Shown here: positions 1 through 64,000 of the stretch, piece after piece
How the letters are laid out: every line of letters starts with the position of its first letter
How positions within the stretch are numbered: the first letter of the stretch is position 1
From: a virus
Virus record (IMG/VR): IMGVR_UViG_3300008954_003554
Span: 1-64,000 of that record
Direction: 5' to 3' (one strand)
Length of the DNA stretch: 64,000 bases
The notes under the pieces: generated by a model
Databases searched by the model: none
Seen by the model: the letters and a program-made list of their open reading frames with translations, nothing else
What the model was told of the DNA's origin: nothing
Program-made: the position numbers and the translations under genes

Positions 1-206
1 AGAAGTTCGGTGGACTACGATTCTATATGACCTGCGGGACTGACGAAATCTTTGACCTGATTTCCGAAGCAGAAGCCTTATCTTACAAGACCTGTGAAGA
101 GTGCGGAGAGCCGGGAGAAGAAAGAAACACAGGCTGGATTCGAACTCTTTGCGATACATGCCACAAGAACTGGGATAAGATTCGAGCAAAGAGGTGGGAA
201 GAGTGA
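1..206 (+). CDS. Small two-CxxC zinc-binding protein (5' end missing)
   Basis: The reading frame is open from base 3 to the TGA at 204-206, so only the C-terminal ~67 residues are present. It carries CEECG and CDTCH pairs about 23 residues apart, a likely single zinc-knuckle fold. Small proteins with this LRFYMTxGTDE...CxxC...LCDxC layout are common unnamed genes in large phages (recalled, not searched). The stop overlaps the GTG start of the next gene by 4 nt, so translation is probably coupled. Confidence 0.75.
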   Translation, partial: KFGGLRFYMTCGTDEIFDLISEAEALSYKTCEECGEPGEERNTGWIRTLCDTCHKNWDKIRAKRWEE

Positions 207-406
207 AAGTCGGTGATTTGGTGAAGAGAAATACGTGGGATGATATTGAATACAATCCACACAAAATTCAGCGCTCTATGGGTATCATTATTTCATATGA
301 AAAAGATAAAGAAAGCCTGGGCGGTGCTGGCATTGGTGTGGCGTTTTCTGATGGAATACACTATGAGTATTCTCATCATCTGGAGGTAGTCAATGAAATC
401 GGGTGA
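203..406 (+). CDS. Small SH3/KOW-like protein, MKVGDLV family
   Basis: 67 residues from GTG at 203. I chose this start because the peptide then begins MKVGDLV like about 15 relatives in this window. The family layout is an N-terminal xVGDLV strand, a central GIIIS/GVIVEI strand, and a C-terminal strand ending in EVVNE. This fits a small SH3-like barrel, but the function is unknown. Its last codons are read again in another frame as the start of the next gene (393-406). It is the first member of a two-gene chain at the left edge. Confidence 0.75.
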   Translation: MKVGDLVKRNTWDDIEYNPHKIQRSMGIIISYEKDKESLGGAGIGVAFSDGIHYEYSHHLEVVNEIG

Positions 407-584
407 TTTGGTTCGTGGGTGGTGCCAGGAGACGACGCTGGGTGAGCAGGTAGGGATTGTTATTGAGATTGTGCGGACCCATCCGGGGATGGAGCTTATT
501 CCGCCAGCCGCCAGAGTCTTGTGGGCATCAGGTGAAATCGGAAAAGAATGGACAGATGATGTCGAGGTGATCAGTGAAAGTTAA
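393..584 (+). CDS. Small SH3/KOW-like protein, MKVGDLV family
   Basis: 63 residues beginning MKSGDLV, with GIVIEI in the middle and ending EVISES. It starts inside the last 14 nt of the upstream gene. Its own tail (GTGAAAGTT) forms the GTG start of the next gene at 574. There is no separate ribosome-binding site beyond the GGAGGT inside the upstream coding sequence, so expression is probably by translational coupling. Function not recognised. Confidence 0.75.
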   Translation: MKSGDLVRGWCQETTLGEQVGIVIEIVRTHPGMELIPPAARVLWASGEIGKEWTDDVEVISES

Positions 585-849
585 AGATTTAAAAATTGGA
601 ATGATACTTAGGCCTATGAACGATAGCCAAGTCTTTGGGGAAACTTATGCCGGAGAATGGCTTCAGGTTACCAACAAGTACACGAGGAGCGGGCGCGAAT
701 TCTTGAAGCCAAGTTTTGCGATGTACCTGGGAACAAAAGAGGATCTGGCCGATATTGACACTAAGTGGTCTGACAAGTTTGTTTTATTTAAAAATAAGAT
801 TCTAGCTGTAGACCCGTCAGCGTGGAGATATATTGAGGAGGTAAAATGA
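574..849 (+). CDS. Hypothetical 91-residue protein starting MKVKDLKIGM
   Basis: Starts at GTG 574 inside the preceding gene's tail. The first residues (MKVKDLKIGM) recall the MKVGDLV family, but the body differs: it is longer and lacks the closing EVxxES. An AGGAGG-like sequence inside its last codons (836-841) serves the following gene at 846, overlapped by 4 nt. No known domain recognised. Confidence 0.65.
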   Translation: MKVKDLKIGMILRPMNDSQVFGETYAGEWLQVTNKYTRSGREFLKPSFAMYLGTKEDLADIDTKWSDKFVLFKNKILAVDPSAWRYIEEVK

Positions 850-1169
850 AAAACGGAAAACTTGTTCGAGATCTTATACCACAAATAATTGAAGAGACCG
901 GATCATTTTGCGCTAGTTCACTAGTAAAGAATTCTGAAGAACATCACAGTAGACTCAAAGATAAGATTATTGAGGAGGCTCAGGAGTTTATTGAGAATCC
1001 GTCATATGAAGAGGCAGCGGACATGGTAGAGGTTATCAAGGCGTTCTGCCACTTGAACAACCTGGAATGGGAAGTGGTGCTGGGTGTTGCTGTGAATAAG
1101 CAAGAAACACACGGTGGGTTTCATATAGGCACTATCTTGGAGAGAGTTGAATATGAAATCAAAGACTAA
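846..1169 (+). CDS. MazG-like / phosphoribosyl-ATP pyrophosphatase-like NTP hydrolase
   Basis: 107 residues. The N-terminal KLVRDLIPQII, an acidic EEAQEF helix, EEAADMVEVIKAF and the C-terminal GGF pattern match the all-alpha MazG/HisE-like superfamily, where clustered Glu/Asp bind Mg2+. Family members hydrolyse nucleoside triphosphates to monophosphate and pyrophosphate. Phage copies are thought to adjust nucleotide or (p)ppGpp pools. The exact substrate cannot be told here. Preceded by GAGGAGGTAAA. Confidence 0.7.
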   Translation: MKNGKLVRDLIPQIIEETGSFCASSLVKNSEEHHSRLKDKIIEEAQEFIENPSYEEAADMVEVIKAFCHLNNLEWEVVLGVAVNKQETHGGFHIGTILERVEYEIKD

Positions 1170-1398
1170 AGAGAGCATTAGTTATAATATCGATATAGAA
1201 AAGACCACAGCTGGTAGACTTCAAGCTGGTGACGTCTTTCTATTTAGAAAAAACGTTTGGACAGTTATGAATAGATCCGAGAGTGGGAGGTTTGTTAGAA
1301 CCCTTCTCGGAAAATATCATGAGTCTAAAACTATTCCCCCCGATGCTAAGGTAAAGAGAATTGTATCAATGAAGAGATCTAGAGATAAAAGTGGGTAG
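1153..1398 (+). CDS. Hypothetical 81-residue basic protein
   Basis: I take ATG 1153 (GAGAGTTG upstream) over the in-frame TTG at 1147. It overlaps the MazG-like gene by 17 nt. The middle reads RLQAGDVFLFRKNVWTVMNR, which resembles the GDxV...V strand pattern of the SH3-like small proteins nearby. The C-terminus is strongly basic (KRSRDKSG). No family recognised. Confidence 0.55.
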   Translation: MKSKTKESISYNIDIEKTTAGRLQAGDVFLFRKNVWTVMNRSESGRFVRTLLGKYHESKTIPPDAKVKRIVSMKRSRDKSG

Positions 1399-1401
1399 GT
1401 C

Positions 1402-1620
1402 GTGAAAGAGGGCGACCTTGTTAGATTTAGGTGGGAAGAATTTCCGAGAAAAAATCCTAATGACTGCGGAATATGGAGGTGGAGAATTGGACTGCTGATA
1501 GAATACCAGACCTGGGAGAAAGTAGCAACAATTTTATCAGAAGGAAAGACCTTTAGGATTCAAGGAAGTGAAGTTCAAAAAGCAGGAAAAAAAGATATAG
1601 AAAGATTTAAATCATTTTGA
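1402..1620 (+). CDS. Small SH3/KOW-like protein, MKVGDLV family (variant)
   Basis: 72 residues from GTG 1402, beginning MKEGDLVRFRWEEF with a central IGLLIEY strand. The N-terminal half matches the MKVGDLV family. The C-terminal half is lysine-rich (KAGKKDIERFKSF) and lacks the usual ES(R) ending, and no gene overlaps its stop. Likely a stand-alone member that does not chain to a neighbour. Confidence 0.65.
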   Translation: MKEGDLVRFRWEEFPRKNPNDCGIWRWRIGLLIEYQTWEKVATILSEGKTFRIQGSEVQKAGKKDIERFKSF

Positions 1621-1732
1621 ATGACGGGGGTGTACATCTACTTTCTGGTGATTATAATTTAAATAGGTTAGGAAATTGCTTAATGGATTTCTTAGACCTT
1701 TAGTTAACTTGCTTAAAAAAGGAGATAATACT

Positions 1733-2176
1733 ATGAGCAACAACGCACTTACAACCTTCGGTTCTAGACCTTCGCTATTGGGTAATACTGTATTCAATAG
1801 CTTTTTTAATGATTTTTTTAGAGATGAAGTTTTCCCTTCTCATCTGATTAAATCAACGTCAGGTTATCCTGTTGCAGACATCTACACCCTGGAGAATGGA
1901 TCAACAGCAATGGAATTTGCTCTTGCTGGGTTTAGCAGAGATGAGCTTACTATCGATGTCAAGCCTGAAAACCGAACAATTACAGTCTCTGCAGACTCCT
2001 CAGGTGAAAGTAGTGACAATCGAAGAATTGCTCGACGCAGCTTTACAAAGACTTATGTAAATTATGACAACAATCTGGACATGGCAAATACAACAGCTAC
2101 GTTTGAGAACGGGCTACTTACTGTGACTGTTCCAACTCGAGCAGAAATTGAGCCCATTAAGATTGAGATTCAGTAA
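1733..2176 (+). CDS. Hsp20-family small heat-shock protein
   Basis: 147 residues from ATG 1733, chosen because GGAGATAATACT lies just upstream; an in-frame upstream ATG at 1676 lacks this. The alpha-crystallin domain runs from about residue 40. It shows VADIYTLENGS, EFALAGFSRDELTIDV, and ENGLLTVTVP, the conserved GxLxxxxP-like motif near the C-terminus; an IKIEI tail provides the I-x-I inter-dimer motif. These ATP-independent holdases prevent aggregation. Hsp20 genes are known in T4-like cyanophages. A strong terminator follows, so this is probably a monocistron. Confidence 0.88.
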   Translation: MSNNALTTFGSRPSLLGNTVFNSFFNDFFRDEVFPSHLIKSTSGYPVADIYTLENGSTAMEFALAGFSRDELTIDVKPENRTITVSADSSGESSDNRRIARRSFTKTYVNYDNNLDMANTTATFENGLLTVTVPTRAEIEPIKIEIQ

Positions 2177-2182
2177 TATCTT

Positions 2183-2213
2183 GCCGGTGTCGAACTGGCA
2201 CCGGCTTTTTTTT
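2183..2213 (+). terminator. Rho-independent terminator after the Hsp20 gene
   Basis: Perfect stem GCCGGTG/CACCGGC (2183-2189 with 2199-2205), loop of about 9 nt, then a run of eight T. It lies 6 nt past the Hsp20 stop codon. Confidence 0.92.
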
Positions 2214-2222
2214 GGGAGATTT

Positions 2223-2423
2223 TTGAAACTTAGTCTAAAGAAAACACTTGTAAAAGTTTTCGCCTGGAGGGTAACTTCAGTTTTAACAACTTTAATTTTT
2301 ACATTATTGATTACTGGTGACTTTAGGGAAGCAACATCTTTTACACTCATGCTACATGCTATTTTAATGACAGCTCACACTATTTTTGAAATTATCTGGG
2401 AGAAAAATTGGGAGAAAAAATGA
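2223..2423 (+). CDS. Small membrane protein, DUF2061-like
   Basis: 66 residues from TTG 2223, with GGGAG (2214-2218) as ribosome-binding site; the frame stays open upstream through the terminator but that part has no start signal. The pattern KxLVKVFAWRV, TTLIFTLLITGDFREATSF, and HTIFEIIWEK matches the two-helix DUF2061 membrane family (WRv..T..i.yl.TG....A......E.. WEK). Role unknown. Its stop overlaps the next start (ATGA). Confidence 0.65.
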   Translation: MKLSLKKTLVKVFAWRVTSVLTTLIFTLLITGDFREATSFTLMLHAILMTAHTIFEIIWEKNWEKK

Positions 2424-2644
2424 AATCGGGAGAAATTTACACGTGGCTGGATCAGGGTCCAGCTGTCCTACTAGAAGAAAAAGAGATCCTGGATCCAATT
2501 CCAGAAAAAGATCTCGACAAGTTTCTGTCTAATCCAGATTTCTGGCCAAAAGAAACAGGATGGATAGTTAGATTGATTGAGACAGATGAGATACTTCATG
2601 TCCATGCTGAAACACTTTCGCCTTCTGGGACTCAATCATGTTAA
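2420..2644 (+). CDS. Hypothetical 74-residue acidic protein
   Basis: Starts at ATG 2420 (GGGAGAAAAA upstream), overlapping the previous stop by 4 nt. It begins MKSGEIYTW, with WIVRLIETDEILHVHAETL at the C-terminal half, a beta-rich layout distantly like the MKVGDLV proteins. It is very acidic in the middle (EEKEILDPIPEKD). No known family. Confidence 0.6.
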   Translation: MKSGEIYTWLDQGPAVLLEEKEILDPIPEKDLDKFLSNPDFWPKETGWIVRLIETDEILHVHAETLSPSGTQSC

Positions 2645-2687
2645 CGAGGTCCAGTCTTTAAGATACATTCTTTATTGAGGTGTAGGA

Positions 2688-3212
2688 ATGAAACTTTACT
2701 TAGCTAACGTACCTATGATTTCTTTAAAAGTCATTGAAACCTTAACAGGTGACGGGTCCATTGAAGTATCACCCGGGAATAAACAAGAAGTAGCAAAAGA
2801 TCTTGAGGCGATTATGGAAGAGTTTCTTAGAAGAGATAGAAATATAAGAAGGGAGACTAAAGACATGATGTCTCGGATGACATTGCCATACGATCAGTTT
2901 GGAATGCAGAAATCTAAAATTTCAAAAAGAAAAAATCATCCCACTGGGCCTGATATAGAAAAATTTTTATCGAGACAATTTATAGAAAGCTTTATGATTT
3001 CTAATTTTGTTGATGAAGTTTATTCAGAAGATGACCACATGTATAAAAAGTTATTACAAGTCTTAAGAGATTTCCATGTAGATGAAAATGAGATTAGAAA
3101 TGAAGCGATGTCTCGAATAATGAATATTACAAAGGGTACTGTTGAATATGAAATATCACTTCAGAATGCTATTAGAGAAGTTAAGAAAAAAAGAGGATTA
3201 ATAAAAAATTGA
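2688..3212 (+). CDS. DUF507-family protein
   Basis: 174 residues, preceded by GAGGTGTAGGA. The KLYLANVPMIS...KVIETLTGDGSIEV start, EFLRRDRNI, FVDEVYSEDDHMYKKLLQVLR and the closing AIREVKKKRGL follow the two-repeat layout of DUF507, a bacterial family of unknown function found mainly in Myxococcota, Desulfo-type and Aquificota genomes. Finding it in a phage-like setting is unusual and hints at the host lineage. No catalytic motif is visible. The next gene overlaps its stop by 4 nt. Confidence 0.7.
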   Translation: MKLYLANVPMISLKVIETLTGDGSIEVSPGNKQEVAKDLEAIMEEFLRRDRNIRRETKDMMSRMTLPYDQFGMQKSKISKRKNHPTGPDIEKFLSRQFIESFMISNFVDEVYSEDDHMYKKLLQVLRDFHVDENEIRNEAMSRIMNITKGTVEYEISLQNAIREVKKKRGLIKN

Positions 3213-3436
3213 ATATAAAGAGCTTGCTCGTTTTTGTGACCTGCCTGTGCTATATTGGGACAGTTGACTATGTAGACGGTGATTTTGCCCGAGTCGAGAT
3301 AAGAGGAGAAAGTGAAGTTTACGTCACTGATATTCCTATAGCTATGTTTCCTTGCAATCTATCTGAGGGAGACTTGTTTTACATAGACACGGTAGATGGA
3401 GTGACAGAAATTAGGTGCGGAGAGCCTGACTTGTAG
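3209..3436 (+). CDS. Small exported protein, DUF3006-like core
   Basis: 75 residues from TTG 3209 (TTGA overlap with the DUF507 stop). It opens with a short hydrophobic, signal-like stretch (SLLVFVTCLCYIG). The core VDYVDGDFARVEI...DIPIAMFPCNLSEGDLFYI matches the DUF3006 pattern. A clear relative lies at 27239-27478 (PLASFPCDIGEGSTF). Role unknown. Confidence 0.55.
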   Translation: MNIKSLLVFVTCLCYIGTVDYVDGDFARVEIRGESEVYVTDIPIAMFPCNLSEGDLFYIDTVDGVTEIRCGEPDL

Positions 3437-3440
3437 ACTC

Positions 3441-4322
3441 TTAGGGTCTTATTGTCTTGACAATAATTCCTCGATCAGAGACTTTTCTTCTTATCATTTC
3501 TGACTCAGAGTGAGTTAGCCTGATATCAGAGTCAAAATCAGATATTATTAAAAGAGTCTCCCCGGGTGACATATAATCTAAAACTTTCCAATAAGAGTAC
3601 CAGATCTCTGTCCCCCCACCCGGAGATACTCTGTCAAGAGACCTGTTTTGAAAACATCTTTCAGCCGTTGAAAGATATATTCTACTTCCCGGCTCAAATG
3701 ATGCATTAATTATACCTGTCCATCTTTGCCATTGTCCACTCATTGAGCCTGAGGCATCTATTAGATAGACATCAGCCGGTATTTTCTCAATCCTTGTTGT
3801 AACCGATCTGCTTGTATGAACTATTATATCTACCCTTCTAGCTTCAGGATCATGACTTCTTGATCCTTCGCCAGCTACCACGCTGTTGATTCTACCTCTG
3901 GGAATATTTCCATCAATTTCTTGTCTAACAGAGCCAATTCTTCTTCTTGCCAGATCTGAGTTGTGACCTCTTGTTCCACACCCATCAGTGTAGCCTACAA
4001 GGGTAATTTCTCTGCTTCCCGTTTCTGACATAATTTTGGATATATTTTGAATTTTATTTTCCTGAGAACCTATGATTTGATTGGAGTCTTCTGTAAAGTA
4101 AATTGAAATTCTTCTTTCTTCGGGAAGCAGAGAGGTTACTGGATCAGGAACTTCGCCGGGTGATGCCCTGCAGAGACAATGTAACGCTATGCATCTTGAT
4201 CCTCCGTGAGTTCTGTTATCAACTTGAACGCCGTGCCTGCTGAAATCAGGTTGTCTGGCTGATTTATTTGAAACATCAGCGGGAAATAGCATTAATAAAA
4301 ATAAAAGTAGTCCTATAAACAA
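3441..4322 (-). CDS. Exported OmpA-like + von Willebrand A fusion protein
   Basis: 293 residues on the minus strand. An N-terminal hydrophobic signal segment (MFIGLLLFLLMLFPADVS) is followed by an OmpA_C-like domain at about residues 85-170: ITLVGYTDGCGTRGHNSDLARRR and a VDIIV strand. OmpA_C domains bind peptidoglycan. Residues ~178-290 form a VWA domain with an intact MIDAS start (DASGSMS). Family knowledge suggests a periplasmic protein tethered to the wall that binds a partner through metal. The two-domain order on a phage-like element is unusual. Convergent with 3209-3436 (4-nt gap). Confidence 0.72.
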   Translation of the reverse strand: MFIGLLLFLLMLFPADVSNKSARQPDFSRHGVQVDNRTHGGSRCIALHCLCRASPGEVPDPVTSLLPEERRISIYFTEDSNQIIGSQENKIQNISKIMSETGSREITLVGYTDGCGTRGHNSDLARRRIGSVRQEIDGNIPRGRINSVVAGEGSRSHDPEARRVDIIVHTSRSVTTRIEKIPADVYLIDASGSMSGQWQRWTGIINASFEPGSRIYLSTAERCFQNRSLDRVSPGGGTEIWYSYWKVLDYMSPGETLLIISDFDSDIRLTHSESEMIRRKVSDRGIIVKTIRP

Positions 4323-4365
4323 TGTGAATGCCTAAATTTAAATAATTTAATTAATAAGTATTACT

Positions 4366-5142
4366 ATGCCAAAAATAACAGAACAAAAGCTTAGATCCAT
4401 TATAAGACAAATTTTACTCGAAGATGTCCCAGGCGGCTTTGAAGTCGAGGATCTTGGTGGGATCGGATCCTGGATTTCTGATCCCATTGATAAATACAAG
4501 GGTCGGTCTGATGTGACTGGCGAAATGTTCAAAGTGGCCCCTGAGACTTCAGACATTAGACTATCAAGATCTTCCCAAGACGTGAGACGGTTTGCGTCTG
4601 CCGTTGGAATAGTTTCAGATAGAATGGGATTCGAAACTCCTGTAGTCACATCAGGAAAGAGAAGTGCTCAAGGTCAAGCTGTTGCCATGCTTATGAAATT
4701 TAAGAACGGTGAAGACTTACTTGATCTTTACATTTATGAATGTTCTGAGTGTCTAGAGATTGTCGGAGACGAGTCTGCGGCAACTGAGTTGATCAACAGC
4801 ATAATCGATATCTTTTCCAGCATGTCAGGAGATGAGGGACTAACAGAGAGAGATGCCATCCGAGACGTAACAGCTTTGCTAAGAAGGATAAAGATATCTG
4901 CTCATCAAGCTGGTATGGCAATCGACTTCAGGCCAACACAGGGTCTATCGGAGATCTTTGAAGCCCTTAGAAATTATGCTTCTTTTAATATAATAGATGA
5001 AACAAATAGACCCGGAGCTTCTCACTGGCATGTTTTTGTCAAAGAGTTTTCAAGAAGCGGTTATGAAGATGTAGTTGGAAATGTACAGCGCCGAGACCCA
5101 AGATCTCAAGAGGGCATTGATCCGGATCAAGACATAGACTAG
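4366..5142 (+). CDS. Tagged M15-like peptidase
   Basis: 258 residues. The N-terminus (MPKITEQKLRSIIRQILLED) is a divergent copy of the shared tag. The C-terminal half shows TSGKRSAQGQA, SAHQAGMAIDFRP and ASHWHVF, the S-x-H...D...H-x-H zinc-ligand set of M15/DD-carboxypeptidase-like and endolysin peptidases. The predicted role is cutting peptidoglycan cross-links. If the tag is a capsid-targeting propeptide, this would be a virion-carried wall enzyme. Divergent from the OmpA-VWA gene. Confidence 0.68.
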   Translation: MPKITEQKLRSIIRQILLEDVPGGFEVEDLGGIGSWISDPIDKYKGRSDVTGEMFKVAPETSDIRLSRSSQDVRRFASAVGIVSDRMGFETPVVTSGKRSAQGQAVAMLMKFKNGEDLLDLYIYECSECLEIVGDESAATELINSIIDIFSSMSGDEGLTERDAIRDVTALLRRIKISAHQAGMAIDFRPTQGLSEIFEALRNYASFNIIDETNRPGASHWHVFVKEFSRSGYEDVVGNVQRRDPRSQEGIDPDQDID

Positions 5143-5155
5143 ATCGAGATAATCA

Positions 5156-5183
5156 TGTAATATCTCGTGAGCTGTGGTATAAT
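5156..5183 (+). promoter_or_regulatory. Promoter TGTAAT-N16-TATAAT
   Basis: -35-like TGTAAT 5156-5161, 16-nt spacer ending TGG, TATAAT 5178-5183. It drives the lipoprotein gene at 5209 through a short leader containing AAAAGGAG. Confidence 0.85.
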
Positions 5184-5208
5184 ATAAACATCAAAAGGAG
5201 ATTTTTTT

Positions 5209-5487
5209 ATGCAAACTCTTATGAACACTTTCCTGATTCTTTCTATTGGTGTGGTAGTAGTTTCTTCATGTGGGCCATCTGGCAATGAAGCGATGACTTC
5301 CAATAGAGAGCTTTCATCAAGCTTGTGCTTCGATGAAATTGACGGCGATGGCGATGGCAAAGTAGATTGTGAAGATAGTGATTGCTGCTGGGCATGCTTG
5401 CCAGACTGCGGCGGAGATCCTGATTGTAAGGGTGAGGACTGGGTCATGAAACAATTGGTTGAGAGTGAGACCCAGCAATCCCTGTAG
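5209..5487 (+). CDS. Small lipoprotein with EF-hand-like Asp-rich, Cys-rich segment
   Basis: 92 residues. A signal peptide ends in a lipobox (VVSSC). The middle contains DEIDGDGDGKVDCEDSDC, followed by CCWACLPDC. This DxDGDGxxDCxDxDC pattern is typical of calcium-binding MopE-like repeats in exported Myxococcota proteins, suggesting capture from such a host. Predicted to be lipid-anchored outside the cytoplasm. It has its own promoter, and the L,D-transpeptidase follows. Confidence 0.72.
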   Translation: MQTLMNTFLILSIGVVVVSSCGPSGNEAMTSNRELSSSLCFDEIDGDGDGKVDCEDSDCCWACLPDCGGDPDCKGEDWVMKQLVESETQQSL

Positions 5488-5543
5488 GATTTATATTTTT
5501 AACCTGCTTTGTAATAATTATTTTATATTGTAGGTAGTGCACA

Positions 5544-6230
5544 ATGGCTTGTGAAAAAGATCTCGATCGGGGAATGACATTCACTGAGATCCACCGTTCT
5601 CTTGTAGAAAGTGATGCTGTATCAGAAAATGAGGCTATCTTAATAGTTGATGGGTACAGACAAAAAATCTATTTAATGGAAGGGGGGGAAGTTTCCGCCT
5701 CTTATATGTGCAGTACAGGATCCAGTGGCTTCGGAAATGAAGAGGGTAGTGAAAAGACATCAACTGGCCTGATGTATGTCTCCAGAAAAATAGGTAACGG
5801 TGAACCTATCGGGAGAGTCTTTCAGTATAAAACTCCGACGCAGTACATTCTACCTGAAGACGCAGGTGAGTATGCATGGGTTTGTACAAGGATTCTTGTT
5901 CTTTCTGGGCGCCAGCCAGAAAATAACAATGTCTACCAGAGAGCAATATACATACACGGAACAAATAGAAAAAGTAGACTCGGCCTGCCGGCTAGCGGAG
6001 GATGCATTAGAATGAGCAATGATGGGTGCATCAATCTGTTTAACAGAATTTCAGTTGGTACAAAGGTTTTTGTTGCTTCGTCAAACCCGGAAGATAATCC
6101 CCCGCTTCCCTGTGGGGATGCTGATAGATCTCTACTTCAAGTTGCTAAAGATAAATATGCACAAATATTTAGAACCCCTGACCCCTATGAGGGAGAAGAT
6201 GACATCGGGTCTGAGCCAGAGCATGATTAA
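5544..6230 (+). CDS. L,D-transpeptidase (YkuD fold)
   Basis: 228 residues. AILIVDGYRQKIYLMEGG begins the YkuD domain. The catalytic signature is complete: IYIHGTN at about residue 134 and LPASGGCIRMSNDGCINL about 20 residues later (H...S-x-G-C-x-R). The family makes 3-3 or lipoprotein cross-links in peptidoglycan through the Cys. There is no obvious N-terminal signal or membrane segment, so how it reaches the wall is unclear. It sits between a lipoprotein and a possible holin-like membrane protein. Confidence 0.88.
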   Translation: MACEKDLDRGMTFTEIHRSLVESDAVSENEAILIVDGYRQKIYLMEGGEVSASYMCSTGSSGFGNEEGSEKTSTGLMYVSRKIGNGEPIGRVFQYKTPTQYILPEDAGEYAWVCTRILVLSGRQPENNNVYQRAIYIHGTNRKSRLGLPASGGCIRMSNDGCINLFNRISVGTKVFVASSNPEDNPPLPCGDADRSLLQVAKDKYAQIFRTPDPYEGEDDIGSEPEHD

Positions 6231-6279
6231 ACGAGCTTGGGAGAATATGTATATCTGTCATCTATAGGAGTTTTTTGAT

Positions 6280-6687
6280 ATGACAGGAATACTACAATCT
6301 CTCGGAGACTTTGTTCTCAGCGTTTTAGAATTGGCATGGGGTCTCTTGGTTTCAGGATTTGATCTTGTGTGGGGAGTTCTTTACCACCTCCACGTCGACG
6401 CACCTAGACTAGAAGGTCTTCTCATTGGTGTTGGACTAGCTTGGCTACTCTCTCGAAGAGATAGACATCCATTGCTTAGGGCTTTAAGTGCACCCCTGAA
6501 GCTTGTTATTGATATTTTAGATCTTGCCTGGGATCAGTGTGCAGAAGTCGTCAAGGATGTCTGGGGCGTCGTGTGGGACTCAGTTACCGGAACAGCCGGA
6601 TGGGCAAGAGATAGGGTTAAAGGTGCTTACGGATTTTTGCTAAGATCTCTTCGAGGCTTTAAGAATACCCTTCTGAGGAAAAGGTGA
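6280..6687 (+). CDS. Membrane-associated protein with amphipathic repeats
   Basis: 135 residues; GGAGTTTTTTGAT precedes the ATG. The N-terminal half has hydrophobic Trp-rich stretches (LVLSVLELAWGLLVSGFDLVWGVL) and a second segment, GLLIGVGLAWLL. The C-terminal half repeats xLDLAWDQ / DVWGVVWD and ends very basic (FKNTLLRKR). Size, basic tail and position between wall enzymes make a holin or membrane-scaffold role possible, but this is a guess. Confidence 0.6.
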   Translation: MTGILQSLGDFVLSVLELAWGLLVSGFDLVWGVLYHLHVDAPRLEGLLIGVGLAWLLSRRDRHPLLRALSAPLKLVIDILDLAWDQCAEVVKDVWGVVWDSVTGTAGWARDRVKGAYGFLLRSLRGFKNTLLRKR

Positions 6688-6690
6688 GAA

Positions 6691-7113
6691 ATGAAGAAGC
6701 TTACTGCTAGAGAACTTCGAAGAATCATTCGAGAGGAGACAATTTCGATCGGAGGTAGAGAAATGGATGTAAGTGTTCAGGGCGGGGATATCTACGTTGA
6801 TGAAGACTTGGACGGTAAAGACGATTATCAGTACTCTGCTAAAGTCATGGGCAGGGGCGCAGATATTAGTGATTTCTCATATGACACCGGGACTGAGACG
6901 CTCAATGCAAAGGGAAGCGTCGGGCTCTTTGGGTTTGACGAAGATATGCCGCCTCCTGATGCTGAGGACATGGCCAGGGACCTTGGAGATGATGAGATTA
7001 TAATATCTAAGAATGATGGCGGTCCGGCCTATGATGTTACATTAACAAAGGTAAATGAGGTTCGTAGATTAATAAGGATGCTAGTGCGTGAGGAGATCAT
7101 AAGAGAGAGATGA
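6691..7113 (+). CDS. Tagged protein with a tag-like helix at both ends
   Basis: 140 residues. The N-terminus MKKLTARELRRIIREE is a clear tag. The last 20 residues (NEVRRLIRMLVREEIIRER) repeat the same helix pattern. The body is acidic, with DEDLDGKDDYQ resembling a calcium loop. Its stop overlaps the next start (ATGA), so the C-terminal copy directly abuts the next gene's tag. No enzymatic motif. Confidence 0.75.
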   Translation: MKKLTARELRRIIREETISIGGREMDVSVQGGDIYVDEDLDGKDDYQYSAKVMGRGADISDFSYDTGTETLNAKGSVGLFGFDEDMPPPDAEDMARDLGDDEIIISKNDGGPAYDVTLTKVNEVRRLIRMLVREEIIRER

Positions 7114-8645
7114 AGATTACCCTCGCTAAGCTAGAAAACCTTATTAATGAAGAGCTAAGAGCTCTTAACGAGGCTCCTTCTATGCCATGGGAAGATGATT
7201 TTGGCTGGGATGATGTGGGAGGATGGGCAAAGACTGCTGCTATCGGCGGACCGTCTTCGGCAATTGCGCTTGCGCATGCAAAGACTGTCGGGGCAGCATC
7301 TGGTGAGTTGACCAAGGTTGCATGGAATAAGCTTGGGCCGTCAAATGCGCAGATCATTGCTTACCTAGATACCTGGGCAATGGAGCACCCTACAGTGAAG
7401 AAGCTAGTGGCCTCGGAAGGCAGGGGCATAACACGATATCTTCTTAAAAATCTCCCAGAGCCTACAAAATCAATAACCCTGACACCGTACAAAGGGAAGA
7501 ATGTTAGCATTAAAGTCATTCTGGACACAGACGGGGATGCATCTGTTATTCTTCAAGCCTCCTTCGCTCGCCAAGGTGTGACCCTAAAGTATGACCTTGA
7601 TGATCTTCTTCTCAATTATCTTTCAACTGATAGTGGATTTGATACATGGACAGCCGGGTTTGCATCTTCAATTATTGAACAACTCGAGCCAATGATCCAT
7701 AATCTGGTGGCCACAAAAGACACGCTTGACAAGGGGGTAAAATTTATAACCACCGCGGGTGGCCTCCTCGGAGATGAAGAAGATGAGGGTGATGGTGAGG
7801 AAGAGACCCTTGATGTTCAGGCCGTGATAAAAGACGTAAGGAGAAGAATAAACGGTCAGATTACCAGAAACATAGTTCCCCGCAAGAGCGAAATAATCTC
7901 AGGAGTCGAAGAGATATTTGACGGTGTTAAATCTTTTGTTGAGGATCATCCGTCCTACATAGTAGGACATTACGTTGTCCAGTGGCTGTCAACCCTCGAT
8001 GTACCCGGTGACTGGCAGTCGGAATGGGAAACCAGGGCAGCCAAAGAAATAGCAGAGATGATTGAATCTGAAATGGAGTCTGCTGACTTGTTTACAAAAA
8101 TAGGAAAAGCTCTTCAACCTCTCGATCGTGCCATAGAGCAACAATTTGGCATGAATGAAAATATACACAACCAAAAAATCGCTATGACAAAAACGGAGAT
8201 TAGACAAATCATACGAGAAGAGCTGAAGATAGGCTTTGAACGCCTGCCCGGAGGTTCCTATAAGATGTATGATCCTGATCCAGACGATTCTACTTTCACC
8301 ATATCTGCCGAGCCTCTAAGAAATTCCGAGGTAAGGCTTAAGATAGAAGAGTATTTGGGATTTGATAGTGAGAAAGATATCGATCGATTTCTTCGAATTC
8401 ACAATGAGCCTCTAAGCATGATATTCTGGCATGCACAGAAACAAGGCGGTGAGCTATTATCAGCTTGGGATAATGCCAAGGATTATATTGATACCATGTC
8501 CGAGAAAGATATGCTAATGAAGAACAGACCTATCCGCCAAAAAAGAATTGCCAAGCAGATCATAAGTGAAGATGTTGATCGAGACAGTGAGTCACAAGGT
8601 GACATAGTCGGTGAGCCTCCGGGAATGCCGGATCCTACAGCATAA
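7110..8645 (+). CDS. Large tagged protein with an internal second tag
   Basis: 511 residues. The N-terminal tag MKITLAKLENLINEELRALNE ends in an LNE site. A second tag (MTKTEIRQIIREEL) sits at about residue 359, after NENIHNQKIA. It divides the protein into a ~355-residue module and a ~150-residue module, as if two tagged proteins had fused. An acidic linker (DEEDEGDGEEE) lies near residue 225. No enzyme motif recognised. Confidence 0.72.
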   Translation: MKITLAKLENLINEELRALNEAPSMPWEDDFGWDDVGGWAKTAAIGGPSSAIALAHAKTVGAASGELTKVAWNKLGPSNAQIIAYLDTWAMEHPTVKKLVASEGRGITRYLLKNLPEPTKSITLTPYKGKNVSIKVILDTDGDASVILQASFARQGVTLKYDLDDLLLNYLSTDSGFDTWTAGFASSIIEQLEPMIHNLVATKDTLDKGVKFITTAGGLLGDEEDEGDGEEETLDVQAVIKDVRRRINGQITRNIVPRKSEIISGVEEIFDGVKSFVEDHPSYIVGHYVVQWLSTLDVPGDWQSEWETRAAKEIAEMIESEMESADLFTKIGKALQPLDRAIEQQFGMNENIHNQKIAMTKTEIRQIIREELKIGFERLPGGSYKMYDPDPDDSTFTISAEPLRNSEVRLKIEEYLGFDSEKDIDRFLRIHNEPLSMIFWHAQKQGGELLSAWDNAKDYIDTMSEKDMLMKNRPIRQKRIAKQIISEDVDRDSESQGDIVGEPPGMPDPTA

Positions 8646-8650
8646 TATCA

Positions 8651-8678
8651 TGTAAACATTCACTTCTTGTTGTATAAT
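8651..8678 (+). promoter_or_regulatory. Promoter TGTAAA-N16-TATAAT
   Basis: TGTAAA 8651-8656, 16-nt spacer, TATAAT 8673-8678; it then gives GGGAGTGAGG ahead of the M15 gene at 8699. Confidence 0.85.
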
Positions 8679-8698
8679 AAGGGAGTGAGGTTAGTCTT

Positions 8699-9319
8699 AT
8701 GAAACGAACACTTCTTGTCTCTGCTGGTTTAATTCTCGGCTGCGGAGAATATGTCGCTGAGTTTGGTCATCATGTTATCAATAAATCGCACTGGTCAAAA
8801 AGTGTGTTTGATGCTGCAGTACATCTTCAGGACAAGACAGATTTTAACAACTGGATCGCAGATGAGAATCTTGATCGTGACTACCAAGACTTTCTTATTT
8901 ATCTTGAAGAGAACAGCGTGCTGGATGCAGTTGAACCTTGGCAACTTATGAGACAAGGGACAGACTGGGAAGATGTAGGTCACTCACCGTTTTCCATGCC
9001 ACCGAGAGATAAGTGGCATGAAATATTGCCGACTTTAGAATTGATTAGAGATGAGATTGTCCCTAAGGTCGGGGCAGTTGAAGTCGTGTCAGGATACAGA
9101 ACTAGAGAGTACAACTCTGTTGCCGGGGGAAGTGTAAATAGTCAGCACTTATATTTCTCTGCTGTTGATTTAATTCCCAAGGAGAGAATAGGCAGGGATG
9201 ATCTTGTAAGCAGCCTTAGAGGTATCTACGTTGAATCTGGTGATCACCGACACATGGGCTTGGGTATATACTCGAATGTTAGATTCCACGTTGACACGCA
9301 TAGAAAGAGGACGTGGTAA
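8699..9319 (+). CDS. M15A-like peptidase, probable lipoprotein
   Basis: 206 residues. A short hydrophobic leader ends ILGCGEY, a plausible lipobox. The C-terminal domain has the M15A zinc set: SGYRTREYNSVAGGSVNSQH, AVDLIP and RFHVDTH, as in phage endolysins and DacL-like proteins that cleave D-Ala or stem peptides. Unlike the M15-like proteins at 4366 and 18526 it carries no tag, and has its own early-type promoter. So it probably acts in the periplasm of the infected cell rather than in the virion. Confidence 0.8.
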   Translation: MKRTLLVSAGLILGCGEYVAEFGHHVINKSHWSKSVFDAAVHLQDKTDFNNWIADENLDRDYQDFLIYLEENSVLDAVEPWQLMRQGTDWEDVGHSPFSMPPRDKWHEILPTLELIRDEIVPKVGAVEVVSGYRTREYNSVAGGSVNSQHLYFSAVDLIPKERIGRDDLVSSLRGIYVESGDHRHMGLGIYSNVRFHVDTHRKRTW

Positions 9320-9672
9320 AATTGTGGAGTAATCTCTTAATTGGTGTTACTTTCTTTATCGTGCTTCACGTTATGGTGTGGTTTAGTACAAACCTTCAGT
9401 TTGTCAACTCTGAAATATCCGATAAGAGTCTCTTAATTTCTCTTTTCCTTGCTATTCCAATTTCTCTTTGTGCATATTACGGTAGTCGATTTACTTATAC
9501 AGGACTAGACAGCTCGGTCTGGGCTGTGAGATTTATTGGGTTCGGGACTTCATATCTTATTTTTCCCATTCTGACTTGGGTTATTTTGAAAGAATCAATG
9601 TTCACACCAAAGACCCTTGTTTGTATTTTGCTTTCAGCAGTTATAGTTTGTATTCAGGTTTTCTGGAAGTGA
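9313..9672 (+). CDS. Four-helix small membrane protein
   Basis: 119 residues. GTG 9313 overlaps the M15 stop; a TTG at 9322 is an alternative. Four hydrophobic segments are visible (LIGVTFFIVLHVMVWF, LLISLFLAIPISLCAYY, FIGFGTSYLIFPILTWV, TLVCILLSAVIVCIQVF), and the ESMFTPKT turn between the last two recalls small multidrug/DMT-type transporters. Function not established. Confidence 0.65.
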   Translation: MVKLWSNLLIGVTFFIVLHVMVWFSTNLQFVNSEISDKSLLISLFLAIPISLCAYYGSRFTYTGLDSSVWAVRFIGFGTSYLIFPILTWVILKESMFTPKTLVCILLSAVIVCIQVFWK

Positions 9673-9872
9673 AAATTAAGGAATTTACTGTAGGAGACTT
9701 GGTTTCAATTCGGCCAGGACCCGGTGAGATGTCTTGCGGAATAGTAGTTCGAAACGGCAGGTGTAGCATGTATGACCCGTCAACACCAGGCAGATCCTTC
9801 TATGTCTACTCCGTTTTGGTTGAAGGAGATGTTCAGTATGTTCCAGAAGATTACATGACCTTGCAAGAATGA
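9669..9872 (+). CDS. Small SH3/KOW-like protein, MKVGDLV family
   Basis: 67 residues from GTG 9669, overlapping the membrane protein's stop. It starts MKIKEFTVGDLVSIRPGPGEMSCGIVVR, with a VLVEGDVQYV closing strand. The core matches the MKVGDLV family, but the overlap into the next gene is the common ATGA type, not the 14-nt type. Confidence 0.65.
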   Translation: MKIKEFTVGDLVSIRPGPGEMSCGIVVRNGRCSMYDPSTPGRSFYVYSVLVEGDVQYVPEDYMTLQE

Positions 9873-10243
9873 AAAAGACAAGATACAAACCAGGAGACAT
9901 TGTTCTTGTCAAGTCTCCGGCTGGAGACTGCATCCCTAGAATTCACGTCAAACTTTTAAAAAGAGTTGTAGTGAAACCCCGGCCAGGGAAAAAAATCGGG
10001 ATAAGAACTTCAATCGACTGGCCCGGATACGCTGGCTGGGAGGCAACCCCCGTGTTTCAGGAAGAGATTGATGTACTTAGAAAAGTGTGGTCAATTCCTT
10101 TTACAACTCCCGGTAAAGACGAGACCTGGGTATACGAAGAAAATATTATTAAAAAGCCTAGAAACCCCAAGCCTAATATTAAAAAGAAGTCAAAAAGGAG
10201 GGGGTCAGCTGTATTAAGAAAAAAATCTACAAAGAGATCATAA
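9869..10243 (+). CDS. SH3/KOW-like protein with basic tail
   Basis: 124 residues. It begins KPGDIVLVKSPAGDCIPR, a longer SH3-like domain, followed by WVYEENIIKKP. The last ~35 residues are almost all Lys/Arg/Pro/Ser, suggesting nucleic-acid binding. ATGA overlap with the upstream relative. Confidence 0.6.
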   Translation: MKKTRYKPGDIVLVKSPAGDCIPRIHVKLLKRVVVKPRPGKKIGIRTSIDWPGYAGWEATPVFQEEIDVLRKVWSIPFTTPGKDETWVYEENIIKKPRNPKPNIKKKSKRRGSAVLRKKSTKRS

Positions 10244-10271
10244 TTATCTGGTAATCTCTGATCAGGTATCA

Positions 10272-10505
10272 ATGATAAAAAAACCTCTAAGATATGAACC
10301 CGGTGACTTATGCCTCCTGCTAAGTGCAGTTACAGGAGAAGTATTGTCAGGATCGAGTTCTGTGTTAATACTTGAAGAGAAAATTGGTTACGCTAACGCT
10401 CCGGGATATTCTCATAAGCCTGGGTATGTGTATACTATTCTATGGGATTCGAAAATAGAAGAAAGAATATCACCCGAATGGCTTACCCTTTTTGTTAAAT
10501 TGTAA
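10272..10505 (+). CDS. SH3/KOW-like protein related to its upstream neighbour
   Basis: 77 residues. EPGDLCLLLSAVTGE, SVLILEEKIG and YTILWDSKIEERISPEWL follow the same strand order as the two genes before it. Its stop (TTG TAA) forms part of the -35 of the next promoter. Confidence 0.6.
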   Translation: MIKKPLRYEPGDLCLLLSAVTGEVLSGSSSVLILEEKIGYANAPGYSHKPGYVYTILWDSKIEERISPEWLTLFVKL

Positions 10506-10528
10506 ATTTTCATTTGTTTTGTTATAAT
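10501..10528 (+). promoter_or_regulatory. Promoter TGTAAA-N16-TATAAT, leaderless layout
   Basis: TGTAAA 10501-10506 contains the upstream stop codon TAA. TATAAT 10523-10528 lies only 6 nt before ATG 10535, so the transcript should begin at or next to the start codon. Confidence 0.8.
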
Positions 10529-10534
10529 TCAAAT

Positions 10535-10771
10535 ATGGAAATGCATAAAGAAAAATACGAAGAGTTGTTGCTTCGTTTTGCAAAAGAACTGCACGAAGTG
10601 GGTGTAACTGAAAATGTTAAGAAGCTCATCGAAAGCAAGTATACAAGAACTCCCAACATTGCTTCTGCGGGTGCCGATGAGAATACACGTAAATTTACGT
10701 ATCGTCACAATGGATACGAAATTGAAGCAGTCCAAAACGTCAAGCTTACTATAAAAAAGGTATCACAGTGA
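10535..10771 (+). CDS. Hypothetical 78-residue protein, possibly leaderless mRNA
   Basis: Starts at ATG 10535 (or the second Met at 10541). No Shine-Dalgarno fits in the 6 nt after the -10 box. The N-terminal half is a charged helix (HKEKYEELLLRFAKELHEVG). The C-terminal half is beta-rich (TRKFTYRHNGYEIEAV). No family recognised. Its last codons overlap the GIY-YIG gene. Confidence 0.6.
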   Translation: MEMHKEKYEELLLRFAKELHEVGVTENVKKLIESKYTRTPNIASAGADENTRKFTYRHNGYEIEAVQNVKLTIKKVSQ

Positions 10772-11346
10772 AACAGGTTTGGTTATATGAAGACTGGAGA
10801 GATATAACCATAAGGGATATGAGGGAAGCTTTTGTAGAGAGATCTCGTAAATCTCCCAGGCTTGGTGATCTAAAAGTATTTGACCTTTGCTGCCTTGCCT
10901 GTGAGCAATCTTCTCCCGTGGGCCTCTACGCATTTACTAGAGATACTGATGTCCTGTACGTCGGGAAAACTCACGGGAGATCTTTGCAAGAAAGAATGAT
11001 ATCACATATTGACAACAGGAAGCCTGCTGAAGGCTCTCCCCATCTTGCCCAGCTTGTTTCAACCCTTGTTAAATCGAACGGGTGCAGCAATGAAAGTGAA
11101 GCTGTGTTTCATATTCTCAATATGAAGGTTACGTGGCTTCCGGTACCTTCGGGTAAAGAATCACTAGAGATTTTAAAGAAATCAATAGCCCTGATCGAAA
11201 GAAGACTTTTATGGAAACAATGCTTAGATCCCATTTATAATTCGCCTAGGGTGAAGAGGAATAATTCATTTACTATCAAGGGAAAGCGATATCATCTTTC
11301 AGAATCTGATTTAGTAGGAGAGTTAGTTAAAAATGAGATTGTTTAG
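10768..11346 (+). CDS. GIY-YIG nuclease domain protein
   Basis: 192 residues from GTG 10768 (GTGA overlap). The domain starts around residue 50: GLYAFTRDTDVLYVGKTHGRSLQERMISH holds the GLY...YVG pair and the catalytic Arg. A later ALIERRLLWKQ with Glu and ILYNSP-like PIYNSPR complete the fold. GIY-YIG enzymes cut one DNA strand through a single metal. It is free-standing rather than within an intron, so a homing or repair role is uncertain. Confidence 0.72.
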   Translation: MKQVWLYEDWRDITIRDMREAFVERSRKSPRLGDLKVFDLCCLACEQSSPVGLYAFTRDTDVLYVGKTHGRSLQERMISHIDNRKPAEGSPHLAQLVSTLVKSNGCSNESEAVFHILNMKVTWLPVPSGKESLEILKKSIALIERRLLWKQCLDPIYNSPRVKRNNSFTIKGKRYHLSESDLVGELVKNEIV

Positions 11347-11635
11347 GTGGATTAAAAATAGGCTTAGGCATAAGCTACAACACTTGAAATGGTCAACTAT
11401 TAAATCGACAATGAGAGAGCACGGTCTCTCTCTTGTGGTAATTATAATTGCTTGGGAAATCATTGAAGATATTTTATTCCCTCTGCTTTTTATATTTCTT
11501 GGAAATCATATTCATCCCATCTTTTATGCTGGTGTGCCCGGTGCATGGTTGCTATGTGTACATTGGCTTGCTGTTCCTTTGATTTGGAAATGGTGGATTA
11601 AAATTCGTGGTGAGAAAAATGTTGAACCTGAGTAG
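11333..11635 (+). CDS. Small two-helix membrane protein
   Basis: 100 residues overlapping the nuclease gene by 14 nt. A basic N-terminus (RWIKNRLRHKLQ) precedes two hydrophobic helices (LSLVVIIIAWEIIEDILFPLLFIFLG and IFYAGVPGAWLLCVHWLAVPLIW), ending basic/acidic. Role unknown. Confidence 0.6.
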   Translation: MRLFRWIKNRLRHKLQHLKWSTIKSTMREHGLSLVVIIIAWEIIEDILFPLLFIFLGNHIHPIFYAGVPGAWLLCVHWLAVPLIWKWWIKIRGEKNVEPE

Positions 11636-11720
11636 TGCTGGCTTAGCAGTGATTTCTATTTTGCTGTATGCAGGTATTTTATTTTTACGAGAGAGGATTG
11701 AAAAAAATGAAGACAGTTGA
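11619..11720 (+). CDS. 33-residue single-helix membrane peptide
   Basis: ATG 11619 to TGA 11718-11720, overlapping the gene before by 17 nt and the gene after by 14 nt. It encodes one hydrophobic helix (GLAVISILLYAGILFL) and a charged tail, RERIEKNEDS. Overlap on both sides and a membrane-like composition favour a real tiny gene, but no ribosome-binding site is clear. Confidence 0.42.
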   Translation: MLNLSSAGLAVISILLYAGILFLRERIEKNEDS

Positions 11721-12138
11721 CAAGAAGAAAAGAAATTGGGCAAAAAATAGAGAGATTCTTAAGTCTATTCCGAACCCAAGCAAAGAAGCATATGAAATTA
11801 AGATGAAAATTCCCGAACTCACGTTTGAAGGAGTCAGGGGACAGCCTGACTTTGCAAAGCTTTATATTACCTTTTATCCCGGAGATAAGGTTATTGAATT
11901 GAAATCTCTTAAGGAATATTTCTTTGCATTTCGTAGCCAGCTATATTCGTATGAAAGAGTTATAAATGTGATTTATGACGATATGGTAGCTGCGTATGAG
12001 CCCTCTAGGTTGCGCTTGGTCATGACATGCAATCCAAGAGGGGGAATATCATCTAAGCTGACAGTGGATTCAGATTGGGTTGCAAGAGGCGGAGAAGATA
12101 CATTCAGAGATTGGGTCGGCCAGTCAGATGAATGGTAA
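11707..12138 (+). CDS. QueF-like (7-cyano-7-deazaguanine reductase family) protein lacking the catalytic Cys
   Basis: 144 residues from ATG 11707 (GAGAGG upstream). The T-fold core is clear: GQPDFAKLYITFYPGDKVIELKSLKEYFFAFR and NPRGGIS. In QueF enzymes the residue five before GQPDFA is the nucleophilic Cys (L-C-P-x-T-GQPDFA); here that position is Glu (F-E-G-V-R-GQPDF). The active-site His in the FHED motif is Tyr (YSYERV), while the Asp and the Glu remain. So it probably does not reduce preQ0. It may bind a deazapurine or have another role in phage DNA or tRNA modification. Length is close to short bacterial QueF. Confidence 0.78.
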   Translation: MKTVDKKKRNWAKNREILKSIPNPSKEAYEIKMKIPELTFEGVRGQPDFAKLYITFYPGDKVIELKSLKEYFFAFRSQLYSYERVINVIYDDMVAAYEPSRLRLVMTCNPRGGISSKLTVDSDWVARGGEDTFRDWVGQSDEW

Positions 12139-12334
12139 GAGTGTTCATGAATGGAATGTGATAGTTGTCAATGAATACGGGTTTCCAAGAAAACCAGCTG
12201 AAGAGTTTCAGGTATTTTCAAAATCCCTGATGGGTGCCTCGATACATGCGAAGAATAAAATCAAAAAAGATTTCCCAGGGTGGAAAGTTAAATCAATATG
12301 GTGGATGGATCCCAATAGAATTAGGAGAGAATAA
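12128..12334 (+). CDS. Hypothetical 68-residue protein
   Basis: ATG 12128 overlaps the QueF-like stop. A beta strand (HEWNVIVVNEYGFPR) and an amphipathic helix (IHAKNKIKKDFPGWKVKSIWW) suggest a compact alpha/beta fold. Not recognised. Confidence 0.55.
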   Translation: MNGKSVHEWNVIVVNEYGFPRKPAEEFQVFSKSLMGASIHAKNKIKKDFPGWKVKSIWWMDPNRIRRE

Positions 12335-12335
12335 T

Positions 12336-12431
12336 GTGAAATTAATACTAATTAAGAGTTTATCTTTTGTAATTCTTCTTGTTTCTTGTACGTGGTTATC
12401 TCTGTTTCTCGGAAACATGATCACTTTCTGA
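12336..12431 (+). CDS. 31-residue hydrophobic peptide with lipobox-like motif
   Basis: GTG 12336 to TGA 12429-12431, preceded by TTAGGAGAGA. It encodes one hydrophobic segment containing LLVSC and then another hydrophobic run. Its 3' end overlaps the end of the opposite-strand gene at 12396. Either a tiny membrane protein/lipoprotein or noise. Confidence 0.4.
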   Translation: MKLILIKSLSFVILLVSCTWLSLFLGNMITF

Positions 12432-12716
12432 CAGGGTTTGAATAACCGCCAGATCACAGGCAAACTCCTCCGACAGCCCGGTCTCCGGACTGTTCCACTT
12501 TTCCTCAGACCATCTCACGTAGATTACTTCAAGAAGTGATTGCGTCTCCGGGTCATCTCCGATTGTTTTTGAAGCTATCTCAACTATGACTCCAATTGGT
12601 CTTTTATCATGAGGAATGACTCTTCTTGATGGAACCCTAGCTGGTGGGTTTGTTTCGAATCTCACTAGATCACCCGCTTTCACTTGCCCCCTTTCTGATA
12701 AAGTTAGTAGACTCAA
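12396..12716 (-). CDS. SH3/KOW-like protein, MKVGDLV family, on the minus strand
   Basis: 106 residues if ATG 12716 is used. An internal GTG at about 12682 would start it as MKAGDLVRFETNPP, the family form. IGVIVEIASK and a VRWSEEKW strand match relatives. This is the only family member on the minus strand, and its ending (ESDHVSEKQR) lacks the overlap signature, so it may have moved by inversion. Confidence 0.65.
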   Translation of the reverse strand: MSLLTLSERGQVKAGDLVRFETNPPARVPSRRVIPHDKRPIGVIVEIASKTIGDDPETQSLLEVIYVRWSEEKWNSPETGLSEEFACDLAVIQTLSESDHVSEKQR

Positions 12717-12752
12717 ATACTTATTTAAGTCTCATCGCTTGAGGGGAGTAAA

Positions 12753-13382
12753 GTGAAAAAGTTTTTAATCTTTCTTTTTTGTATCTTGTTTTTTTCTGGA
12801 GAGGTGAGGTCTGAAACGCCTATACACATTCCCCTAATTAATCCAGAAGATACTGAGGCACTACCTGCTAGAGTTCAGGATGCTGCACTTTTTAATAGGA
12901 GGCCTTTTATAACATCTTACTGGACCATTCCACCCTCTATTAGAATATGTCAATCATCTGGTGTGACAGAGGAGAGGCTGGAAAGTGCAGCTAATTTTTG
13001 GAGGAGGCTTGGGTATACTATCGGAAATGTCTTTGTGGACGAGGGCTCTAGTGCTTGCATGTCCGGAGGGTTGACCGGAGAGATTACAATTCTTCTGGTC
13101 AATGCTGATGTTCCAATGGGAGATAACATAGCTCTTACAAAAACGTATTATTACACAAGCTCTAGACAAATTATTAGATCACAAATCTATATAAATTCTT
13201 ATGCTGCTGACAAAGAAAGAGTGTTAGAGCATGAGATAGGTCATGCCCTGGGGTGGATGCATTACAATAGGAGTTATCATATCATGCATAGGGAGTATAG
13301 AAGGGGTGGTCATAATATAACTGGCTTGAGATATAGTGAATATCTTTCTCAATCCGAAAGAATAAATCAGCAAGATGATTAA
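12753..13382 (+). CDS. Exported M10-like zinc metalloprotease
   Basis: 209 residues. A signal peptide (MKKFLIFLFCILFFSGEVRS) precedes a catalytic domain carrying the full metzincin zinc motif HEIGHALGWMH at about residue 162 and a downstream Met (YHIMHREY) that can form the Met-turn. AGGGGAGTAA precedes the ATG. Matrixin-like proteases act outside the cytoplasm. Here it could process wall or outer-membrane proteins. It is the first of several zinc peptidases in the window. Confidence 0.82.
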   Translation: MKKFLIFLFCILFFSGEVRSETPIHIPLINPEDTEALPARVQDAALFNRRPFITSYWTIPPSIRICQSSGVTEERLESAANFWRRLGYTIGNVFVDEGSSACMSGGLTGEITILLVNADVPMGDNIALTKTYYYTSSRQIIRSQIYINSYAADKERVLEHEIGHALGWMHYNRSYHIMHREYRRGGHNITGLRYSEYLSQSERINQQDD

Positions 13383-13400
13383 AATCGCTGTCAAGAGTAA

Positions 13401-13409
13401 TATTTAATA
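13401..13409 (+). promoter_or_regulatory. Candidate late promoter TATTTAATA
   Basis: TATTTAATA at 13401, 40 nt before ATG 13441. The sequence that follows (ATTGATCAGG) is nearly shared with the copy at 21357. The motif resembles the T4 late TATAAATA box in composition only. Confidence 0.5.
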
Positions 13410-13440
13410 ATTGATCAGGTATACCTGATGAGCGCATACA

Positions 13441-13635
13441 ATGAAAATTAATTGTCGACATCTTAGAGACTATAACATATCGTGGATTGATCACCACAAG
13501 AGGGCTGTAAAGTGGGCATGGACTATGCAAAAAGCTACGATATGCCTGACTATTCACTCAATTCTCCCCTGGGCTTTTGAATCTTACGCATCCGCTAGAG
13601 TTCACGAGATATCGAAAGAAATGAGAGTACAGTGA
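13441..13635 (+). CDS. Small membrane protein, DUF6356-like
   Basis: 64 residues. HHKRAVKWAWTMQKATICLTIHSILPWAFESYASARVHEIS resembles the DUF6356 pattern (His/Pro-containing single membrane helix, S...I..L). A weak ribosome-binding site precedes it. It overlaps the start of the tagged gene at 13632 by 4 nt (GTGA). Confidence 0.55.
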   Translation: MKINCRHLRDYNISWIDHHKRAVKWAWTMQKATICLTIHSILPWAFESYASARVHEISKEMRVQ

Positions 13636-14222
13636 GAGTTACATACAGACAGCTAAGACAAATTATTAGAGAGGCTCTAGAGAAGCCTCTCCCCACGGGT
13701 GCGTGGGAGTTTACAGAAGAAGAAAGAGAAGATCTCCGGTCCATCGGTGATTGGGTTCTTCCTGCAGAGTATGAAAATATCCAAATTGATATGAAGGATA
13801 GTGAGATTCCCAAGGTTAAGAAAAAAATAATATCAGCCCTAGAGCTTCTTTCTAAAAAAGCCAGGCCGGAATTTGAGATAGTTCGAAATAATCTAAAAAA
13901 GATAACGTCTGGTGAAAAAAGCGGGATCGACATAAGAAACAAAAAATTCTCTGTATCTGATGTTTCTATTTTAGATCAGACGACCGAGTGGCTTGCAAGC
14001 ATAATTTATCATGATGCATATCATGTTGAGCAAGGTGAGAAGGGCTGGCATAAAAAAGATAGAGAGACACCTGCAAATCTTAAGCAGCTAGATCTCCTAA
14101 GAAAGCTCGGAGCTGACAATGAAATTGCCCATCTCGCGGCTGTTATAAAAGCAGGCGACCACTCAGACCTTGATGGAGATGGAGACTTTGATATGGACGA
14201 TTATAATTTAAGGACTTATTAA
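13632..14222 (+). CDS. Tagged zincin-like protein with C-terminal EF-hand loop
   Basis: 196 residues from GTG 13632. The N-terminal tag is MRVTYRQLRQIIREALEKPLP. Mid-protein SIIYHDAYHVEQGEKG has an H-x-x-x-H arrangement on a helix, suggesting a zincin-like site, although the Glu of HExxH is replaced (HDAYH). A DLDGDGDFDMDDY calcium loop lies near the C-terminus. First member of the long tagged cluster. Confidence 0.7.
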   Translation: MRVTYRQLRQIIREALEKPLPTGAWEFTEEEREDLRSIGDWVLPAEYENIQIDMKDSEIPKVKKKIISALELLSKKARPEFEIVRNNLKKITSGEKSGIDIRNKKFSVSDVSILDQTTEWLASIIYHDAYHVEQGEKGWHKKDRETPANLKQLDLLRKLGADNEIAHLAAVIKAGDHSDLDGDGDFDMDDYNLRTY

Positions 14223-14223
14223 A

Positions 14224-14982
14224 ATGAAAATCACACGTAGACAATTAAGACAGATCATCAAGGAAGAGCTAAGCAGGCTAGATGAGAGTATGAGCGTGGA
14301 CACCATGGAGGCTCTTGAAAATGCTGTAAAGAGCGGCAACAGGGAAGAACTTAATCGTGTCTTAAAGATTGCGTATGAGGAAGGAATGCGCTCTTACTCT
14401 CCGGACCAAAGAGTCATAGGAATCCCTGGCAAGACAGGGGATCGACCTGTGGATCCTGATCCACACGCTGAGGTTGTCAACACACTTGTATCTCTTGTGA
14501 AAAGCATGCAAGATGACACAGACAGTGATCGTGTCGAGAAGCTAGACCCTGATCTTCTGAAAGGCGCGTATGTATCTTCAAAAGAAGATCGGGAGGCTAT
14601 GAAAGATTACATTGCTAAGTTAAAGGCGAAGAAAAAGTCTATGGACACCGACGGTGACGGTGCTCTCGACGCAGATGAACTGAGAGCTATCGCTGACGAT
14701 CTAGAAGGAGAAGGCCAGGATCCTCCTAAAAGCTTTAGTGTTCCATACAGAAGCTCCGGCTATCAAGGTAGGCGTATCATCTCACGTGACAGGGCGTGGC
14801 TTGAGTTTGTACCCAAGGGAAACCCGTCCCGGACTCCGGAAGACATGTTTAGAGAAGTTACCCTACTCAAGAACTGGGATCCAGAGATTCAAAAGGCTCT
14901 AGACGCCTCCGATCATGACCTCTCGAGAGGCGATATAGATCAGTACGACGTTTACAGCGTGTACGCAACGACAACAGGATAA
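14224..14982 (+). CDS. Tagged EF-hand protein
   Basis: 252 residues. A textbook tag, MKITRRQLRQIIKEEL, then SRLDE gives an LDE site. At about residue 141 there is a canonical 12-residue EF-hand loop, DTDGDGALDADE, followed by LRAIADDLEG. That LRxIADDLE continuation recurs in the proteins at 17396 and 18526. The C-terminal half has no recognised family. Starts right after the upstream stop. Confidence 0.78.
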   Translation: MKITRRQLRQIIKEELSRLDESMSVDTMEALENAVKSGNREELNRVLKIAYEEGMRSYSPDQRVIGIPGKTGDRPVDPDPHAEVVNTLVSLVKSMQDDTDSDRVEKLDPDLLKGAYVSSKEDREAMKDYIAKLKAKKKSMDTDGDGALDADELRAIADDLEGEGQDPPKSFSVPYRSSGYQGRRIISRDRAWLEFVPKGNPSRTPEDMFREVTLLKNWDPEIQKALDASDHDLSRGDIDQYDVYSVYATTTG

Positions 14983-14985
14983 ACA

Positions 14986-15327
14986 GTGAAAATCACACGC
15001 AGACAACTAAAGAGAATCATTAAGGAGGAACTGGATTTACTAAATGAAGGGCAGTCTCTTGGACTTACAGTTCGTCAAGACTTAGAAGACTTTGACCAGC
15101 TGGGAGATCCCAGTAGGGACGTTTTCTCAAATGCTCACTCCGAGATGTCAGAGCTTATTTGTGATCTTCAGAGTAAAAACGATGAAGCCGGATTAAAAGA
15201 TGTCAGGTCCGACTGGGAACATACTATCAATACACACCATAACAGGGGAGCCGGTGAGCTTAGTGATGCAACAAGACAAGCAGCACACGAAGCACTTGAT
15301 ATCCTCTTTTCTACGCAGTGCGGATAA
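14986..15327 (+). CDS. Tagged helical protein
   Basis: 113 residues from GTG 14986. Tag MKITRRQLKRIIKEELDLLNE with LNE before GQSLG. The cargo is predicted mostly helical and polar (DLEDFDQLGDPSRDV, MSELICDLQSKND). Not recognised. Confidence 0.75.
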   Translation: MKITRRQLKRIIKEELDLLNEGQSLGLTVRQDLEDFDQLGDPSRDVFSNAHSEMSELICDLQSKNDEAGLKDVRSDWEHTINTHHNRGAGELSDATRQAAHEALDILFSTQCG

Positions 15328-15339
15328 AAGGAGACTAAA

Positions 15340-16044
15340 ATGAAAATCACACGCAAACAATTAAGACAGATTATTGAGGAGACGGCGGGTCCCGAAGGGG
15401 CTGATGATTTTGCAATACCCCAGCTTTCAGCCCATGATTTAAAGCTTAGGGCAAGTACAGACCATGTTCTCGATCTTCGTCGTAAGATGCAAAACGTGAA
15501 ATGGATGAGTCCAGAGTGGAAACGGATGCATGATGAGGTAAAAGAAATACAAGCTTCATACACAGATGTTGAGACAACCGCTACACACCCACTTGATGTG
15601 GATGGCGATGGTAAGTTGACAATATCTGAAATGAAAATCACACGTGGACAATTAAGACAAATCATCAAAGAGGAAAGATCCAAACTTCTCTCAGAAGGTG
15701 TCACTAGCGAAGCAGCAAGAATAGGAAGAGAGTTGAACAACATACCAAGTCAGGCAATGCGCGCTGTTGGCGGTGATTTTTCAAAGCTTAATGACGCAGT
15801 TAATAAAGCTCAAGAAAAAATATTTGTTGACATCTTTCTGTCATACATGGATCAGAATCTTGCAAAGATGGATCAGCGGTATGGTCTCTCACCGGGTCAA
15901 GCGCATGACGTTGCAGACAGGGCAAGGGCTAGATATCAGGATATGCTTAGCAATATGGGAGCCATCTCTACAGAGATTGGAGAGGCGATCAAGCCATTCA
16001 TGAGGCTACTTGGGAAGTATTCTGAGGACATGGAGTTGGGATAG
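15340..16044 (+). CDS. Double-tag fusion protein with EF-hand joint
   Basis: 234 residues, GGAGACTAAA before the ATG. Tag 1 at residues 1-15 heads a ~70-residue cargo. The EF-hand loop DVDGDGKLTISE then leads straight into a second complete tag, MKITRGQLRQIIKEE, at about residue 98, with its own cargo (LLSEG...). The joint I-S-E/M fits an [LI]xE cleavage site. The same joint occurs at the end of the gene at 26259. It looks like two tagged genes fused in frame. Confidence 0.8.
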   Translation: MKITRKQLRQIIEETAGPEGADDFAIPQLSAHDLKLRASTDHVLDLRRKMQNVKWMSPEWKRMHDEVKEIQASYTDVETTATHPLDVDGDGKLTISEMKITRGQLRQIIKEERSKLLSEGVTSEAARIGRELNNIPSQAMRAVGGDFSKLNDAVNKAQEKIFVDIFLSYMDQNLAKMDQRYGLSPGQAHDVADRARARYQDMLSNMGAISTEIGEAIKPFMRLLGKYSEDMELG

Positions 16045-16045
16045 A

Positions 16046-16426
16046 ATGAAAATCACACGCAGACAATTAAGACAGATCATACAAGAAGAGCTGGGAAGAC
16101 TTAATGAAGGTCCTAAACCAGAAGGGTACATAAAAACTGTTAATGTCGGAAAAGATGGAAAAACAATAGATGACGTTCGTAATGGCTTAAAAAATCCAGC
16201 CTACGTCGACAGACTATTCATCCACGCGACATCTAAGCGCCCATCAGGACAATTCTTTATTGCTTCGCTAGAGTCGCTGGGCGGCATAGAACATCATCAC
16301 AGCCAGGAAGGAAAGGATGAGCTCAAGAAACTTGCTAAAGAGAAGGGCCTCGCCGGCAAGATCATGCACCTTGACAGTGTTCTTATTGATGGAAAACCAT
16401 CAGTAGTAGTAATTGAGTTATTGTAG
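16046..16426 (+). CDS. Tagged protein of unknown function
   Basis: 126 residues from ATG 16046, selected over an in-frame upstream ATG (16010) because it gives the tag MKITRRQLRQIIQEEL and starts just past the upstream stop. An LNE site precedes GPKPEG. The cargo has alternating strands and a His-rich GIEHHHSQEGKDELKKLAKE segment. Not recognised. Confidence 0.77.
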   Translation: MKITRRQLRQIIQEELGRLNEGPKPEGYIKTVNVGKDGKTIDDVRNGLKNPAYVDRLFIHATSKRPSGQFFIASLESLGGIEHHHSQEGKDELKKLAKEKGLAGKIMHLDSVLIDGKPSVVVIELL

Positions 16427-16434
16427 GATAAAAA

Positions 16435-17391
16435 ATGAAAATCACACGCAAACATTTAATAAGGATAATCAAGGAAGAGCTTCTAAGAGAGCAGTATCAA
16501 CCTCATGAGCCCGGGATTAGAACTGATGAAGACGGTCTAGCCAGGTCTTACGGAAGAAGGGTTGCTGACAACGTTTATATGCATGATAATGTGGACAGAG
16601 ACGGAAGTAAATATTTCGAAAGCCCCGGTGCGATGACCGGTGTGCCAGACGCTGTGCTTATCCTTACGGGATCCGGCACAGAAAGAATAAGGCCTGAGCC
16701 CACGCCTAAGCCTGAGCCCATGCCCGAGCCGGCATCTGATCCGTCGCCCACACCTGAGCCTGAACCTGAGACTCAGACCCAATACCAGCCTCGGTCATGG
16801 ACCGACGACGAATCCGTTACTAAGAGCTCTATTAAGTCTCGATGGTTTCCAAAGTTCGCCAAAACTGATACAACTTCATCACCAAACGGAAGCTATGTAG
16901 ATCTCGTTGATAATGATGGTGACGGGCCATGGTACGTCACACCTGGAATGGGAGGATTAGATCAGAGTCACTTCGACAGAGATGGATGGGTCTGGTGGAA
17001 GATGACCAAGAAGGGAATATATTACACACCCAAAAAGCCAGGAGGAAGAGTTGGAGACTGGGATGACAGCGGAGATTCAGATATTGCATATGCCCCTATG
17101 GAAATTAGTGCTGATCTACCTGGGGGATACAGTATCAAAAATTTTAACCTTGATAACATGTTCTATAGATTTGGCGGGAAGACCGGACTTGGCTTAGAGG
17201 GTGATATCAATCTCGTCGGATCGGGCCTTCGACCGGACGTCAGTAGGTCTAATAGGCAAATGAATCAGCTTACTGACTGGGGTACCTTGCGGACATTTCT
17301 TAGCAGACTCTTTAGAACCGGTTCATCATCATTGACATTAAATATTGACACAACTATAGGGGACGTCCCCATAACTCTTTCAGTAGGATAG
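16435..17391 (+). CDS. Tagged protein with Pro-Glu linker and beta C-terminal domain
   Basis: 318 residues. Tag MKITRKHLIRIIKEELLRE, then QYQPHEP (the LREQYQP motif). A PEPxP-type linker spans about residues 85-120. The C-terminal half is beta-rich and ends VPITLSVG, almost the same as the end of the protein at 20741 (DVTITLSVA), so the two share a C-terminal domain. An aspartate pair (DNDGDGPWYV) may bind calcium. Role unknown. Confidence 0.77.
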   Translation: MKITRKHLIRIIKEELLREQYQPHEPGIRTDEDGLARSYGRRVADNVYMHDNVDRDGSKYFESPGAMTGVPDAVLILTGSGTERIRPEPTPKPEPMPEPASDPSPTPEPEPETQTQYQPRSWTDDESVTKSSIKSRWFPKFAKTDTTSSPNGSYVDLVDNDGDGPWYVTPGMGGLDQSHFDRDGWVWWKMTKKGIYYTPKKPGGRVGDWDDSGDSDIAYAPMEISADLPGGYSIKNFNLDNMFYRFGGKTGLGLEGDINLVGSGLRPDVSRSNRQMNQLTDWGTLRTFLSRLFRTGSSSLTLNIDTTIGDVPITLSVG

Positions 17392-17395
17392 ATAG

Positions 17396-17935
17396 ATGAA
17401 AATCACTCGTAGACATCTAAGACAGATTATCAGAGAAGAATTAATTAGAGAGGCAGATCCGGATACCGATGCTGATGATGCAGCTGAGCTGAGAGATATT
17501 GCAGATGATCTTGAAACACAAAGCTTGGACCCGGTCGTCGATAGCTGGATTAAATTTGTTGATAGAAACTCTGATATAAAGGACACTCTGCTTTCCGCGT
17601 GGGAAAAGATGACTACAGGTACCTCTGATCCCTGGGAGGTAGCTAGTGAAGTCGGCGAGGCTATTGGCCTCCCGTGGATCGAAAAGGGCCAGTTCTATTT
17701 GCCTGACAGGGGTAGTAAAGAAGAGGGTCTGTCTAGCGTTCGAACGGGAGTTTTATGGCATGCAAAGAAGATGAGACCTGGGAAGAAGTATCTCAATAGA
17801 GGTGAGATTGAACAAGAGCTTGAGAGGCGAAAATCTGATCGAGACACAGCCAGATCAGCAATGAAACCTGCGCCCTTAAGTAAAAAACCCTATGGGGGCG
17901 GTTCTCGTTATAGACCCTGGGGTCGGTCAACCTAA
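17396..17935 (+). CDS. Tagged protein with DPDTDADD acidic motif
   Basis: 179 residues. Tag MKITRRHLRQIIREELIRE, then an acidic DPDTDADDAAELRDIADDLE motif shared with the protein at 18526. Near the C-terminus IEQELERRKSDRD is encoded by a 34-nt stretch identical to one in the gene at 22699. The tail is basic and Pro-rich. Function unknown. Confidence 0.75.
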   Translation: MKITRRHLRQIIREELIREADPDTDADDAAELRDIADDLETQSLDPVVDSWIKFVDRNSDIKDTLLSAWEKMTTGTSDPWEVASEVGEAIGLPWIEKGQFYLPDRGSKEEGLSSVRTGVLWHAKKMRPGKKYLNRGEIEQELERRKSDRDTARSAMKPAPLSKKPYGGGSRYRPWGRST

Positions 17936-17944
17936 GCAAGAAAG

Positions 17945-18103
17945 ATGAATCTTACACCAGCCCAACTAAGAGAGATAGTCATTCTTACTTTAAAAGGCAA
18001 GACTGAAGAGAGAGATCAGTTTATAAGAGAGCTTAGAAAAAGATTTGAACATTCACAAAAATATCTAAATGAGAAAACAAGAAAGAAAAAATATGTAAAA
18101 TAG
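17945..18103 (+). CDS. 52-residue tag-like helical protein
   Basis: ATG 17945 to TAG 18101-18103. It begins MNLTPAQLREIVILTLKG, a divergent tag, followed only by a charged helix (EERDQFIRELRKRFEHSQKYL) and a Lys-rich end. It may be a tag with almost no cargo, or a small helical adaptor. AGCAAGAAAG precedes the start, a weak ribosome site. Confidence 0.55.
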   Translation: MNLTPAQLREIVILTLKGKTEERDQFIRELRKRFEHSQKYLNEKTRKKKYVK

Positions 18104-18110
18104 GATTGCA

Positions 18111-18503
18111 ATGGAACTTATCTCGACACATTTTTGTAAAGCTGCGAACGTTGGATATCATGGAAATCTTTTTGGAGGAACTATGCTCGGATGGCTTGAT
18201 GAAGCCGGAGCGATATTTGCGTGTGAGGCATGTGACACTCCGAGAATGGTGACAAAAAAAATCACTGAGGTTGTATTCAATAAGCCAGTTCGACCAGGAC
18301 AAATTATAAAAATATACGGTGAAGTGGTGGGGGTTGGAAACAGGTCGATTACAGTTAGGCTAGAAGCCAGACGACACAGCGTGTACAATGGCTCTCAGCG
18401 CACTGTCCTGACTACAGATATGACTTTTGTAAGAATTGACGGTGACGGTGAGCCTATTCCTATTAGTGATAAAGTAAAATCTAAATATAGTGATTTATCG
18501 TAA
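18111..18503 (+). CDS. Hotdog-fold acyl-CoA thioesterase (YciA-like)
   Basis: 130 residues. GYHGNLFGGTMLGWLDEAGAIFA contains the N-x-x-x-G...D signature of YciA/ACOT-type hotdog thioesterases. VRPGQIIKIYGEVVGVGNRSITVRLEARR is the conserved second half. These enzymes hydrolyse acyl-CoA to free acid and CoA. No tag, and it is placed within the tagged cluster. A phage-carried thioesterase would act on host lipid metabolism; that is inference. Confidence 0.85.
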   Translation: MELISTHFCKAANVGYHGNLFGGTMLGWLDEAGAIFACEACDTPRMVTKKITEVVFNKPVRPGQIIKIYGEVVGVGNRSITVRLEARRHSVYNGSQRTVLTTDMTFVRIDGDGEPIPISDKVKSKYSDLS

Positions 18504-18512
18504 TATTTATCT
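18504..18512 (+). promoter_or_regulatory. Weak late-promoter-like TATTTATCT
   Basis: TATTTATCT directly past the thioesterase stop, 22 nt before ATG 18526. It differs from the TATTTAATA consensus at the end and has shorter spacing, so it is only a possible site. Confidence 0.3.
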
Positions 18513-18525
18513 ACAGGGACAATTG

Positions 18526-20292
18526 ATGAATCTAAAACTTTTAAGAAACATTATTAAGGAAGAAATGCTTCGTGAGCAAACTCCGAGAGAGAGGAAGCCC
18601 ACGAGCTGGTGGCTAAGGCAAGAAGTTCCTGAGACTCCTGCCTCCTCAGACACTCCCTGGCGGGCACTCTCTGACGATAGCTTTCCTATGCTTACTAAAA
18701 TATCTACGGGTAGCAGCAATGAGCTAATTAGATCTGGTGCGAGTAGTGAAAGCATTACTGAGTTGCAGAAAGCGCTAGTATCTCTTGGGTTTGATATTGG
18801 TAGATCTGGACCTAACAGCGACGGTGTCGACGGGAAGTGGGGCCGGAAAACCAGAAATGCTCTAATTGATTTTCAGACTGAGATGGTTGCGGACCACCCT
18901 GAGACATACACCACCGACGATATTGACGGTGTCGCAGGAGAAAAAACAGCCGCTGTCCTGCTAACATCACTCCTAGATGTACCCCCATATGATTCAGCCT
19001 CTCCAGAACCTGGGCCTGAAGATGATGATATCAGTCTTGACCTTGACTCTATTCAGAATCTTGGGAGAGTGCTGACTCCCGAAGAAGTTCCGCTGGAGCA
19101 GGTCGGTGATCAGGAGCCGTTTAGAATGGATACATCAGATGAGCCAGACGATTGGGATGAGGATCTTGCTGATGACTGGGAACATCTTCAGAATAGAACA
19201 AAAGGTTTTATTTCTGCAATGCCCGCTACTATCGCCTCAATGGGACATGCTAGAAATGTGGACGACGCAAAAGATCAGTCTGAGGACATCCTGGGTAGCG
19301 CATATAGAGATGCCTGGGACCAATCTGTAGCTGTTTATAACTTCCCATATTTGTGGGATCTTAGAGTTAGAAGACAAAACCCAGAACTTCAACCGGGAGA
19401 TTATTACAAGTTCGGACAAGCCGAGGATGAGGGAAGACTGGAGATGATGCAGCAAGCTCTCAGAGATCTGGGTGCCAGCGGTGACACTAAAGGTGTATAC
19501 AACAATACATCTTCAAGCCAATATATACAGGTGTTTGACGATTGGGAAGCTTTGACTGGAGGTGATCTCGATAATCATCGAAACAATCGACAAGCAGCCT
19601 ATCGACTTCTTTATGATAGGATTCACGATACCTATGCTAACGGACACGGAGACGGCAAAGCAATTGATGTACCCCTTTTTCGAGGTGCAAGAGACGTTCT
19701 AGATAAGGCAGAGCAAATTGCTGGCGTTAATCACAAGACGCACAAAGAAGCCGACCACTGGCACGTAACAATTTCTGAAAATGAGGATTTAAAAATGGAA
19801 AAAGAAAAAAGAAAAATGACACTCCTGGAAAGAAACATTCAGGCATTTCTTGTGGAGTCAGACCCAGATACGGATGCTGATGATTCCGATGAGCTTAGAG
19901 ATATTGCAGATGACCTTGAAGGATCTAAAAGTTACTCTATGTCTGCACAGTTGCAAGACGTTATGGGGCCCGATGAGCTTGAGGCATACGGGGCGAGTTA
20001 CGATGAAGGAGGAGATCCTACAGATGATGACCCGCGAAACGACCTGGCAGATAACCTTAATAACGCTGTATACGCTGCAAAAGTTTCCAAAATGGATCTA
20101 AAGAATATAATTGATGTTCTTGCTGAAATTCTTGTTACGTCACAGGGATATGATGAAGTTGCTGTTCTTGACGCATTTAGTAGTTATGTCAGAGCTGCAG
20201 ACGAGGGTGCCCACAGGTGGATGATGAGGGAAAGAAGACTATTTGAAGCTTCACGAGGAAGATGGCAGAAACTTTCTGGTCTCACAGAGTAG
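18526..20292 (+). CDS. Large tagged peptidoglycan-binding + M15-like peptidase
   Basis: 588 residues from ATG 18526 (ACAGGGAC upstream). The start MNLKLLRNIIKEEMLRE is a shortened tag with an LRE site. A PG_binding_1-type domain follows (ITELQKALVSLGFDIGRSG, DGVDGKWGRKTRNALIDFQ). Near residues 380-420, GHGDGKAIDVPLF and ADHWHVTI give an M15-like zinc ligand set. A second tag-like helix (TLLERNIQAFLVESDPDTD) then leads to the DPDTDADD...IADDLE motif and a C-terminal helical module. Likely a virion-carried or late wall hydrolase. Confidence 0.76.
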   Translation: MNLKLLRNIIKEEMLREQTPRERKPTSWWLRQEVPETPASSDTPWRALSDDSFPMLTKISTGSSNELIRSGASSESITELQKALVSLGFDIGRSGPNSDGVDGKWGRKTRNALIDFQTEMVADHPETYTTDDIDGVAGEKTAAVLLTSLLDVPPYDSASPEPGPEDDDISLDLDSIQNLGRVLTPEEVPLEQVGDQEPFRMDTSDEPDDWDEDLADDWEHLQNRTKGFISAMPATIASMGHARNVDDAKDQSEDILGSAYRDAWDQSVAVYNFPYLWDLRVRRQNPELQPGDYYKFGQAEDEGRLEMMQQALRDLGASGDTKGVYNNTSSSQYIQVFDDWEALTGGDLDNHRNNRQAAYRLLYDRIHDTYANGHGDGKAIDVPLFRGARDVLDKAEQIAGVNHKTHKEADHWHVTISENEDLKMEKEKRKMTLLERNIQAFLVESDPDTDADDSDELRDIADDLEGSKSYSMSAQLQDVMGPDELEAYGASYDEGGDPTDDDPRNDLADNLNNAVYAAKVSKMDLKNIIDVLAEILVTSQGYDEVAVLDAFSSYVRAADEGAHRWMMRERRLFEASRGRWQKLSGLTE

Positions 20293-20303
20293 GGAGAGAG
20301 TTT

Positions 20304-20723
20304 ATGAAAATTTCCGAGAAAAATCTTAGAAAGCTGGTTTTATTGGAAATCCTAAAAGAACAGTATCAGCCCCGGGACGACGACCCCGAAGAAAGCCCTG
20401 AAAGCCCTGAAGGATCAGAAGAAAATGAATCCTACCAGGTTAATAAAAGAGTTGAGAAGGCAATAAAAAAAGCTTCTACTTCCACCTTTAGGAATAGAAA
20501 ATTTCGATCTCTTCTTAATAAGTTGCAGACCGTTACGGTTCCTCTTTACGGCAACAAGACGATAGATTTTAAGCTAGACCCGAAGCAGCCGACCAGCCTT
20601 CATTTTACTATTAAGAATATTGTAACAAGCCCAAAACTCCAAAATATCAACCTAACAGGAAAGGTAGATGATCTGATGAAACGTGATCCCAAGGTTTCAT
20701 TGAGAATCTCTGGACGATTTTAG
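20304..20723 (+). CDS. Tagged protein with LKEQYQPR motif
   Basis: 139 residues from ATG 20304 (GGGAGAGAG upstream). Tag MKISEKNLRKLVLLEILKE, then QYQPRDDDPEE and an acidic linker with a short SPEGSEE-type repeat. The C-terminal 80 residues are strand-rich (TVTVPLYGNKTIDFKL, VSLRISGRF). Not recognised. Confidence 0.74.
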   Translation: MKISEKNLRKLVLLEILKEQYQPRDDDPEESPESPEGSEENESYQVNKRVEKAIKKASTSTFRNRKFRSLLNKLQTVTVPLYGNKTIDFKLDPKQPTSLHFTIKNIVTSPKLQNINLTGKVDDLMKRDPKVSLRISGRF

Positions 20724-20740
20724 CACAAGGAAAATTTACT

Positions 20741-21319
20741 ATGAAAGTCACACGCAAACAATTAAGAAATCTTGTCAGGAAGACCCTCAAGTCTGATCTG
20801 AGAGAGCAGTATGAACCCAGAGAGCCTAGTCTTCCGAATCCGGAAGATCATGACTTTACAGGTCCGATCGGAGATGGAAATATTCTCAGGAAGTGGATCT
20901 GCATGAGCGGAATCCCTGGGGGTGAGGGAGAGGAACAATGGGGGTGGATGCGAATTCAACCTAACAAGAAAATTAAATTTGGAAATTGGGGTGATCAAAG
21001 TGTAGTCTCGATTTCCCAACTCGAGATAGAATCTAGGGTTGATAAGTCTTTTAACGAGGATGAGATTAGGGTTTATGGATTTAAGAGGGGTCGGAACGGT
21101 AAGCTCTACGTTTCTGGAGAAGTCAACATGGGTCGACTTCTTGGAGGCTGGCAGGGTGTAGAGCCCGGAACCTGGAAAAGGGTTGATGCTCCCGATGCGA
21201 ATTCTGTGATTAGAAGCATACTCACCCAATTATACCGACATGAGGAAGCTTCTGTTGAACTCGAAAGACACGATGTTCCTGTGGTAGGGGATGTCACAAT
21301 AACACTTTCTGTGGCATAA
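20741..21319 (+). CDS. Tagged protein sharing a C-terminal domain with the gene at 16435
   Basis: 192 residues. Tag MKVTRKQLRNLVRKTLKSDLRE, then QYEPREPS. The tag has an insertion, and the LRE site is kept. The final ~60 residues, ending VVGDVTITLSVA, match the end of the 16435 protein. AAGGAAAATT precedes the start. Confidence 0.74.
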   Translation: MKVTRKQLRNLVRKTLKSDLREQYEPREPSLPNPEDHDFTGPIGDGNILRKWICMSGIPGGEGEEQWGWMRIQPNKKIKFGNWGDQSVVSISQLEIESRVDKSFNEDEIRVYGFKRGRNGKLYVSGEVNMGRLLGGWQGVEPGTWKRVDAPDANSVIRSILTQLYRHEEASVELERHDVPVVGDVTITLSVA

Positions 21320-21356
21320 TTTAAAAGAGTCTTCTGATAATAAATGAGCAGCATAA

Positions 21357-21365
21357 TATTTAATA
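21357..21365 (+). promoter_or_regulatory. Candidate late promoter TATTTAATA
   Basis: TATTTAATA at 21357, exactly 40 nt before ATG 21397, followed by AATGATCAG as at 13401. Confidence 0.5.
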
Positions 21366-21396
21366 AATGATCAGTGAATTAGGGAGCTTTTGATTG

Positions 21397-21717
21397 ATGA
21401 AAATATCAAAAAAATATCTTAGAAGACTCATCAAGGAAGAGCTCACACACCTATCAGAGGGAGTCGTACGTCTTAGATTTCTCCACAAACAGAAGATTGA
21501 TGACTATGTGTGGCGGGCAACCTCCGATAGCGGCGGCGGTGGCCAGCATGAAATCACAACACCTGATGGTGAAGAATGGGTGAAGGAGGACAGTGAGCTC
21601 GTAAAGGTTCACCGCAGCGGTGATTATAATCCAGCGGATGACATAGATGAGATCCACGCTGCCATGAAGAGTCACCGTGACACAGGCGAGTTTCCTGAGG
21701 GATGGACTAAACGATGA
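21397..21717 (+). CDS. Tagged small protein
   Basis: 106 residues from ATG 21397. Tag MKISKKYLRRLIKEELTHLSE, LSE before GVVRL. The cargo is a small basic/beta fold (RLRFLHKQKIDDYVWRATSD, GGGGQHEITTPDGEEW). ATGA overlap with the next gene. Confidence 0.75.
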   Translation: MKISKKYLRRLIKEELTHLSEGVVRLRFLHKQKIDDYVWRATSDSGGGGQHEITTPDGEEWVKEDSELVKVHRSGDYNPADDIDEIHAAMKSHRDTGEFPEGWTKR

Positions 21718-22079
21718 AGATAACACGTAGACAATTAAGAAGAATCATACTTGAGGAGAAGCAGAGGTTGATGCTTGAGTCTAGCGCTGGTGAGAAAAGA
21801 CAGTCAGAGATGCGCCAGTTTGCAGAGAGCAGAGGCGGAGCTAGAGTCAGGAGTGAGGGCAACAAGATTAAAGCATCTTCCGAGGCGATTCAGCGACTGG
21901 CAACAGAGCAGACCGGTCTCATGAGGGACACACTCTATAGGATGTCTGAGTTTGTTAGGAAGGTCGGTGAGTCATATGGAAGCATCGGCTTGCTAGATGA
22001 GGGTGGTTCGGTCGGAGACACCCTGCCATCGATCAAAGAGCTGAAAGCCTTAGCGAAGTCAATGAAAAAACTTGAATAG
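21714..22079 (+). CDS. Tagged helical protein
   Basis: 121 residues. Tag MKITRRQLRRIILEEKQRLMLE (an MLE site). The cargo is rich in Arg/Glu/Ser and predicted helical (RDTLYRMSEFVRKVGESYG; ELKALAKSMKKLE). Overlaps the upstream stop by 4 nt. Not recognised. Confidence 0.74.
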   Translation: MKITRRQLRRIILEEKQRLMLESSAGEKRQSEMRQFAESRGGARVRSEGNKIKASSEAIQRLATEQTGLMRDTLYRMSEFVRKVGESYGSIGLLDEGGSVGDTLPSIKELKALAKSMKKLE

Positions 22080-22087
22080 GAAGCATC

Positions 22088-22702
22088 ATGAAAATAACAC
22101 GCAGACAATTAAGACAGATTATTAAAGAAGAGATGAATAGGTCACTTCTGAAAGAAGGCGAAAGCGCACGGATGGCAGCCCGTGCACTGAACCGCTCTCG
22201 GGTAGGTACAGCATACTGGCAAAGTAGTGGCCTAAACTATAGTGGAAATCCTGCCTTTAGAATGATGCCGCCTGCTCACATTGCTCTCGCAGTCGCTGCC
22301 GGGGTTGTGTCTGCTGCTGTAGCTACAGAGGTGATGAGAGCTGCCGGGATGCTTCCGACCGCGTCAGGTGAAGCTCTAACAATATATGATATCGGAAAGA
22401 TAGATCCTTTCTATAGCGCGCCTGACGTTAAAAAGAGTGCTGAATGGCAGATATGTCTCGCAGATGCTCGGACTCACGCAAGGAGTGTTGGGAAAGTTTG
22501 TGTCTGGGTGAAGGGAAACATCGGTGAAGAGAAGGTTTATGTCATACATCCTGATGGAAATCTAACAAGTGGGGACAGAGATCAGAACGTGATGACTGTG
22601 AGTGAGAATGGAAGATTTGCCCGTGACGGCAGGCTTTTCTATGAGAGAAGTTGTTCTATATGTGATGATGCAGCAGAGGTTAGAAGCAGATGTCATCGAT
22701 GA
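22088..22702 (+). CDS. Tagged protein with one membrane helix
   Basis: 204 residues, AGGAAGCATC before the ATG. Tag MKITRRQLRQIIKEEMNRSLLKE (LKE before GESAR). A hydrophobic segment (HIALAVAAGVVSAAVATEVM) around residue 65 is long enough to cross a membrane. The C-terminal domain holds several Cys (WQICLADARTHA, KVCVWVKG, SCSICDDAAEVRSRC), which may form disulfides or bind metal. Function unknown. Confidence 0.74.
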   Translation: MKITRRQLRQIIKEEMNRSLLKEGESARMAARALNRSRVGTAYWQSSGLNYSGNPAFRMMPPAHIALAVAAGVVSAAVATEVMRAAGMLPTASGEALTIYDIGKIDPFYSAPDVKKSAEWQICLADARTHARSVGKVCVWVKGNIGEEKVYVIHPDGNLTSGDRDQNVMTVSENGRFARDGRLFYERSCSICDDAAEVRSRCHR

Positions 22703-22926
22703 AAATCACCCGCAGACAACTAAGACAGATAATCAGGGAGCAAGCGGGGGAGCAATCTAAGATTGAACAAGAGCTTGAGAGGCGAAAATCTGATCAAGTA
22801 CTCACTTCAGTGTCTGATCTTATGGATCAGTTCATTAGGGCTCAGAATGCTCCGGCGCTACTTGGGGTTTTAGAAAGATTGCAGAGCCTGATTGGCCATT
22901 ATTCTGAAGCGGAGATACTACAATGA
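22699..22926 (+). CDS. Tagged short helical protein
   Basis: 75 residues from ATG 22699 (4-nt overlap; an in-frame ATG at 22690 is possible). Tag MKITRRQLRQIIREQAGEQ, then IEQELERRKSDQV encoded by a 34-nt block identical to one in the gene at 17396. The rest is a coiled-coil-like helix. Confidence 0.72.
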   Translation: MKITRRQLRQIIREQAGEQSKIEQELERRKSDQVLTSVSDLMDQFIRAQNAPALLGVLERLQSLIGHYSEAEILQ

Positions 22927-23129
22927 AGATCACGCGAGAACAACTAAGGCGAATGATTTTAGAAAGCTGGGGTGAGGCATCCAGACCCGCAACACCCGAG
23001 GAGGCTGAATATTTTGAAAGGTTGCAGAATATTCAAAGATCAAGACAGCCTGGCCAAACTGTGGAACAAAGAATGGAAAAGCTTGAAGCGAAGGTTGATG
23101 CTATCCTAGATATGATAGGAGAGCTATAG
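22923..23129 (+). CDS. Tagged coiled-coil protein
   Basis: 68 residues. Tag MKITREQLRRMILESWGE; the remainder is a long heptad-like helix (VEQRMEKLEAKVDAILDMIGEL). 4-nt ATGA overlap with the gene before, and 1-nt overlap (TAGTG) with the gene after. It may mediate oligomerisation. Confidence 0.72.
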   Translation: MKITREQLRRMILESWGEASRPATPEEAEYFERLQNIQRSRQPGQTVEQRMEKLEAKVDAILDMIGEL

Positions 23130-23230
23130 TGAAAACAGATTTGGACAAAGCTCTGGAGAGTTTATCACCAGAAGAGCTAGCAGAGTATGAAGAGATCATA
23201 GAGCTCTGGATCACATACGGAGGGGATTAG
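23129..23230 (+). CDS. 33-residue acidic helical peptide
   Basis: GTG 23129 to TAG 23228-23230, starting on the last base of the upstream stop and ending at the base before the next ATG. Content: KALESLSPEELAEYEEIIELW, a single acidic helix. Exact packing between neighbours supports a real gene, and the GGAGGGG for the next gene lies in its tail. Confidence 0.6.
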   Translation: MKTDLDKALESLSPEELAEYEEIIELWITYGGD

Positions 23231-24295
23231 ATGAAAATTACAAGAAGACAACTGAGAAGGCTAGTTGAGGTTGAGGTCAAGCTGACGGATGAGGAGATGA
23301 ACGCTGCAAGAGACGAGTTAATGCAGAAAGGTGGAACTTCAGACCCAGGAGACTTTGTTCAAGCTGTCAGGATGGCATCAGCTGATGATACTGACGAAGA
23401 TCTTTCAGATGAAGAGCTTTTGAAAATAGTCACAGATCAAGTTGATGATATCGCTGTTCATCCAATGGGAGACATCATTGACACCGAAAAACTTAATGAG
23501 GGATCTTGGGTGGGTTCTCGGAGAAAACTACTCCAGATTATTCAAGAAGAGCATGCTCGAATTGTGGAAGGCGACGTCGTCGGAATGTTCCCTCCGGGAC
23601 AGACAGCGATTCTGCAAATTGCAAGGGCACTAGCTTCCCGTGCTGAGGAGATGCTTGATCTCGACGGCGCTGGTGATGATATTGAGGTTCGTGTCGAACC
23701 AAACCTCTTTCTTACTCCTTACATAGATTTTGACGGACATGGCCAAGAGGTTCCCTCTCTTGCAAATCACGTCTATACCAACTATGTATCAGGAAAAGCC
23801 GGAGACCAGGCAGACTCGCTTGATGATATTCTTACGAGAATTAGTATTGACTATTTTGATGAACCCATTGAATACGCACTGGAGGCATTAGGTGATGACA
23901 GGTTCACAATGCCTGACACATATCACCAGGGTGATAAGTCGCAGATGATGAAGACAAAGGAGCTAGCATCTCAACAGGATCCCGAAGAGGTTGAGAAGAT
24001 GGGCATGGACTTTGAGAGATTCTTGCAAGGTATTGATCCAGAGGACCTGAGTGAGCAGCATCAGCCTCGCAACAACAAGCTGAATCAAGTAAATATACTT
24101 TTAGATGATGCTCTCAAACTTGTCGGAACGAACAACAAAGAAGCTTCCAGGAAGGTCCGGTCTGCTTCTAAAATTATGGACGGCGAGGCGGACGAGGGTG
24201 CTGTTGAGCAAGTTTCTCGTCTCGGTGACAAGCAAACAATAGTTGATATGAAGAGAATGGTAAACTCTAAGGGGTTTTCGTTTGCGCCAGACTAA
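23231..24295 (+). CDS. Tagged multi-module protein
   Basis: 354 residues, with TACGGAGGGG before the ATG. Tag MKITRRQLRRLVEVEVKL at the start. A second tag-like helix (SRRKLLQIIQEEHARIVEGD) follows KLNEGSWVG at about residue 95, and a LSEQHQPR motif lies at about residue 280. The three sites KLNE/G, RIVE/G and DLSE/Q could cut it into separate pieces. No enzyme motif found. Acidic throughout. Confidence 0.74.
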   Translation: MKITRRQLRRLVEVEVKLTDEEMNAARDELMQKGGTSDPGDFVQAVRMASADDTDEDLSDEELLKIVTDQVDDIAVHPMGDIIDTEKLNEGSWVGSRRKLLQIIQEEHARIVEGDVVGMFPPGQTAILQIARALASRAEEMLDLDGAGDDIEVRVEPNLFLTPYIDFDGHGQEVPSLANHVYTNYVSGKAGDQADSLDDILTRISIDYFDEPIEYALEALGDDRFTMPDTYHQGDKSQMMKTKELASQQDPEEVEKMGMDFERFLQGIDPEDLSEQHQPRNNKLNQVNILLDDALKLVGTNNKEASRKVRSASKIMDGEADEGAVEQVSRLGDKQTIVDMKRMVNSKGFSFAPD

Positions 24296-24349
24296 GAAGC
24301 TTTTCTGAAATTAAGTAAGAATTATTATGAACTCAATCGGGAGATGTGT

Positions 24350-24355
24350 TATAAT
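24350..24355 (+). promoter_or_regulatory. TATAAT box, leaderless layout
   Basis: TATAAT at 24350-24355, 5 nt before ATG 24361. The expected -35 position (24328) holds TGAACT, a weak match to the TGTAAA form. Transcription would start at about the A of the start codon. Confidence 0.45.
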
Positions 24356-24360
24356 AATTC

Positions 24361-25521
24361 ATGGATTTATTTACAGTTGCTGGCCACGGAACTAATACTC
24401 AGATTATTGAAAGACGACTGACTACATGTCAATATAGGCCCGAAGCTGTCTTCATGTCACCGGGAGTTCAATACGATTTTTGGGCTAAGTTCGATCCTAA
24501 AATTGAACCAGTTGTAGATTCTCCAGAGGGAAAGTTGATTCATGTACCGACATTTATAAATCCCGGACAGCACCACGTGAATTCTGTTTTTGACCTGAGT
24601 GATACACTTTCGCTTAGAGGTTTTAGCAAAGATTTGCATCTTAGGGGTCTTAATTTTGGTCGAAATGGTAGACATTTTCATGCTATCCTATCATGTGCTG
24701 CGCTTAGAGAGTCTACAGGAGACTTGGTCAGGTGGTCAGTGGGAAGAAAAAATATTTTAGACGTGGGAAATGCAGGAGAAACATGGCTTTATCAGGCACT
24801 TAAACTTTCTGGACCTATGTTTGTGGAGAATTTAAACTATTACACCCTTGATATCTGTGATGATGTAAAGTTAGCAAGAAACAGTACATCCCTAGAAGTT
24901 CCCGCTGATAGATGGCATCATTTCGCTCACGATGCTAGAAAGGTTGACGGGATAGACAAAAGACTTCTACCCGAAGAGGGGTTTGATGTCATTCACATTG
25001 CACAGGCTTCATGTGAACTTTTCACGGGTACTGACTATATTCAAACACTTGAAAAACTTTATAACTTACTTGCCCCCGGTGGCACAATAATATTTCCTGC
25101 TAAAAAATTAGAACTAGATACTTCGTGTGACCCCGAGAAGAGCAATGAAACATTATATAAAATGGGTGAAGGAGAGTTTAGAATTGGAGGAAATATTTCA
25201 GTTTTAACAGCTGAAACTGAAGACCTGATTGCTGAAAGAGGAACCATTAGTACTCGGGACTGGATTGCTTATAAGTTTTGGGTGCAATCCAACATACAAT
25301 ATTTCTATCAAAGCAACCGATCAGGAATTGATCTGTTTACGTATTGTAAAAGATATTTTGATGCAAGGGAGCCGCTGAGAATAGACTCGCTCTCGTTTTT
25401 CAATAACGTTAGAATTAGATCAGTTTCTATTCAGACTTCCGACGTTCTGCTGACTCAAAATTATATTCCAACACTCACGAGTCGTGCCACTCTTACGGCG
25501 ACAAAACCTTTCGATAAATAG
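24361..25521 (+). CDS. SAM-dependent methyltransferase-like protein
   Basis: 386 residues. Around residue 130, KNILDVGNAGETWLYQAL resembles methyltransferase motif I (LDVG-x-G). VIHIAQASCELFTG and LYNLLAPGGTIIFPAKKL match the motif IV and post-motif (L.PGG...) region of class I enzymes. Flanking N- and C-terminal domains are not recognised. Substrate unknown. No tag; it follows a -10 box with almost no leader. A PD-(D/E)XK nuclease gene follows, so a modification/nuclease pairing is possible but unproven. Confidence 0.6.
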   Translation: MDLFTVAGHGTNTQIIERRLTTCQYRPEAVFMSPGVQYDFWAKFDPKIEPVVDSPEGKLIHVPTFINPGQHHVNSVFDLSDTLSLRGFSKDLHLRGLNFGRNGRHFHAILSCAALRESTGDLVRWSVGRKNILDVGNAGETWLYQALKLSGPMFVENLNYYTLDICDDVKLARNSTSLEVPADRWHHFAHDARKVDGIDKRLLPEEGFDVIHIAQASCELFTGTDYIQTLEKLYNLLAPGGTIIFPAKKLELDTSCDPEKSNETLYKMGEGEFRIGGNISVLTAETEDLIAERGTISTRDWIAYKFWVQSNIQYFYQSNRSGIDLFTYCKRYFDAREPLRIDSLSFFNNVRIRSVSIQTSDVLLTQNYIPTLTSRATLTATKPFDK

Positions 25522-25546
25522 AAGATCCGACATGCCTATTTAATAT

Positions 25547-25936
25547 GTGGCACGAAAAAGGCGACAACGTAGGCGTAAGAGGGAGCTGTGGAGCAAGAAG
25601 TCAGACTACACATGTCTTGACGGATCGATAGTCTCAATGGATAGTACCTGGGAAGTTGCCTGTGCCAACCGTCTGGATGAACTTGGAATCCGATGGATAA
25701 GAAACCCATCTCTTAAGTTGAAGTACACCACGCGGGGCAGGAGACTCCGGAATTATATCCCAGACTTCTACCTGCCGGACCATGATGTCTACATCGAAGT
25801 CAAAGGGTATTGGACGGATTCGGCAAGACATAAGATGATGAGTGTGCAAGCACTGAATCCGGTAAAAATTATAATTCTCGAGAGCCTCGAAGAGATAGGA
25901 AGATTTGCCCCTGACCATCACGAAGATAAAGAATAA
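25547..25936 (+). CDS. PD-(D/E)XK-fold nuclease-like protein
   Basis: 129 residues from GTG 25547. A very basic start (RKRRQRRRKRELW) precedes STWEVACANRLDELGI, IPDFYLPDHDVYIEVKGYW and a KIIILE strand. Together these supply the E...PD...E-x-K metal-binding set of small PD-(D/E)XK nucleases (VSR/TnsA-like, phage homing or repair types). TATTTAATA lies directly upstream at 25537. Confidence 0.72.
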   Translation: MARKRRQRRRKRELWSKKSDYTCLDGSIVSMDSTWEVACANRLDELGIRWIRNPSLKLKYTTRGRRLRNYIPDFYLPDHDVYIEVKGYWTDSARHKMMSVQALNPVKIIILESLEEIGRFAPDHHEDKE

Positions 25937-25980
25937 AACACATCATTTCATAATAGTTATAATATGGACCGGAGCCGCCA

Positions 25981-26259
25981 ATGAAAATAACACGCAGACA
26001 GCTAAGACAGATTATTAAAGAAGAAACTAGAAAACTATCAGAAGGGTGGGGTATAGATACTGGGATAGCGATTCCGAAACACGGCGTGACAATCGGTGAT
26101 GTCCAGGACGAGGCTATGAGGCTTGATCAAGACCTTTATTTCATTAACGACCGTGGAAAAACATATAAGGTGATGTCAGATGGTAATCTCCAAGGTCTGC
26201 CCGGAGATGAGCTTCCATCAGGTGTTGATGATAGATTAGTATATACAAGGAGATCATAA
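25981..26259 (+). CDS. Tagged small protein
   Basis: 92 residues. Tag MKITRRQLRQIIKEETRKLSE, LSE before GWGIDTG. Cargo is beta-rich (GKTYKVMSDGNLQGLPGDE). A TATAAT-like box at 25959-25964 lies upstream without a good -35. 1-nt overlap (TAATG) with the next gene. Confidence 0.75.
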   Translation: MKITRRQLRQIIKEETRKLSEGWGIDTGIAIPKHGVTIGDVQDEAMRLDQDLYFINDRGKTYKVMSDGNLQGLPGDELPSGVDDRLVYTRRS

Positions 26260-26870
26260 TGAAAATCACGCGCAGACAGCTAAGGCAGATCATTAAGGAA
26301 GCTGGCGGGTATCGTGATTATTCTGATGATGAAGTTGAATATACCTCGCGTGCCGGAACATTATATGACGAGCTCCCTGGCTTAGGCCCGAGAGACGATC
26401 ATCTTGAAAACATAAGTTCGCAAGACATGGCTGACGCAAAAAGACATGCGGGTGATGACCCAAAGGCACAAGCAGATTATCTCGACATCAGTGTTGAAGA
26501 TTGGAATCGAATTCGCCAAGAGACAGATGATTGGTACGAAGAGAGACACATTCTTGATCAGATGGAGATGGTTGATGACAAATTTATTGACTGGTCCAGA
26601 GACTTAGCAAAAGCTTTGAAGTATAGAAGCGTTGAAGATATGCCTGCCGATATGACAAGTGATTCTTACGGAGGACCCTATGATGCTTGGGACAGAGGTG
26701 TAAGTCCTGCAGACTATGCAGCGAGTGCTTATTCTCCAGGGCTAGATAAGACTTCTTCGGGCGGGAGGCACCCGCTCGACGTCGACGGAGACGGAAAGCT
26801 GACAATATCTGAAATGAAGATCACGCGTAGACAGCTAAGAAGAATCATAAGAGAGGCTGCTGAGATATAA
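26259..26870 (+). CDS. Tagged protein with EF-hand and a second tag at its C-terminus
   Basis: 203 residues. Tag MKITRRQLRQIIKEAGG. The cargo is helical and acidic (LDISVEDWNRIRQETDDWYEE). The end reads HPLDVDGDGKLTISE followed by MKITRRQLRRIIREAAEI and stop. This EF-hand/tag joint is the same peptide as at about residue 85 of the 15340 protein, but with many synonymous base changes. The second tag has no cargo, like a fusion whose following gene was lost. Confidence 0.78.
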   Translation: MKITRRQLRQIIKEAGGYRDYSDDEVEYTSRAGTLYDELPGLGPRDDHLENISSQDMADAKRHAGDDPKAQADYLDISVEDWNRIRQETDDWYEERHILDQMEMVDDKFIDWSRDLAKALKYRSVEDMPADMTSDSYGGPYDAWDRGVSPADYAASAYSPGLDKTSSGGRHPLDVDGDGKLTISEMKITRRQLRRIIREAAEI

Positions 26871-26897
26871 ATCGAGCGCCCGGGCACGAGACACGCG

Positions 26898-26925
26898 TGT
26901 AGTCAAGAGCAGACTGTGGTACAAT
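26898..26925 (+). promoter_or_regulatory. Promoter TGTAGT-N16-TACAAT
   Basis: TGTAGT 26898-26903, TACAAT 26920-26925 preceded by TGG, then CCAAGGAGG. Drives the genes from 26952. Confidence 0.82.
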
Positions 26926-26951
26926 AGAAACATCCAAGGAGGATGTAAACT

Positions 26952-27239
26952 ATGTCACTATCAGTTAATCAACAAATGCAAAATGCTAAGCTGCTCACTC
27001 TTGGCGAGCTGCTGGAACTCAATCAATTTATCGTGGAGCAAATTAAGCAAGGGAGAGCAGAACAGGCACGCCAAATGAAACGAATGCTTTCTGTCGGAAG
27101 CAAGGTCTCGTTCGAAAACAATGACAGTAAGGTCGTTCAAGGTGAGGTCATCAAGATCATGAGGAAGTTCGCCCGGGTTAAGATCGGATCGGATACATGG
27201 CGAGTCCCGCTCAATCTTCTGACACTGGAGATGTCGTAA
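26952..27239 (+). CDS. Small protein with helical start and SH3-like C-terminus
   Basis: 95 residues with a strong AAGGAGG. Residues 1-45 are helical (TLGELLELNQFIVEQIKQGR). Residues ~48-95 (VGSKVSFENNDSKVVQGEVIKIMRKFARVKIG) form a KOW/SH3-like barrel. This layout is common in unnamed phage proteins (recalled). Confidence 0.68.
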   Translation: MSLSVNQQMQNAKLLTLGELLELNQFIVEQIKQGRAEQARQMKRMLSVGSKVSFENNDSKVVQGEVIKIMRKFARVKIGSDTWRVPLNLLTLEMS

Positions 27240-27478
27240 TGAATCTAGTAACAGTACTCTTCGTAAACGGGATCGTAAGCTCGGTCAGCGGGCAGTCGGT
27301 AACAGTCCAGATGGATGCGAAACCCGAATGTGATCCCGTCGTCCTGGTGATGCCACTCGCCTCCTTTCCGTGTGACATCGGTGAGGGATCTACTTTTCAT
27401 CTCATGAAACTAGAAGAGGATTCTGAGACGATCGTTGTTTGTGGAAACTTCAACCAGTCAATCAAGGAAAGGAGGTAG
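27239..27478 (+). CDS. DUF3006-like small protein, relative of 3209-3436
   Basis: 79 residues from ATG 27239 (TAATG overlap). VNGIVSSVSGQSVTVQMD and VMPLASFPCDIGEGSTFHL match the pattern of the protein at 3209 (PIAMFPCNLSEGD), but there is no signal peptide here. Function unknown. Confidence 0.6.
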   Translation: MNLVTVLFVNGIVSSVSGQSVTVQMDAKPECDPVVLVMPLASFPCDIGEGSTFHLMKLEEDSETIVVCGNFNQSIKERR

Positions 27479-27480
27479 AC

Positions 27481-27633
27481 ATGGATGATATCGAATATCC
27501 ATTTACTTTGAGTTATACCAAGCCTGATGGTGAGAAGATCAGTGTGGAAATCCACAATGACGGACAAGCCGAGGACGAGTATCACAATATGTGGTGGTTC
27601 TGCGGATATGACGTCAAATTTAGTGTGGACTGA
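27481..27633 (+). CDS. 50-residue hypothetical protein
   Basis: ATG 27481 preceded by AAAGGAGGTAGAC. A small beta-type protein (YPFTLSYTKPDGEKISVEIHND) with DEYHNMWWFCGYDV. Not recognised. 3 nt before the exonuclease gene, so co-transcribed. Confidence 0.62.
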   Translation: MDDIEYPFTLSYTKPDGEKISVEIHNDGQAEDEYHNMWWFCGYDVKFSVD

Positions 27634-27636
27634 TAG

Positions 27637-28458
27637 ATGAAAGTAGTATTATTTGATGCAATGAATCTGATACACAGGTCACGAAATGGTTTTCACAAAG
27701 GTGATCACCCACTAACATATCAGTTTTTTAGATCATTCAAGCCCCTCCTAGAGAAGCTTCAGCCTGACCTGGCTTACTTTGTCTTAGAGGGCAGACCTAA
27801 GAGTCGAACTGAGGCATATACAGACTATAAGTCTAATCGGCCATCACTACCCGATTCGTTTTGGCGGCAGCAAGGAGAGATTCTAAGCATCATGCAAAAT
27901 CTACCTGTCGTCCAGATCAGACATCCTGATCATGAGTGTGATGATGTTATCGCCAATCTTGCGAAGCATCACACAGAGTCAGGGAATAGTGTTGTCATTG
28001 TGTCAGGTGATTCTGACTTCATTCAGGTGTTTGACTCAATGGATCGTGAGCTCGTTGATATTTATCACCCAATTAAAAAGACGTTTGTCGAAAAACCTAA
28101 CTACACCTATCTCGACTGGAAAGCACTCCGGGGAGATGTAAGTGACAACATTCCTGGAATCAAGGGGGTGGGAGATAAGACGGCGACTAAGCTCATCAAT
28201 AATCCTGACCTGTTGAGTGAGACACTATCCAATCCCGAGAAGCGTGAGATATTTGAAAGGAATAAGTCACTCATTGCTTTTCACTGGTTCGAAGATCTAA
28301 GTGATGACTTAAGAAATGAAGGTGCTGAGATCTTCTATCCTGTGCCCTCTATGAAAAATGTCATGGAATCGTTTGATCAGATGGGATTCAAGACCATGCT
28401 GACAGACAAGTACTGGCCGAAGTTTGAAGGTGCTTTTCACTCTCTGCTTACTGACTGA
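27637..28458 (+). CDS. 5'-3' exonuclease / flap endonuclease (T4 RNase H / T5 D15 type)
   Basis: 273 residues. VVLFDAMNLIHRSRNG gives the first catalytic Asp; YFVLEGRPKSRTEAYTDYKSNR, HECDDVIANLAKHH and VIVSGDSDFIQVFD supply the other metal ligands. GDVSDNIPGIKGVGDKTATKLI is the helix-3-turn DNA-binding segment. The family removes RNA primers and flaps from lagging-strand fragments. It is the clearest replication gene in the window. Size is as expected for the phage members. Confidence 0.92.
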   Translation: MKVVLFDAMNLIHRSRNGFHKGDHPLTYQFFRSFKPLLEKLQPDLAYFVLEGRPKSRTEAYTDYKSNRPSLPDSFWRQQGEILSIMQNLPVVQIRHPDHECDDVIANLAKHHTESGNSVVIVSGDSDFIQVFDSMDRELVDIYHPIKKTFVEKPNYTYLDWKALRGDVSDNIPGIKGVGDKTATKLINNPDLLSETLSNPEKREIFERNKSLIAFHWFEDLSDDLRNEGAEIFYPVPSMKNVMESFDQMGFKTMLTDKYWPKFEGAFHSLLTD

Positions 28459-28496
28459 TCCAGCACCCAGCATCTCGTGCGCTACTAATAATAAAA
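28455..28496. repeat. Intergenic repeat A (42 nt)
   Basis: Begins on the exonuclease stop and is nearly repeated at 29195-29236: both read CTGATCCAG-ACCCAGCATCT then GCTACTAATAATAAAA, with about four differences. Confidence 0.75.
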
Positions 28497-28547
28497 TAAT
28501 AGAGTAGCTTAATAGTTATATAGGAGCTGCAAGGGAGAGCACAAGAC

Positions 28548-29198
28548 ATGCGCATTACTCGTAAACAACTGAGAAGAATCGTACAAGAAGAGATCTTGAG
28601 AGAGCAACAGTACCAACCTAGACCACCCAGCCTCGGTCGCGCCGGAGATTCCCGACCCTTAGACCCCTCAGATGTGGAGGCAGGTGATGAGCTTCTTGAC
28701 GTTCAGTTTAATATTCCAAACCGAGGGGGAAATCCCAGGATGTTCACTGCCACTGCTAGCGGCGTCGATGCCCCGGGAGGTTTTGCCTATGTCTATGCAA
28801 AGCCAGTAAAGATACGCAGTGATCATCTCACTAAAAGCTACGACCCAGAAGAAGAGACCGGGGGACTTCGTCGGATAGTGCCAGCTGTAGGAGTGAGCGA
28901 GGACGATATTGAGATTGAAATAACTAGCTTTGAATGTGTTGATCCCGCAGCAGGAACATACAGGATTAGCTGCGATTATGCATATGACGTCACTCTTGCC
29001 GGCCAAGATGCTGCGTCAGGTGATGGTACGACCACCACCACATTGTCCTGGGCTGAGATGCAGGCTTTAGCCACAGCACTTAAGAGGGGTGAGCAGTTTG
29101 GAAAATATGAACCCCCTGCCCCGCACAATCAGCATATAGGCATCAAGATATGCGTAACAGCTGGCACACCTAGATGGATATCCATCCGAGAGACCTGA
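28548..29198 (+). CDS. Tagged protein with LREQQYQPR motif
   Basis: 216 residues. Tag MRITRKQLRRIVQEEILRE, then QQYQPRPPS. The cargo is beta-rich with DVQFNIPNRGGNPRMFTAT, an acidic centre and Cys pairs (FECVD, RISCDYAY). Isolated from other tagged genes, in its own 0.65-kb block flanked by the intergenic repeats A and B. Confidence 0.74.
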   Translation: MRITRKQLRRIVQEEILREQQYQPRPPSLGRAGDSRPLDPSDVEAGDELLDVQFNIPNRGGNPRMFTATASGVDAPGGFAYVYAKPVKIRSDHLTKSYDPEEETGGLRRIVPAVGVSEDDIEIEITSFECVDPAAGTYRISCDYAYDVTLAGQDAASGDGTTTTTLSWAEMQALATALKRGEQFGKYEPPAPHNQHIGIKICVTAGTPRWISIRET

Positions 29199-29236
29199 TC
29201 CAGGACCCAGCATCTCACCCGCTACTAATAATAAAA
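29195..29236. repeat. Intergenic repeat B (42 nt)
   Basis: Second copy of the 28455 repeat, again starting on a stop codon (29196-29198). Shorter pieces of it (GAGCGCCCAGCATC) occur twice at about 30718-30742. Confidence 0.75.
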
Positions 29237-29339
29237 GCTCTAAGAGTAGATCAAGGGCGTAAGGAACAGAGAGCCGCTAAACCTCTCAGAGAATCATCAA
29301 TCACCCACACATACGTTACCACCCCTAAGAGAGCGCGCG

Positions 29340-29367
29340 TGTAATCAGGAGCTGACCGTGGTACAAT
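29340..29367 (+). promoter_or_regulatory. Promoter TGTAAT-N16-TACAAT
   Basis: TGTAAT 29340-29345, TACAAT 29362-29367 after TGG, then ATAAGGAGG. It is the only promoter seen for the seven-gene MKVGDLV array. The 29240-29339 stretch before it shows no gene. Confidence 0.82.
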
Positions 29368-29388
29368 AGATCTATAAGGAGGTTCTCA

Positions 29389-29571
29389 ATGAAAGCCGGT
29401 GATTTGGTGAGAATGAGAGGCACGCTTGAGTGGAATGGTCAGGTTGGGCTAATCACTAAGGTTCCTAGAACTCAGTGGGGCATGTGGGTTGTTATGCTTG
29501 CTTCCGGTGATGACACTTTTGTTGCGACCGGTCGTAAAGAGTGCATGGAGGTAATCAGTGAAAGTCGGTGA
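29389..29571 (+). CDS. MKVGDLV-family gene 1 of the seven-gene array
   Basis: 60 residues. MKAGDLVRMRGTLEWNGQVGLITKV... ends CMEVISESR. ATG with AAGGAGG. The last 14 nt (GTGAAAGTCGGTGA, 29558-29571) are also the start of gene 2. The ESR ending is dictated by the neighbour's start in the other frame. Confidence 0.82.
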   Translation: MKAGDLVRMRGTLEWNGQVGLITKVPRTQWGMWVVMLASGDDTFVATGRKECMEVISESR

Positions 29572-29782
29572 TTTGGTAATCAGGAAGATCCCTGAGCGTG
29601 GCACCAGCCGTAGGGCATCAGCCCTTAGCCAACGCCGGGAGCTGGGCCATGGCCTTATTTTAACGAAGCAAATGGGGGGAAGTAATCCTGTCCACCCATG
29701 TGTTACAGTCTATTATCCGTTGACTGGTGAAATGTATGATATCGCAGAGTCGCTCATGGAGGTAATCAGTGAAAGTCGGTGA
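29558..29782 (+). CDS. MKVGDLV-family gene 2 of the array
   Basis: 74 residues from GTG. MKVGDLVIRKIPERG, GHGLILTK, PCVTVYYPLTGE, MEVISESR. 14-nt overlaps on both sides. GGAGGTAATCA inside the upstream coding region acts as ribosome-binding site for this GTG. Confidence 0.82.
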   Translation: MKVGDLVIRKIPERGTSRRASALSQRRELGHGLILTKQMGGSNPVHPCVTVYYPLTGEMYDIAESLMEVISESR

Positions 29783-29972
29783 TCTGGTCGCACTTAGATT
29801 ATGTCAACAAGCAGGTACGATTGGAATGATTACAATGCTAACCAAGCCATCTCATCTTGCTAGGACTAAGCCTGAGCTCCGACTATACTGGGTTTTGACT
29901 GATTTGGGTAACCAATGCTTCACGGGTAGTCAGTTGATAAGACATGTCTGGATGGAAAATGAAACTCGGTGA
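29769..29972 (+). CDS. MKVGDLV-family gene 3 of the array
   Basis: 67 residues from GTG. MKVGDLVALRLCQQAGTIGMITML then a tail ending WMENETR. The closing overlap still spans 14 nt, although the sequence is ATGAAACTCGGTGA. Confidence 0.78.
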   Translation: MKVGDLVALRLCQQAGTIGMITMLTKPSHLARTKPELRLYWVLTDLGNQCFTGSQLIRHVWMENETR

Positions 29973-30138
29973 TTTGATATATGATTCTCACTTCAAAGAA
30001 CACGGTGTGGTGGTCGAAGCTAAACCCTGCGAGATTGGGCAAGGTGAGTGGTGTGCGATCCTTTATGCAGACGGTGAGCTAGTAGAGGGCATTCGGTCAT
30101 GGGAAGAAACAGTTGAGGTGGTTAATGAAAGTCGGTGA
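29959..30138 (+). CDS. MKVGDLV-family gene 4 of the array
   Basis: 59 residues from ATG 29959 (14-nt overlap). MKLGDLIYDSHFKEHGVVVEA, WCAILYADGELVEG, VEVVNESR. An in-frame ATG at 29944 is possible but breaks the family pattern. Confidence 0.8.
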   Translation: MKLGDLIYDSHFKEHGVVVEAKPCEIGQGEWCAILYADGELVEGIRSWEETVEVVNESR

Positions 30139-30322
30139 TCTCGTCCAGGTAGTGCAATCGGAATCGTGCACACTTCACACACCATTTGAAGGACAAGTAG
30201 GCGTAATCATTAATGTCTGTCTAGCTAAGTCTAAAGAACAGGATAGGTTTGTAGTACTAACAAGGAACTGTACTCTAATATTCGGACCAAGTTACCTCGA
30301 GGTTATACATGAAAGTCGGTGA
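30125..30322 (+). CDS. MKVGDLV-family gene 5 of the array
   Basis: 65 residues from ATG 30125. MKVGDLVQVVQSESC, QVGVIINV, RFVVLTRNCTL, LEVIHESR. 14-nt overlaps with both neighbours. Confidence 0.8.
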   Translation: MKVGDLVQVVQSESCTLHTPFEGQVGVIINVCLAKSKEQDRFVVLTRNCTLIFGPSYLEVIHESR

Positions 30323-30497
30323 TCTGGTAAAGAATCTAAACTCGGAATCGATGATGCATGGCGTTGTTGTGGACTTTGAGTTGCGGAGGGCGGGCGGCGG
30401 ACTTTACTCTGTGAGAATGCCTGTGGTGTTGTGGGCAGATAAAAGGTGCAGTCCAATTATGCCAGATATGGTGGAGAAAGCAAATGAAAGTCGGTGA
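30309..30497 (+). CDS. MKVGDLV-family gene 6 of the array
   Basis: 62 residues from ATG. MKVGDLVKNLNSESMMHGVVVDFELRR, PVVLWADKR, VEKANESR. Overlap of 14 nt each side. Confidence 0.8.
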   Translation: MKVGDLVKNLNSESMMHGVVVDFELRRAGGGLYSVRMPVVLWADKRCSPIMPDMVEKANESR

Positions 30498-30705
30498 TCT
30501 AGTTTTGTTTCCATGCGACTGGGAGCGCTATCAAAAAAGAATTGGAGTTTTGGTAGAGATTAGAGATAATCCAGCCGATTTAAATAATATTTTTATGCAG
30601 AGGCAAGGGCACTCGCCGCGAAAAATTGCTGACATTTTGTATAAAGGAAAAATGACTGGGTGCTGGGTGTCACATTTGGAAGAGGTGGCCAGTGAAAGTC
30701 GGTGA
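30484..30705 (+). CDS. MKVGDLV-family gene 7, end of the array
   Basis: 73 residues from ATG. MKVGDLVLFPCDWERYQKRIGVLVEI, then LEEVASESR. It still ends in the 14-nt overlap sequence although no full gene follows, showing that a downstream member was lost. Confidence 0.8.
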   Translation: MKVGDLVLFPCDWERYQKRIGVLVEIRDNPADLNNIFMQRQGHSPRKIADILYKGKMTGCWVSHLEEVASESR

Positions 30706-30709
30706 TTAG
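30692..30709 (+). pseudogene. Vestigial MKVGD start of a lost array member
   Basis: GTG AAA GTC GGT GAT TAG: the family start peptide MKVGD is followed at once by a stop, inside and just after the end of array gene 7. Confidence 0.6.
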
Positions 30710-30768
30710 TGACTGATCGAGCGCCCAGCATCGAGCGCCCAGCGAATCGTAGCAGCGAGCCCGGGACA

Positions 30769-30880
30769 AGACAGTCTGACATCGCTGTCGACACACTGTC
30801 ATCGTCTGTGACAAATGGTCATACCTAAAGACAACATGTCACTAGCTGTGACAACATGTCAATACTGTGACACCGTGTCA
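30769..30880. repeat. 20-bp-periodic TGACA-N3-TGTCA palindrome array (operator/iteron candidate)
   Basis: Five copies of a 13-bp palindrome start at 30789 (CGACA-CAC-TGTCA), 30809 (TGACA-AAT-GGTCA), 30829 (AGACA-ACA-TGTCA), 30849 (TGACA-ACA-TGTCA) and 30868 (TGACA-CCG-TGTCA). A degenerate sixth at 30769 is AGACA-GTC-TGACA. The spacing is 20, 20, 20, 20, 19 bp, about two helical turns, so all sites face the same side. It fills the centre of the 330-bp gene-free stretch 30710-31039. The rest of that stretch holds repeat fragments, a promoter and nothing else I can see. Confidence 0.75.
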
Positions 30881-30976
30881 TTTCCCATCTAGCACCCAGG
30901 ATAATGCATTTCATCTAGCGCCCAATAGTTACAGACTTAAACAGGGGGGACACCCCGACTCGCCCTAACTTTCTCG

Positions 30977-31004
30977 TGTACATCGGGTCAGCATGTGGTA
31001 TGAT
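30977..31004 (+). promoter_or_regulatory. Promoter TGTACA-N16-TATGAT
   Basis: TGTACA 30977-30982, TATGAT 30999-31004 after TGG. About 100 bp downstream of the palindrome array, so it may be the regulated promoter. Drives the small membrane genes from 31040. Confidence 0.78.
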
Positions 31005-31039
31005 ATAGATATGGAGGTGCCGGTAGTTGGGAGGCAGAG

Positions 31040-31195
31040 GTGTCGAGGGATCGGATCAGGGTCAGAGTCGACCTGTTCAGGCGGATGGTCAAGGAGCAAG
31101 AGAGAATTCGGAGGGTGGCGCTGACGACGCAGGTCATCAGTCTGCTCGCGCTTGCGATCTCTGTCGGGGCGATGATCGTTGCGTACACGGGCTAA
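31040..31195 (+). CDS. 51-residue membrane protein with basic N-terminus
   Basis: GTG 31040 (GGGAGGCAGAG upstream) to TAA 31195. A charged helix (SRDRIRVRVDLFRRMVKEQERIRR) leads into one membrane helix (VISLLALAISVGAMIVAY). First of three tiny membrane genes rich in GTCGAC hexamers. Confidence 0.65.
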   Translation: MSRDRIRVRVDLFRRMVKEQERIRRVALTTQVISLLALAISVGAMIVAYTG

Positions 31196-31496
31196 GGAGA
31201 CGATGTGTTCGGTAGACGGGAGGTGGACACTGTGCTCCTGCGAGTACGAGAGTCAGAGGCCAGGTCGACCCAAAAGATCAAGGATCTCCAGGAAAGGGTC
31301 GACGCCGTTGAGGATGCCTGGGTCGACACCCTGGGGGAGATTCATCGTTGGCGCACCTGGATGACGCTTAGTGTCTTCTCTCTGGCTGTCACCTCTCTCG
31401 TCCTGTCAGGCATCTACCTCGGGGGTGTGCTTTTCTAGGGGGTCGACCCGAGGAGAAAGGGGGTCGACTCTGCAGGGCAGTGGAGGTGGGGTCGAC
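31067..31496. repeat. Cluster of seven GTCGAC palindromes
   Basis: GTCGAC occurs at 31067 and then six more times up to 31491, several within GGGGTCGACCC-like contexts (31439-31496). It is scarce elsewhere in the window. Confidence 0.6.
31205..31438 (+). CDS. 77-residue coiled-coil plus membrane-helix protein
   Basis: GTG 31205 with AAGGAGACGAT. A long charged helix (VLLRVRESEARSTQKIKDLQERVDAVED) is followed by one C-terminal membrane helix (WMTLSVFSLAVTSLVLSGIYL). Size and order are like small spanin- or holin-associated proteins, but no specific match. Confidence 0.68.
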   Translation: MFGRREVDTVLLRVRESEARSTQKIKDLQERVDAVEDAWVDTLGEIHRWRTWMTLSVFSLAVTSLVLSGIYLGGVLF

Positions 31497-31500
31497 CCTG

Positions 31501-31611
31501 GTGTTCAGCTGGAGTCTGGCGGTCGCGATTCTCGTGTCAGCCCAGCTCTACACCCGGAGAAAACGACGTGAGGAGGAGAAGGCGAGGAAAAAAAGAGTTC
31601 GACGTTGGTGA
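31501..31611 (+). CDS. 36-residue membrane peptide with very basic tail
   Basis: GTG 31501 to TGA 31609-31611. One hydrophobic helix (WSLAVAILVSAQLY) then TRRKRREEEKARKKRVRRW. No clear ribosome site. It overlaps the next gene by 44 nt in another frame, so it is less certain. Confidence 0.42.
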   Translation: MFSWSLAVAILVSAQLYTRRKRREEEKARKKRVRRW

Positions 31612-31774
31612 GCTAGTGACGTGGAGCTGGGGAGGCAAGAAGGCGAATATCTTCCACGGACTCGTGATTGACAAGCGGGACCACATGGGTATCTGGGTCT
31701 ACACGGTCATGTTTGAGAATCAGATTGTCAGTGGCTTCAATCCCGAGGAGCTGCGTCGGCTCAAGATCTTGTAA
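31568..31774 (+). CDS. SH3/KOW-like protein, MKVGDLV family (variant)
   Basis: 68 residues from GTG 31568. A basic leader (RRRRRGKKEF) precedes DVGELVTWSWGG, FHGLVIDK, and YTVMFENQIV, the family strand order. Its stop TAA lies inside the next promoter's TGTAAA. Confidence 0.7.
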   Translation: MRRRRRGKKEFDVGELVTWSWGGKKANIFHGLVIDKRDHMGIWVYTVMFENQIVSGFNPEELRRLKIL

Positions 31775-31797
31775 ATCTCAAAATCCTGAGGTATAAT
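31770..31797 (+). promoter_or_regulatory. Promoter TGTAAA-N16-TATAAT
   Basis: TGTAAA 31770-31775 includes the upstream stop codon; TATAAT 31792-31797. Confidence 0.88.
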
Positions 31798-31814
31798 AGA
31801 GACAGGAGGCATAC

Positions 31815-32138
31815 ATGGCTAAGTACAAGCTAACCGCGGCCCAAAAGCGTGACATCAAGAAACAGGTGGGTGTCGCTAGGTCGAATGGAGCATCGCTTCC
31901 CCGGCAGAAGAAGACCTGGTCTTTCAAGAAGGGAGACCTGGTGACCCTAAATAAGAAAGGCATGCGCCAGCAGGGGTTGACAGAACCTCCCTGGGGTGTG
32001 GTCGCGGGACCCTACCACGAGGGGTCGAATAACGGGGGCTACTTCAGGGTGATGACCAGCACAGGCATGCAGGATTGGCACGGTGGTCAGATGGACAGGA
32101 TTCAGGAACTTGACAAGGAAGACGCTGAAGACGTGTAG
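31815..32138 (+). CDS. SH3/KOW-like protein, 107 residues
   Basis: ATG with AGGAGG (31804-31809). A basic helical start (YKLTAAQKRDIKKQVGVAR) then FKKGDLVTLNKKGMRQQGL, PWGVVAGPYHEG, YFRVMTSTGMQDW. The stop TAG is part of the next -35 element (TGTAGC). Confidence 0.72.
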   Translation: MAKYKLTAAQKRDIKKQVGVARSNGASLPRQKKTWSFKKGDLVTLNKKGMRQQGLTEPPWGVVAGPYHEGSNNGGYFRVMTSTGMQDWHGGQMDRIQELDKEDAEDV

Positions 32139-32161
32139 CAGCCGCCTACTTATGGTATAAT
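32134..32161 (+). promoter_or_regulatory. Promoter TGTAGC-N16-TATAAT
   Basis: TGTAGC 32134-32139 overlaps the upstream stop, TATAAT 32156-32161. The 40-nt leader has an unusual CCCAAACCCCGAGGAAA before the MoxR start. Confidence 0.9.
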
Positions 32162-32203
32162 AGAAACACAGGACAACAATAAACCCAAACCCCGAGGAAA
32201 CTC

Positions 32204-33259
32204 ATGGATATCAAGACCTTCGCATCCACCGTTCGCGCCCTTCCGGCCGACGTCTCCGTTCTTATTCGAGGCCCACACGGGATCGGTAAGTCCCACCTCG
32301 CCGAGAAAGCGGCTGAGGACATAGGGCTGCCCCTCATCGACCGGCGTCTCTCGCAGATGTCCGAAGGTGACCTGGTCGGGTTGCCGGAACTGGTGGACGG
32401 TGTCACCCGCTTCTGCCCTCCGGACTGGTACGCTCGGGCTTGCCGCGAACCGGTGGTTCTCCTCCTGGACGAAATCAACCGGGCGACCCCGGAGCTCCAG
32501 CAGGGAGCCTTCCAGATCGTTCTGGCCCGGGAGCTTAACGGCCACAAGCTGCACCCCGACACCCGCGTCATCGCGGCAGTCAATGCCTCGGCAGAATACC
32601 AGGTGAACGAGATGGATCCGGCTCTGCTGGACCGATTCTGGGTTGTGGACCTGGACCCCACCACCGATGATTGGATCGAGTGGGCATCTGGCCCTGGAGA
32701 TATTGACTCGGTCATCGTGGACTTCATTCGCCACAATCCGGCTCACCTTCGATTCAAGGGACAGGCGGAGCCGGATAAGATCTACCCCTCTCCTCGGTCC
32801 TACGACCGGTTGAACCACACCTTGCAGCACGCCTCGATGGCACCTTCCGAGGTGGCTGGAGACGTCAAGTCGAACGTTGGATTCTACGCCATCTCTCACG
32901 GCTTCCTCGGTACCGAGGCTGCTATCGCCTTCCGGGACTTCGTTGATAACTACGAACTCCAGGTATCTCCGGAGGACGTGCTGAATGACTACAAGAAGAA
33001 CAAGAAGTCTCTTGAGGCGCTCACCAATGATCAGGGGAATGGTCTGATCGCCAAGGTGGTTGACCACTGCAAGCAGAACAGCTGGACGGTGGATCAGTGC
33101 TCCAACCTCTCCAAGTGGGCTAAGACCCTGCCTGGTGAGATGATGGTGAGTCTCTGGAACGGTGTGATGGAGACCAAGGAGGTCAAGAACATCACCAAGC
33201 TCCACAAGTTCCTGGGTCAGTCTGTTGTTGAAGCAGTTCAGCGGTCACGCAGTCTGTAG
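32204..33259 (+). CDS. MoxR-type AAA+ ATPase
   Basis: 351 residues. Walker A GPHGIGKSHLAEK at about residue 26, Walker B VLLLDEINRA near residue 85, sensor-1 VIAAVNASAEY and an arginine-finger-type MDPALLDRFWVVDL follow the MoxR/dynein-related AAA+ order. MoxR ATPases act as chaperones that load or remodel metal-containing partners, usually with a VWA protein encoded next door, as here. GC-rich codon use differs from the AT-rich right end. Confidence 0.9.
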   Translation: MDIKTFASTVRALPADVSVLIRGPHGIGKSHLAEKAAEDIGLPLIDRRLSQMSEGDLVGLPELVDGVTRFCPPDWYARACREPVVLLLDEINRATPELQQGAFQIVLARELNGHKLHPDTRVIAAVNASAEYQVNEMDPALLDRFWVVDLDPTTDDWIEWASGPGDIDSVIVDFIRHNPAHLRFKGQAEPDKIYPSPRSYDRLNHTLQHASMAPSEVAGDVKSNVGFYAISHGFLGTEAAIAFRDFVDNYELQVSPEDVLNDYKKNKKSLEALTNDQGNGLIAKVVDHCKQNSWTVDQCSNLSKWAKTLPGEMMVSLWNGVMETKEVKNITKLHKFLGQSVVEAVQRSRSL

Positions 33260-33270
33260 TTGTCCTGCCC

Positions 33271-33305
33271 CCTCCCGTGTAGCACACACGGGAGGGTGGT
33301 ATAAT
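33271..33305 (+). promoter_or_regulatory. Promoter TGTAGC-N16-TATAAT superposed on a hairpin
   Basis: A 10-bp perfect stem CCTCCCGTGT/ACACGGGAGG (33271-33280 with 33286-33295) has a 5-nt loop. TGTAGC (33278-33283) lies across the loop and TATAAT at 33300-33305 follows. The hairpin may end the upstream transcript while the same DNA starts the next. Confidence 0.82.
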
Positions 33306-33322
33306 ATAGTCAGGAGGTACTA

Positions 33323-34621
33323 ATGGAACCCATGGAACAGAAAGATCAAGGCACCGCGACCGAGCTTCCGAGCAAGCTGGAAGCCACTGATGAACAGGTG
33401 TCTCGATTCAAGCTCGATGATCATCTCGTCAACCTCATGTTGCACGAGCCTTTCTTCAGTCAGGTGATGGTTAAGCTCAACAAGTCAGAGACCAGCGCGG
33501 TGCCGACAGCAGGCGTCATGGTGAAGGACTGTGTCCCTCACTTCGTCTGGAACCCTCGATTCGTAGCAGCACTCTCGGCACTCAAGGTGCGAGGGCTTCT
33601 CAAGCACGAGTGCTACCATCTCATCTTCAATCACTGCACCCAGCGTCGACAGGAGCCACACCGTGTGTGGAACTTCGCCACCGACCTGGCCATCAACTCA
33701 ATCATTCCTCGCAAGGAGCTGCCAGACGGTGGTCTCTTCCCGGGTGAGGCACTCGACCTAAGCGGGATCACAGATCCCGAGCGGTTGAAGAAGTGGCAGA
33801 AGGTATCAGACCTGATCGCCTCGTTTCCTACCGAGAAGTCAGCTGATTGGTACTTCACCGAGCTGATGAAGGACCCTGAGATCTCTGAGACCATCGAGCC
33901 GGAGCCCGGTGAGGGTGAGCCCGGTGGGATGGACGATCACGAAGGCTGGGGTGACATGTCTGATGAGGAACGTCAGGTGGTCGAAGGCCGCATCAAGCAG
34001 GCACTGGCAGAGGCAACTCGACGCTGTGATGGTAACGGGCAGTGGGGATCGGTCCCTAGCTCCGTCCAATCTCGAATCCGTCAGATGGTAAGTAACGAGG
34101 TGGACTGGAAGTCGCTTCTCAGGAACTTCTGTGGTCGGACACAAAGGGCTCACCGAAGCTCGACCATGAAGAGAATCAACCGGAAGTATCCGTACATTCA
34201 CCCTGGTCGGAAGCGAGGTCACAGCGCTCACCTGGCCATCTACCTCGATCAGTCCGGTTCGGTTGCTGACGATGATATCGCCCTGCTGTTTGGTGAGCTC
34301 AACAACCTGGGCCGGATGGTTGAGTTCACGCTCATCCCGTTCGACTCCACTGTGGACACAGAGAACGAGATGAAGTGGCGACGCGGTGCCAAGGTCCCAC
34401 CCCAGCGCTGGCGGTCAGGAGGTACCTGCTTCGATGCTGTGGCTAAGCACGCTGTCGAGAATAAGCACCGATTTGACGGCTACATCGTCCTCACTGACGG
34501 TGAGTGCTCTGATCCCGGGCCATCAAAGATGCGACGGGCCTGGGTGATCGTTCCAGATCGGAAGCTCTACTTCAAGCCACACCCCAAGGATATGCTCATC
34601 AATATGAAGCGTAGCGTGTAG
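33323..34621 (+). CDS. VWA protein with putative metallopeptidase-like N-terminus (DUF2201 type)
   Basis: 432 residues, CAGGAGGTACTA before the ATG. N-terminal half: FVAALSALKVRGLLKHECYHLIFNHCTQR has an H-E-x-x-H motif typical of the DUF2201 metallopeptidase-like domain. An acidic linker (EPGEGEPGGMDDHEGW) follows. C-terminal half: VWA domain with AIYLDQSGSV (D-x-S-x-S) and IVLTDGECSD. This is the standard partner of the MoxR ATPase upstream. Confidence 0.88.
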   Translation: MEPMEQKDQGTATELPSKLEATDEQVSRFKLDDHLVNLMLHEPFFSQVMVKLNKSETSAVPTAGVMVKDCVPHFVWNPRFVAALSALKVRGLLKHECYHLIFNHCTQRRQEPHRVWNFATDLAINSIIPRKELPDGGLFPGEALDLSGITDPERLKKWQKVSDLIASFPTEKSADWYFTELMKDPEISETIEPEPGEGEPGGMDDHEGWGDMSDEERQVVEGRIKQALAEATRRCDGNGQWGSVPSSVQSRIRQMVSNEVDWKSLLRNFCGRTQRAHRSSTMKRINRKYPYIHPGRKRGHSAHLAIYLDQSGSVADDDIALLFGELNNLGRMVEFTLIPFDSTVDTENEMKWRRGAKVPPQRWRSGGTCFDAVAKHAVENKHRFDGYIVLTDGECSDPGPSKMRRAWVIVPDRKLYFKPHPKDMLINMKRSV

Positions 34622-34644
34622 CACGCGCCAGGCGGTGGTATAAT
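34617..34644 (+). promoter_or_regulatory. Promoter TGTAGC-N16-TATAAT
   Basis: TGTAGC 34617-34622 contains the upstream stop TAG; GCGTG-TAG-CACGC forms a mini hairpin; TATAAT 34639-34644; then CCCAAGGAGG. Confidence 0.9.
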
Positions 34645-34666
34645 AGAAACACCCAAGGAGGATAAC

Positions 34667-35365
34667 ATGGAAGACAGTCGCAGAGACGCCATCATTGACG
34701 ATCTACTCAAACTCAGACCTGAAGGTCTACCCACAGAGAAAGTTGAGTACGAGGAGTACACGGAGTTCTGTTACCAGGCATACAAGGACAAGACACGATA
34801 TCGTTGTACTCACCCAAACTGGGGATACGACATCGACACGCTGTTCAGCCTGGGTCTCCGTACTCGAAACGAGCTGGAGGAATACGTCGCTAAGCGCTTC
34901 TATGAGGTTGAACATTCCAGCAGGCTCAAGAAAGGAAAGAAGTCCGGCCACAGCCGGAAGGTCAATCGACTCTGGTCTCGAATTGATTCCGCTGTCACCC
35001 AGGTCCAAGACGAAGGTCGACCAGGGATCTACACTCTCACCAAGAGGTGGGGGTCAGCAGTCCTCGCCTCAGTGTGGGCTACGGACCATGATGAAGCTCG
35101 AACAATGGGAGAGATGTTCTACGGTCATGTCCTCAATGAGGAAGACGGACTTCGGACTCGCTTTGTGAGAATCGGTTCACCCGAAGAGGTGATTCCAGTT
35201 AACGTCGAGGCGGTAACTAGTTTGAGAGAAGACATCGATAGCTGTCAGAGTCGCATCAAGAGACTACAGAATCAGATCGACCAGGCAAAGGCACGTATCG
35301 GGGCCATTCAGATGATGCAGTCTCACATTCTGGGAAGCTGTGCCTCCCGTGCAGAAGAAGGCTAG
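34667..35365 (+). CDS. Hypothetical 232-residue protein with C-terminal coiled coil
   Basis: Starts MEDSRRDAIIDDLLKL with AAGGAGGATAAC. A central globular part contains YRCTHPNWGYDIDTLF and RFYEVEHSSRLKKGKKSG. Residues ~185-220 form a heptad helix (LREDIDSCQSRIKRLQNQIDQAKARIGAI). It sits between VWA and RadA-like genes, each with its own promoter. Not recognised. Confidence 0.75.
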   Translation: MEDSRRDAIIDDLLKLRPEGLPTEKVEYEEYTEFCYQAYKDKTRYRCTHPNWGYDIDTLFSLGLRTRNELEEYVAKRFYEVEHSSRLKKGKKSGHSRKVNRLWSRIDSAVTQVQDEGRPGIYTLTKRWGSAVLASVWATDHDEARTMGEMFYGHVLNEEDGLRTRFVRIGSPEEVIPVNVEAVTSLREDIDSCQSRIKRLQNQIDQAKARIGAIQMMQSHILGSCASRAEEG

Positions 35366-35377
35366 TGGTGGTATAAT
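35350..35377 (+). promoter_or_regulatory. Promoter TGCAGA-N16-TATAAT
   Basis: TATAAT 35372-35377 after TGG, with TGCAGA at the -35 position (35350), a weaker variant. The leader to 35420 includes CCCAAATCCATCGAGGAAA. Confidence 0.75.
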
Positions 35378-35419
35378 AAGAAGGTAAGCTAAAACAAACC
35401 CAAATCCATCGAGGAAACA

Positions 35420-36166
35420 ATGAAGCTTAAAGTCAATCACAGTGTCTCACGAGGCACAAACATCCTGAATGTGGATGTCCCAGATCAACTTCGAAAGAGG
35501 ATTCCTACCGGACTTCCTCACATTGATGATGCACTGGGAGGCAGGGGATTTACCCCGTCCATGGTTACTCTCTTCACCGGAACACCTGGTGCGGGTAAGA
35601 CCACACTCATGCTCGAAGCAGCCAATGCTTTGCAGGGAAAGGGTGCCACAGTTCTCTTCAATACCGCTGAGGAATCTCTCTTTCAGCTCAAGATGACAGT
35701 TGAGCGACTGGGTCTCCGTCACGGTTTTGTGGCAGGACAGGATACCATGGTCAAGAACTTGCTGGAGCACGCTGATGAGCTTCGCGCTAGCAATCCGAAC
35801 AAGCCCTTCTTCCTCATCGTGGACTCTCTGCAGTGCCTCAATGATGGTAAGTACGGTAACCACCAGACCAACAGCAAGACAGCTCAGCGGTCGTTGTCGA
35901 TGATTACGGATTATTGTAAGAAGCACTTCTGCAATGCTGTTATCATTGGGCAGGTCACCAAGTCAGGTGCTATGGCAGGAGCAAACGTCCTGAAGCACAT
36001 GGTTGATGCTTACATCACTCTTGATGTGGAGCGCAAGGATCAGGATCTGCTCGGTTGTCGGGTACTCGCCACTGAGAAGAATCGGTTCGGCGGTGCTGGT
36101 CACATCTTCTTCCTCGCTCTGAGGGAATCTGGTTTTATGGAGGTATCACGGGTTTCGGTGGGTTAA
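35420..36166 (+). CDS. RadA/KaiC-like RecA-fold ATPase
   Basis: 248 residues. GLPHIDDALGG, the Walker A GTPGAGKTTLMLEAA, NTAEESLFQLKMTVERLG and Walker B FFLIVDSLQCLND match the RadA/Sms ATPase core; KNRFGG is the RadA-specific KNRFG motif. It lacks RadA's N-terminal zinc finger and C-terminal Lon-like domain. RadA promotes branch migration in recombination. A phage version could serve recombination-dependent replication. Confidence 0.86.
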   Translation: MKLKVNHSVSRGTNILNVDVPDQLRKRIPTGLPHIDDALGGRGFTPSMVTLFTGTPGAGKTTLMLEAANALQGKGATVLFNTAEESLFQLKMTVERLGLRHGFVAGQDTMVKNLLEHADELRASNPNKPFFLIVDSLQCLNDGKYGNHQTNSKTAQRSLSMITDYCKKHFCNAVIIGQVTKSGAMAGANVLKHMVDAYITLDVERKDQDLLGCRVLATEKNRFGGAGHIFFLALRESGFMEVSRVSVG

Positions 36167-36223
36167 CCGCCGAACCTGCCGGCCGGGTGTGATACCTCTA
36201 CCTCATGGGTTGCCCGGCCGGCA
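36140..36223 (+). promoter_or_regulatory. Competing hairpins at the end of the RadA-like gene
   Basis: A 10-bp stem GAGGTATCAC/GTGATACCTC (36140-36149 with 36189-36198) encloses a hairpin TTCGG...CCGAA (36154-36174). A perfect 11-bp stem TGCCGGCCGGG/CCCGGCCGGCA (36177-36187 with 36213-36223) cannot form in a simple nested way with the first. There is no T run. It could be an attenuator, pseudoknot or mRNA-stability element. Confidence 0.65.
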
Positions 36224-36253
36224 CCCCCTCCCACACGTCTAAGGAGAGCCAAA

Positions 36254-36460
36254 ATGACAGTCGGTGACATGGTACGAATCAAAGGCAACTTTCAGGTGCA
36301 GCATGGCGCTGCCCTCGGTGAAGTCTGGCCCGAGGTTTACGGCCAGATCGGTGTGATCGTTGGCTTGGCCAAGCGACTCTATATTCCCGCAGCCAAAGTC
36401 ATGGTACTGGGTGAGGTCGCTGAGTTCGACCTCGATGAACTGGAGAAAGTAAATGACTGA
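36254..36460 (+). CDS. SH3/KOW-like protein, MKVGDLV family
   Basis: 68 residues, TAAGGAGAGCCAAA before the ATG. MTVGDMVRIKGNFQ, GQIGVIVGL, AKVMVLGEVAEF. Its end overlaps the next ATG by 8 nt, not by the usual 14-nt module. Confidence 0.75.
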   Translation: MTVGDMVRIKGNFQVQHGAALGEVWPEVYGQIGVIVGLAKRLYIPAAKVMVLGEVAEFDLDELEKVND

Positions 36461-36611
36461 CAAAGAGATTATTCGTGAAGCATACTTCGCACTGGCCGGC
36501 TATCGAAGCCCGACACTAACAAGACAGCAGCGGGAGAATGAACTACAGAGATGTTATACACTTCTTGCGGACGCTCTGTATAGACGGGATGAGGAAGATG
36601 AAAGTAGGTGA
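36453..36611 (+). CDS. 52-residue helical protein ending in the ESR overlap
   Basis: ATG 36453 to TGA 36611. MTDKEIIREAYFALAGYR...YRRDEEDESR is helical and unlike the MKVGDLV family. Yet it ends in the same ESR-stop because its last 14 nt (ATGAAAGTAGGTGA, 36598-36611) are the start of the next MKVGDLV gene. It shows that unrelated genes can be linked by the same joint. Confidence 0.68.
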   Translation: MTDKEIIREAYFALAGYRSPTLTRQQRENELQRCYTLLADALYRRDEEDESR

Positions 36612-36765
36612 CCTGGTAAAGTATAAAGGTTCAGTCGGAATTGTTCTTGGGCCTTGCACAAAGCGCTGGGCTAAGCCCGCTGATGTTTGGGTACTTTGGC
36701 CTCATAAGCACAGGCCCATGATCGAGAGCAGCGACTTTATGGAGTTAGTAAATGCAAGTCGGTGA
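36598..36765 (+). CDS. MKVGDLV-family gene
   Basis: 55 residues from ATG 36598. MKVGDLVKYKGSVGIVLG, DVWVLWPHKHRP, MELVNASR. 14-nt overlaps at both ends. An in-frame ATG at 36538 is ignored as it lies inside the previous gene. Confidence 0.8.
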   Translation: MKVGDLVKYKGSVGIVLGPCTKRWAKPADVWVLWPHKHRPMIESSDFMELVNASR

Positions 36766-36943
36766 CCTGGTATCATTGAAGATGAAGAAGACACAACCCC
36801 CTCAGGTACCTTGCCATGGCATCGTACTCAATCTATGGCGGAATCATAAGGGACGGCTTGTTGAAGTAGAGGTGATGTGGTCAGAAGGTAATGTTAGAAG
36901 GTTCCGTGCTGATCTCTTCGAGGTGATCAATGGAAGTAGGTGA
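36752..36943 (+). CDS. MKVGDLV-family gene
   Basis: 63 residues. MQVGDLVSLKMKKTQ, CHGIVLNLW, VEVMWSEGNVRRF, EVINGSR. 14-nt overlaps both sides (ATGCAAGTCGGTGA and ATGGAAGTAGGTGA). Confidence 0.8.
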   Translation: MQVGDLVSLKMKKTQPPQVPCHGIVLNLWRNHKGRLVEVEVMWSEGNVRRFRADLFEVINGSR

Positions 36944-37112
36944 TATTGTTCATGATCATGCTGTTGGTCGCAATGGCATCATCCTATCTAAGACGGTGTG
37001 TGCGTGGAAAGTTAACTGGTTCTATGTCTTTTACGGCGACGGCTCCATCGAGCAGGCACGTGCCAATGAGCTAAGCATACTTTCTTGTAAAGCGCTCAGA
37101 AATGATGTATAA
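36930..37112 (+). CDS. MKVGDLV-family gene, last of this group
   Basis: 60 residues. MEVGDIVHDHAVGRNGIILS, WFYVFYGDGSIEQA, then a tail (SCKALRNDV) without ESR. Its 3' end lies over the promoter at 37086-37113. Confidence 0.76.
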   Translation: MEVGDIVHDHAVGRNGIILSKTVCAWKVNWFYVFYGDGSIEQARANELSILSCKALRNDV

Positions 37113-37113
37113 T
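37086..37113 (+). promoter_or_regulatory. Promoter TGTAAA-N16-TATAAT
   Basis: TGTAAA 37086-37091, TATAAT 37108-37113, then ATCACCAAGGAGG. It lies inside the end of the upstream gene. Confidence 0.88.
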
Positions 37114-37136
37114 ATAATCACCAAGGAGGAATATTC

Positions 37137-37544
37137 ATGTCAGTTCAGTTAGCAAATATTCAACACGACGGCGGCACTCACGATGTGTCTGTGGAAACAG
37201 AGGGTGATCAGTGTGTCATCAAGTTTGGCGGCAGCTTCACGCTCCGCGTGGATGAGGCAAATCTAAATAAGCTGCGTGAGATGATTCACATCGCGGCTCG
37301 TGACTTGACCATTGAGCGACGTGATACTGCCGGTGCTCGGGAGTGGTCGGAGTCGGGGTTAGACGACGTGTTTGACTTTGATGAGAGCGATGAGATCTCG
37401 GGTGAAGACCTGAAGGCGGCTGATGAGATCTGGCAATCGAGCGTTGAAGCTGACATGATCCAGCGTGGGATCGACGCGCGCGAGATGATGAAGGGAACAG
37501 CTAGCGCTGGAGACTGGAACCCGAACGATCCATCCAACTGGTAG
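37137..37544 (+). CDS. Hypothetical 135-residue acidic protein
   Basis: Strong AAGGAGGAATATTC. The N-terminal half is strand-rich (DVSVETEGDQCVIKFGGSFTLRVDE) then a helix (NLNKLREMIHIAARDL). The C-terminal half is acidic and disordered-like (DDVFDFDESDEISGED). No family recognised. Confidence 0.72.
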   Translation: MSVQLANIQHDGGTHDVSVETEGDQCVIKFGGSFTLRVDEANLNKLREMIHIAARDLTIERRDTAGAREWSESGLDDVFDFDESDEISGEDLKAADEIWQSSVEADMIQRGIDAREMMKGTASAGDWNPNDPSNW

Positions 37545-37550
37545 GTAGAT

Positions 37551-37760
37551 ATGTTACAAATTCCATGGACAGTCGTGTTTGCGAAAGAGAGACAATCATT
37601 TACGCACCCCTCAGAGTACGTTGCGAAGGAGCTCTACGGGTCGATAGAGCAGAAAGCTATGCTCGAACAGGCCAATCAGTATGCGACACATGTCGGCTAT
37701 GCGTCGGTTGTCTGCATCATCAAGGGGAGCCATGCTGGAGGATTCTATGCAAATCGGTGA
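37551..37760 (+). CDS. Hypothetical 69-residue protein ending in the 14-nt joint
   Basis: MLQIPWTVVFAKERQSFTHP...YASVVCIIKGSHAGGFYANR. It is not an MKVGDLV protein, but its last 14 nt (ATGCAAATCGGTGA) are the start of one, like the 36453 gene. Confidence 0.65.
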   Translation: MLQIPWTVVFAKERQSFTHPSEYVAKELYGSIEQKAMLEQANQYATHVGYASVVCIIKGSHAGGFYANR

Positions 37761-37920
37761 CATTGTTAGGTATAAGAACGAGAACACACCCTTTGGGACG
37801 ATTGTTTGGATCATGCCCAAGGAAGAGAGAAAGGATAATGTTCTTGTGATGTGGAGCAAGAATAGGAAGTGGTTTGTGTGGCCTGAGAACATCGAGGTAG
37901 TAAATGAACGTGCAGCTTAG
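37747..37920 (+). CDS. MKVGDLV-family gene
   Basis: 57 residues from ATG 37747. MQIGDIVRYKNENTPFGTIVWIM, VLVMWSKNRKWF, IEVVNERAA. Overlaps the next ATG by 17 nt. Confidence 0.77.
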   Translation: MQIGDIVRYKNENTPFGTIVWIMPKEERKDNVLVMWSKNRKWFVWPENIEVVNERAA

Positions 37921-38098
37921 TAAAGAAGAGTATGATACAATGATTGAGGCACTTGCACTCTATTCTAGCACCCATCACAAGGAGTTCCTAGATAACCAGG
38001 TCTACGCCGGAGTAGAGAGCAAAGGGTGTAGGGATCGATGGCTGAATTCACATAAGCTCATTGAAAAGCTTGAAATGATTGAAGGTCAGAATACGTAA
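37904..38098 (+). CDS. Hypothetical 64-residue helical protein
   Basis: MNVQLSKEEYDTMIEALALYSSTHHKEFLDNQ, polar and helical. It begins within the end of the upstream MKVGDLV gene. Not recognised. Confidence 0.65.
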   Translation: MNVQLSKEEYDTMIEALALYSSTHHKEFLDNQVYAGVESKGCRDRWLNSHKLIEKLEMIEGQNT

Positions 38099-38103
38099 CA
38101 ACG

Positions 38104-38131
38104 TGCAGCTCTTGCGCTTTGTTGGTATAAT
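38104..38131 (+). promoter_or_regulatory. Promoter TGCAGC-N16-TATAAT
   Basis: TGCAGC 38104-38109, TATAAT 38126-38131 after TGG, then TTCAAGGAGG. Confidence 0.8.
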
Positions 38132-38150
38132 AGATTCAAGGAGGCAAACC

Positions 38151-38933
38151 ATGCCACGCAAATCTCACGATCTTCGTCTTAGTCAGGCTGTTGAGCTTCT
38201 TCAGGCCTATGAGGCAGCTGACCATCAAGGGACCGAGGTCTCTTTCGTCAGGGACATGATTGCCCGCATGGGGCGTCGGAAGCAGATGTCTCCCAAGCAG
38301 AGGGGCTGGCTTGATTCACTCATCGAGCAGGGGGTTCCAGCTCCCAAGGGGGACTCAAAGCTTATTGATGAGATCGAGCGCCTGCTCAAAGTTCCCGGCG
38401 CTGATCACGTTCATCAGCCGCTGCGAGACTTTCTCTTCCGAGAAAAGAAGGGTTGGACACTTTCTCCCAAGCAGATCGCCTTTCGAGACAGGCTGATAGA
38501 TGAAGCCAGAGTCATCGAGCGCGACGGTCCTTGGTTCCCATCGAGCGAGCAAGCAGAAAAGCTCAGAAGCTGTGCAGCTATGTCTCCGAGCCGCAGCGGG
38601 ATGTACTGGTCCACGCACCCAGGCGAGGAGCGAGCGCTTAAGAAGGTTTTGTCGTGGCTAGAGGGCTGTGATAAGTTTGTAGACTCGTGGTCTGTAGACA
38701 AGGTGCTTCACAGCTTCAGGAGCGGATTGAAAGAGATGGAGGCACCTTACGCTTCCGCCGGTGATATCGTCTGGGGGAATCACGGAAAGTATTACGGAAA
38801 GATGGCTCTTGTTACCGGTGGTCCTGCCATCGCTGAGAACGGCCGTATCGGATACCCGGTCTTGATCGACGGGGTATCAACAACCTTCTCGAAAGGGATG
38901 ATCACCAAGCGCCGACCGAAGGCAAGGGAGTAA
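38151..38933 (+). CDS. Hypothetical 260-residue protein with repeated SPKQ helices and SH3-like end
   Basis: ATG 38151 with AAGGAGGCAAACC. Two similar segments, MSPKQRGWLDSLIEQG and LSPKQIAFRDRLIDEA, suggest an internal repeat. The last ~60 residues (AGDIVWGNHGKYYGKMALVTGG...YPVLIDGVSTTF) look like a KOW/SH3 barrel related to the small proteins around it. Function unknown. Confidence 0.74.
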   Translation: MPRKSHDLRLSQAVELLQAYEAADHQGTEVSFVRDMIARMGRRKQMSPKQRGWLDSLIEQGVPAPKGDSKLIDEIERLLKVPGADHVHQPLRDFLFREKKGWTLSPKQIAFRDRLIDEARVIERDGPWFPSSEQAEKLRSCAAMSPSRSGMYWSTHPGEERALKKVLSWLEGCDKFVDSWSVDKVLHSFRSGLKEMEAPYASAGDIVWGNHGKYYGKMALVTGGPAIAENGRIGYPVLIDGVSTTFSKGMITKRRPKARE

Positions 38934-38935
38934 CC

Positions 38936-39118
38936 ATGGGTGATACGATTAAGTCAGGGAAGTGCAGACTGTGCACGGGTCAAGGTCTCGGAGTTCAGAT
39001 GGTCGACACACGTGGTCAACCAGCTGTGTTCCACTGCAAGCAGTGCGAGCCCGTCTACTTCCACCGTCTATCGATGCTTGACAAGGAGAGGTTTCTCAAA
39101 GGTGCAGGTGTAGAGTGA
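38936..39118 (+). CDS. Small zinc-binding protein
   Basis: 60 residues. CRLCTGQG and HCKQCEP form a CxxC...CxxC pair set about 22 residues apart. GTAACC and GGGAG sequences precede the ATG. The next gene's GTG overlaps its stop (GTGA). Confidence 0.7.
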   Translation: MGDTIKSGKCRLCTGQGLGVQMVDTRGQPAVFHCKQCEPVYFHRLSMLDKERFLKGAGVE

Positions 39119-39234
39119 CATTTGATCTAGGCTTCTGGCTAAGTGGCGGGTTCTTCTTCTCTCTCGGCATGTTCATTGGGATTTGGGCTGAGCATCGAGC
39201 CCGAGAATATTATGAACGGAAGGGAAAGGAGTAG
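39115..39234 (+). CDS. 39-residue membrane peptide
   Basis: GTG 39115 to TAG 39234. One membrane helix (FWLSGGFFFSLGMFIGIWA) then a charged tail (EHRAREYYERKGKE). 4-nt overlap with the upstream gene supports it. Confidence 0.62.
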   Translation: MTFDLGFWLSGGFFFSLGMFIGIWAEHRAREYYERKGKE

Positions 39235-39254
39235 TCCCCGGACACCCTCTCTCA

Positions 39255-39282
39255 TGTAAACTTGGGTAGTCTGTGGTATAAT
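39255..39282 (+). promoter_or_regulatory. Promoter TGTAAA-N16-TATAAT
   Basis: TGTAAA 39255-39260, TATAAT 39277-39282 after TGG, then ATCACCAAGGAGG. Confidence 0.9.
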
Positions 39283-39303
39283 ATTATCACCAAGGAGGTC
39301 CAG

Positions 39304-39588
39304 ATGGATTTGAATGTTGATGTGATCGATAACGAGACCGGTGAGATTTACCGGGAGGGCGTGCTGCTTGCGAGTGCGCATATCTTTATTGCCAAAGAGA
39401 ATGGTAATATTGTCCGGGACGAAGTGAACACCGTTCACCTTGATGAGATTGATGGCGGCGGCGAGATAAAAGTCCGTGATATCTATGTCGATTTTCCGGA
39501 AGAGAGAAGGAAGAGAGATTTGTCAGCTGAGGCAATAATCAAGGCCAGGGAGTTCTGGCAGTATGAGAATGGCGGGGGTCAGGTATGA
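39304..39588 (+). CDS. Hypothetical 94-residue beta-type protein
   Basis: ATG 39304 with AAGGAGGTCCAG. LNVDVIDNETGEIYREGVLL and VNTVHLDEIDGGGEIKV strands, then a helix (SAEAIIKAREFWQYE). ATGA overlap with the next gene. Not recognised. Confidence 0.7.
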   Translation: MDLNVDVIDNETGEIYREGVLLASAHIFIAKENGNIVRDEVNTVHLDEIDGGGEIKVRDIYVDFPEERRKRDLSAEAIIKAREFWQYENGGGQV

Positions 39589-39833
39589 ATATCTATACAT
39601 TTGTAATCGGTAGCGCTGACGACTTCGAGGGAATCGAAGATTTGACGGACTATGTGGACCAGGAGGGTTGCGACGGCGGTTTGAACTACAGCTGCCATGA
39701 GTTCGCAGTACATCCGGAGTGTGACGAGGAGACAGTGACCCTGATCGGTCGTGGTATCGCGTTCAGTAACGACTGGTGCATGGACCACACTTTCAGTTTC
39801 CTCGTCCGCGGGGAGATTTCCCCTGTAGTCTGA
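39585..39833 (+). CDS. Hypothetical 82-residue protein
   Basis: MNIYTFVIGSADDFEGIEDLTDYVDQEGCDGG...CHEFAVHPECDEETVTLIGRGIAF. Four Cys, strand-rich and acidic. The stop TGA lies between the -35 and -10 of the promoter at 39824. Confidence 0.68.
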   Translation: MNIYTFVIGSADDFEGIEDLTDYVDQEGCDGGLNYSCHEFAVHPECDEETVTLIGRGIAFSNDWCMDHTFSFLVRGEISPVV

Positions 39834-39851
39834 AGTGTGTGGTGGTATAAT
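39824..39851 (+). promoter_or_regulatory. Promoter TGTAGT-N16-TATAAT
   Basis: TGTAGT 39824-39829 lies in the end of the upstream gene; TATAAT 39846-39851 after TGG; then CACCAAGCAAGGAG. Confidence 0.86.
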
Positions 39852-39875
39852 ATAATCACCAAGCAAGGAGATGCA

Positions 39876-40106
39876 ATGCCTATTCAAGAACTAGACGAAA
39901 TGGAAAAGCTACTCGATGAAACTGCAGACTGCTTCGAGGACACTATGAAGCAGCTGTTCGATGAGGATCCCGGGATGTTCGAGGGTCGGTCTACCCAGGC
40001 AAGCTGGTCAGCTCAGGTAAGTTTTGCTGGCGATGAGCTTCGCAAGGAACTCAACAAGGTTATCGAGCAGATAGAGATTCGACTACACGATGGACAGTTC
40101 GCATAA
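39876..40106 (+). CDS. Hypothetical 76-residue acidic helical protein
   Basis: ATG 39876 with AAGGAGATGCA. MEKLLDETADCFEDTMKQLFDEDPG and a C-terminal helix (LRKELNKVIEQIEIRLHDG). 1-nt overlap (TAATG) with the next gene. Confidence 0.68.
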   Translation: MPIQELDEMEKLLDETADCFEDTMKQLFDEDPGMFEGRSTQASWSAQVSFAGDELRKELNKVIEQIEIRLHDGQFA

Positions 40107-40186
40107 TGTGGAGGGTCGAAGCTATATTCTGGATTCTATCCGGACTTGCGGTTGGATGGCTCGTGCTGGGTGTTCCAGCACACTAG
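40106..40186 (+). CDS. 26-residue membrane peptide
   Basis: ATG 40106 to TAG 40186: MWRVEAIFWILSGLAVGWLVLGVPAH, essentially one membrane helix. It starts on the previous stop and ends 12 nt before the next ATG. Confidence 0.5.
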   Translation: MWRVEAIFWILSGLAVGWLVLGVPAH

Positions 40187-40198
40187 GGGATGATTGTT

Positions 40199-40369
40199 AT
40201 GTTAAGTCAAATGTGGTTATGGACAGCGACAGTGAGGCTCCCAAACGGAGATGCTCCTGCTACAGTGATCGCTCCCGATCAGTGGACAGCGCGACGAATG
40301 ATTGAAGCGCAGTTCGGGAAGGGATCGATTCTTGGTGACTACGTCGAGTGCGTAAAGGCTGTCGGATGA
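40199..40369 (+). CDS. Hypothetical 56-residue protein
   Basis: ATG 40199 to TGA 40369. MLSQMWLWTATVRLPNGDAPATVIAPDQWTARRMIEAQFG is a short strand plus helix layout. ATGATG overlap with the next gene. Confidence 0.62.
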   Translation: MLSQMWLWTATVRLPNGDAPATVIAPDQWTARRMIEAQFGKGSILGDYVECVKAVG

Positions 40370-40554
40370 TGGAGCGAGGGGACCAGGTCCTTGTAACTCA
40401 GGGAACTTATCGCGAGTGCACTGGGCAGGTTGTATTTCTTGATCATGTTGACAGCCTTGCCACCATTGCCCTCGACCAGCACAGCATGCTGCTGAAGATA
40501 AGTATTGCTAGTCTTGAGCTAGTCACGTGTAAATCCAGGGCTGGTAAGGTATAA
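40366..40554 (+). CDS. KOW-domain-like small protein
   Basis: 62 residues. RGDQVLVTQGTYRECTGQVVFLDHVDSLATIAL is close to a classical KOW motif (G-x-V-x-x-x-x-G-x-x). Its stop TAA lies in the next promoter's -10 box. Confidence 0.7.
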   Translation: MMERGDQVLVTQGTYRECTGQVVFLDHVDSLATIALDQHSMLLKISIASLELVTCKSRAGKV

Positions 40555-40555
40555 T
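40528..40555 (+). promoter_or_regulatory. Promoter TGTAAA-N16-TATAAT
   Basis: TGTAAA 40528-40533 and TATAAT 40550-40555 both lie within the last codons and stop of the upstream gene; CAGGAGG follows. Confidence 0.86.
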
Positions 40556-40573
40556 ATATCCAGGAGGCGACAC

Positions 40574-40735
40574 ATGCCCAAGAAGAAGCAGAAGAAGCAA
40601 TTCACCAGCAAGGCCCAGGAGCGTCGTGCTCGTAACTGGCTCGCTGTCCACGCGTTTCAGCGGAGCGGTGCTGGTCGGCATACTGATAAGAAGAAGAAGG
40701 CCAGCAAGCAGGCGTGCCGAGGGAGCCATCAGTGA
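40574..40735 (+). CDS. 53-residue highly basic protein
   Basis: ATG 40574 (CAGGAGGCGACAC) to TGA 40735. PKKKQKKQFTSKAQERRARNWLAVHAFQRSG...KKKKASKQ, probably nucleic-acid binding. 1-nt overlap (TGATG) with the next gene. Confidence 0.66.
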   Translation: MPKKKQKKQFTSKAQERRARNWLAVHAFQRSGAGRHTDKKKKASKQACRGSHQ

Positions 40736-40917
40736 TGGAGTCAGCTGTTGCTATCGTGTTCTTCATACTCTGGACAGTCTTGATTATCCTAGTCTTGAAC
40801 CCAGAGTTATTCATCCGGCTCAGGTACCGTATCGACATCGATGATGTGGATGATCAGTCTGACAAGCCTGATCTAGCGCCGGAGAAAGATGAACCAAAGC
40901 TAGATCGTTACGTGTAA
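40735..40917 (+). CDS. 60-residue single-helix membrane protein
   Basis: ATG 40735. One membrane helix (SAVAIVFFILWTVLIILVL) then a charged cytosolic tail (DIDDVDDQSDKPDLAPEKDE). Its stop TAA forms part of the next TGTAAA. Confidence 0.66.
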   Translation: MESAVAIVFFILWTVLIILVLNPELFIRLRYRIDIDDVDDQSDKPDLAPEKDEPKLDRYV

Positions 40918-40940
40918 AGCGCCCATAAGTTTTGTATAAT
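40913..40940 (+). promoter_or_regulatory. Promoter TGTAAA-N16-TATAAT
   Basis: TGTAAA 40913-40918 contains the upstream stop; TATAAT 40935-40940; CCCAGGAGG follows. Confidence 0.88.
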
Positions 40941-40959
40941 GTACCCAGGAGGTAATACC

Positions 40960-41190
40960 ATGACCGAGCTTGAAGAAGCACAGATGAGAGCAGCCGAGTT
41001 CACGAACTCATTGGCATGCTTGTATCACATTCAACAACTGCTTGCTGTGGGAGAGGAGGCTAAGGGAAGTATCCGAGACAGGACACTGCCTGATCCGGTT
41101 CGCAAGCAGGCAATTCAGGATCTTCGCCACGTCAATCTACAATTCAATGTGGTCGCTGCTGCGCGCGCTGTGTTGGGAATCTCAGCTTAG
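40960..41190 (+). CDS. Hypothetical 76-residue helical protein
   Basis: ATG 40960. TELEEAQMRAAEFTNSLACLYHIQQLLAVGEEAKG...HVNLQFNVVAAARAVLG, all helical. Not recognised. Confidence 0.7.
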   Translation: MTELEEAQMRAAEFTNSLACLYHIQQLLAVGEEAKGSIRDRTLPDPVRKQAIQDLRHVNLQFNVVAAARAVLGISA

Positions 41191-41200
41191 GAGAAGAATC

Positions 41201-41437
41201 ATGACAACTGCAGAGATCATTGCTAACTACAAGGCCATGCAGGAGATGAAGCCTCATAGCTCCATCCTCCGCGAAGTGCGCATCCAGTATGCCGACATGG
41301 CAGAGGGTGGCGACGGGGGGACCTTGGGTTACGCCCCTGACGGTTTCAATCGCCCACCAACCTGTCGTGAGTACAACTACCCTGGCAAACCGGACTCTTT
41401 CTTCCAGGAAGTCAGACAGGCTCTGGGATGGCAATGA
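41201..41437 (+). CDS. Hypothetical 78-residue protein
   Basis: ATG 41201 with TTAGGAGAAGAATC; a longer in-frame start at 41042 would overlap the previous gene, so I reject it. A helical start and a Gly/Pro-rich middle (GGDGGTLGYAPDGFNRPP). Overlaps the next gene by 10 nt. Confidence 0.66.
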   Translation: MTTAEIIANYKAMQEMKPHSSILREVRIQYADMAEGGDGGTLGYAPDGFNRPPTCREYNYPGKPDSFFQEVRQALGWQ

Positions 41438-41724
41438 GCGAATCCAATATTGTCTACCTTGATGACCACAGACAAATTAATCCCATCCTGGGTCGAGGCG
41501 ACCTGGTCCGAATTGTCTCTCCGGAGATAGATGGGATTGTTGTGGGGGTGACAGCTGTCATGGGACCCGATTCAGACGCACCAGGTCAGGCAGCGTCTGT
41601 TGATGTTGCTGTTCCTTACGACGAAGAATGGGTGATTCATGAGGACGTCCCAGTCCAGGAATTGCATCGAGTTATCAACAAGGAGTATCAGGTGTCGAGG
41701 ATGATAGACACAGAGGAGGGATAG
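41428..41724 (+). CDS. SH3/KOW-like protein, 98 residues
   Basis: ATG 41428. LGRGDLVRIVSPEIDGIVVGVTAV, SVDVAVPYDEEWVIHEDVPV. The core follows the MKVGDLV strand order, with a longer N-terminus and tail. Confidence 0.7.
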   Translation: MAMSESNIVYLDDHRQINPILGRGDLVRIVSPEIDGIVVGVTAVMGPDSDAPGQAASVDVAVPYDEEWVIHEDVPVQELHRVINKEYQVSRMIDTEEG

Positions 41725-41756
41725 AAAAAAGAATTGTGACCTACGTGTCGACTTCG

Positions 41757-41784
41757 TGTAGCACTGAGGGTGTGATGGTATAAT
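41757..41784 (+). promoter_or_regulatory. Promoter TGTAGC-N16-TATAAT
   Basis: TGTAGC 41757-41762, TATAAT 41779-41784 after TGG. The leader contains CTCAACCCCAAAACCCCCGAGG before the gene at 41841. Confidence 0.88.
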
Positions 41785-41840
41785 ATTATCATGGAGGGGA
41801 TGGATCCCTCCTCTCAACCCCAAAACCCCCGAGGTTAATC

Positions 41841-42200
41841 ATGGCTATCACCGCTAACTCCCGCTACCTGTTCGAAATCCTCAGCTCCGACGAGCTGGCT
41901 GCTCACCCGAAGTCCGGTCTCAAGACCGTCGTGGTCTCCGGGACCTGCACCAACGCTGACGGCGTCAGCTTTGACTTTATCGCTACCAACAACTTGGACC
42001 AGCGGTACCCCGACCGGTTCAAGGTGAACTGGAACGGAAAGGCAGCTCGGATGCCTAAGGTCGTCGGCTTCGGTATCGCGGAAGACGTCCGCACCGATCG
42101 CAAGGTGACTGAGGACCTCTACTTCACCCGCGGCGCTCGCATCGCAATCGCTCGGAAGTGCAAGTCGCTCTTCCCGCTTTGGAAGCAGGCGTCAAGCTAG
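41841..42200 (+). CDS. Hypothetical 119-residue protein
   Basis: ATG 41841 with CGAGGTTAATC, a ribosome site shared with the MoxR and RadA-like leaders. MAITANSRYLFEILSSDELAAHPKSGLKTVVVSGTCT, then strands and a basic C-terminus (RGARIAIARKCKSLFPLW). GC-rich codons suggest high expression. Function unknown. Confidence 0.74.
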   Translation: MAITANSRYLFEILSSDELAAHPKSGLKTVVVSGTCTNADGVSFDFIATNNLDQRYPDRFKVNWNGKAARMPKVVGFGIAEDVRTDRKVTEDLYFTRGARIAIARKCKSLFPLWKQASS

Positions 42201-42281
42201 GACACTGGCTGGGACTTCCGGTTGTTCGGCACCGTAACGGTTCTGATGACTTGACCGGCACTCCCAGCCTCACCTGGCTGT

Positions 42282-42315
42282 CCCGATGTACAATCGGGGC
42301 GGTCCTCTTTATAAT
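42282..42315 (+). promoter_or_regulatory. Hairpin plus promoter for the tRNA
   Basis: CCCGAT/ATCGGG (42282-42287 with 42293-42298) surrounds TGTACA (42287-42292). TATAAT at 42310-42315 follows after 17 nt (one more than the usual 16). It lies 8 nt before the tRNA, so the tRNA is probably transcribed from here. Confidence 0.72.
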
Positions 42316-42323
42316 GTTCACAT

Positions 42324-42400
42324 GCGCCCTTAGCTCAGTTGGATAGAGCATTGGCCTTCTAAGCCAAGGGTCGTAGGTTCGAATCCTACAGGGCGTACCA
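42324..42400 (+). tRNA. tRNA-Arg (anticodon TCT), CCA encoded
   Basis: 77 nt. Acceptor stem GCGCCCT/AGGGCGT (with one G-U), D-arm TAGCTCAGTTGGATAGAGCA, anticodon loop CTTCTAA inside a TTGGC/GCCAA stem, T-loop GGTTCGAATCC, and ACCA encoded at the 3' end. It reads AGA codons, which dominate the tagged genes (CGTAGACAATTAAGA contexts), a typical reason for phages to carry a tRNA. Confidence 0.96.
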
Positions 42401-42411
42401 TTTAGTTCTCG

Positions 42412-42439
42412 TGTAAAACAAGCAGAGTTGAGGTATAAT
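42412..42439 (+). promoter_or_regulatory. Promoter TGTAAA-N16-TATAAT for the large RNA
   Basis: TGTAAA 42412-42417, TATAAT 42434-42439, 12 nt past the tRNA. No start codon with a ribosome site follows for 770 nt. Confidence 0.85.
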
Positions 42440-42445
42440 AAAGAG

Positions 42446-43110
42446 GTAAGGAACAAGGAGCACTGTTCGCACCGGTTGCACGCCCTAGTGAGTAAGGATC
42501 TTCGTAAGGGGACCGCTCCAGGTGGTATCAAAGATGCAATGTCGTCTGGAGTCGAAAGACCTAAGCTCCGCTTCCCTTACTGATCTTTAACATTCTAATC
42601 CCCCAGGTCCGAAAGGAGGAGCTCAAAGAGGCACCGGACGGTCCAGCCAGTTATTGGTGTTCTGGGGGATTTATTTGAGGCCTTGGATTTAGCGGTCCGA
42701 GGAGCCGGTGGGAGTCGGCAGTCGTGGAACGAAGAGCTCACGGTGAGTGACATATTGGTAGTCACAAGAGGTCCGGGGTGCTGAGAGGTGTGTGCACCAA
42801 CCGCACATCGCGCAACAACTAAACGGACTCCCACCCCCTCTACCCTTTATGTGGGGGACACAGACCAGAGTGGTTGCCGATACTAGTTGTGGCAACTCGT
42901 GGTTGCGTAAGCGTGGTCAGGATTTCTGACTTTACAGGCTGTGTCTAGATAGAGAAGTTGGGAACTCTATCACCATCTCCGCGGCTGGCGGTAAAATGGG
43001 AGCGAAGTCAGACACGTCCATCCAGTCCTACCCGGCACCCGCCTGGGGAAACTGACAGCGGGTATATTTTAATAGAGGAGATTTGGGAAGAGCGAGGGTC
43101 TCTTCCAAGG
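42446..43110 (+). ncRNA. Large structured non-coding RNA candidate (GOLLD/ROOL-like in setting)
   Basis: About 660 nt with its own promoter, no convincing gene, and many perfect helices: GTAAGG/CCTTAC (42492/42575), CTCCAG/CTGGAG (42516/42546), AATCCCCCAG/CTGGGGGATT (42597/42662), GTCCG/CGGAC (42607/42635), GGTGGGAGTC/GACTCCCACC (42707/42826), GTGAC/GTCAC (42747/42761), GACACAG/CTGTGTC (42857/42939), GTTGCC/GGCAAC (42873/42891), GTCAG/CTGAC (42916/42926), ATAGAG/CTCTAT (42949/42965), TACCCG/CGGGTA (43029/43059), GGAAGAG/CTCTTCC (43086/43100). Giant ornate RNAs (GOLLD, ROOL) are known near tRNAs in phages. The exact family and ends are uncertain. A frame open from 42958 to the next gene is, in my view, not translated before 43210. 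Confidence 0.72.
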
Positions 43111-43209
43111 TTAACAAAAGGCGGGACGCTGCTGAAAGTGATGATAACAATCCCAGCTCGGGGGAACATTCCGGCCTTCACTAACCCTACATTTAAGGAG
43201 ACTCAGAGG

Positions 43210-43401
43210 ATGAGGTCAGGTGACATTGTTAGGAATCGAAACTCAGAGAGCGGAGAGATGGGTGTCTTCATGGGCATGACAGTGTTCAAGAACCAGACGA
43301 ACAACGAGCTCTATGAGTGTGCCGAGGTTTACTGGCCGGAGAGAAGGAAGGTGGGGACGATTCAGACTAGCCTAGTGGAGGTGATCAGTGCAGGTCGGTG
43401 A
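43210..43401 (+). CDS. MKVGDLV-family gene
   Basis: 63 residues from ATG 43210 (TAAGGAGACTCAGAGG). MRSGDIVRNRNSESGEMGVFMGM, AEVYWPERRK, VEVISAGR. Ends in the 14-nt joint GTGCAGGTCGGTGA. First gene after the structured RNA. Confidence 0.78.
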   Translation: MRSGDIVRNRNSESGEMGVFMGMTVFKNQTNNELYECAEVYWPERRKVGTIQTSLVEVISAGR

Positions 43402-43564
43402 TCTGGTAGGTCACATCAGCGGAGACGGCCCCACCGGCATTGTTCTGGCCACATGGGCGGATGTTCAACCCGGTATTGGCATCGAGGAAACATGGTGTGA
43501 GATCCTCTGGGGCTGCGGTGAGATCTGGGAATATGCCGAGAAAGATCTCGAGAGGGTTCAGTGA
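43388..43564 (+). CDS. MKVGDLV-family gene
   Basis: 58 residues from GTG 43388 to TGA 43564. MQVGDLVGHISGDGPTGIVLATW, CEILWGCGEIWEY, LERVQ. It ends without the ESR joint, closing a two-gene chain. Confidence 0.76.
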   Translation: MQVGDLVGHISGDGPTGIVLATWADVQPGIGIEETWCEILWGCGEIWEYAEKDLERVQ

Positions 43565-43572
43565 TTCGTGCA

Positions 43573-43600
43573 TGTAACAGCAAGACAGCTGTGGTATAAT
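43573..43600 (+). promoter_or_regulatory. Promoter TGTAAC-N16-TATAAT
   Basis: TGTAAC 43573-43578, TATAAT 43595-43600 after TGG, then CACCAAGGAG. Confidence 0.9.
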
Positions 43601-43620
43601 AGAAGCACCAAGGAGATATT

Positions 43621-43845
43621 ATGACAGAGGAAGAGAAACGAGCGCTGGTTGAGAGGTACGAGTGTGATTCATCGATTGCGTATGACGTCACAGACGATGA
43701 GCTGGATGTTTTGCTCCTAACGCTGGGAGAGATGGAGCCTATCGTCGACGCGATCAATGTTCGCTGCGGTGCAAGCATCGAACAGCGAGCAGCGGATATC
43801 GGGTGTGATCCGGAAGACTTTGCTTATGAGATCCAGGGATTTTAG
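43621..43845 (+). CDS. Hypothetical 74-residue acidic helical protein
   Basis: TEEEKRALVERYECDSSIAYDVTDDELDVLLLTLGEMEP, helical and acidic; single-gene promoter cassette. Not recognised. Confidence 0.7.
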   Translation: MTEEEKRALVERYECDSSIAYDVTDDELDVLLLTLGEMEPIVDAINVRCGASIEQRAADIGCDPEDFAYEIQGF

Positions 43846-43847
43846 CA

Positions 43848-43875
43848 TGTAATCATATCCTAGCTGTGGTATAAT
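43848..43875 (+). promoter_or_regulatory. Promoter TGTAAT-N16-TATAAT
   Basis: TGTAAT 43848-43853, TATAAT 43870-43875 after TGG, then ACGGGAGG. Confidence 0.88.
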
Positions 43876-43897
43876 GAGAACACAACGGGAGGTTGTC

Positions 43898-43999
43898 ATG
43901 AGAACTGGAACTTTGAAAGATAGGTATAACAACTACGTGAGCGCGATGATTAGCATGGGTCTTCCCTACGTTGACTTCGACACCTGGCTCAATCGATAG
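43898..43999 (+). CDS. 33-residue peptide gene with own promoter
   Basis: ATG 43898 (CGGGAGGTTGTC) to TAG 43999: MRTGTLKDRYNNYVSAMISMGLPYVDFDTWLNR. A complete promoter and ribosome site in front and a promoter behind argue that this tiny gene is real. Confidence 0.66.
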   Translation: MRTGTLKDRYNNYVSAMISMGLPYVDFDTWLNR

Positions 44000-44006
44000 G
44001 ACTGCG

Positions 44007-44034
44007 TGTAACCCACGAGCTGCCGTGGTATAAT
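44007..44034 (+). promoter_or_regulatory. Promoter TGTAAC-N16-TATAAT
   Basis: TGTAAC 44007-44012, TATAAT 44029-44034 after TGG, then CACCTAAGGAGG. Confidence 0.9.
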
Positions 44035-44055
44035 GGTATCACCTAAGGAGGTACA

Positions 44056-44235
44056 ATGAAGTACACAATCAAGAAGTTCAATGGCGACGATCAATACAGC
44101 TGGGCGGTCTTTCGCGCGGCAGACGTGAAGGGGATGCGGAGTCCGATCTTTTACGGTGATGCTGAGCCGATCATCAATGGTCTGGACCGCAGTGAGGCAC
44201 GGTACCACAGAGATCGACTGGAGAAGATCGCATGA
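44056..44235 (+). CDS. Hypothetical 59-residue protein
   Basis: ATG 44056 to TGA 44235: MKYTIKKFNGDDQYSWAVFRAADVKG then a helix (SEARYHRDRLEKIA). Overlaps the zinc-ribbon gene by 4 nt. Confidence 0.68.
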   Translation: MKYTIKKFNGDDQYSWAVFRAADVKGMRSPIFYGDAEPIINGLDRSEARYHRDRLEKIA

Positions 44236-44336
44236 AGTATTACTGTAGATTCTGCGGCGTCAAGTCGCACAACCCACACTGGGTGCAGGGTATGTGCCCT
44301 CGATGCGGAGCAAGAACACCCCCGAAGGAATGGTGA
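44232..44336 (+). CDS. 34-residue zinc ribbon
   Basis: ATG 44232 to TGA 44336. Two CxxC pairs, YYCRFCG and MCPRCGAR, about 15 residues apart. A clear relative lies at 45277 (MKYYCPTCG...RCPACGS). 1-nt overlap (TGATG) with the next gene. Confidence 0.7.
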   Translation: MKYYCRFCGVKSHNPHWVQGMCPRCGARTPPKEW

Positions 44337-44416
44337 TGATAATCTATGCACTGTTTATAGGTGGTGGGCTCTGGTTTACTATCGCTGCATTCATGAACAT
44401 CGTGCAGCACTCGTAG
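44336..44416 (+). CDS. 26-residue membrane peptide
   Basis: ATG 44336 to TAG 44416: MIIYALFIGGGLWFTIAAFMNIVQHS, one membrane helix. Starts on the zinc-ribbon stop; its last codons hold the next promoter's TGCAGC. Confidence 0.52.
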   Translation: MIIYALFIGGGLWFTIAAFMNIVQHS

Positions 44417-44430
44417 CCCTGTGGTATAAT
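44403..44430 (+). promoter_or_regulatory. Promoter TGCAGC-N16-TATAAT
   Basis: TGCAGC 44403-44408 and TATAAT 44425-44430 after TGG, then CACCAACCAAGGAGG. Confidence 0.86.
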
Positions 44431-44455
44431 AGAATCACCAACCAAGGAGGCCCAC

Positions 44456-44626
44456 ATGGCAACAACAGCAAATGCCAACCGAGCCGCCCACAAGAAGTGC
44501 GCGGGAAGCGGATACCCTGTAGCCTTGTTCCTTCTACGGCTGGGTCACACCAAAAACCCTTGCGGCCACTGCGGCCGGAAAGTAAGGATTCTCAAGAACG
44601 GCCGGATGGCGTCTCATCGGGCGTAG
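44456..44626 (+). CDS. 56-residue zinc-binding basic protein
   Basis: ATG 44456 to TAG 44626. ANRAAHKKCAGSGYPVALFLLRLGHTKNPCGHCGRKVRILKNG; one lone Cys plus a CGHC pair. Strong AAGGAGG. Possibly a nucleic-acid-binding knuckle. Confidence 0.66.
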   Translation: MATTANANRAAHKKCAGSGYPVALFLLRLGHTKNPCGHCGRKVRILKNGRMASHRA

Positions 44627-44660
44627 CTACCCAAACGAAAGACATAAGGGAGAAACCAAA

Positions 44661-44780
44661 ATGACCAAGACCCAGACCAGCCAGAAGCCCTACGTCAGTC
44701 AAACCGGCAGCAAGTACCATGTGCTCAACAGCCGGGGCAAAGTTGCGGCGACGTTCACCAGCATCTCACTTTCGGCGTGA
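44661..44780 (+). CDS. 39-residue protein
   Basis: ATG 44661 (AGGGAGAAACCAAA) to TGA 44780. TKTQTSQKPYVSQTGSKYHVLNSRGKVAATF, polar with a short strand pair. Not recognised. Confidence 0.58.
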   Translation: MTKTQTSQKPYVSQTGSKYHVLNSRGKVAATFTSISLSA

Positions 44781-44783
44781 ATA

Positions 44784-44999
44784 ATGGCGACTAGAACTTC
44801 AAAGCTCAAGGCAATCATCCCGGGAAACTGGGGTTACCAGAAGGTTGAGATATACTTTGGCCAGGTGCGGGTGACTAGCTGTCAGCAGTGGGTGATGGCC
44901 GGTGAACTGATGCAGCACATAGAAGGTGGATCGGTGTGGGAGTTTAGGTATCGTGAGGGAGATGTGCTGCGCGGATATCCTGTAAAGCATCACCGGTGA
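44784..44999 (+). CDS. Hypothetical 71-residue protein
   Basis: MATRTSKLKAIIPGNWGYQKVEIYFGQVRVTSCQQWVMAGELMQHI, a compact alpha/beta layout. Its end overlaps the promoter at 44981. Confidence 0.65.
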   Translation: MATRTSKLKAIIPGNWGYQKVEIYFGQVRVTSCQQWVMAGELMQHIEGGSVWEFRYREGDVLRGYPVKHHR

Positions 45000-45008
45000 T
45001 GGTATAAT
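44981..45008 (+). promoter_or_regulatory. Promoter TGTAAA-N16-TATAAT
   Basis: TGTAAA 44981-44986 lies within the upstream gene (different frame from its stop); TATAAT 45003-45008 after TGG; then CACCAACCAAGGAGG. Confidence 0.88.
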
Positions 45009-45034
45009 ACATACACCAACCAAGGAGGCCCACA

Positions 45035-45280
45035 GTGGCTATCAGAACTTTCAATTGTCGCTTTAACTCACTGACCACACATACAAAAAAGACGTTCCAC
45101 GTCCATGTGAAGTGGTGGGCATTTGACGATGATCGGCTCAATGCCCGGGGACCGGCGAGGCTGAATGAGGCCAACGTTGAGGTCCGGGCAGGAGATGCCG
45201 CGAAAGCCAGGGCACTGGTTGTCCGTGAGTGGAACGGTGTATCATCGTTCATCGGCCAGGCCGAAGAGGTGGCAGTATGA
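45035..45280 (+). CDS. Hypothetical 81-residue protein
   Basis: GTG 45035 (AAGGAGGCCCACA). FNCRFNSLTTHTKKTFHVHVKWWAFDDDRLN and ARALVVREWNGVSSFIG; strand-rich. 4-nt overlap with the second zinc ribbon. Confidence 0.68.
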   Translation: MAIRTFNCRFNSLTTHTKKTFHVHVKWWAFDDDRLNARGPARLNEANVEVRAGDAAKARALVVREWNGVSSFIGQAEEVAV

Positions 45281-45402
45281 AGTACTACTGCCCAACTTGC
45301 GGATATGCAACAATTCACAGACTGTGGCATCGGTGCCCAGCTTGTGGTTCTAGTCATCAACCGAAGGAGGTGGCAAGTGAAGCTATTCCTGTGGAAGCTT
45401 AG
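45277..45402 (+). CDS. 41-residue zinc ribbon, relative of 44232
   Basis: ATG 45277 to TAG 45402. YYCPTCGYATIHRLWHRCPACGSSHQPKE aligns with the 44232 protein, including the closing PKE. It extends past that paralogue and overlaps the next gene by 26 nt. Confidence 0.68.
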   Translation: MKYYCPTCGYATIHRLWHRCPACGSSHQPKEVASEAIPVEA

Positions 45403-45682
45403 TCAAGACGTCAACAATGATTACGACACGTACAGCGATGCTGTTGTGGTGTCGAGCAACCCAGTCGCAGCTAAGAGGATCCATCCGAGCGTCGATAGCC
45501 AGACAGGTGAGATGATGTTCCGGTGGGTCGAGGGAGAAGGTTGGCGCTGGACCCATGACGGAGAGCGCTATAGCAATGGCTGCTGGGCTGACCCGAAGGA
45601 CATTCAGGTCACATGTGTCGGTGAGGCAGCTGACTGGTTAGGTGAGGGTGCAGTGGTTTGTCGGTCCTTTCATGCTGGGTGA
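45377..45682 (+). CDS. Hypothetical 101-residue protein
   Basis: GTG 45377 (GAAGGAGGTGGCAA). MKLFLWKLSQDVNNDYDTYSDAVVVSSNP, MMFRWVEGEGWRWTHD, DIQVTCVGEAADWL, a pattern often seen in unnamed phage proteins. The frame is open upstream to 45305 but that part is the zinc ribbon in another frame. Confidence 0.7.
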   Translation: MKLFLWKLSQDVNNDYDTYSDAVVVSSNPVAAKRIHPSVDSQTGEMMFRWVEGEGWRWTHDGERYSNGCWADPKDIQVTCVGEAADWLGEGAVVCRSFHAG

Positions 45683-45684
45683 CG

Positions 45685-45712
45685 TGCAATTCTCACATCC
45701 CCGTGGTATAAT
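45685..45712 (+). promoter_or_regulatory. Promoter TGCAAT-N16-TATAAT
   Basis: TGCAAT 45685-45690, TATAAT 45707-45712 after TGG, then ATCAAGGAG. Confidence 0.85.
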
Positions 45713-45735
45713 ATAGAAGTAATCAAGGAGATTCC

Positions 45736-46191
45736 ATGAACTTCACCGCTCGCGAAAACAGCCTCCTCTCCAACACCGACGTCCTGGGTTACATCCAGGC
45801 GAAGAACGCCGAGCGCGACGCGCAGGCGAAGGCCGAGGGCTGGGAGTTCTGGACACTGATGCCTGAAGGTAATCTGTTCGTGGCGGAGTTCGCCAACGTC
45901 TATGAGCTGGAGATGCGCTACGCTCGCGGCACCTACAGCGACGTGTACAAGGAGTGGTGCGGCATCCGCCCGTCCATCCCGCAGGGTCTGACCCTGACTC
46001 AGCTGGAGGCAGAGATCGAGCAGCTGTCCGAGATGGCAGCTGAGTCCCACAAGGCGGACCTTGAGTGGCAGGCCGAGATGGACCGCCAGGATCGTGAGGC
46101 TATCGCGATGGGTCTGGCTGAGCCGACCGAGGAGACAGAGTTGGAGCAGTGGGAAATCTATGAGGCGAAAGCCGAAGCGGAGGGATACTAA
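45736..46191 (+). CDS. Hypothetical 151-residue acidic helical protein
   Basis: MNFTARENSLLSNTDVLGYIQAKNAERDAQAKAEGWEFWTL; the second half is a long acidic helix (LTQLEAEIEQLSEMAAESHKADLEWQAEMDRQDREAI). GC-rich codons. Not recognised. Confidence 0.74.
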   Translation: MNFTARENSLLSNTDVLGYIQAKNAERDAQAKAEGWEFWTLMPEGNLFVAEFANVYELEMRYARGTYSDVYKEWCGIRPSIPQGLTLTQLEAEIEQLSEMAAESHKADLEWQAEMDRQDREAIAMGLAEPTEETELEQWEIYEAKAEAEGY

Positions 46192-46192
46192 G

Positions 46193-46381
46193 ATGGAGGA
46201 ATCTATGCATCGTATTTATGTTGCCTGGGAGGGAGGTTACTTTGTTACCTCTCTTAACAACTCGAACTTTCATGCCGACCTTCAAGAGATGGTTGCAGAT
46301 CTAGGACCACCTACTACGGTGGAGTTTCGGCATACGGACGAAGGTTGGTATGTAGAACCAGAGGAAGAGGAGAAGTCGTGA
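46193..46381 (+). CDS. Hypothetical 62-residue protein
   Basis: ATG 46193. MHRIYVAWEGGYFVTSLNNSNFHADLQEMVADLGPP then an acidic tail. Overlaps the next GTG by 4 nt. Confidence 0.66.
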   Translation: MEESMHRIYVAWEGGYFVTSLNNSNFHADLQEMVADLGPPTTVEFRHTDEGWYVEPEEEEKS

Positions 46382-46545
46382 CCAAGTATCAAGTACACTA
46401 TGAGAAGGCAACCTGCAAAGGTATCAAGCGTGGCATACGCACAGTCAAGGCTCGCAATGAGGCTGAGGCTAAGCTGAAGGTGGCCTCTGTGGTTGATGGA
46501 AGCTTTGGTCACTGGGTTAACCGGCTCGCAAACGAGGCGCTATAA
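46378..46545 (+). CDS. Hypothetical 55-residue basic protein
   Basis: GTG 46378. MTKYQVHYEKATCKGIKRGIRTVKARNEAEAKLKVAS, strand then helix. Not recognised. Confidence 0.64.
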   Translation: MTKYQVHYEKATCKGIKRGIRTVKARNEAEAKLKVASVVDGSFGHWVNRLANEAL

Positions 46546-46548
46546 ATA

Positions 46549-46911
46549 ATGAAAAGAACTAGACGCGATACGGTCAGGAGACTCTACAGGGAAGCGATCC
46601 TTGAGTACTTCGGGGAGTCAGACCACCTAAGGGAGGCAGTAAAGAGAGATGTGCACTGCGCTAACAAGGCTCCAGGGGAGTGGGTAGGTGCTCACGGTGT
46701 CCTAGAGATCTACTGTGAGGGAGGGATCCCGAATGCTTCAGATATAATCGAGCCAGGCTGGTACGGCCTCGAAGGCCCTACACACTATAACAGCGACACC
46801 TGGGCCAAGGTAGATGACTGGGTGAATCTGGGACTAGCTGCTCTCGGCAAGACAGATCGTGTCCACCACGAGCCCTGGAACAGTGCAGTGATCGGGGTCT
46901 ACTGGTCCTAA
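46549..46911 (+). CDS. 120-residue protein with a possible divergent tag
   Basis: MKRTRRDTVRRLYREAILEYFGESD begins like a degenerate tag (TRRxxxRRLxRE...ILE). The cargo has a Cys pair (DVHCANKAPGEW; LEIYCEGGIP) and Trp-rich end. No promoter of its own seen. It marks the end of the GC-rich region. Confidence 0.62.
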   Translation: MKRTRRDTVRRLYREAILEYFGESDHLREAVKRDVHCANKAPGEWVGAHGVLEIYCEGGIPNASDIIEPGWYGLEGPTHYNSDTWAKVDDWVNLGLAALGKTDRVHHEPWNSAVIGVYWS

Positions 46912-46924
46912 CATCCTAGACCCA

Positions 46925-47110
46925 GGGACCCAGGGCCCTTCTACAGGGCCTTCATACAGGGCCCTATTTCTGTGCATCTAGCTCGGATAGGGGCCTAGGG
47001 CCCCCCTCAAAAAAGGGCTAAAAAGAGCCCTATAGAGCCCCAGGGGGTAGGGGCCCCCCAGGGCCCCCGGCAGGCTCAGTGGGCCCTCTGGGGCCTCCTG
47101 GAGGGGGCTA
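46925..47110. repeat. GGGCCC-rich palindromic island
   Basis: Within about 190 bp there are at least six GGGCCC palindromes, three direct repeats of ACAGGGCC at ~14-nt spacing (46939-46975), and stretches such as GGGGCCCCCCAGGGCCCCC. Multiple alternative GC hairpins could form. There is no coding frame of note. It separates the early-type region from the tagged region on the right. Confidence 0.65.
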
Positions 47111-47147
47111 AGGCTCTTAACCGATCACGACAAATTTCCAAAAACTT

Positions 47148-47336
47148 CTAGTCAGCTTCCTGGTTTCCTGTGCTGAAGTCTCTTGGTTCGTACAGCTCTA
47201 TAGTTTCAGACACGTGGTTATTACTGGTCATTGCACCAGCAGCACCCATCTTGATTAGAACATAGATGGTAAACATTGCTCCTGCTAGGGCCCACGCCAT
47301 TGCAACTACCAAGGGATGTTCATCACTATGATTCAT
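47148..47336 (-). CDS. Small membrane protein on the minus strand
   Basis: 62 residues: NHSDEHPLVVAMAWALAGAMFTIYVLIKMGAAGA gives one long membrane helix, followed by a polar tail. A GGGAG lies about 20 nt before the ATG, which is far. Plausible but uncertain. Confidence 0.5.
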   Translation of the reverse strand: MNHSDEHPLVVAMAWALAGAMFTIYVLIKMGAAGAMTSNNHVSETIELYEPRDFSTGNQEAD

Positions 47337-47485
47337 CGTACGGCAATAAGTATTACTCCCAGAAGAAAGAAGCTAAAATCTGGGCTGGAATCAAAAAGGA
47401 AAAGCTCATTTTTTGTCAAAAATTTCCGGAGAAAATTTAAAAACCATTCCATATGTATAAAGGATCATCATCAGGAGACAAAGGG

Positions 47486-47971
47486 ATGAGAGTTACTCGC
47501 AAGCAGTTAAGAAAAATAATCCGGGAAGAATCCTTCAGGGCACTTAGGGAGCAAACAGCACCTGAGCCCCCAGAGCCAGGAGAGGAAGATGAAGAAGATG
47601 AAGAGAGAGACTATGGAGACAGCCGAGCCGGACGACCAGACCCGAAAGCTGTCCCCTGGAGGAAAATTACTGAAGAGATGGCTGGACAGGGCGGTAAGCT
47701 CGTTGCCATGGACAAGGGTTCCGGTCTTGGACAGGTTTACTTTTTTGGTGTTGGAGATCACCCCCCGAAAGGGTGGCCAGTCAAAATGCTCATGCGAGTA
47801 AAGAATGAAAAAGGACAAAGTGCCAAGGAGCTTGGAATAGAGATACGAAGGGTCGGAAGTGCTGTAAGTGGAAATAAGAATGTGAAGCTCGGTCGAGCAA
47901 GCACAGACTTTGAGATGGTTTCAGATGCTGAGCTTATCTTTGTTGCTTACAATGCAAATGCAGACTTCTAA
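47486..47971 (+). CDS. Tagged protein with acidic linker
   Basis: 161 residues from ATG 47486 (CAGGAGACAAAGGG). Tag MRVTRKQLRKIIREESFRALRE, then QTAPEPPEPGEEDEEDEERD as linker. The cargo is a beta-type domain (KLVAMDKGSGLGQVYFFGVG; IEIRRVGSAVSGNKNVKLG). Not recognised. Confidence 0.75.
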   Translation: MRVTRKQLRKIIREESFRALREQTAPEPPEPGEEDEEDEERDYGDSRAGRPDPKAVPWRKITEEMAGQGGKLVAMDKGSGLGQVYFFGVGDHPPKGWPVKMLMRVKNEKGQSAKELGIEIRRVGSAVSGNKNVKLGRASTDFEMVSDAELIFVAYNANADF

Positions 47972-47979
47972 GGTTAAAA

Positions 47980-48528
47980 ATGAAAATTACACGTAGACAG
48001 CTAAGAATGCTTATTGAAAAAGTTCTAAGAGAGCAGACCGCCTCTGTCTCACCTTCACAGGCCCAAATCGAAAAGAACCTTGAGAAGTTGGCGAAGGGCC
48101 CTCCCGTGCTCACCCATCTGGGGACGGATCCCGGAAAAGAGAGCGTTTTCGACAAAGTCTCAGATGATGAATTTCCCAAGCAGATGGCCGGGGTATTGGC
48201 ACTTGAAATGATAAAGTCTACCAGAAAGACAAAGAGAGCTGCACGGAAAGCAGGTGTTGATAGGGTGGCTGATTTCTATGATGGAATAGAGCTACTAAGG
48301 ACCGATGATTCTCGAGGGCAAGGGGTAACAGAGCTTGTGTACACTGTCGACTTAGGGGACCAGACTCTCAAGGACGCATGGGTAGATAGTTACAATAAGT
48401 TCAATTCAAGTGCCCTGGATAGAATAATGCGTAATCATGACAAGACAGGTCAATATTCTGTCGGAAGCTTTGGGAACGCTGATGGGACTGCTATCCAGAT
48501 CGGAATCATTGACAGCCAGACAAAGTAA
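47980..48528 (+). CDS. Tagged protein of unknown function
   Basis: 182 residues. Tag MKITRRQLRMLIEKVLRE, then QTASVSPSQ. The cargo has a helix (GVLALEMIKSTRKTKRAARKAG) and strands (TELVYTVDLGDQTLKDAWVD; TAIQIGIID). 8 nt from the upstream gene; probably the same operon. Confidence 0.75.
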   Translation: MKITRRQLRMLIEKVLREQTASVSPSQAQIEKNLEKLAKGPPVLTHLGTDPGKESVFDKVSDDEFPKQMAGVLALEMIKSTRKTKRAARKAGVDRVADFYDGIELLRTDDSRGQGVTELVYTVDLGDQTLKDAWVDSYNKFNSSALDRIMRNHDKTGQYSVGSFGNADGTAIQIGIIDSQTK

Positions 48529-48597
48529 GTCAATTTAACTCATAAGTTTTAATACCATTAGAATACATATAATAGTCATTGATCAGGAGACAGAGAG

Positions 48598-48867
48598 ATG
48601 AAAATCACAAGAAGCCGGCTAAGAAAGATTATACTTGAAACAGTAGTTAATGAAGGTGATTCAGGTGCCGGAAGAGGTAAGATTCTGAATGCCATAGAAG
48701 ATGTATATGGAGTCGATCAGCAAGAGGCCCAGCAGATATGGGCTACTGTACCGGAAGATAGGGCTGCGCAAGCAGTCCAGCTTGCATCGTCAGACTGGGT
48801 CACAGAAGAACTAGTTGAGTCCATCATCAGAGCTCTTCAGGAGCGCGGTCATCTTCGTAGAAGCTAG
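48598..48867 (+). CDS. Tagged small helical protein
   Basis: 89 residues, CAGGAGACAGAGAG before the ATG. Tag MKITRSRLRKIILETVVNE, VNE before GDSGAG. The cargo looks like one small helical domain (ILNAIEDVYGVDQQEAQQIWATV). Confidence 0.74.
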   Translation: MKITRSRLRKIILETVVNEGDSGAGRGKILNAIEDVYGVDQQEAQQIWATVPEDRAAQAVQLASSDWVTEELVESIIRALQERGHLRRS

Positions 48868-48902
48868 GACCAGGTCAATTTAAAAATTTCTTTAAGAAAT
48901 TT

Positions 48903-48930
48903 TGTAAACTTCCCTCAGATATAGTAGAAT
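48903..48930 (+). promoter_or_regulatory. Promoter TGTAAA-N16-TAGAAT
   Basis: TGTAAA 48903-48908, TAGAAT 48925-48930. An early-type promoter within the tagged region, for the single gene at 48990. Confidence 0.78.
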
Positions 48931-48989
48931 TTAATATTGGATCGGTCATCGGTCCAATTTTTTATGCTTATATACAAGGAGAAAAAAGC

Positions 48990-49229
48990 ATGTCATTTAC
49001 CAAGTCAAAGTCCACGAAGCGCTTCAGCTTCGATATTAGCCGCAACCTCACTGCAAAGAAGGCCGGTAGCAACACTGTTACCATTGCAACCAACCCGATC
49101 GCAGAGGGCCGATACAGTTATGGAGGTACCCAACTTACCATGACAGTGCGTGAGGCACAGGCACTTCGTAGCTTTCTCAATGAGAATCTTACCCCGGTAA
49201 GCTACGACAGCGGCGAAGGAATTGGCTAG
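48990..49229 (+). CDS. Hypothetical 79-residue protein, monocistronic
   Basis: CAAGGAGAAAAAAGC before the ATG. SFTKSKSTKRFSFDISRNLTAKKAGSNTVTIATNP then a helix (VREAQALRSFLNENL). Promoter in front and terminator behind make it a stand-alone unit. No tag. Confidence 0.75.
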   Translation: MSFTKSKSTKRFSFDISRNLTAKKAGSNTVTIATNPIAEGRYSYGGTQLTMTVREAQALRSFLNENLTPVSYDSGEGIG

Positions 49230-49250
49230 CATCAAGACTTAGTCATCTAA

Positions 49251-49280
49251 AAGGCCTGGCTAGACACCAGGCCTTTTTTA
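49251..49280 (+). terminator. Rho-independent terminator
   Basis: AAGGCCTGG/CCAGGCCTT stem (49251-49259 with 49267-49275), 7-nt loop, then TTTTATTTTT. Confidence 0.93.
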
Positions 49281-49340
49281 TTTTTAAAATCAGCATCTAA
49301 GTGATAGTTATAAATGTGACTAACGCAAATAGGAGAAAAA

Positions 49341-49832
49341 ATGCGTAAACTTAAGATTAATGAGCTAAGACAGCTAATCAAAGAGGAGGCCGACACCGAC
49401 GAAGAGGGTGAGGAGGGCAGCGAGGCTGTTGATGAGCAACATCAACCCAGAGCTGGCAAGTTTAAGACACCAGCTGAGTACATCGCCAGCGGTCACGAGG
49501 ACACCTTTCTTGAAGTCACCGGACGCCTCATGGGATACAAGAAGCTCTGGGAAGGTACATGGGGCACCAAGGGAGTCGAAGAAATGGCTAAGCAGCAGGC
49601 GAGATTCTCCGGTGGCGAACTTAGCTACCATGAGCTGGATGTAGGTGGCCTGAGATTCTGGCTCACCATAGGAACGGTCCTATCAGATTACCACGACGGC
49701 AGCGTCGGCGCTAACGTCATCGAGGAGCTTGAGTCTGACGGGATCATCGACGGTAGTTTCAGGAGAGTGAGCAGCAACATGGGAATTAGCCTCGTAGCCC
49801 TAAACGGTTGGGCTAACAGGGAAGGGATCTAG
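49341..49832 (+). CDS. Tagged protein, paralogue of 51612
   Basis: 163 residues, AGGAGAAAAA before the ATG. Tag MRKLKINELRQLIKEEAD, then an acidic linker and DEQHQPRAGK. The domain from there on (AEYIASGHEDTFLEVTGRLMGYKKLW; LSDYHDGSVGANVIEELE...IDGSF) aligns with the 51612 protein along its full length. Function unknown. Confidence 0.76.
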   Translation: MRKLKINELRQLIKEEADTDEEGEEGSEAVDEQHQPRAGKFKTPAEYIASGHEDTFLEVTGRLMGYKKLWEGTWGTKGVEEMAKQQARFSGGELSYHELDVGGLRFWLTIGTVLSDYHDGSVGANVIEELESDGIIDGSFRRVSSNMGISLVALNGWANREGI

Positions 49833-49852
49833 GACCTTTAAGGCACCAATCA

Positions 49853-50176
49853 ATGAAGATCACGCGGGGACAGCTTAGGCACATACTCCAGGAGGAGATG
49901 ACACGGGCATTGCGTGAAGACGGTCACACCGATATCCCCTCAGCACAAAGGGCCATGATGACCTCGATGGAGGACGCGACAGACATTTTAAACGCGTTAG
50001 CCCATGCTGATGGCGGTCACCACCTGCCCTCCTGGTGGATGAAGAAGGTGCACTTAGCCGCGGATTACCTTAATGTGACTCGCGATTATCTCGTCACTAA
50101 GCCTCATACGGGACAACAAATTTCTGAAGAGGAGGGTTCCGGTGGATGCGACTGTGGTTGCGGTAACTGCGGCTAG
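49853..50176 (+). CDS. Tagged helical protein with Cys-rich tail
   Basis: 107 residues. Tag MKITRGQLRHILQEEMTRALRE. The cargo is helical with a His-rich turn (HADGGHHLPSWWMKKVHLAADYL). The tail GGCDCGCGNCG has four Cys in nine residues, a possible metal site. Its 3' end overlaps the next gene's GTG by 35 nt. Confidence 0.72.
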   Translation: MKITRGQLRHILQEEMTRALREDGHTDIPSAQRAMMTSMEDATDILNALAHADGGHHLPSWWMKKVHLAADYLNVTRDYLVTKPHTGQQISEEEGSGGCDCGCGNCG

Positions 50177-50450
50177 ATCCGGCAGCGCAGGTAAGGTCAC
50201 CCTGCGTAAGCGGGACCTGATTGAATTAATTAAATGCGATGTTGTCGATCTCACCGAGGGTGCCTTCCGGGTCGTGCTTGACTCTGACGACGGCGGCACT
50301 CTCATTAACGTCATGCTCGAGGATCACGCCAACACGCATGAGATCATGAAAGAGCTGTATCTGGCCTATCCTGGTCAGCGCCTGGTAATCACCAAGGTCC
50401 CACTTGGGTGGTTAAAGGTGTTTATGCCATTAAATAGCCACAGAGACTGA
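50142..50450 (+). CDS. Hypothetical 102-residue protein
   Basis: GTG 50142 (GAGGAGGGTTCCG). The first ~12 residues are encoded by the same bases as the Cys-rich tail upstream. KVTLRKRDLIELIKCDVVDLTEGAFRVVLDSDDGGTLINVML, alpha/beta layout, no tag. Not recognised. Confidence 0.65.
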   Translation: MDATVVAVTAARSGSAGKVTLRKRDLIELIKCDVVDLTEGAFRVVLDSDDGGTLINVMLEDHANTHEIMKELYLAYPGQRLVITKVPLGWLKVFMPLNSHRD

Positions 50451-50480
50451 TTTTGAGCGTGTAGTTTCAATTCTCGATCA

Positions 50481-50489
50481 TATTTATTA
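50481..50489 (+). promoter_or_regulatory. Weak late-promoter-like TATTTATTA
   Basis: TATTTATTA 25 nt before GTG 50506; spacing is shorter than at the four good sites. Confidence 0.3.
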
Positions 50490-50505
50490 CATGAGGGGTA
50501 TCGCC

Positions 50506-50856
50506 GTGAGAATCACATTGCAAGAGCTACGTCAAATAATCTCTGCGGAGATCAGTGGGCTAAGTGAGGATATGAGGACACCCGAATTCATGAGTATGAC
50601 GCAGGGTGCGAGACTCGGGGGATCGGAGGAATCCGAAGTGGAGCAAGAGGTCTCTCTTGCGACGCTCGGAGAAAGAGTTCTATTGGGTCTTTTTGGCATT
50701 AGGGGATCTCTTGAGACAGTATTATCTGAGATTGAGGATATGGCTAACCACCACGAATCACAGTCTCGGGGTCTAGAGATGCAATTTGCTGATAGTCATG
50801 CGGAACTAGCCATGGTTTTATCAAATCTTGAGCAAGCAATTGATAGGATGAAGTGA
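50506..50856 (+). CDS. Tagged helical protein
   Basis: 116 residues from GTG 50506, chosen over ATG 50491 because the peptide then starts MRITLQELRQIISAEISGLSE like the tag, and GAGGGGT is placed correctly. The cargo is helical with heptads (ETVLSEIEDMANHHESQS; LAMVLSNLEQAIDRMK). Confidence 0.72.
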   Translation: MRITLQELRQIISAEISGLSEDMRTPEFMSMTQGARLGGSEESEVEQEVSLATLGERVLLGLFGIRGSLETVLSEIEDMANHHESQSRGLEMQFADSHAELAMVLSNLEQAIDRMK

Positions 50857-50866
50857 GGGGAATGAT

Positions 50867-51019
50867 ATGGAAAGAATAAAAAAAATTTTTCGAAACCTGA
50901 ATTCAAAAATGGAGTGGCGAGGTATCACACCCAACGATATTATGATGTCAATTTTTTCTCTGGGAGTCCTGGCTGGTTTTATTTTTTGGATTGCGATAGG
51001 CTTTTTATCCCAGACATAA
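50867..51019 (+). CDS. 50-residue membrane protein
   Basis: ATG 50867 (GAGGGGAATGAT) to TAA 51019. A basic start (MERIKKIFRNLNSKMEWRG), then one membrane helix (IFSLGVLAGFIFWIAIGFL). Its stop region leads into the TATTTAATC box at 51020. Confidence 0.66.
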   Translation: MERIKKIFRNLNSKMEWRGITPNDIMMSIFSLGVLAGFIFWIAIGFLSQT

Positions 51020-51028
51020 TATTTAATC
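51020..51028 (+). promoter_or_regulatory. Candidate late promoter TATTTAATC
   Basis: TATTTAATC at 51020, 39 nt before GTG 51059. One base from the consensus. Confidence 0.45.
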
Positions 51029-51058
51029 CTATATCACTAACACACGGGAGATGTAACA

Positions 51059-51586
51059 GTGAAAAACTTAACCAAAAAAGGTCTTCAAAAATTGATTCTT
51101 CAAGAGGCCAAGAAACTTAATAGTAAAAAAAGAGCCCTCAACGAATCGGTCTTGATTGATAATAGCAGGGGAAGTAGAAAAAATCTTAGAACAATGATTC
51201 TCAGAGAGGCCAAAAAGATGGGTATCGTTGATGCACCCAAAGAAAACTGGCCCAGGCCTGGTGACAAAGTATCAGATATTGCAAATAAGGCTGAGTTCTC
51301 TAAGATGAAGGTTGACAAGGAAGCAGCGAAGCTCGTTTCTCACAGCTGTGCCAATCACGTCCTGATGGAATCACCTGGTGATCAGAAGACTCACGGTATT
51401 TCAGAAAAACACTCCCTTGGAACCTGTGTCTGGCACTCACTCAACGAATCAGGTCACGTCTCCCATTACGATGTTCGATTTGGTGATAAGGTTGTCAAGA
51501 ACATCCCGGCTAGCAGACTAATCGTAATATCTGAAAGAAGCCATCAACATGAAACCCGTTCAAAAAGAAAGTCTAAGAAAAGCTAA
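51059..51586 (+). CDS. Tagged protein with two tandem tags
   Basis: 175 residues from GTG 51059 (ACGGGAGATGTAACA). Tag 1 MKNLTKKGLQKLILQEAKKL ends at RALNE. Tag 2 (SRKNLRTMILREAKKM) follows about 20 residues later. The cargo contains SHSCANHVLMESPGDQKTHGISEKHSLGTCVWHS, a His/Cys-rich core, and a basic end. Not recognised. Confidence 0.73.
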   Translation: MKNLTKKGLQKLILQEAKKLNSKKRALNESVLIDNSRGSRKNLRTMILREAKKMGIVDAPKENWPRPGDKVSDIANKAEFSKMKVDKEAAKLVSHSCANHVLMESPGDQKTHGISEKHSLGTCVWHSLNESGHVSHYDVRFGDKVVKNIPASRLIVISERSHQHETRSKRKSKKS

Positions 51587-51611
51587 ATTTCAGAAAACTA
51601 TAGGAAAAAAA

Positions 51612-52043
51612 ATGAAAATTTCAATGAATCAACTTAAGAGCATCATCAGAGAGGAATCATCTCGAATGAGAGAGCAGCACCAACCCAGGTCAGGAGGAGG
51701 AAAAACCGCGGCTGAGTACATCTCCGGAGGACATGAGGGCGTATTTATGGAGGTAATGGGAGCTCTCGCTGCATGTGATAAAATATGGGATTGGGTCGAA
51801 GGGCAGGTAAGCAACTATGCAAGAATTAATCAGGGTCCAGTGTCTACTAGCAGCGGTACAGATTATCATGACATTTTAGTTGTTGGGGCAGTCTGCAGTG
51901 ATTACTTTGACGGTAGTTCAGGTGCAAAAACTTTTGAGGAGCTTGAAGCGGACAATAAGATTGACGGCTCCTGGAGAAAAGCAGCAGCTAGCGATGGGTT
52001 TAGCCTGATGTGGGCCAACGGAATTAAACAGAAGAATTGTTAA
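51612..52043 (+). CDS. Tagged protein, paralogue of 49341
   Basis: 143 residues from ATG 51612 (AGGAAAAAA). Tag MKISMNQLKSIIREESSRMRE, then QHQPRSGG. The domain AEYISGGHEGVFMEVMGAL...CSDYFDGSSGAKTFEELE...IDGSW aligns with the 49341 protein. An in-frame ATG at 51549 lies inside the gene before. Confidence 0.76.
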   Translation: MKISMNQLKSIIREESSRMREQHQPRSGGGKTAAEYISGGHEGVFMEVMGALAACDKIWDWVEGQVSNYARINQGPVSTSSGTDYHDILVVGAVCSDYFDGSSGAKTFEELEADNKIDGSWRKAAASDGFSLMWANGIKQKNC

Positions 52044-52075
52044 ATAAATAGTTTGATTATTTTTTAAACTTTTCT

Positions 52076-52103
52076 TGTAAATCGTATCACATAGTGGTAT
52101 AAT
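52076..52103 (+). promoter_or_regulatory. Promoter TGTAAA-N16-TATAAT
   Basis: TGTAAA 52076-52081, TATAAT 52098-52103 after TGG. Drives the lipoprotein gene at 52159. Confidence 0.88.
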
Positions 52104-52158
52104 AAAAGAGTTCTAAATAAGTAGAGCTCTTTTTCTTTTAATAAAAAAGGATTTAAAT

Positions 52159-52692
52159 ATGCTTAATGCAAAATCAATCGTTCTCCTCTCCCTTCTTCCT
52201 CTCACCCTCGTTGCATGTGAAGGCGACTATGACGAAAGTATTTCTTTTCCAGAAGATGCCCTTTCTGATACGAGCTCTTTTGAAACAGATGACGATGTTG
52301 TTTTCGATACTTCTCCAAGCACCCCGGATCATCCGTTTGGTCGATCTCCGATCATGACAGAAGATTTTGATAAATTTGGGGTCTGTTATTCTGAGGCACA
52401 GAGTGATCAGGCAGATTTTTTCAATAGCGGTACACCCTGTATTGACGGGATGGTGGCGTTGATTAGTGGCCGAGGCTGTCCCGAGGTTGTCTATGAGGAT
52501 AACGAGGATGGCACACACAGTATTTACTGCACCACTGAGCCGACATGCGATGTGGTCCACAGTGATGGTTATCTTGCTATTCCAAATAGCCTTGACTGGA
52601 GTGATTTTGGAAATCGGAGCCAGATGATGTGTCAAGATAATAATGTTACTCTTGTTTATTTTTCAAACAAGTCTAGTGTTATTGATCAATAG
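52159..52692 (+). CDS. Lipoprotein, 177 residues
   Basis: AAAAAAGGATTTAAAT before the ATG. Signal peptide MLNAKSIVLLSLLPLTLVACEGD with lipobox LVAC. The mature part is acidic with eight or so Cys in pairs (FGVCYSEAQ, PCIDGM, GRGCPEVV, SIYCTTEPTCDVV, MMCQDNN). Expected to be anchored outside the cytoplasm, possibly a surface/superinfection protein, but no family recognised. Monocistron between promoter and terminator. Confidence 0.76.
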   Translation: MLNAKSIVLLSLLPLTLVACEGDYDESISFPEDALSDTSSFETDDDVVFDTSPSTPDHPFGRSPIMTEDFDKFGVCYSEAQSDQADFFNSGTPCIDGMVALISGRGCPEVVYEDNEDGTHSIYCTTEPTCDVVHSDGYLAIPNSLDWSDFGNRSQMMCQDNNVTLVYFSNKSSVIDQ

Positions 52693-52711
52693 ATCTTAAA
52701 AATTATTTTTT

Positions 52712-52736
52712 AAGCCCGCAATTTGCGGGCTTTTTT
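52712..52736 (+). terminator. Rho-independent terminator
   Basis: AAGCCCGCA/TGCGGGCTT stem (52712-52720 with 52724-52732), short loop, and a run of T. Placed 20 nt after the lipoprotein stop. Confidence 0.92.
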
Positions 52737-52847
52737 ATTGCTCTGTATCAGCTCTGTTTGACACGAGAGTCCTGGCTTGATAATCTAATCATTATAGCAC
52801 CTAAGATGCAATAGAGTTCAAGCTAGATACTACAGATAGTTATTGGT

Positions 52848-53192
52848 ATGAGTTCTATACTCTTGCCAAACCAACCCTTTAAACTTGTTATCAGCATGGA
52901 GGGGGTCAACCCAACAGCAGATGGTTTTGCAACATTTTCATGGTTTGGGAAAAGAATGAAACTATATGAAAAAGTTGATCTTGATACCTACCCGTCTATG
53001 AAAGACTTTAAAGGGAATAGTTTTTATTTTGATATTGGGACGGTAGGGACCGTCGTTAGACTTGTAGGTCGACCAGACAAGATAAAAAAAGATCCAATCT
53101 GGTGCAAATTTGATCTATATGAAGTTCTAATTGGAGGAAAAATTATTCAGATGTTTAGACAAAACATGGAACCAATAAGTTATCATATATAG
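52848..53192 (+). CDS. Hypothetical 114-residue beta-type protein
   Basis: MSSILLPNQPFKLVISMEGVNPTADGFATFSWFGKRMKLYEKVD...IGTVGTVVRLVGRPDKI, strand-rich. The IGTVGTVVRLVGRPDK and KFDLYEVLIGG strands resemble a larger SH3-like fold. No good ribosome site. Not recognised. Confidence 0.6.
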   Translation: MSSILLPNQPFKLVISMEGVNPTADGFATFSWFGKRMKLYEKVDLDTYPSMKDFKGNSFYFDIGTVGTVVRLVGRPDKIKKDPIWCKFDLYEVLIGGKIIQMFRQNMEPISYHI

Positions 53193-53215
53193 TTATATAA
53201 GCTAAGAGGCACTTA

Positions 53216-54022
53216 ATGAAAATTACAGCGCGCGAAATTAGAAAAATGATCCTAGAAGAATCTCAAAAGCTAGAGAGAGAGAAAAGAGATCAAGACGATG
53301 AAATCCTAAGAGAAGCCTGGTTAGATCTTAGAGATCGAGGATACACAGATTCAGAAGTGATTGATGGTTTGCTTTCTAGTGCAGGCGTTATGATTGAGTC
53401 AAGATTTCTCAACGAAGAAGATGCTGCCGGAGAAAATGGAGGCGCGGGTTTCTTTTCCACTATTGCGACTGGGGCAGGAGATGTCCTTAAAGGTAAAATT
53501 TCACAGATTGTAATTGATACAATTCTATCTGCATTCCAGGTAGATCTTCGAACACCTTTTGGAAGAATGGTCAGAGCCTTAGCAATCAACGTCGGTGAAA
53601 ACTTTGAGTATGCGAGGTGGAGAGAATATTTCGGAGGGGAAAGTAGTTGTGGTCTTTGGGCAGAAACAATTTCACAAGCTGTTGGAGAAACTGTGATCTT
53701 AGAGCCGATAATGTCAGCAATTTTAGTGCAGCTCGGACTTCGAGGAGCGGGAGGGGCAGCAACGCCGACGCGACCTCCCGATATTGCTGCACCAGACGCA
53801 GGTATTGGGGGAGTGCTCGCGGGAACTTTAATTAGAACCATAGAAGAGGCAATAAACGAAGCCCTTGTGGGACCCGTTTCCGATGCAATTGCTGACAGGT
53901 TGTGTAGAATTAGAGTTAGGGATCTGGTTGGAGATACTTTTGGACTAGGCTCTATAGCCCGCAGACTAACTGGGTCTGACAGGCCTGAAGGATATTACTC
54001 AGCACTATCCGGTGCAACTTGA
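53216..54022 (+). CDS. Tagged protein with hydrophobic central region
   Basis: 268 residues, AAGAGGCACTTA before the ATG. Tag MKITAREIRKMILEESQKLERE. A second short helix ends SRFLNEEDAAG (LNE site). Residues ~80-230 are Gly/Ala/Ile-rich with amphipathic or membrane-active segments (FFSTIATGAGDVLKGKISQIVIDTIL; ILEPIMSAILVQLGLRGAGG; GIGGVLAGTLIRTIEEAI). It could insert into a membrane. Function unknown. Confidence 0.73.
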   Translation: MKITAREIRKMILEESQKLEREKRDQDDEILREAWLDLRDRGYTDSEVIDGLLSSAGVMIESRFLNEEDAAGENGGAGFFSTIATGAGDVLKGKISQIVIDTILSAFQVDLRTPFGRMVRALAINVGENFEYARWREYFGGESSCGLWAETISQAVGETVILEPIMSAILVQLGLRGAGGAATPTRPPDIAAPDAGIGGVLAGTLIRTIEEAINEALVGPVSDAIADRLCRIRVRDLVGDTFGLGSIARRLTGSDRPEGYYSALSGAT

Positions 54023-54023
54023 T

Positions 54024-54677
54024 ATGGTGGTAGACAAAGCTGCTCTAAGAGAAATCATAAGATCTGTAATTTTTGAAGATCTCGGTAAGCACAAAACTAG
54101 AATGTTCAAGGGTACGGGTGCATCTCATAGCTACAATACAAAGTCCGGACCTAGCATGCTTGGAGATCTAGATCCTTTTGACGTTGAGGACGAGACACCT
54201 GACAGTCCAGTTGAAAAAATAAAAACTAGTCGAGCCTTTAAAGAAGATATAAAAAACATGTTTGAAAATAAATCTGATCAGTTCAGATCTGTCTACGACT
54301 CTAAGATAAATTACAAAGTAAGGCCTGAAAAATATAGAACCACGCGAGATGCCCAAGGTGTTTATACTGTCATGCCATACAAGTCAGACTTTATTAATTA
54401 TTTTAGTTTTTCTTCTCCCGGCCAAGCAAGAAAATCTGCACAAAAAATATATGAAATTTTTACAGACTATAGGGATAGGAATGATTTTGTCGGAATGGAC
54501 ATGGCTAGAAAATATTTACAGCTAGGGTACAAGCTTTCAAAAAGATTTGAAAAATATCCCTCCGGAAAAAGGTCCCTAAGGAGCGAATCGGGAGATAGAG
54601 ATATGTCGCTATCTGCACTAGAATTTAAAAAAAAATTAGTTAAAGTAATGAAAGACAAAGAGTATAATCCTTTTTAG
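54024..54677 (+). CDS. Protein with divergent tag
   Basis: 217 residues from ATG 54024; GTG 54012 is an alternative. MVVDKAALREIIRSVIFEDLGKH keeps the tag helix pattern. The cargo is polar with KTRMFKGTGASHSYNTKSGP and many Lys. The GSPGQARKSAQKIYEIFTDYRDRNDF-like C-terminal part is helical. Not recognised. Confidence 0.68.
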   Translation: MVVDKAALREIIRSVIFEDLGKHKTRMFKGTGASHSYNTKSGPSMLGDLDPFDVEDETPDSPVEKIKTSRAFKEDIKNMFENKSDQFRSVYDSKINYKVRPEKYRTTRDAQGVYTVMPYKSDFINYFSFSSPGQARKSAQKIYEIFTDYRDRNDFVGMDMARKYLQLGYKLSKRFEKYPSGKRSLRSESGDRDMSLSALEFKKKLVKVMKDKEYNPF

Positions 54678-54709
54678 ATTACTGTTTTGTATTTTTATCC
54701 ACGCCGCTA

Positions 54710-54718
54710 TATTTAATA
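54710..54718 (+). promoter_or_regulatory. Candidate late promoter TATTTAATA
   Basis: TATTTAATA at 54710, 39 nt before TTG 54749, as at the three other good sites. Confidence 0.5.
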
Positions 54719-54748
54719 ATATAGTTTCACCTGGAATGGGAGTGTATT

Positions 54749-56881
54749 TTGGAATTTACTGAAGACAAACTTCGAAAGCTTGTTAGAGAAGAGGCAGCCA
54801 AAAAGCTTGTCTCTGAGAAAAAAACTGAAGTAAAAAAGTTTTTAACTCTGCAGGAGCAGCGGAGTACAGCACAGGTTCGTAGTGATAATCAGCGGGGATA
54901 TCTTGGAGGCTCAGTTGTGGGGGCTTTTCAAGGACAGCTTGGAATAACAAGTCGCATCTTCACTCCGGATTTTAAGGTAGAGTTTGCAGCCAACTACATG
55001 GATGGAAGAAAGGGGAGGGCTACGCGTAGCACCAACGAAGATGAGATCGATAGTGCACTACGTGATTTTCAACTTGAAGTTGAAGAACACAAGCTAGGAC
55101 CCTACACACATCGTGCCTGGGAGATCTGGGTCGGAGATAACTACACATCCGAACAAAGAAACAAAGCAACTCAGGTGTACAATGATCCAAGGTGGGGTGC
55201 AGAGCTAGCAAAAATATTTGATGATAGTGATGAAACTGTGCCTATTCAGGCACCATCAGCTGGATCAGTAGCCCACACCTGGGAGGTTGCAGGAAGAGAG
55301 CTAGGCTGGACAATAGGAACCCGATCAAGACTTCAAGGATATTCGAGATCTACCACGTATCATGTTGAAAATGCAAGGGACTTTATGCAGGCAATCATAA
55401 GTAACAGCAATTTTGGTGGCTTCAATCCTAGATTAGTTGCCCTGGCCCTGGCAGAAACTGACGAGGCAGCAGAAAGGGCGCGTCGCCGAACCGATGAGGA
55501 GCCTGATGAAGCTGATCGATCTCGTCAGGTAGACATTAGCACGATCGAAGGATCAGACGTCGCTGCTGTTGTACCTCAACGGCAAAATGAGCCCCAGACA
55601 GACTATGGTGACCGACTTGATGCTTCGGCTGCCTATCTTAACGGTGCACCCCTCCAGTTCGGACTTTCAGACATTCCCCTTGAGGAAAATCCAGCAGAAA
55701 TTGAGCTGGGTGGTCTCTATGATTATGGCGGGCAGTGGCAAAGCAACGTTCCAACACAAGTTTATTTTCTTATCACCCCTGGTAACCTACCCGGCCCCAG
55801 GGGTCAGAAAAAAATGCACCCAATCATTACAAAAGGAGCACTAAATACCCTTTCCCAGCAGATGGCAGAGGGATTTTATCACGGTGCTTTTTCAGGGATA
55901 GGTGCCAACGTTGGAGCGGGATCAATAGAGTCGTGGATCCAACTAATCAAATGGCTATCAGGTACAGGTAACAGATGCGGCGGAGGAGTCTTTGACGGAA
56001 CAGGTGGAGGAAATCTATCAGGAAGGGTCGGATATAGGGATGGCGGAGGGGTTTATGATGCCCTAAGTTATCTTTTGGCCCAATTCAAATCAAATAGTTC
56101 AGCAACCATTGATAGCGATTTTGCCAACATGACCCTTGTCGATGCTGCACTTCAGTCAGAATACACAGATGACAGTGATGACTGGGGCGACGACGATGAT
56201 GTAAATAAAAGAAGGGATTATCTTGGACGATTAACAAGGGCTTTTGTTCAGAGACCCGGGGGTAGAAGGAGAGCAAATACTGATACAGTTCTACAAAACC
56301 CTTGGGTTGTAAGACTAGCTAAAGAAAGAACAGATGAAATAGCAAGAGAGATTAACCCCAGGATAGTAAGAGAGTCAGCATCTGAAACATTTTCCAGAAA
56401 GGAAATCTCATCATTATCTTCAATTATCACCGGGGCAATACAGGAGTCATTCGGCGTTGAAAACGTGTCTAGGAGAACCGGTCGATCACAAAGAAGGGCC
56501 CCGGTGAGACCAGTTGCTGAACCCCCTGCAGCGCCACCGACCCGAAGAGGAACGGTGTTTTCAATTGGAATGTCCAATGACCCGAATTCAATTATTAAAA
56601 TCCAAAGATTCTTCAATACCGCAAACACGGGTGTGTGGAGTGGCGACGATGACCGATCATTTCTTTCATATTTTGAACTTTACTACTCTGGTAGGCTTAA
56701 GCCTGGACTGAGTGGAGTACTGCAAACCGGGGGTTGGGATGCAATGGCTCAGTACCTTGCCGTAAATCAGATCGGAGGCGGATATAATAGTGGGCCTAGT
56801 GGCCTATTAAGCTTTATCACCACCCCGGGGTATTTCTCTAGTCAGCGAAGAAGAATACGAAATTTTGAAAGAGATGAGTGA
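54749..56881 (+). CDS. Largest tagged protein, 710 residues
   Basis: TTG 54749 with TGGGAGTGTATT. Tag MEFTEDKLRKLVREEAAKKLVSE. An N-terminal region of mixed helix and strand reaches about residue 250. A Gly-rich middle follows (GTGNRCGGGVFDGTGGGNLSGRVGYRDGGG), then an acidic DDSDDWGDDDDVNKR segment. Near the end, SIIKIQRFFNTANTGVWSGDDDRSFLSYFELYYSG resembles a peptidoglycan-binding-1-type repeat. Function unknown; size and late-type promoter fit a virion or injected protein. Confidence 0.72.
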   Translation: MEFTEDKLRKLVREEAAKKLVSEKKTEVKKFLTLQEQRSTAQVRSDNQRGYLGGSVVGAFQGQLGITSRIFTPDFKVEFAANYMDGRKGRATRSTNEDEIDSALRDFQLEVEEHKLGPYTHRAWEIWVGDNYTSEQRNKATQVYNDPRWGAELAKIFDDSDETVPIQAPSAGSVAHTWEVAGRELGWTIGTRSRLQGYSRSTTYHVENARDFMQAIISNSNFGGFNPRLVALALAETDEAAERARRRTDEEPDEADRSRQVDISTIEGSDVAAVVPQRQNEPQTDYGDRLDASAAYLNGAPLQFGLSDIPLEENPAEIELGGLYDYGGQWQSNVPTQVYFLITPGNLPGPRGQKKMHPIITKGALNTLSQQMAEGFYHGAFSGIGANVGAGSIESWIQLIKWLSGTGNRCGGGVFDGTGGGNLSGRVGYRDGGGVYDALSYLLAQFKSNSSATIDSDFANMTLVDAALQSEYTDDSDDWGDDDDVNKRRDYLGRLTRAFVQRPGGRRRANTDTVLQNPWVVRLAKERTDEIAREINPRIVRESASETFSRKEISSLSSIITGAIQESFGVENVSRRTGRSQRRAPVRPVAEPPAAPPTRRGTVFSIGMSNDPNSIIKIQRFFNTANTGVWSGDDDRSFLSYFELYYSGRLKPGLSGVLQTGGWDAMAQYLAVNQIGGGYNSGPSGLLSFITTPGYFSSQRRRIRNFERDE

Positions 56882-56887
56882 TAGATC

Positions 56888-58069
56888 GTGAAATATTTAA
56901 AAAATATTATTCTGACAGAGAGGGATCTAAGAAGTATTATCTCTGATAATATACTTTCTGAAAAAAGATTTTATTCTTACGACGGGCCCAGGCGTGCAGG
57001 ATTTCAAACTTCTGGAGAAGCGGCGTGTAGTGTTGCAGGCGCAGTAGGTACCAGAATATCGAGTGACAAAGCTAGGATAAAGGCTGGTATCATACTCGGA
57101 GTCGGGGTCGATGACGATGACCCGATAGCCAAAGAAACCTTTGTATCTGATCCGATTAGAAAGAGTGAGTCAGCGGCTGCAATAGGGAGCGATTCAGAGG
57201 TAGACGCTGATAGGATGTGGAAGATGACTATTGGGTATGCTGACGGAGATGGGCCTCAGGCTAACAAACACATGCTAGCACTTTTCATCCTACCAAAACC
57301 CGATGAGATTACAATCAGGGCTGCAGAAACTGCGGAAGACGATGAGGGAGATGAGGTTGTGTTGACCCCGGCGGTAACTACTCCCGGAAGCACTTTAAGA
57401 TTTATTCTAAGGTACGCAAATAGTGACGGTTCTCCCATCACCGACGACAGCGGGCACATAGCAGTTGATCCACACACGGGGGCAGTGACTGACAACGATG
57501 ATAAGTGGTTTAAATCTGTTGTTCCAATAGCTTTTGAGTGGATGGCACGGTATGTTAATAATGTTGAACTGTGTGATGAAAGGACCCGGGCAAGCATTAG
57601 TCGCAGGTCTGGAAGAACTGGGGGGACTACGGGCGTTTATGCTGCAGGAGCCCTCGCGTTGTCATCGTGGTGGGACGGAGACAGGGATACAGGGCTGCCC
57701 GTAAGAGCAGCTTCAGATATTGAAGCCCCCGCCCGACGGGTTCTTGTTGTGTCCAGAATGACTAGCACTGTGAACGAAAAGCTCGAACAAAAAGCTTCAG
57801 GCCTGAGGCGCTGGAGGGTTGATGTAACAGAGAGTGGAACTCATGTCTATCTTATTCCAACGGGTACCTTCCAGAAAGACAACTCTTATGCAACATCAGC
57901 CCGTGAAGATTACAGCACCAACAAAGCAAGAGTTGGGAGTGCCGATGCGGCCATGCGTAAATTTGGATCCCACGGAAATTTTAAAACATTTTTACAAATT
58001 TTAACAAAAGTTTGTGAAGAGCTGGGGGAAAATGATCCAGGCTCGACTCTTATTGATATGTCAAGATAG
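56888..58069 (+). CDS. Protein with divergent tag, 393 residues
   Basis: GTG 56888. MKYLKNIILTERDLRSIISDNILSE carries the tag helix shifted by a short leader, ending in an LSE site before KRFYSYDG. The cargo is alpha/beta with LRRWRVDVTESGTHVYLIPTG and a Cys in VELCDERTRASISRR. 6 nt from the 710-residue gene, so co-expressed. Not recognised. Confidence 0.68.
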   Translation: MKYLKNIILTERDLRSIISDNILSEKRFYSYDGPRRAGFQTSGEAACSVAGAVGTRISSDKARIKAGIILGVGVDDDDPIAKETFVSDPIRKSESAAAIGSDSEVDADRMWKMTIGYADGDGPQANKHMLALFILPKPDEITIRAAETAEDDEGDEVVLTPAVTTPGSTLRFILRYANSDGSPITDDSGHIAVDPHTGAVTDNDDKWFKSVVPIAFEWMARYVNNVELCDERTRASISRRSGRTGGTTGVYAAGALALSSWWDGDRDTGLPVRAASDIEAPARRVLVVSRMTSTVNEKLEQKASGLRRWRVDVTESGTHVYLIPTGTFQKDNSYATSAREDYSTNKARVGSADAAMRKFGSHGNFKTFLQILTKVCEELGENDPGSTLIDMSR

Positions 58070-58077
58070 AAATATCC

Positions 58078-58497
58078 CTAGATAAGCTTTTTGTGTAAAT
58101 TTTCATATATCTTTTTTCTGCCCGGTTTTTTTGCATAAAGCTTTATAAGCTCACCCGCCCTGGCATTTGCTTGATCTTCGTGAAAACCTCCGGCATCTCT
58201 AATGTTGCCGTGCAATAAATCTTGTTCATCTTGCATCATGTGCGTCATTTCGTGGGCGATGGATCTCAGGACATCGACTGTGGCACGATTTTTTCCATAG
58301 ATTCTAATTTCACCATCTCCAACCATGTAAGCAGCGGTTGTTGATATTGAGTATGGCTCTCTCTCTGAGACTATATAGACATTACAATTACCGTGAATTG
58401 GGAGTGATTCACAGCAGAATATAATAAAGTCACCTATTAACAGTGCTTTTTCTGGATCTATTTCAAGATCTTGGGAAATAAATAGTTTTCTTTTCAT
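58078..58497 (-). CDS. Zincin-type metallopeptidase-like protein
   Basis: 139 residues on the minus strand. SIAHEMTHMMQDEQ holds the HExxH motif, and FHEDQANARAGEL about 25 residues later offers the third ligand Glu. Small phage and bacterial zincins of this kind are common. No signal peptide and no tag. Convergent with 56888-58069. Confidence 0.76.
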   Translation of the reverse strand: MKRKLFISQDLEIDPEKALLIGDFIIFCCESLPIHGNCNVYIVSEREPYSISTTAAYMVGDGEIRIYGKNRATVDVLRSIAHEMTHMMQDEQDLLHGNIRDAGGFHEDQANARAGELIKLYAKKPGRKKIYENLHKKLI

Positions 58498-58765
58498 ATT
58501 ATTTTTTTCAATATTTGTGTAAACGGTTTTCTTTCCTGTGTACTATTTAATTATACAGGGACAGAGGATTAGGTCAGACCTTTTTCATTTTGAATTTAGG
58601 AGAAATGAGATGAAATTTGTAATTTATAGGTAAACATATTCAAACAGTAATTCAATAGAAAGGTGAAATATCTTTAAGCTTTTCTTTGAAACTTAAAACT
58701 AAACGTATTAGGTGAAAGAGGTGTAGATATTTCCTCCTTTAGTAACCAACACCTTAAAATAAAAA

Positions 58766-59032
58766 ATGACAGATCAAATATTAATAAAGATAAAAATGTT
58801 GGAACAGGGAATATTGCCTGCTAGAACGGGACGGGATTTAGTAAAAATGCTAGAGTCAATCCCAAAAGATGAAAGAAGAGAATTTAAAAGAAAATTTAGA
58901 AAAGCTTGGAGAAAAATTGCCAAAAAAGATCCTGACCTTAAGTTTCCAATGGGACTAGGAAACAAAAAGCCCACCAGAGAGCAAAAGATACAAAGAGTTT
59001 CAAGAGTTTATATGAATGCCGCGAAAAAGTAA
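58766..59032 (+). CDS. Hypothetical 88-residue very basic protein
   Basis: TDQILIKIKMLEQGILPARTGRDLVKMLESIPKDERREFKRKFRKAWRKIAKK; helical and Lys/Arg-rich, probably nucleic-acid binding. No clear ribosome site. The 58498-58765 gap before it holds a promoter-like TGTAAA-N17-TACTAT at 58518 and a TATTTAATT at 58544, then only a 7-codon frame after AGGAG (58599). Confidence 0.6.
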   Translation: MTDQILIKIKMLEQGILPARTGRDLVKMLESIPKDERREFKRKFRKAWRKIAKKDPDLKFPMGLGNKKPTREQKIQRVSRVYMNAAKK

Positions 59033-59285
59033 AAGAAAAAGTAAAATTAAAAAAGAAGAACCCGGGATCATCGAGCACAAGGGTTTTACTGTAGGTCAAA
59101 AAATATGGTCAAAATATCTGACTGGTAAAATTATATCAGGTGTAATTACCAGATTTATTCTTGCAGAGGGTCAAGAAGAGGCAATAGAGATAATTACCGA
59201 AGACATGGGGTATAGAACAGTCAGGCTTTCTGAGTCTAGTGAGAATAGAATTATAAAGAGAAGAAATAAAGGTTTTCAGTTGTAG
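59016..59285 (+). CDS. SH3/KOW-like small basic protein
   Basis: 89 residues overlapping the gene before by 17 nt. A basic leader (PRKSKRKSKIKKEE), then FTVGQKIWSKYLTGKIISGVITRFI and a YRTVRLSES strand, a larger relative of the MKVGDLV fold. Its stop overlaps the protease gene on the other strand by 10 nt. Confidence 0.62.
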   Translation: MPRKSKRKSKIKKEEPGIIEHKGFTVGQKIWSKYLTGKIISGVITRFILAEGQEEAIEIITEDMGYRTVRLSESSENRIIKRRNKGFQL

Positions 59286-60055
59286 TCTACGCTGTTTCTA
59301 TCAAGAAAATCCCTAATATTTTCTACTCCGACACCCATTCCGACAGCTGGAAATCTTGGATCCGCCATCTGTATCATTCCTATAACTTCAAATCTAGAGT
59401 TGAGAATAAGGCTCCCAGAGCTTCCAAATATTGCAGGAGTGGTGAAGAAGCAAATGCCGCTCAAATCACATCCAGAAAAATTTCCATCGAAGTGGGGGGC
59501 AGCACCTTCTGATCGAATAGAGAGCGGGGCTGATATTGTATAGACGTCGCTTCCTATTTCCGGCATAGAGCTAGCAATTCTAATTTTTCTAAATGCTGGC
59601 ATGTCTGACTTTATTAGACATAGATCATTCTCTTCGTCTATGTCAACAATCTCTGCGGACCAGATTGCTCCATAGAAGTCTGTTACCGTTAGCTCTGTTT
59701 TCATTTGAAACAACATGTTAAGCAAGTATGTATCCGGAGAGTCTGACTCTGGGTTGTCACAAAAATGACCTGCAGTTAAAATAAGGGACTCGCCTGTCTC
59801 TAGTTCAGAAAATATCATCCCGGAGGCAGAGCTACCTTCGACTACTACACTATCACAGTCCCCTGTATCAGATTCACAATCATCATATATGATAGATTTT
59901 GATATATTTAAACTAACAAAATTTTCTGTTGGGAACTTTGTTATTTTCGGGGGCGTCTTGTCTATAACAAATGACACCATCGAAACTATAAGAGATAAAA
60001 ATAAACATAGAATTAAAATTCTTAGAAGTTTTTCTTTTAATCCTATGCTTTCCAC
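59276..60055 (-). CDS. Membrane-anchored trypsin-like serine protease
   Basis: 259 residues on the minus strand. An N-terminal helix (LLRILILCLFLSLIVSMVSFVI) acts as a signal anchor. The catalytic triad is visible in order: LILTAGHFCDN (His), DEENDLCLIKSD (Asp), AIFGSSGSLILNS (GxSGS Ser). The fold is that of S1/HtrA-type proteases without a PDZ domain. It likely faces the periplasm. Phage-borne trypsin-like proteases are rare. Confidence 0.8.
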   Translation of the reverse strand: MESIGLKEKLLRILILCLFLSLIVSMVSFVIDKTPPKITKFPTENFVSLNISKSIIYDDCESDTGDCDSVVVEGSSASGMIFSELETGESLILTAGHFCDNPESDSPDTYLLNMLFQMKTELTVTDFYGAIWSAEIVDIDEENDLCLIKSDMPAFRKIRIASSMPEIGSDVYTISAPLSIRSEGAAPHFDGNFSGCDLSGICFFTTPAIFGSSGSLILNSRFEVIGMIQMADPRFPAVGMGVGVENIRDFLDRNSVDYN

Positions 60056-60137
60056 GATATTTATCTCACTTTTAAAATTTTAAATTCTCTGCCATTCTCT
60101 TTTATAGTTTGTCTATCTCTATTAAATATGTATTATC

Positions 60138-60614
60138 ATGAAATTACGAGACGAAAATTTTCTAAGAGACTATATTAGGAACATTATTAGAGAAAGAAAA
60201 TATGATTCTATTTCTTGCGGAATAGTGGTCGTAAAAAAATTTGGAAACAAATGGAAGCCCCTTGCGCTGATTGTCGGCAGCAAGATAGATATTCCCAAAG
60301 GAAGGGTTGAAGATGGCGAAAATACGCTAGAGACTGCGACTAGGGAGACTTATGAAGAGTCGGGAATTTCTGATCTTAATTTTTCCTGGGGAAGGGATTT
60401 CCTTAGGGTTCAAAACATGGTTGTATATCTTGCATCAACAACGCAGGAACCTAAAATAATTCCAAACCCTGTTACCGGTCGAATGGAACATGATTTTTGG
60501 AAGTGGATGGATTGGGAGGATATGATATCAAGAAGTAGTCCCAAGATAAGGCACTCTCTTAGGTGGGCAAAAAGAAAAATTCAGCAAAATGATTTATTGA
60601 CATCAGTTTTTTAA
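60138..60614 (+). CDS. Nudix hydrolase with tag-like N-terminus
   Basis: 158 residues. The Nudix box GRVEDGENTLETATRETYEESGI is complete (G-x5-E-x7-RE-x-x-E-E-x-G). These enzymes split nucleoside diphosphates linked to other groups (capped RNA, dNTPs, ADP-sugars). The start MKLRDENFLRDYIRNIIRE looks like a divergent copy of the shared tag. That would make this the clearest enzyme carrying it. Confidence 0.86.
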   Translation: MKLRDENFLRDYIRNIIRERKYDSISCGIVVVKKFGNKWKPLALIVGSKIDIPKGRVEDGENTLETATRETYEESGISDLNFSWGRDFLRVQNMVVYLASTTQEPKIIPNPVTGRMEHDFWKWMDWEDMISRSSPKIRHSLRWAKRKIQQNDLLTSVF

Positions 60615-60650
60615 TTATAATGTATTGGACAGGTGGAAATAAATATAAAC

Positions 60651-61826
60651 ATGTCGATATTCAAATCAAACCCAAGGCATGCAGATAGATCAGCATCAGA
60701 CAGGTCTCGTCATAAGAAAAAGATAGCGCATGCCATAAGAGAGGGAATTCATCATATTGTATCTGATGAGTCAATTATTGGAAAAGATGGAAAGAAAAAA
60801 ATCAAAATCCCAGTCAGGGGAATTAAAGAATATAGGTTTGTATTTGGGGATAACAACAGAAAAAAAGTAGGTTCGGCACCGGGAAAGGATATCTCAAGGG
60901 GACAGCGGATAGGACAGTCTGATCAGCAGCAGCAAGGGTCAGGAAACAAACCGGGAAATGAAGAGGGTGAGGAGTATTACGAAGTAGAAATAACCCTAGA
61001 AGAGTTAAGTGAATATCTTTTTGATAGCCTTAAGCTTCCCGATATTGAAAAAAAGAAATTCAAAAGCATAGTTGGAGAAAAATATAAAAGATCAGGATAC
61101 AGAAAAAAAGGTATTCGTCCCAGGCTGTCGAAGAAACAAACACTTATTAATAAAATAAAGCGTAGAAAAAAAGCCTATTTTGAAAATAGTGAAGATGAGA
61201 ATGAAAGATTTCCATTCCACAAAGATGATTTAAAATATCATCATATTAAAACTAAACCAAAAGAAGTAACAAGCGCTGTTATATTTTTTATGATGGATGT
61301 TTCTGGATCCATGACGCAGACAAAAAAGTTCATGGCACGATCTTTTTTCTTTCTCTTGTATCATTTCTTGAGAGCAAAATATAATAATGTTGAAATAGTT
61401 TTCATATCTCACACAACAGTTGCCAAAGAAGTTTCTGAAGATGAGTTCTTTACAAGAGGAGCTAGCGGGGGTACCAAAATATCTTCTGCTCTAGAGCTAT
61501 GTCTTGACATTGTCAATAAGCGTTTTCATCCTTCCGCGTGGAATATATACACTTTTCACTGTTCAGACGGAGATAATTGGACCGATGATAATGAAAAGTG
61601 TGTTTCACTTTCTAGAACTATCAAATCACTTTCACAACTTTACTGTTTTGTTGAAATAACACCTGAAATATTTGAAAATGATGGAAATACAACCTTTGGA
61701 TTTTCCCAAGAAAGTAAAATATCCAACTCATACACACCGATGAAAGATTCTAAATTTAAAATAGTAAACCTGTTTCACAGTGATGACATATGGAAAGAAT
61801 TTAAAAGAATATTTGGAGGAAGCTAG
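60651..61826 (+). CDS. YeaH/YhbH-family (DUF444) VWA protein
   Basis: 391 residues from ATG 60651 (GTG 60633 possible). DRSASDRSRHKKKIAHAIREGIHHIV, KIPVRGIKEYRFVFGDN, and the YEVEITLEELSEYLFDSLKLP segment match UPF0229. The VWA domain starts at FFMMDVSGSMTQTKKFMARSFFFLLYHFL and contains the HCSDGDNW motif of E. coli YeaH. YeaH works with the kinase YeaG (PrkA) in stationary-phase and nitrogen-starvation survival. Here the partner genes follow directly. AT-rich. Confidence 0.9.
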   Translation: MSIFKSNPRHADRSASDRSRHKKKIAHAIREGIHHIVSDESIIGKDGKKKIKIPVRGIKEYRFVFGDNNRKKVGSAPGKDISRGQRIGQSDQQQQGSGNKPGNEEGEEYYEVEITLEELSEYLFDSLKLPDIEKKKFKSIVGEKYKRSGYRKKGIRPRLSKKQTLINKIKRRKKAYFENSEDENERFPFHKDDLKYHHIKTKPKEVTSAVIFFMMDVSGSMTQTKKFMARSFFFLLYHFLRAKYNNVEIVFISHTTVAKEVSEDEFFTRGASGGTKISSALELCLDIVNKRFHPSAWNIYTFHCSDGDNWTDDNEKCVSLSRTIKSLSQLYCFVEITPEIFENDGNTTFGFSQESKISNSYTPMKDSKFKIVNLFHSDDIWKEFKRIFGGS

Positions 61827-63143
61827 ATGTCTGACTGGTCAATGAAAGATTTAGAAACCTGGGATGAGAAGATTATACAGATTGCCAAGGGATATAATTT
61901 AGATTGGTTTCCAATAAACTATGAAATATCCGACTACTATGACATGATTGGTAGCATGGTATATCATGGGATGCCATCACACTACGGTCACTGGTCTTAT
62001 GGAAAATCATTTGAAAGAACTCATTTAAACTATAATTTTGGGATGACTGGGTTGCCATACGAGCTTATAATCAATTCGAATCCATCGATTGCGTATCTTA
62101 TGAAAGAAAATCCTCTATACCTTCAGATATTGATTATGGCTCACTGTATTGGACATTCTGATTTTTTTAAAAATAGTAGAATATTTTCACACACAAGGCC
62201 CGGGGACATTGTTACCAAGCTTAGAAGTGCAAAAAAGAGAATTCAAAAATATTCTGAAGATCCGGGTATTGGAATGGAAAAAGTAGAGAAGACTCTTGAC
62301 TCTCTAAGGTCGATACAGTATCAAACGAGCAGATTTAATCTTCCTCAGCTTTCACATGTAGAGAAAAAAAGAAGAATTGTAGAAAAAATAAATAAAACTA
62401 GTTCAAAAAAAGAAAGTGCAAAACTTAGAGAGAGTCTAGATAGGATTCCAGTTGAGCCAGAAACAGATCTTTTATGGACAATTCTTGAATTTGGAAACCA
62501 CATACCCGAATGGAAAAAAGATATTATAAACATAGTAAGAGAAGAATCTCTCTACTTTATACCCCAGATTAGAACAAAAATTTTAAATGAAGGGTGGGCC
62601 AGTTTTTGGCACTATAGAATATTAAATGATCTAAATCTGCCTCAAAAGTATCATATTCCATTTTTAAGAAGTCACAATCAAGTAATTAGACCCCATTTGG
62701 GTGGAATTAATCCGTATCATTTGGGATTTTATTTATTTGACAAGGTAGAGAAAAGAGACGGAATAGAGGAATGTTTTCTAATTAGAGAAATACATGATGA
62801 TGCCTCTGCAATTAGGTTCCTATTGGAACAAGAAGATTGTGAAAATTTAAACCTATTCTCCTATTCAAAGAAAAAAAAGCTAACTTCAATAGACGATGTC
62901 TCTGATGACGTGGGGTGGAGAAACATTAAGAATGATCTAGTAATGACAACAGGGGTTAACTCTATCCCTGTAATCGGAGTTGATGAAATTTTATCTGATG
63001 GTACTTTAATTTTATTACACGACCATGACGGAAGAGATTTAGAGTTAAATTATGCCGAAGAGGTTGTCGAGCATATTAGATATTTATGGGATAGAGATGT
63101 TAAGCTGTTTACGATTATCGAAGAAGAAACGTGGGAAATCTAA
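61827..63143 (+). CDS. SpoVR/YcgB-family protein
   Basis: 438 residues starting right after the YeaH stop. EISDYYDMIGSMVYHGMPSHYGHWSYGKSFERTHLNYNFGMTGLPYELIINSNPSIAYLM... and NEGWASFWHYRILN and GINPYHLGFYLF are the SpoVR signature. It is somewhat shorter than E. coli YcgB. Named for spore cortex formation in Bacillus; in Gram-negatives it is linked to the YeaG/YeaH pathway. Function at molecular level unknown. Confidence 0.92.
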   Translation: MSDWSMKDLETWDEKIIQIAKGYNLDWFPINYEISDYYDMIGSMVYHGMPSHYGHWSYGKSFERTHLNYNFGMTGLPYELIINSNPSIAYLMKENPLYLQILIMAHCIGHSDFFKNSRIFSHTRPGDIVTKLRSAKKRIQKYSEDPGIGMEKVEKTLDSLRSIQYQTSRFNLPQLSHVEKKRRIVEKINKTSSKKESAKLRESLDRIPVEPETDLLWTILEFGNHIPEWKKDIINIVREESLYFIPQIRTKILNEGWASFWHYRILNDLNLPQKYHIPFLRSHNQVIRPHLGGINPYHLGFYLFDKVEKRDGIEECFLIREIHDDASAIRFLLEQEDCENLNLFSYSKKKKLTSIDDVSDDVGWRNIKNDLVMTTGVNSIPVIGVDEILSDGTLILLHDHDGRDLELNYAEEVVEHIRYLWDRDVKLFTIIEEETWEI

Positions 63144-63197
63144 TGCAAAGGGTTTATATTTCCATAATTCAAAGTAAAATCTCATATAGAGGATCAG

Positions 63198-64000
63198 ATG
63201 CCTGATAAGAACAAATTTTTAAAAATCATAGAAGATCAAAGAAAAGGAAAAAAGAAAGAAAAGTTTTCTGGTAATTTCCTAGAGTATCTTAATATTATAA
63301 AGGAAAATCCTGAGACAACTCAGACGGCTCATCAGAGACTCTACAGGAAGATTGAAAGCTTTGGTGTGAGTGAGATAGATCGATCTGACCCTAGATTCCA
63401 GGGGGTTTTTTGCGGAGAAAAAGTTAAAACATATGAATATTTCAAAGATGAATTTTTTGGAATGGAAAATGTAATTTCAAAAATAATGAGATTTCTTAGG
63501 TCTGCTGCACACAGAGGTGAAGAGAGCAGGCAGGTTCTTCTCCTTCTTGGCCCAGTTGGTGCAGGTAAATCAGCGCTGACAGAGCATGTAAAAAAATCGC
63601 TCGAAGGGGAGAGGTTTTATCATTTATCAGGAGATCCCCAGAAAGGGGAGCCCCTCCAGTTGATCCCTAGAAACCTAAGGGAAAAATTTGAAGAAATTCT
63701 AGGTGTAAAAATAGAGGGAGATATCAGTCCCGTTGCCAGATTTAAGCTCCTCGAAGAGTTCAAGGGAAAATATGAGAATTTTCCTGTTGTAGAATCAAGC
63801 TTTTCCCAGAGAGCTCGTAGAGGGATAGCTGTTGTTCCTCCCATGGATCCAAATAGTCAGGACACCAGCGTTCTAATAGGGTCGGAAGATATATCTAAAT
63901 TAGACTTATATCCAGAAGACGATCCCAGAACGCTATCTCTCAATGGAGCTTTTAACGTCGGAAATAGGGGAATCGTAGAGTTTGTTGAAATTTTTAAAAA
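63198..64000 (+). CDS. PrkA/YeaG-type serine protein kinase, 3' truncated by the window
   Basis: At least 267 residues from ATG 63198 (AGAGGATC), running off the end. SGNFLEYLNIIKENPETTQTAHQRLYRKI and the DPRFQGVFCGEKVKTYEYFKDEFFGMENVI start match PrkA. LLLLGPVGAGKSALTEHVK is the Walker A of its AAA domain, and FSQRARRGIAVVPPMDPNSQDTSVLIG follows as in PrkA. The kinase domain lies beyond the window. It completes the YeaH-SpoVR-PrkA triad. Confidence 0.9.
   Translation, partial: MPDKNKFLKIIEDQRKGKKKEKFSGNFLEYLNIIKENPETTQTAHQRLYRKIESFGVSEIDRSDPRFQGVFCGEKVKTYEYFKDEFFGMENVISKIMRFLRSAAHRGEESRQVLLLLGPVGAGKSALTEHVKKSLEGERFYHLSGDPQKGEPLQLIPRNLREKFEEILGVKIEGDISPVARFKLLEEFKGKYENFPVVESSFSQRARRGIAVVPPMDPNSQDTSVLIGSEDISKLDLYPEDDPRTLSLNGAFNVGNRGIVEFVEIFK

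Follow-up and report, generated by a model that had tools for sequence, protein, structure and literature searches.

Thirty-two genes in the stretch of viral DNA analysed here (the window; 64,000 nucleotides of the 83-kb record IMGVR_UViG_3300008954_003554) encode otherwise unrelated proteins that begin with one short peptide tag, which is likely a capsid-targeting propeptide of the T4 internal-protein type; packaging, cleavage and injection are inferred, without proteomics. The tag, MKITRRQLRQIIKEE, is a short helix, basic and amphipathic, and in the proposed mechanism this helix is followed by a putative prohead-protease site, L-x-E, located 18–23 residues from the start. The cargos would be expressed late, and the tag, an N-terminus also found on two small head proteins whose genes adjoin that of the protease, would dock each of them on the scaffold core as the prohead grows. 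The tag would then be removed by the same S77 prohead protease for which cleavage of the major capsid protein behind L-[RK]-E is predicted, and the freed cargo would stay loose in the head and leave with the DNA on ejection.

Tags were identified with a position-specific matrix of residues 2–15, trained on contigs G006 and G007 alone and scanned across all start codons of all ORFs in the 83-kb record. At ≥18 bits, the scan returned 31 ORFs on the plus strand, none on the minus strand and 0.0 in shuffles, and at ≥10 bits it returned 36 ORFs, versus 0.2 expected. The latter threshold defines the tagged genes of the window (Table 1), and three further tagged genes (68174, 68891, and 70746) lie outside the window in the same record. 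Extra tag copies, internal or C-terminal, occur in four of the record's genes (7110, 15340, 26259, and 70746; null 0), and in-frame copies of this kind are also found in several relatives. Among cultured phages, Flavobacterium phage immuto (NC_055915) has three candidate tag carriers, gp095, gp094, and gp080. No match to two large tagged proteins and the head-module tag protein was obtained by tblastn against cultured phages, and no description of the tag was found in the open-access literature; an earlier one is not excluded, as subscription papers and bioRxiv were outside the scope of the search.

The initial annotation had proposed a shared N-terminal peptide on about 35 otherwise unrelated proteins, and the peptide itself held against the independent matrix and null shuffles, with 32 tagged proteins at ≥10 bits in the window. 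Its cluster of 18 genes at 13632–23231 held in part, with 16 tagged. The Nudix gene at 60138, which it had counted as tagged, failed (score −0.6); the genes at 54024 and 17945 (3.1 bits) are only weakly tag-like, that at 56888 is borderline, and the start codons of two listed genes (18526 and 21714) shift. The cargo labels M15, zincin, and EF-hand held in part, resting on motifs only or falling below threshold. Neither the internal and C-terminal tag copies nor the small tagged genes that adjoin the protease in the head module, described below, were part of that annotation.

Table 1. Tagged genes and promoter-like motifs of the window (residues after the slash follow the putative site)
Feature	Position	Strand	Tag end	Evidence and remarks
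Tagged gene	4366..5142	+	ILLE/D	M15-peptidase-like residues SxHxxGxAxD ... HWH; motif only, no Pfam match
Tagged gene	6691..7113	+		Matrix score 32.0 bits
Tagged gene, two tags	7110..8645	+	MKITLAKLENLINEELRALNE/A	N-terminal; second tag internal, at 8184
Tagged gene	13632..14222	+		Tag matrix
Tagged gene	14224..14982	+	RLDE/S	Tag matrix; EF-hand loop sub-threshold
Tagged gene	14986..15327	+	LLNE/G	Tag matrix
Tagged gene, two tags	15340..16044	+		N-terminal; second tag internal, at 15631 (TISE-MKITRGQLRQIIKEERSKLLSE/G)
Tagged gene	16046..16426	+	RLNE/G	Tag matrix
Tagged gene	16435..17391	+	LLRE/Q	Tag matrix
Tagged gene	17396..17935	+	LIRE/A	Tag matrix
Tagged gene	18526..20292	+	MLRE/Q	Peptidoglycan-binding PF01471 2.4e-8; PHROG endolysin 2.5e-10
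Tagged gene	20304..20723	+	ILKE/Q	Tag matrix
Tagged gene	20741..21319	+	DLRE/Q	Tag matrix
Tagged gene	21397..21717	+	HLSE/G	Tag matrix
Tagged gene	21714..22079	+	LMLE/S	G006 orthologue retains tag; cargo 91% identical
Tagged gene	22088..22702	+	LLKE/G	Tag matrix
Tagged gene	22699..22926	+		Tag matrix
Tagged gene	22923..23129	+		Tag matrix
Tagged gene	23231..24295	+		Tag matrix
Tagged gene	25981..26259	+	KLSE/G	Tag matrix
Tagged gene, two tags	26259..26870	+		N-terminal; second tag C-terminal, at 26814-26870
Tagged gene	28548..29198	+	ILRE/Q	Tag matrix
Tagged gene	47486..47971	+	ALRE/Q	Tag matrix
Tagged gene	47980..48528	+	VLRE/Q	Tag matrix
Tagged gene	48598..48867	+	VVNE/G	Tag matrix
Tagged gene	49341..49832	+		Tag matrix
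Tagged gene	49853..50176	+	ALRE/D	Tag matrix
Tagged gene	50506..50856	+	GLSE/D	Start 50506 or 50491
Tagged gene	51059..51586	+	ALNE/S	Weaker tag, 14.1 bits
Tagged gene	51612..52043	+	RMRE/Q	Tag matrix
Tagged gene	53216..54022	+		Tag matrix
Weakly tag-like start	54024..54677	+	VIFE/D	4.1 bits; DUF4385 domain 3.2e-31
Tagged gene	54749..56881	+	LVSE/K	Weaker tag, 12.7 bits
Borderline tag	56888..58069	+	ILSE/K	8.1 bits; tag ~six residues in
Late-promoter-like motif ATAGTTAT	25953..25960	+		Ahead of tagged gene 25981
Late-promoter-like motif ATAGTTAT	28512..28519	+		Ahead of tagged gene 28548
Late-promoter-like motif ATAGTTAT	49304..49311	+		Ahead of tagged gene 49341
Late-promoter-like motif ATAGTTAT	53189..53196	+		Ahead of tagged gene 53216

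The repeated start might instead be a DNA or RNA element, such as a translation enhancer or recombination cassette, with a functionless peptide. Where tag positions share identical residues, codons agree in 45% of comparisons versus 37% expected from codon usage; this slight excess favors the alternative, and some tags may therefore derive from recent copying. However, agreement so close to expectation also indicates that conservation acts on the peptide rather than on a recent DNA repeat: codon choice at conserved residues is largely scrambled, the DNA upstream of tagged genes is not conserved, and some in-frame tags lie in the interior of a protein or at its C-terminus. A nucleic acid element is all but excluded, and the DNA-repeat idea was rejected on the codon scatter.

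The conserved tag is attached to hypervariable cargos. Only 5 of the 32 tagged genes have a cargo homologue in any of six relatives, versus 37 of 76 untagged genes, and clustering by cargo splits the 178 tagged proteins of a replicate set into 154 clusters, of which 140 hold a single protein. Both results weigh against the tagged proteins being a single family of paralogues that share a conserved N-terminal domain, a possibility that finds support only in a few paralogous cargos (the G011 families) and can practically be dismissed. Most tagged proteins have no Pfam family; Pfam and PHROG searches of the window cargos gave little beyond peptidoglycan-binding/endolysin and DUF4385 matches, the window's NUDIX match sits on 60138, a gene without a qualifying tag, and no tagged protein of the window contains two Pfam conflict domains. 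Cargo domains in relatives include pentapeptide repeats, GNAT, FliG_C, NUDIX, TMEM65, and a zeta-like kinase. Some G011 cargos are probably ADP-ribosyltransferases, judging from conserved residues and Foldseek E-values no better than 0.02; the predicted structure of the G011 YHGT family (pLDDT 40) is unusable as evidence, and the fold search for the other G011 family is suggestive only.

The initial annotation had also placed an [LI]xE tripeptide after the tag, and this held at the population level, far above chance in two separate protein sets. The tripeptide is present at tag residues 16–30 in 90 of 135 tagged proteins, versus 23.9 ± 4.2 in shuffles (maximum 38 of 2000), in only 13 of 135 at residues 31–45, and in 192 of 919 untagged genes; in the replicate set, drawn from 74 other loci, 97 of the 178 proteins contain it, versus 36.4 ± 5.0 shuffled. 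Within the window, [LIMV]xE occurs at tag residues 17–30 in 23 of the 32 genes. The Glu lies at position 18/19 or 21–23, the P3 residue is nearly always Leu, and the P1' residues at the 90 sites are led by Gln (19), Ser (16), Ala (16), and Gly (11). A clear [LI]xE is absent from 45 of the 135 tagged proteins, and from a third to nearly half across both sets; these proteins could be cut at the IKE inside the tag, or remain uncut.

The tag might also target the prohead and stay on, as an encapsulin-like loading peptide whose LxE merely marks the helix end. In its favor, the site is missing from about one-third of tagged proteins, cleavage has yet to be observed, and the helix would end close to LxE. 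In contrast, [LI]xE is sharply positioned, conservation ends at it, and the Gln, Ala, Ser, or Gly after the Glu matches the capsid protein, which makes retention of the tag unlikely. It may still be noted that [LI]xE might owe its conservation to a role in the helix, not to cleavage.

The capsid-targeting and prohead-protease reading of the initial annotation is supported through relatives. No protease, capsid protein, or any head module was found in the 83-kb record, which is a fragment; because it has no head genes, the protease and capsid protein are known only from relatives, and the head-gene predictions were checked there. Tag-bearing relatives do encode the protease: G008 has an S77 prohead protease of 204 aa (PF03420, E = 1.2e-26; PHROG head maturation protease, 1.3e-55), a scaffold (62705–64156), and a Gp23-type capsid protein (PF07068, 1.8e-65), and G011 has a prohead protease (PF03420, 5e-21). 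L[RK]E stands at the propeptide end in 80 of 80 capsid proteins, followed by Gln (34), Ala (29), Ser (10), Val (6), or Tyr (1), so that the capsid-protein cleavage site, as predicted from sequence, and the tag site are the same motif. Ala follows both the capsid-protein site (LKE/A) and 8 of 15 tag sites in G011, whereas the tags of G000 and G006 prefer Gln at P1' (17/43; p = 5e-5).

Of the three genes that follow the protease, one or two also start with the tag in 35 of 36 loci with both protease and capsid protein. Between these two genes, 58 of 196 genes reach ≥8 bits, versus 4 of 395 outside them in the same loci. These data bear on the possibility that the tag's destination lies outside the head (the tail, the baseplate, a membrane assembly site, or an intracellular compartment), with LxE incidental. 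A helix of this basic, amphipathic type could also attach to membranes or a different scaffold, the genes of the cargo cluster lie outside the head module, and there are no virion data. However, among conserved structural genes only the head-module pair adjacent to the protease has the tag, the rest of these loci is nearly devoid of it, and LxE shares both its motif and its P1' residues with the capsid-protein site. A non-head destination is thus very unlikely.

A promoter-like motif, identified post hoc, is consistent with late expression of the tagged genes. ATA[GTC]TTA[TAC] lies upstream of 22 of 70 tagged genes with their own leader versus 41 of 511 untagged genes (p = 3e-7), and in this record upstream of 9 of 15 tagged versus 4 of 51 untagged genes; its ATAGTTA[TAC] form precedes 18 of 43 tail-sheath/tail-tube genes versus 55 of 2151 others (p = 9e-17). 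Early sigma70-like sites in this record precede none of the 15 tagged genes and 11 of the 51 untagged genes, and the T4 late box TATAAATA is not used near starts.

At the sequence level, the propeptide reading is supported by the tag, the late-type promoters, the protease site, and the link to head proteins. Points against it are the lack of head genes in the record, the absence of the site in about one-third of tagged proteins, the acidic cargos, and a tag unlike the T4 signal. The richest contigs have ~20–40 cargos per genome, including some multi-tag fusions. A bolder reading, which we regard as slightly short of an even prospect, is that a large uncultured T4-type branch uses the tag as a general code for loading cargo, with ~20–40 injected proteins per genome and with internal-tag polyproteins processed in the head, where the prohead protease would separate their parts inside the capsid. 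Any gene gaining the tag would then be packaged, and each genome would therefore hold a fast-changing arsenal.

If the propeptide reading is correct, the tag would be a new signal that directs proteins into phage heads, and an N-terminal motif would assign a location (the virion interior, with injection) to hundreds of unannotated phage proteins, as well as a time: made late, first to act. The injected proteins of T4 include anti-restriction proteins and an RNA-polymerase-modifying enzyme. Because injected proteins act before phage genes are read, the tag would provide a direct list of host-takeover and anti-defence candidates.

Several known systems offer comparisons. In phiKZ and SPN3US, head proteins ejected with the DNA are likewise trimmed by a distant gp21 relative at a motif ending in Glu; SPN3US has eight N-terminal propeptides, mostly of 111–254 residues and cut after AxE, and 42 uncleaved head proteins, with no common short tag reported (PMC10052503). 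The polyvalent proteins of Iyer et al. are similarly predicted to be injected alongside the DNA as infection begins, and include zincin, DD-peptidase, and ADP-ribosyltransferase domains (PMC5512222), but they are large, multidomain, and recognised by their domains, whereas the cargos here are small, single, and recognised by a common tag. Cargo-loading peptides of encapsulins and microcompartments also use a short amphipathic terminal helix to bring unrelated cargo into a protein shell; unlike the proposed propeptide, they are not removed by a phage protease, and the shell and partner are different. The closest parallel is T4, whose capsid targeting sequence of 10–19 residues is present on IPI–IPIII and Alt and processed by gp21 (PMC9026906, PMC3012670, PMC12373910), Alt being a packaged, injected ADP-ribosyltransferase (PMC5512222, PMC9026906). 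Shared with T4 are a short N-terminal propeptide common to unrelated variable proteins, the cleavage motif L/I-x-E, the gp21-type S77 protease and Gp23-type capsid protein (in relatives of this record), and the probable ADP-ribosyltransferase cargos of G011, comparable to Alt. In contrast, the tag here looks unrelated in sequence to the T4 IP signal when the two are compared by eye, and is slightly longer (18–23 residues); it also occurs internally and at a C-terminus, and equals the start of two head-module proteins. The cargos of the richest contigs exceed the three IPs of T4 roughly tenfold, at least ten IPs having been reported in total from T-even relatives. The internal proteins of T4 have been described as basic (PMC9026906), but the cargos here are acidic (median pI 4.7, with pI 10.9 for the tag alone) and do not fit a basic, DNA-associated cargo. 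The claim is accordingly that the tag works like the T4 system, not that its bearers are members of the T-even IP family.

Starting from an alignment of 38 tags, a search of other IMG/VR contigs gave tag matches in ten of them, including G004 (38 matches), a near-identical sister of the record, the 134-kb G006 (37), G007 (24), G002 (13), and the 160-kb G008 (9). To avoid circularity, the training set of a weight matrix was limited to G006 and G007, and the matrix was then run over all start codons of the record; 31 ORFs, all on the coding strand, scored at least 18 bits, compared with none on the opposite strand or in shuffled proteins. The shared N-terminal peptide proposed in the initial annotation thus held, while the tagged Nudix gene placed at 60138 failed (-0.6 bits), and those at 54024 and 56888 held only in part, with weak matrix scores. 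At identical tag residues, codon choice is almost as varied as expected from codon usage, and the DNA upstream of tagged genes shows no conservation, indicating that selection acts on the tag peptide. The published 484-kb uncultured phage LR756508 contains 24 tag matches, and in the cultured Flavobacterium phage immuto three genes are tagged, which opens the model of a removable capsid-targeting propeptide to test; bacterial and archaeal genome assemblies yielded one match, in a Methylococcaceae MAG.

The [LI]xE motif said to follow the tag was confirmed at the population level, far above shuffled expectation. It is carried at tag residues 16-30 by 90 of 135 non-redundant tagged proteins drawn from nine contigs, versus 23.9 ± 4.2 (maximum 38 in 2000) when each protein's own residues were shuffled, 13/135 in the next 15 residues, and 192/919 in untagged genes. 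The glutamate of these 90 sites lies at tag position 18/19 or 21-23, P3 is leucine in 79, and 62 have Q, S, A, or G directly after the glutamate. In a second set, brought in from extra contigs by a looser DNA pattern (178 new tagged proteins, 74 loci), the motif occurs in 97 proteins versus 36.4 ± 5.0 expected. Tag residues 12-14 read IKE, possibly a second protease site.

The window covers the first 64,000 bases of the IMG/VR record, which is 83,333 bases long and likely an incomplete genome piece; its remaining 19 kb were also read, and genes were called anew. Family searches found neither a Gp23 capsid protein nor an S77 protease in it, and all head evidence is therefore drawn from relatives; the prohead protease that the initial annotation called for is present in the tag-bearing G008 and G011. 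In G008, a terminase- and portal-like pair was recognised by reading. The contig also encodes an S77 protease (E=1.2e-26), matched by the PHROG head maturation protease family at 1.3e-55, together with a scaffold-like acidic protein and a Gp23 capsid protein (E=1.8e-65). This capsid protein and all 79 homologues from other contigs have a propeptide ending in ENQAAQ-L-L-R-E or a near variant. The tripeptide reads LRE in 73 of them and LKE in the other 7, and the residue after it is Q (34), A (29), S (10), V (6), or Y (1). T4 gp21 cleaves after L/I-x-E (PMC9026906), and by analogy L[RK]E is inferred to be the cut site. The 257-kb relative G011 encodes a capsid protein with ILKE/A (slash after the glutamate), a PF03420 protease split by an intein-like insert, and many tagged genes, one ending in ILKE/A. 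Its tag sites prefer alanine as the next residue (8/15), like its capsid protein, and those of G000 and G006 prefer glutamine (17/43; p=5e-5). The insert in the G011 protease gene (88364-90055; L148:8364-10055) matches LAGLIDADG_3 (3e-9) and, weakly, intein splicing domains.

G011 also shares with the window (60651-65129, running on into stretch L008) a trio resembling bacterial YeaH/DUF444, SpoVR, and PrkA kinase (assigned by reading, without family search), with its gene order conserved; such a host-stress set is unusual for a phage. The sole tRNA of the window is tRNA-Arg (TCT), at 42324-42400. Many very small untagged genes at about 29000-46500 start with M(K/R)xGDLV, a second recurrent N-terminal family that is plentiful in G006 and G011 too.

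When the cargo-trained matrix was applied to capsid-protein loci, it identified two small genes directly after the protease. In 35 of the 36 loci holding both protease and capsid protein, at least one of the first three genes after the protease is tag-like, and 23 have two such genes; 58/196 genes between protease and capsid protein reach at least 8 bits, versus 4/395 elsewhere in those loci. In T4, gp67, gp68, and the internal proteins are among the components of the prohead core (PMC9026906). On the simplest reading, in which docking is inferred, the tag carried by cargos is a copy of the end through which a core protein docks.

Internal and C-terminal tag copies occur in the record as well as in G002, G003, G006, G007, G010, and G011, and none were found in shuffled proteomes. 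[LI]xE lies just ahead of some internal tags. Proteins with internal or C-terminal tags may be two packaged proteins fused and parted in the head by the protease, although this is inferred. The role of [LI]xE is ambiguous in the genes at 15340 and 26259 because its glutamate belongs to an EF-hand-like loop, DVDGDGKLTISE, which sits immediately ahead of the internal or C-terminal tag (window 15590-15640 and 26775-26820).

Internal or terminal tag copies, and an example of a tagged head-module gene start
Feature	Position or sequence	Source	Basis
Internal or terminal tag copy	7110-8645	record	
Internal or terminal tag copy	15340-16044	record	
Internal or terminal tag copy	26259-26870	record	
Internal or terminal tag copy	70746-73613	record	
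Tagged head-module gene start, example	MKITKTQLKNLVKECLLEVLAE/G	locus L129	matrix scan

Just past the capsid gene region of LR756508.1 (L164, 13784-17493), five proteins have a shorter tag-like start (MRLKEILLE/N, MRLKNVLLKE/Q, MKLKGILKE/A, MADLKEALISE/G, and MIKFKKLLFE/D), nearer the T4 signal in length, and one has YRG residues typical of ADP-ribosyltransferases. Orthologues in G006 (gene 71), G007 (gene 31), and G008 (gene 125) share a different N-terminal peptide, MRFNANRLARLAGL..., likewise ending in [LV]xE before G/A.

The cargo is highly diverse: only 5/32 of the record's tagged proteins find a homologue among six relatives, versus 37/76 untagged, and the 178 tagged proteins of the second set form 154 clusters, 140 of them singletons. 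Recognisable cargo in the record comprises a peptidoglycan-binding/endolysin-like protein and, by motif only, M15-like and HExxH proteins; DUF4385 sits on a weakly tag-like gene. Cargo of relatives further includes pentapeptide repeats, an acetyltransferase of the GNAT type, a NUDIX protein that bears the tag, and a zeta-like kinase. In one G011 family, R-S-ExE residues are invariant, and its model (pLDDT 82.8) best matches ADP-ribosyltransferases, weakly (best E 0.02); T4 Alt is an ADP-ribosyltransferase that is packaged and injected (PMC5512222). Tagged arrays in G011 (180357-187190, 227930-233862, and 253088-256475) hold ADP-ribosyltransferase-like and YHGT-motif paralogues, many fused to leucine-rich repeats.

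A promoter-like motif, ATAGTTA[TAC], lies upstream of 18/43 tail-sheath and tail-tube genes versus 55/2151 other genes (p=9e-17), and the wider ATA[GTC]TTA[TAC] precedes 22/70 tagged genes with their own leader versus 41/511 untagged (p=3e-7; within the record, 9/15 versus 4/51). Sigma70-like sites (TGTGGTATAATA) precede 11/51 untagged and 0/15 tagged genes of the record. As the motif was discovered by inspection, these p-values are optimistic; the sheath/tube association is independent of the tag.

In T4, about ten residues of IPIII are enough to package foreign proteins and are removed by gp21 (PMC9026906, PMC3012670); the number of internal proteins is three in T4 and at least ten in related phages (PMC12373910). 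The capsid-targeting reading of the initial annotation is supported in the sense that the tag system very likely works like that of T4, with head evidence from relatives only and with packaging, cleavage, and injection inferred. Alike in mechanism, the two systems differ in tag sequence and length, cargo number, the acidic cargos, the internal tags, and the start shared with head proteins; functional likeness to T4 is therefore claimed and T-even membership is not, and the tag system is regarded as a variant outside the T-even family.

Follow-up and report, generated by a model that had tools for sequence, protein, structure and literature searches.

Only a few proteins are known to carry the capsid targeting sequence (CTS) of phage T4, which has been used to build protein-delivery phages. 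Such sequences, 10–19 residues long, load the internal proteins of T4, whose protease gp21 cleaves after L/I-X-E (PMC9026906). The T4 protein Alt is processed by gp21 at both ends, at ITE-6 and LTE-619 (PMC5694885), and a propeptide of 65 residues is removed from gp23 (PMC9026906). Another described system, the polyvalent proteins of phages and plasmids, is made of shuffled modules; it has been proposed that these proteins are packaged and that some of them are processed (PMC5512222).

We have analysed a window of 64,000 nucleotides, which is part of an 83,333-bp uncultivated virus record and in which a short conserved N-terminal peptide (hereafter the tag) is found on otherwise unrelated proteins. 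The T4 internal proteins IPI, IPII and IPIII (PMC9026906, PMC3012670) show the same arrangement, including an [LI]xE end, and the tagged viruses further resemble the T4 internal-protein system in having an S77 protease and a gp23-type capsid protein. Unlike the T4 CTS, the tag is about 22 rather than 10–19 residues long, has another sequence and is detected in up to 26 copies per genome. Tags are here also located internally and C-terminally within fused cargos, unlike those of the T4 internal proteins. The polypeptides are multi-domain and their modules are shuffled, as in polyvalent proteins (PMC5512222), but the module borders are putative capsid-type tags; since no known polyvalent enzymatic domain was found in the proteins encoded at 15340 and 26259 using Pfam and PHROGs, we do not place them in that class. 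In the literature searched, we found neither a match to the tag peptide nor a description of a concatenated variant of CTS-tagged internal proteins.

The tag and the viruses that carry it

Across 350 distinct N-terminal tags the consensus is about MKITKRQLRRIIKEE(L/I)xRLLxE, and conservation drops after residue 22. LxE peaks at residue 22 (115 of the 350 tags) and lies within residues 18–28 in 176 of them (50%, against a background of 8%), although these counts are not independent because the set includes related viruses. Searches with a tag HMM recovered 571 copies at a score of at least 8 bits, compared with a single copy in reversed sequences. The tag DNA pattern occurs in viral contigs, and many among the matches listed are 100–290 kb in length.

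The gp21-type S77 protease is present in 20 of the 21 tagged records of at least 100 kb and in 9 of 16 large tagless control contigs (P = 0.007, Fisher's exact test), so that S77 is a partly specific marker of the tag. The tag itself was found in none of 19 control contigs. A gp23-type capsid protein is likewise encoded in 20 of the 21 tagged records of this size. In the capsid proteins of the group, an L[RK]E at about residue 60 is invariant (19/19); it precedes a Gly/Ser-rich stretch and a conserved VRR segment, and we read it as corresponding to the end of the gp23 propeptide in T4. Neither S77 nor gp23 was found in the window's own 83-kb contig, which is an incomplete fragment, and we infer their presence in this virus from its relatives. 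The parallels with the T4 CTS, the co-occurrence with S77 and gp23, and the LxE end point to a T4-type capsid targeting sequence as the probable identity of the tag, which would function accordingly. A preliminary description of the window had proposed cleavage by an [LI]xE rule, to which ISE/M conforms; this rule fits the lineage, in which S77 is present, LxE ends the tag and the capsid LxE is invariant.

A second shared motif, EQ[YH][EQ]PR, is found in several tagged proteins, often just past LxE (genes at 16435, 20262, 20741, 23231, 28548, 49341 and 51549). Many tags also occur in five contigs (L156, L157 and L159–L161) that have been binned as Halobacteriovorax and Methylococcaceae MAGs, and the genomes of these bins contain an S77 protease; they are probably mis-binned phage, or else a hint at the host.

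The genes at 15340 and 26259

The gene at 15340 encodes a polypeptide with two tags (Table 1). The peptide HPLDVDGDGKLTISE is joined in frame and without a gap to a complete second tag, which ends in the sequence motif LLSE/G, and the same peptide followed by a tag recurs at the end of the protein encoded at 26259. Both occurrences had been pointed out in the preliminary description and were confirmed by reading the open reading frames. No homolog of 15340 was found in phage records, nor a convincing one of either half among 38 related records, and the two structure models made are of low confidence (pLDDT 55). It had been proposed that a sequencing frameshift might explain the fusion. A second, near-identical contig, IMGVR_UViG_3300007512_002660, carries both genes with one mismatch in 12,871 nt (15340) and none in 12,887 nt (26259), which excludes a frameshift or an assembly error as the source of the fusion. 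This contig possibly comes from a related sample and thus indicates that the sequence is real, not that the fusion is old.

Table 1. Positions of tags, EF-hand units and cargos in the window
Positions	Strand	Feature	Remarks
8178..8222	+	Internal tag IAMTKTEIRQIIREE	In ORF 7110-8645
14166..14201	+	EF-hand loop DLDGDGDFDMDD	C-terminus of tagged 13632-14222; abuts next tagged gene
14224..14982	+	Tagged two-cargo fusion	Cargo A, EF unit, cargo B
14638..14712	+	EF-hand unit around DTDGDGALDADELRAIADDLEGEG	At cargo junction of 14224; without [LI]xE
15340..16044	+	Two-tag fusion ORF	234 aa; also in second contig
15340..15384	+	N-terminal tag MKITRKQLRQIIEET	In 15340
15385..15585	+	First cargo of 15340	No relative found
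15586..15630	+	EF-hand linker HPLDVDGDGKLTISE	In 15340; candidate cut ISE/M at its end
15631..15696	+	Internal tag MKITRGQLRQIIKEERSKLLSE	In 15340; 22 residues, ends LSE; upstream Shine-Dalgarno absent
15697..16041	+	Second cargo of 15340	No relative found
17462..17533	+	Degenerate EF-like unit DTDADDAAELRDIADDLE	Directly after tag of 17396; sister copy at 19867-19938, after tag in ORF 18490
23507..23551	+	Internal tag-like segment WVGSRRKLLQIIQEE	After LNEGS in ORF 23231-24295
26259..26870	+	Cargo with tags at both ends	203 aa; also in second contig
26412..26567	+	SQDMADAKRH domain of 26259	L019 homolog has a tag after it
26583..26750	+	RDLAKAL domain of 26259	66% identity to L151/L345
26769..26813	+	EF-hand linker HPLDVDGDGKLTISE, second copy	In 26259
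26814..26867	+	C-terminal tag MKITRRQLRRIIREAAEI	In 26259; upstream Shine-Dalgarno absent

The protein encoded at 26259 begins with the tag MKITRRQLRQIIKEA and, judged from its domains, is a mosaic. Past the IRE of its second tag there are four residues (AAEI), so that it is a single cargo tagged at its C-terminus and not a fusion of two proteins. The proposal that both genes encode fused tagged proteins therefore holds for 15340 and fails for 26259. In the relatives L151 and L345, the RDLAKAL domain is followed by VREN and a tag, whereas HPLDVDGDGKLTISE and a tag are located at the same boundary in 26259. The use of different linkers at one boundary suggests that tags mark the borders of cargos and outlast changes of linker. 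Like T4 Alt (PMC5694885), the 26259 protein is a putative head cargo in which both termini bear candidate processing elements; unlike Alt, to which it is unrelated, it carries one tag family at both ends, and its C-terminal tag follows an EF-hand linker.

EF-hand units at cargo junctions

The two coding copies of HPLDVDGDGKLTISE are identical at 36 of 45 nucleotides, and the nine differences are all synonymous, which bears out the many synonymous differences reported in the preliminary description; the 60 nucleotides 5′ of the two copies are unrelated (14/60 identical). Silent changes make up 23% of the possible single substitutions in this stretch, and nine silent differences out of nine would arise by chance with a probability of about 2×10−6, suggesting that the peptide is under selection.

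The loop DVDGDGKLTISE fits D-x-D-x-D-G-x-[ILV]-x-x-x-E in both proteins, in line with its initial identification as a canonical 12-residue EF-hand loop, and in this respect it is like EF-hand calcium-binding loops. It differs from a typical EF-hand in being a single loop that scores below the Pfam cut-off and in that the tag would serve as its exiting helix. In both proteins the loop is matched by Pfam EF-hand_6 and EF-hand_1 with E values of 0.006–0.02 (0.006–0.007 for EF-hand_6 alone), under the gathering cut-off, as expected for a single loop; the loop region is of low confidence in the models, with pLDDT below 50.

EF-hand-like loops are found in 6 of 349 tagged ORFs and in 1 of 2542 untagged ORFs of at least 100 amino acids (P = 2×10−5), an untagged set that includes spurious ORFs. 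All of those in the window are located at junctions or ends (15340, 26259, 13632 and 14224). By sequence comparison 14224 is the clearest case of an EF junction: L027 and L180 encode a separate tagged protein similar to its cargo A, and its cargo B stands alone as a tagged protein in L051, L076 and L345, a relative of 236 kb. Its EF unit is without [LI]xE, which suggests that the EF unit is a junction element itself and not simply a cleavage site. The EF-plus-tag module was found in no other viral contig by its DNA pattern.

Other tagged viruses show related features. In L120, an ORF on the minus strand with a tag at residue 52 has two adjacent EF-hand loops, DANGDGNLSPEE and DLDQDGIVTIDD, which form a classical pair. 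A linker of the GMGRRTE[SG] type, a counterpart of HPLDVDGDGKLTISE, recurs before tags in L138, L093, L091 and L120.

Multi-tag fusions across the virus group

About 35 distinct ORFs carry two tags according to the tag HMM, a frequency that is biased upward since loci were chosen by the tag and some by an internal tag. Among the internal tags, 33 have no start codon at their first residue, which rules out that these are misread starts of genes. Cargos that follow an internal tag often exist in relatives as N-tagged proteins of their own. For example, the second cargo of L151 is 92% identical to its counterpart in L019, with YTEST-IKITRRQLRQIIKEE in the former at the place of the N-terminal tag in the latter, and other second cargos match stand-alone tagged genes at 68% (L154 and L070) and 74% (L138 and L049), with further cases. 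About eight internal tags with such stand-alone counterparts begin at a non-start codon. C-terminal tags with little after them also recur (26814, L139, L137, L032, L078 and L093). Multi-tag cargo chains thus appear from sequence to be a habit of the group. These results establish that tagged proteins are indeed fused, that such fusions recur in the group and that they alternate with unfused versions in relatives. The search for unfused relatives suggested earlier succeeded for the group and for 14224, and found none for the halves of 15340.

Candidate cleavage and alternative explanations

The explanation that best accounts for the fusions and how often they recur, for the unfused counterparts and for the joint occurrence of the tag with the protease and a gp23-type capsid protein is, with a probability of roughly 0.6, T4-type, CTS-tagged modular head cargo with multiple tags, most likely cut at [LI]xE by S77. 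We infer packaging, cleavage, delivery and any calcium binding from sequence. The tag of about 22 residues ending in LxE would direct a variety of small proteins to the prohead of a large T4-like virus. In the virus group, tagged cargos have been joined time and again into multi-tag polypeptides, 15340 being one of them. The EF-hand peptide would be this virus's conserved junction unit and would present the next tag. During head maturation, the gp21-type S77 protease would most likely cut after Glu (ISE/M before the tag and LSE/G after it), and the separated cargos would enter the host together with the DNA. In this distant T4-like lineage a single tag is carried by up to dozens of proteins, with tagged cargos chained. 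If cutting is confirmed, several head proteins could be made from one gene in a fixed ratio, and the tags would point, from sequence alone, to a large set of likely injected host-takeover or counter-defence proteins. The fused and unfused pairs offer natural junctions for studying protease specificity and multi-cargo loading.

Many M-started "internal" tags (preceded by EGK and the like) may be an in-frame Shine-Dalgarno sequence plus a start, and the statistics of upstream residues were therefore limited to tags at non-start codons. Glu is found within the four residues before 22 of 32 such tags (background 31%, P = 1×10−5), and a complete [LI]xE within the last eight residues before 8 of 32 (background 9%, P = 0.007), a weaker signal. 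Glu before it and LxE after it make each internal tag look like a spacer that could be excised. The suggestion of polyproteins cut by one protease is thus partly supported: its architecture is borne out, cutting is a prediction from anatomy, and ISE/M is a candidate site.

The main rival explanation, which we consider doubtful, is that these are stable multi-domain cargos with no cut at ISE/M, whose extra tags either strengthen binding to the prohead core by avidity or are neutral leftovers of recombination, and whose EF-hand linker is a spacer, perhaps Ca2+-bound. The strong enrichment of Glu right before internal tags argues against it, even though [LI]xE precedes just 8 of the 32; so do the unfused forms of the same cargos elsewhere and a lineage with both a gp21-type protease and an invariant capsid LxE. 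Stable cargos would account for the recurrent C-terminal tags with little after them and for the 14224 EF unit, which is without [LI]xE.

A more elaborate version of cleavage, which we regard as unlikely, is a plug-in polyprotein from which the prohead protease would excise interchangeable tag beads (N-terminal, internal and C-terminal), with EF-hand units as Ca2+-responsive junctions that would control folding or cutting as ions change in the head or in the new host.

Recombination among tag copies is likely to be the origin of the fusions. Tags share synonymous codons at 0.51 (near copies) and 0.47 (far copies), against 0.36 expected from codon usage, which lends mild support to the earlier suggestion of tag capture by recombination, and tag-bounded domains are shuffled among viruses. 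That recombination is the whole explanation, the fusion having arisen recently and by chance when a stop codon was lost at a repeat and the fused state being functionless, is very unlikely given that the EF linker has been kept by selection and that a distant relative, although its linker differs, has retained the tag behind the RDLAKAL domain.

An independent translation start at the second tag, yielding fused and unfused forms from one gene, is hardly credible: an ATG opens both fused tags and a Shine-Dalgarno core lies at 26 of 39 M-started internal tags in relatives, but neither fused tag has such a core, against 16 of the 21 tags at N-termini in the window. The second tag is thus most probably made together with the rest of the fusion, and a start at 26814 would yield only an 18-residue peptide.

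Other genes in the window

The gene at 18490-20292 encodes a tagged protein of 600 amino acids with an endolysin-type part (PHROG, E = 2.5×10−10) and an HWH motif, together with a second tag-like segment and a degenerate EF unit; it is possible that this protein is a lysin carried in the head. At 32204-34621, a gene for an AAA ATPase (AAA_5, MoxR-like) adjoins one for a DUF2201 metallopeptidase/VWA-like protein. Genes for a DUF444 protein (YeaH-like, E = 1.6×10−111) and for SpoVR (E = 1.5×10−112) adjoin each other at 60633-63143; DUF444/YeaH-like proteins and SpoVR are partners in the bacterial stress response.
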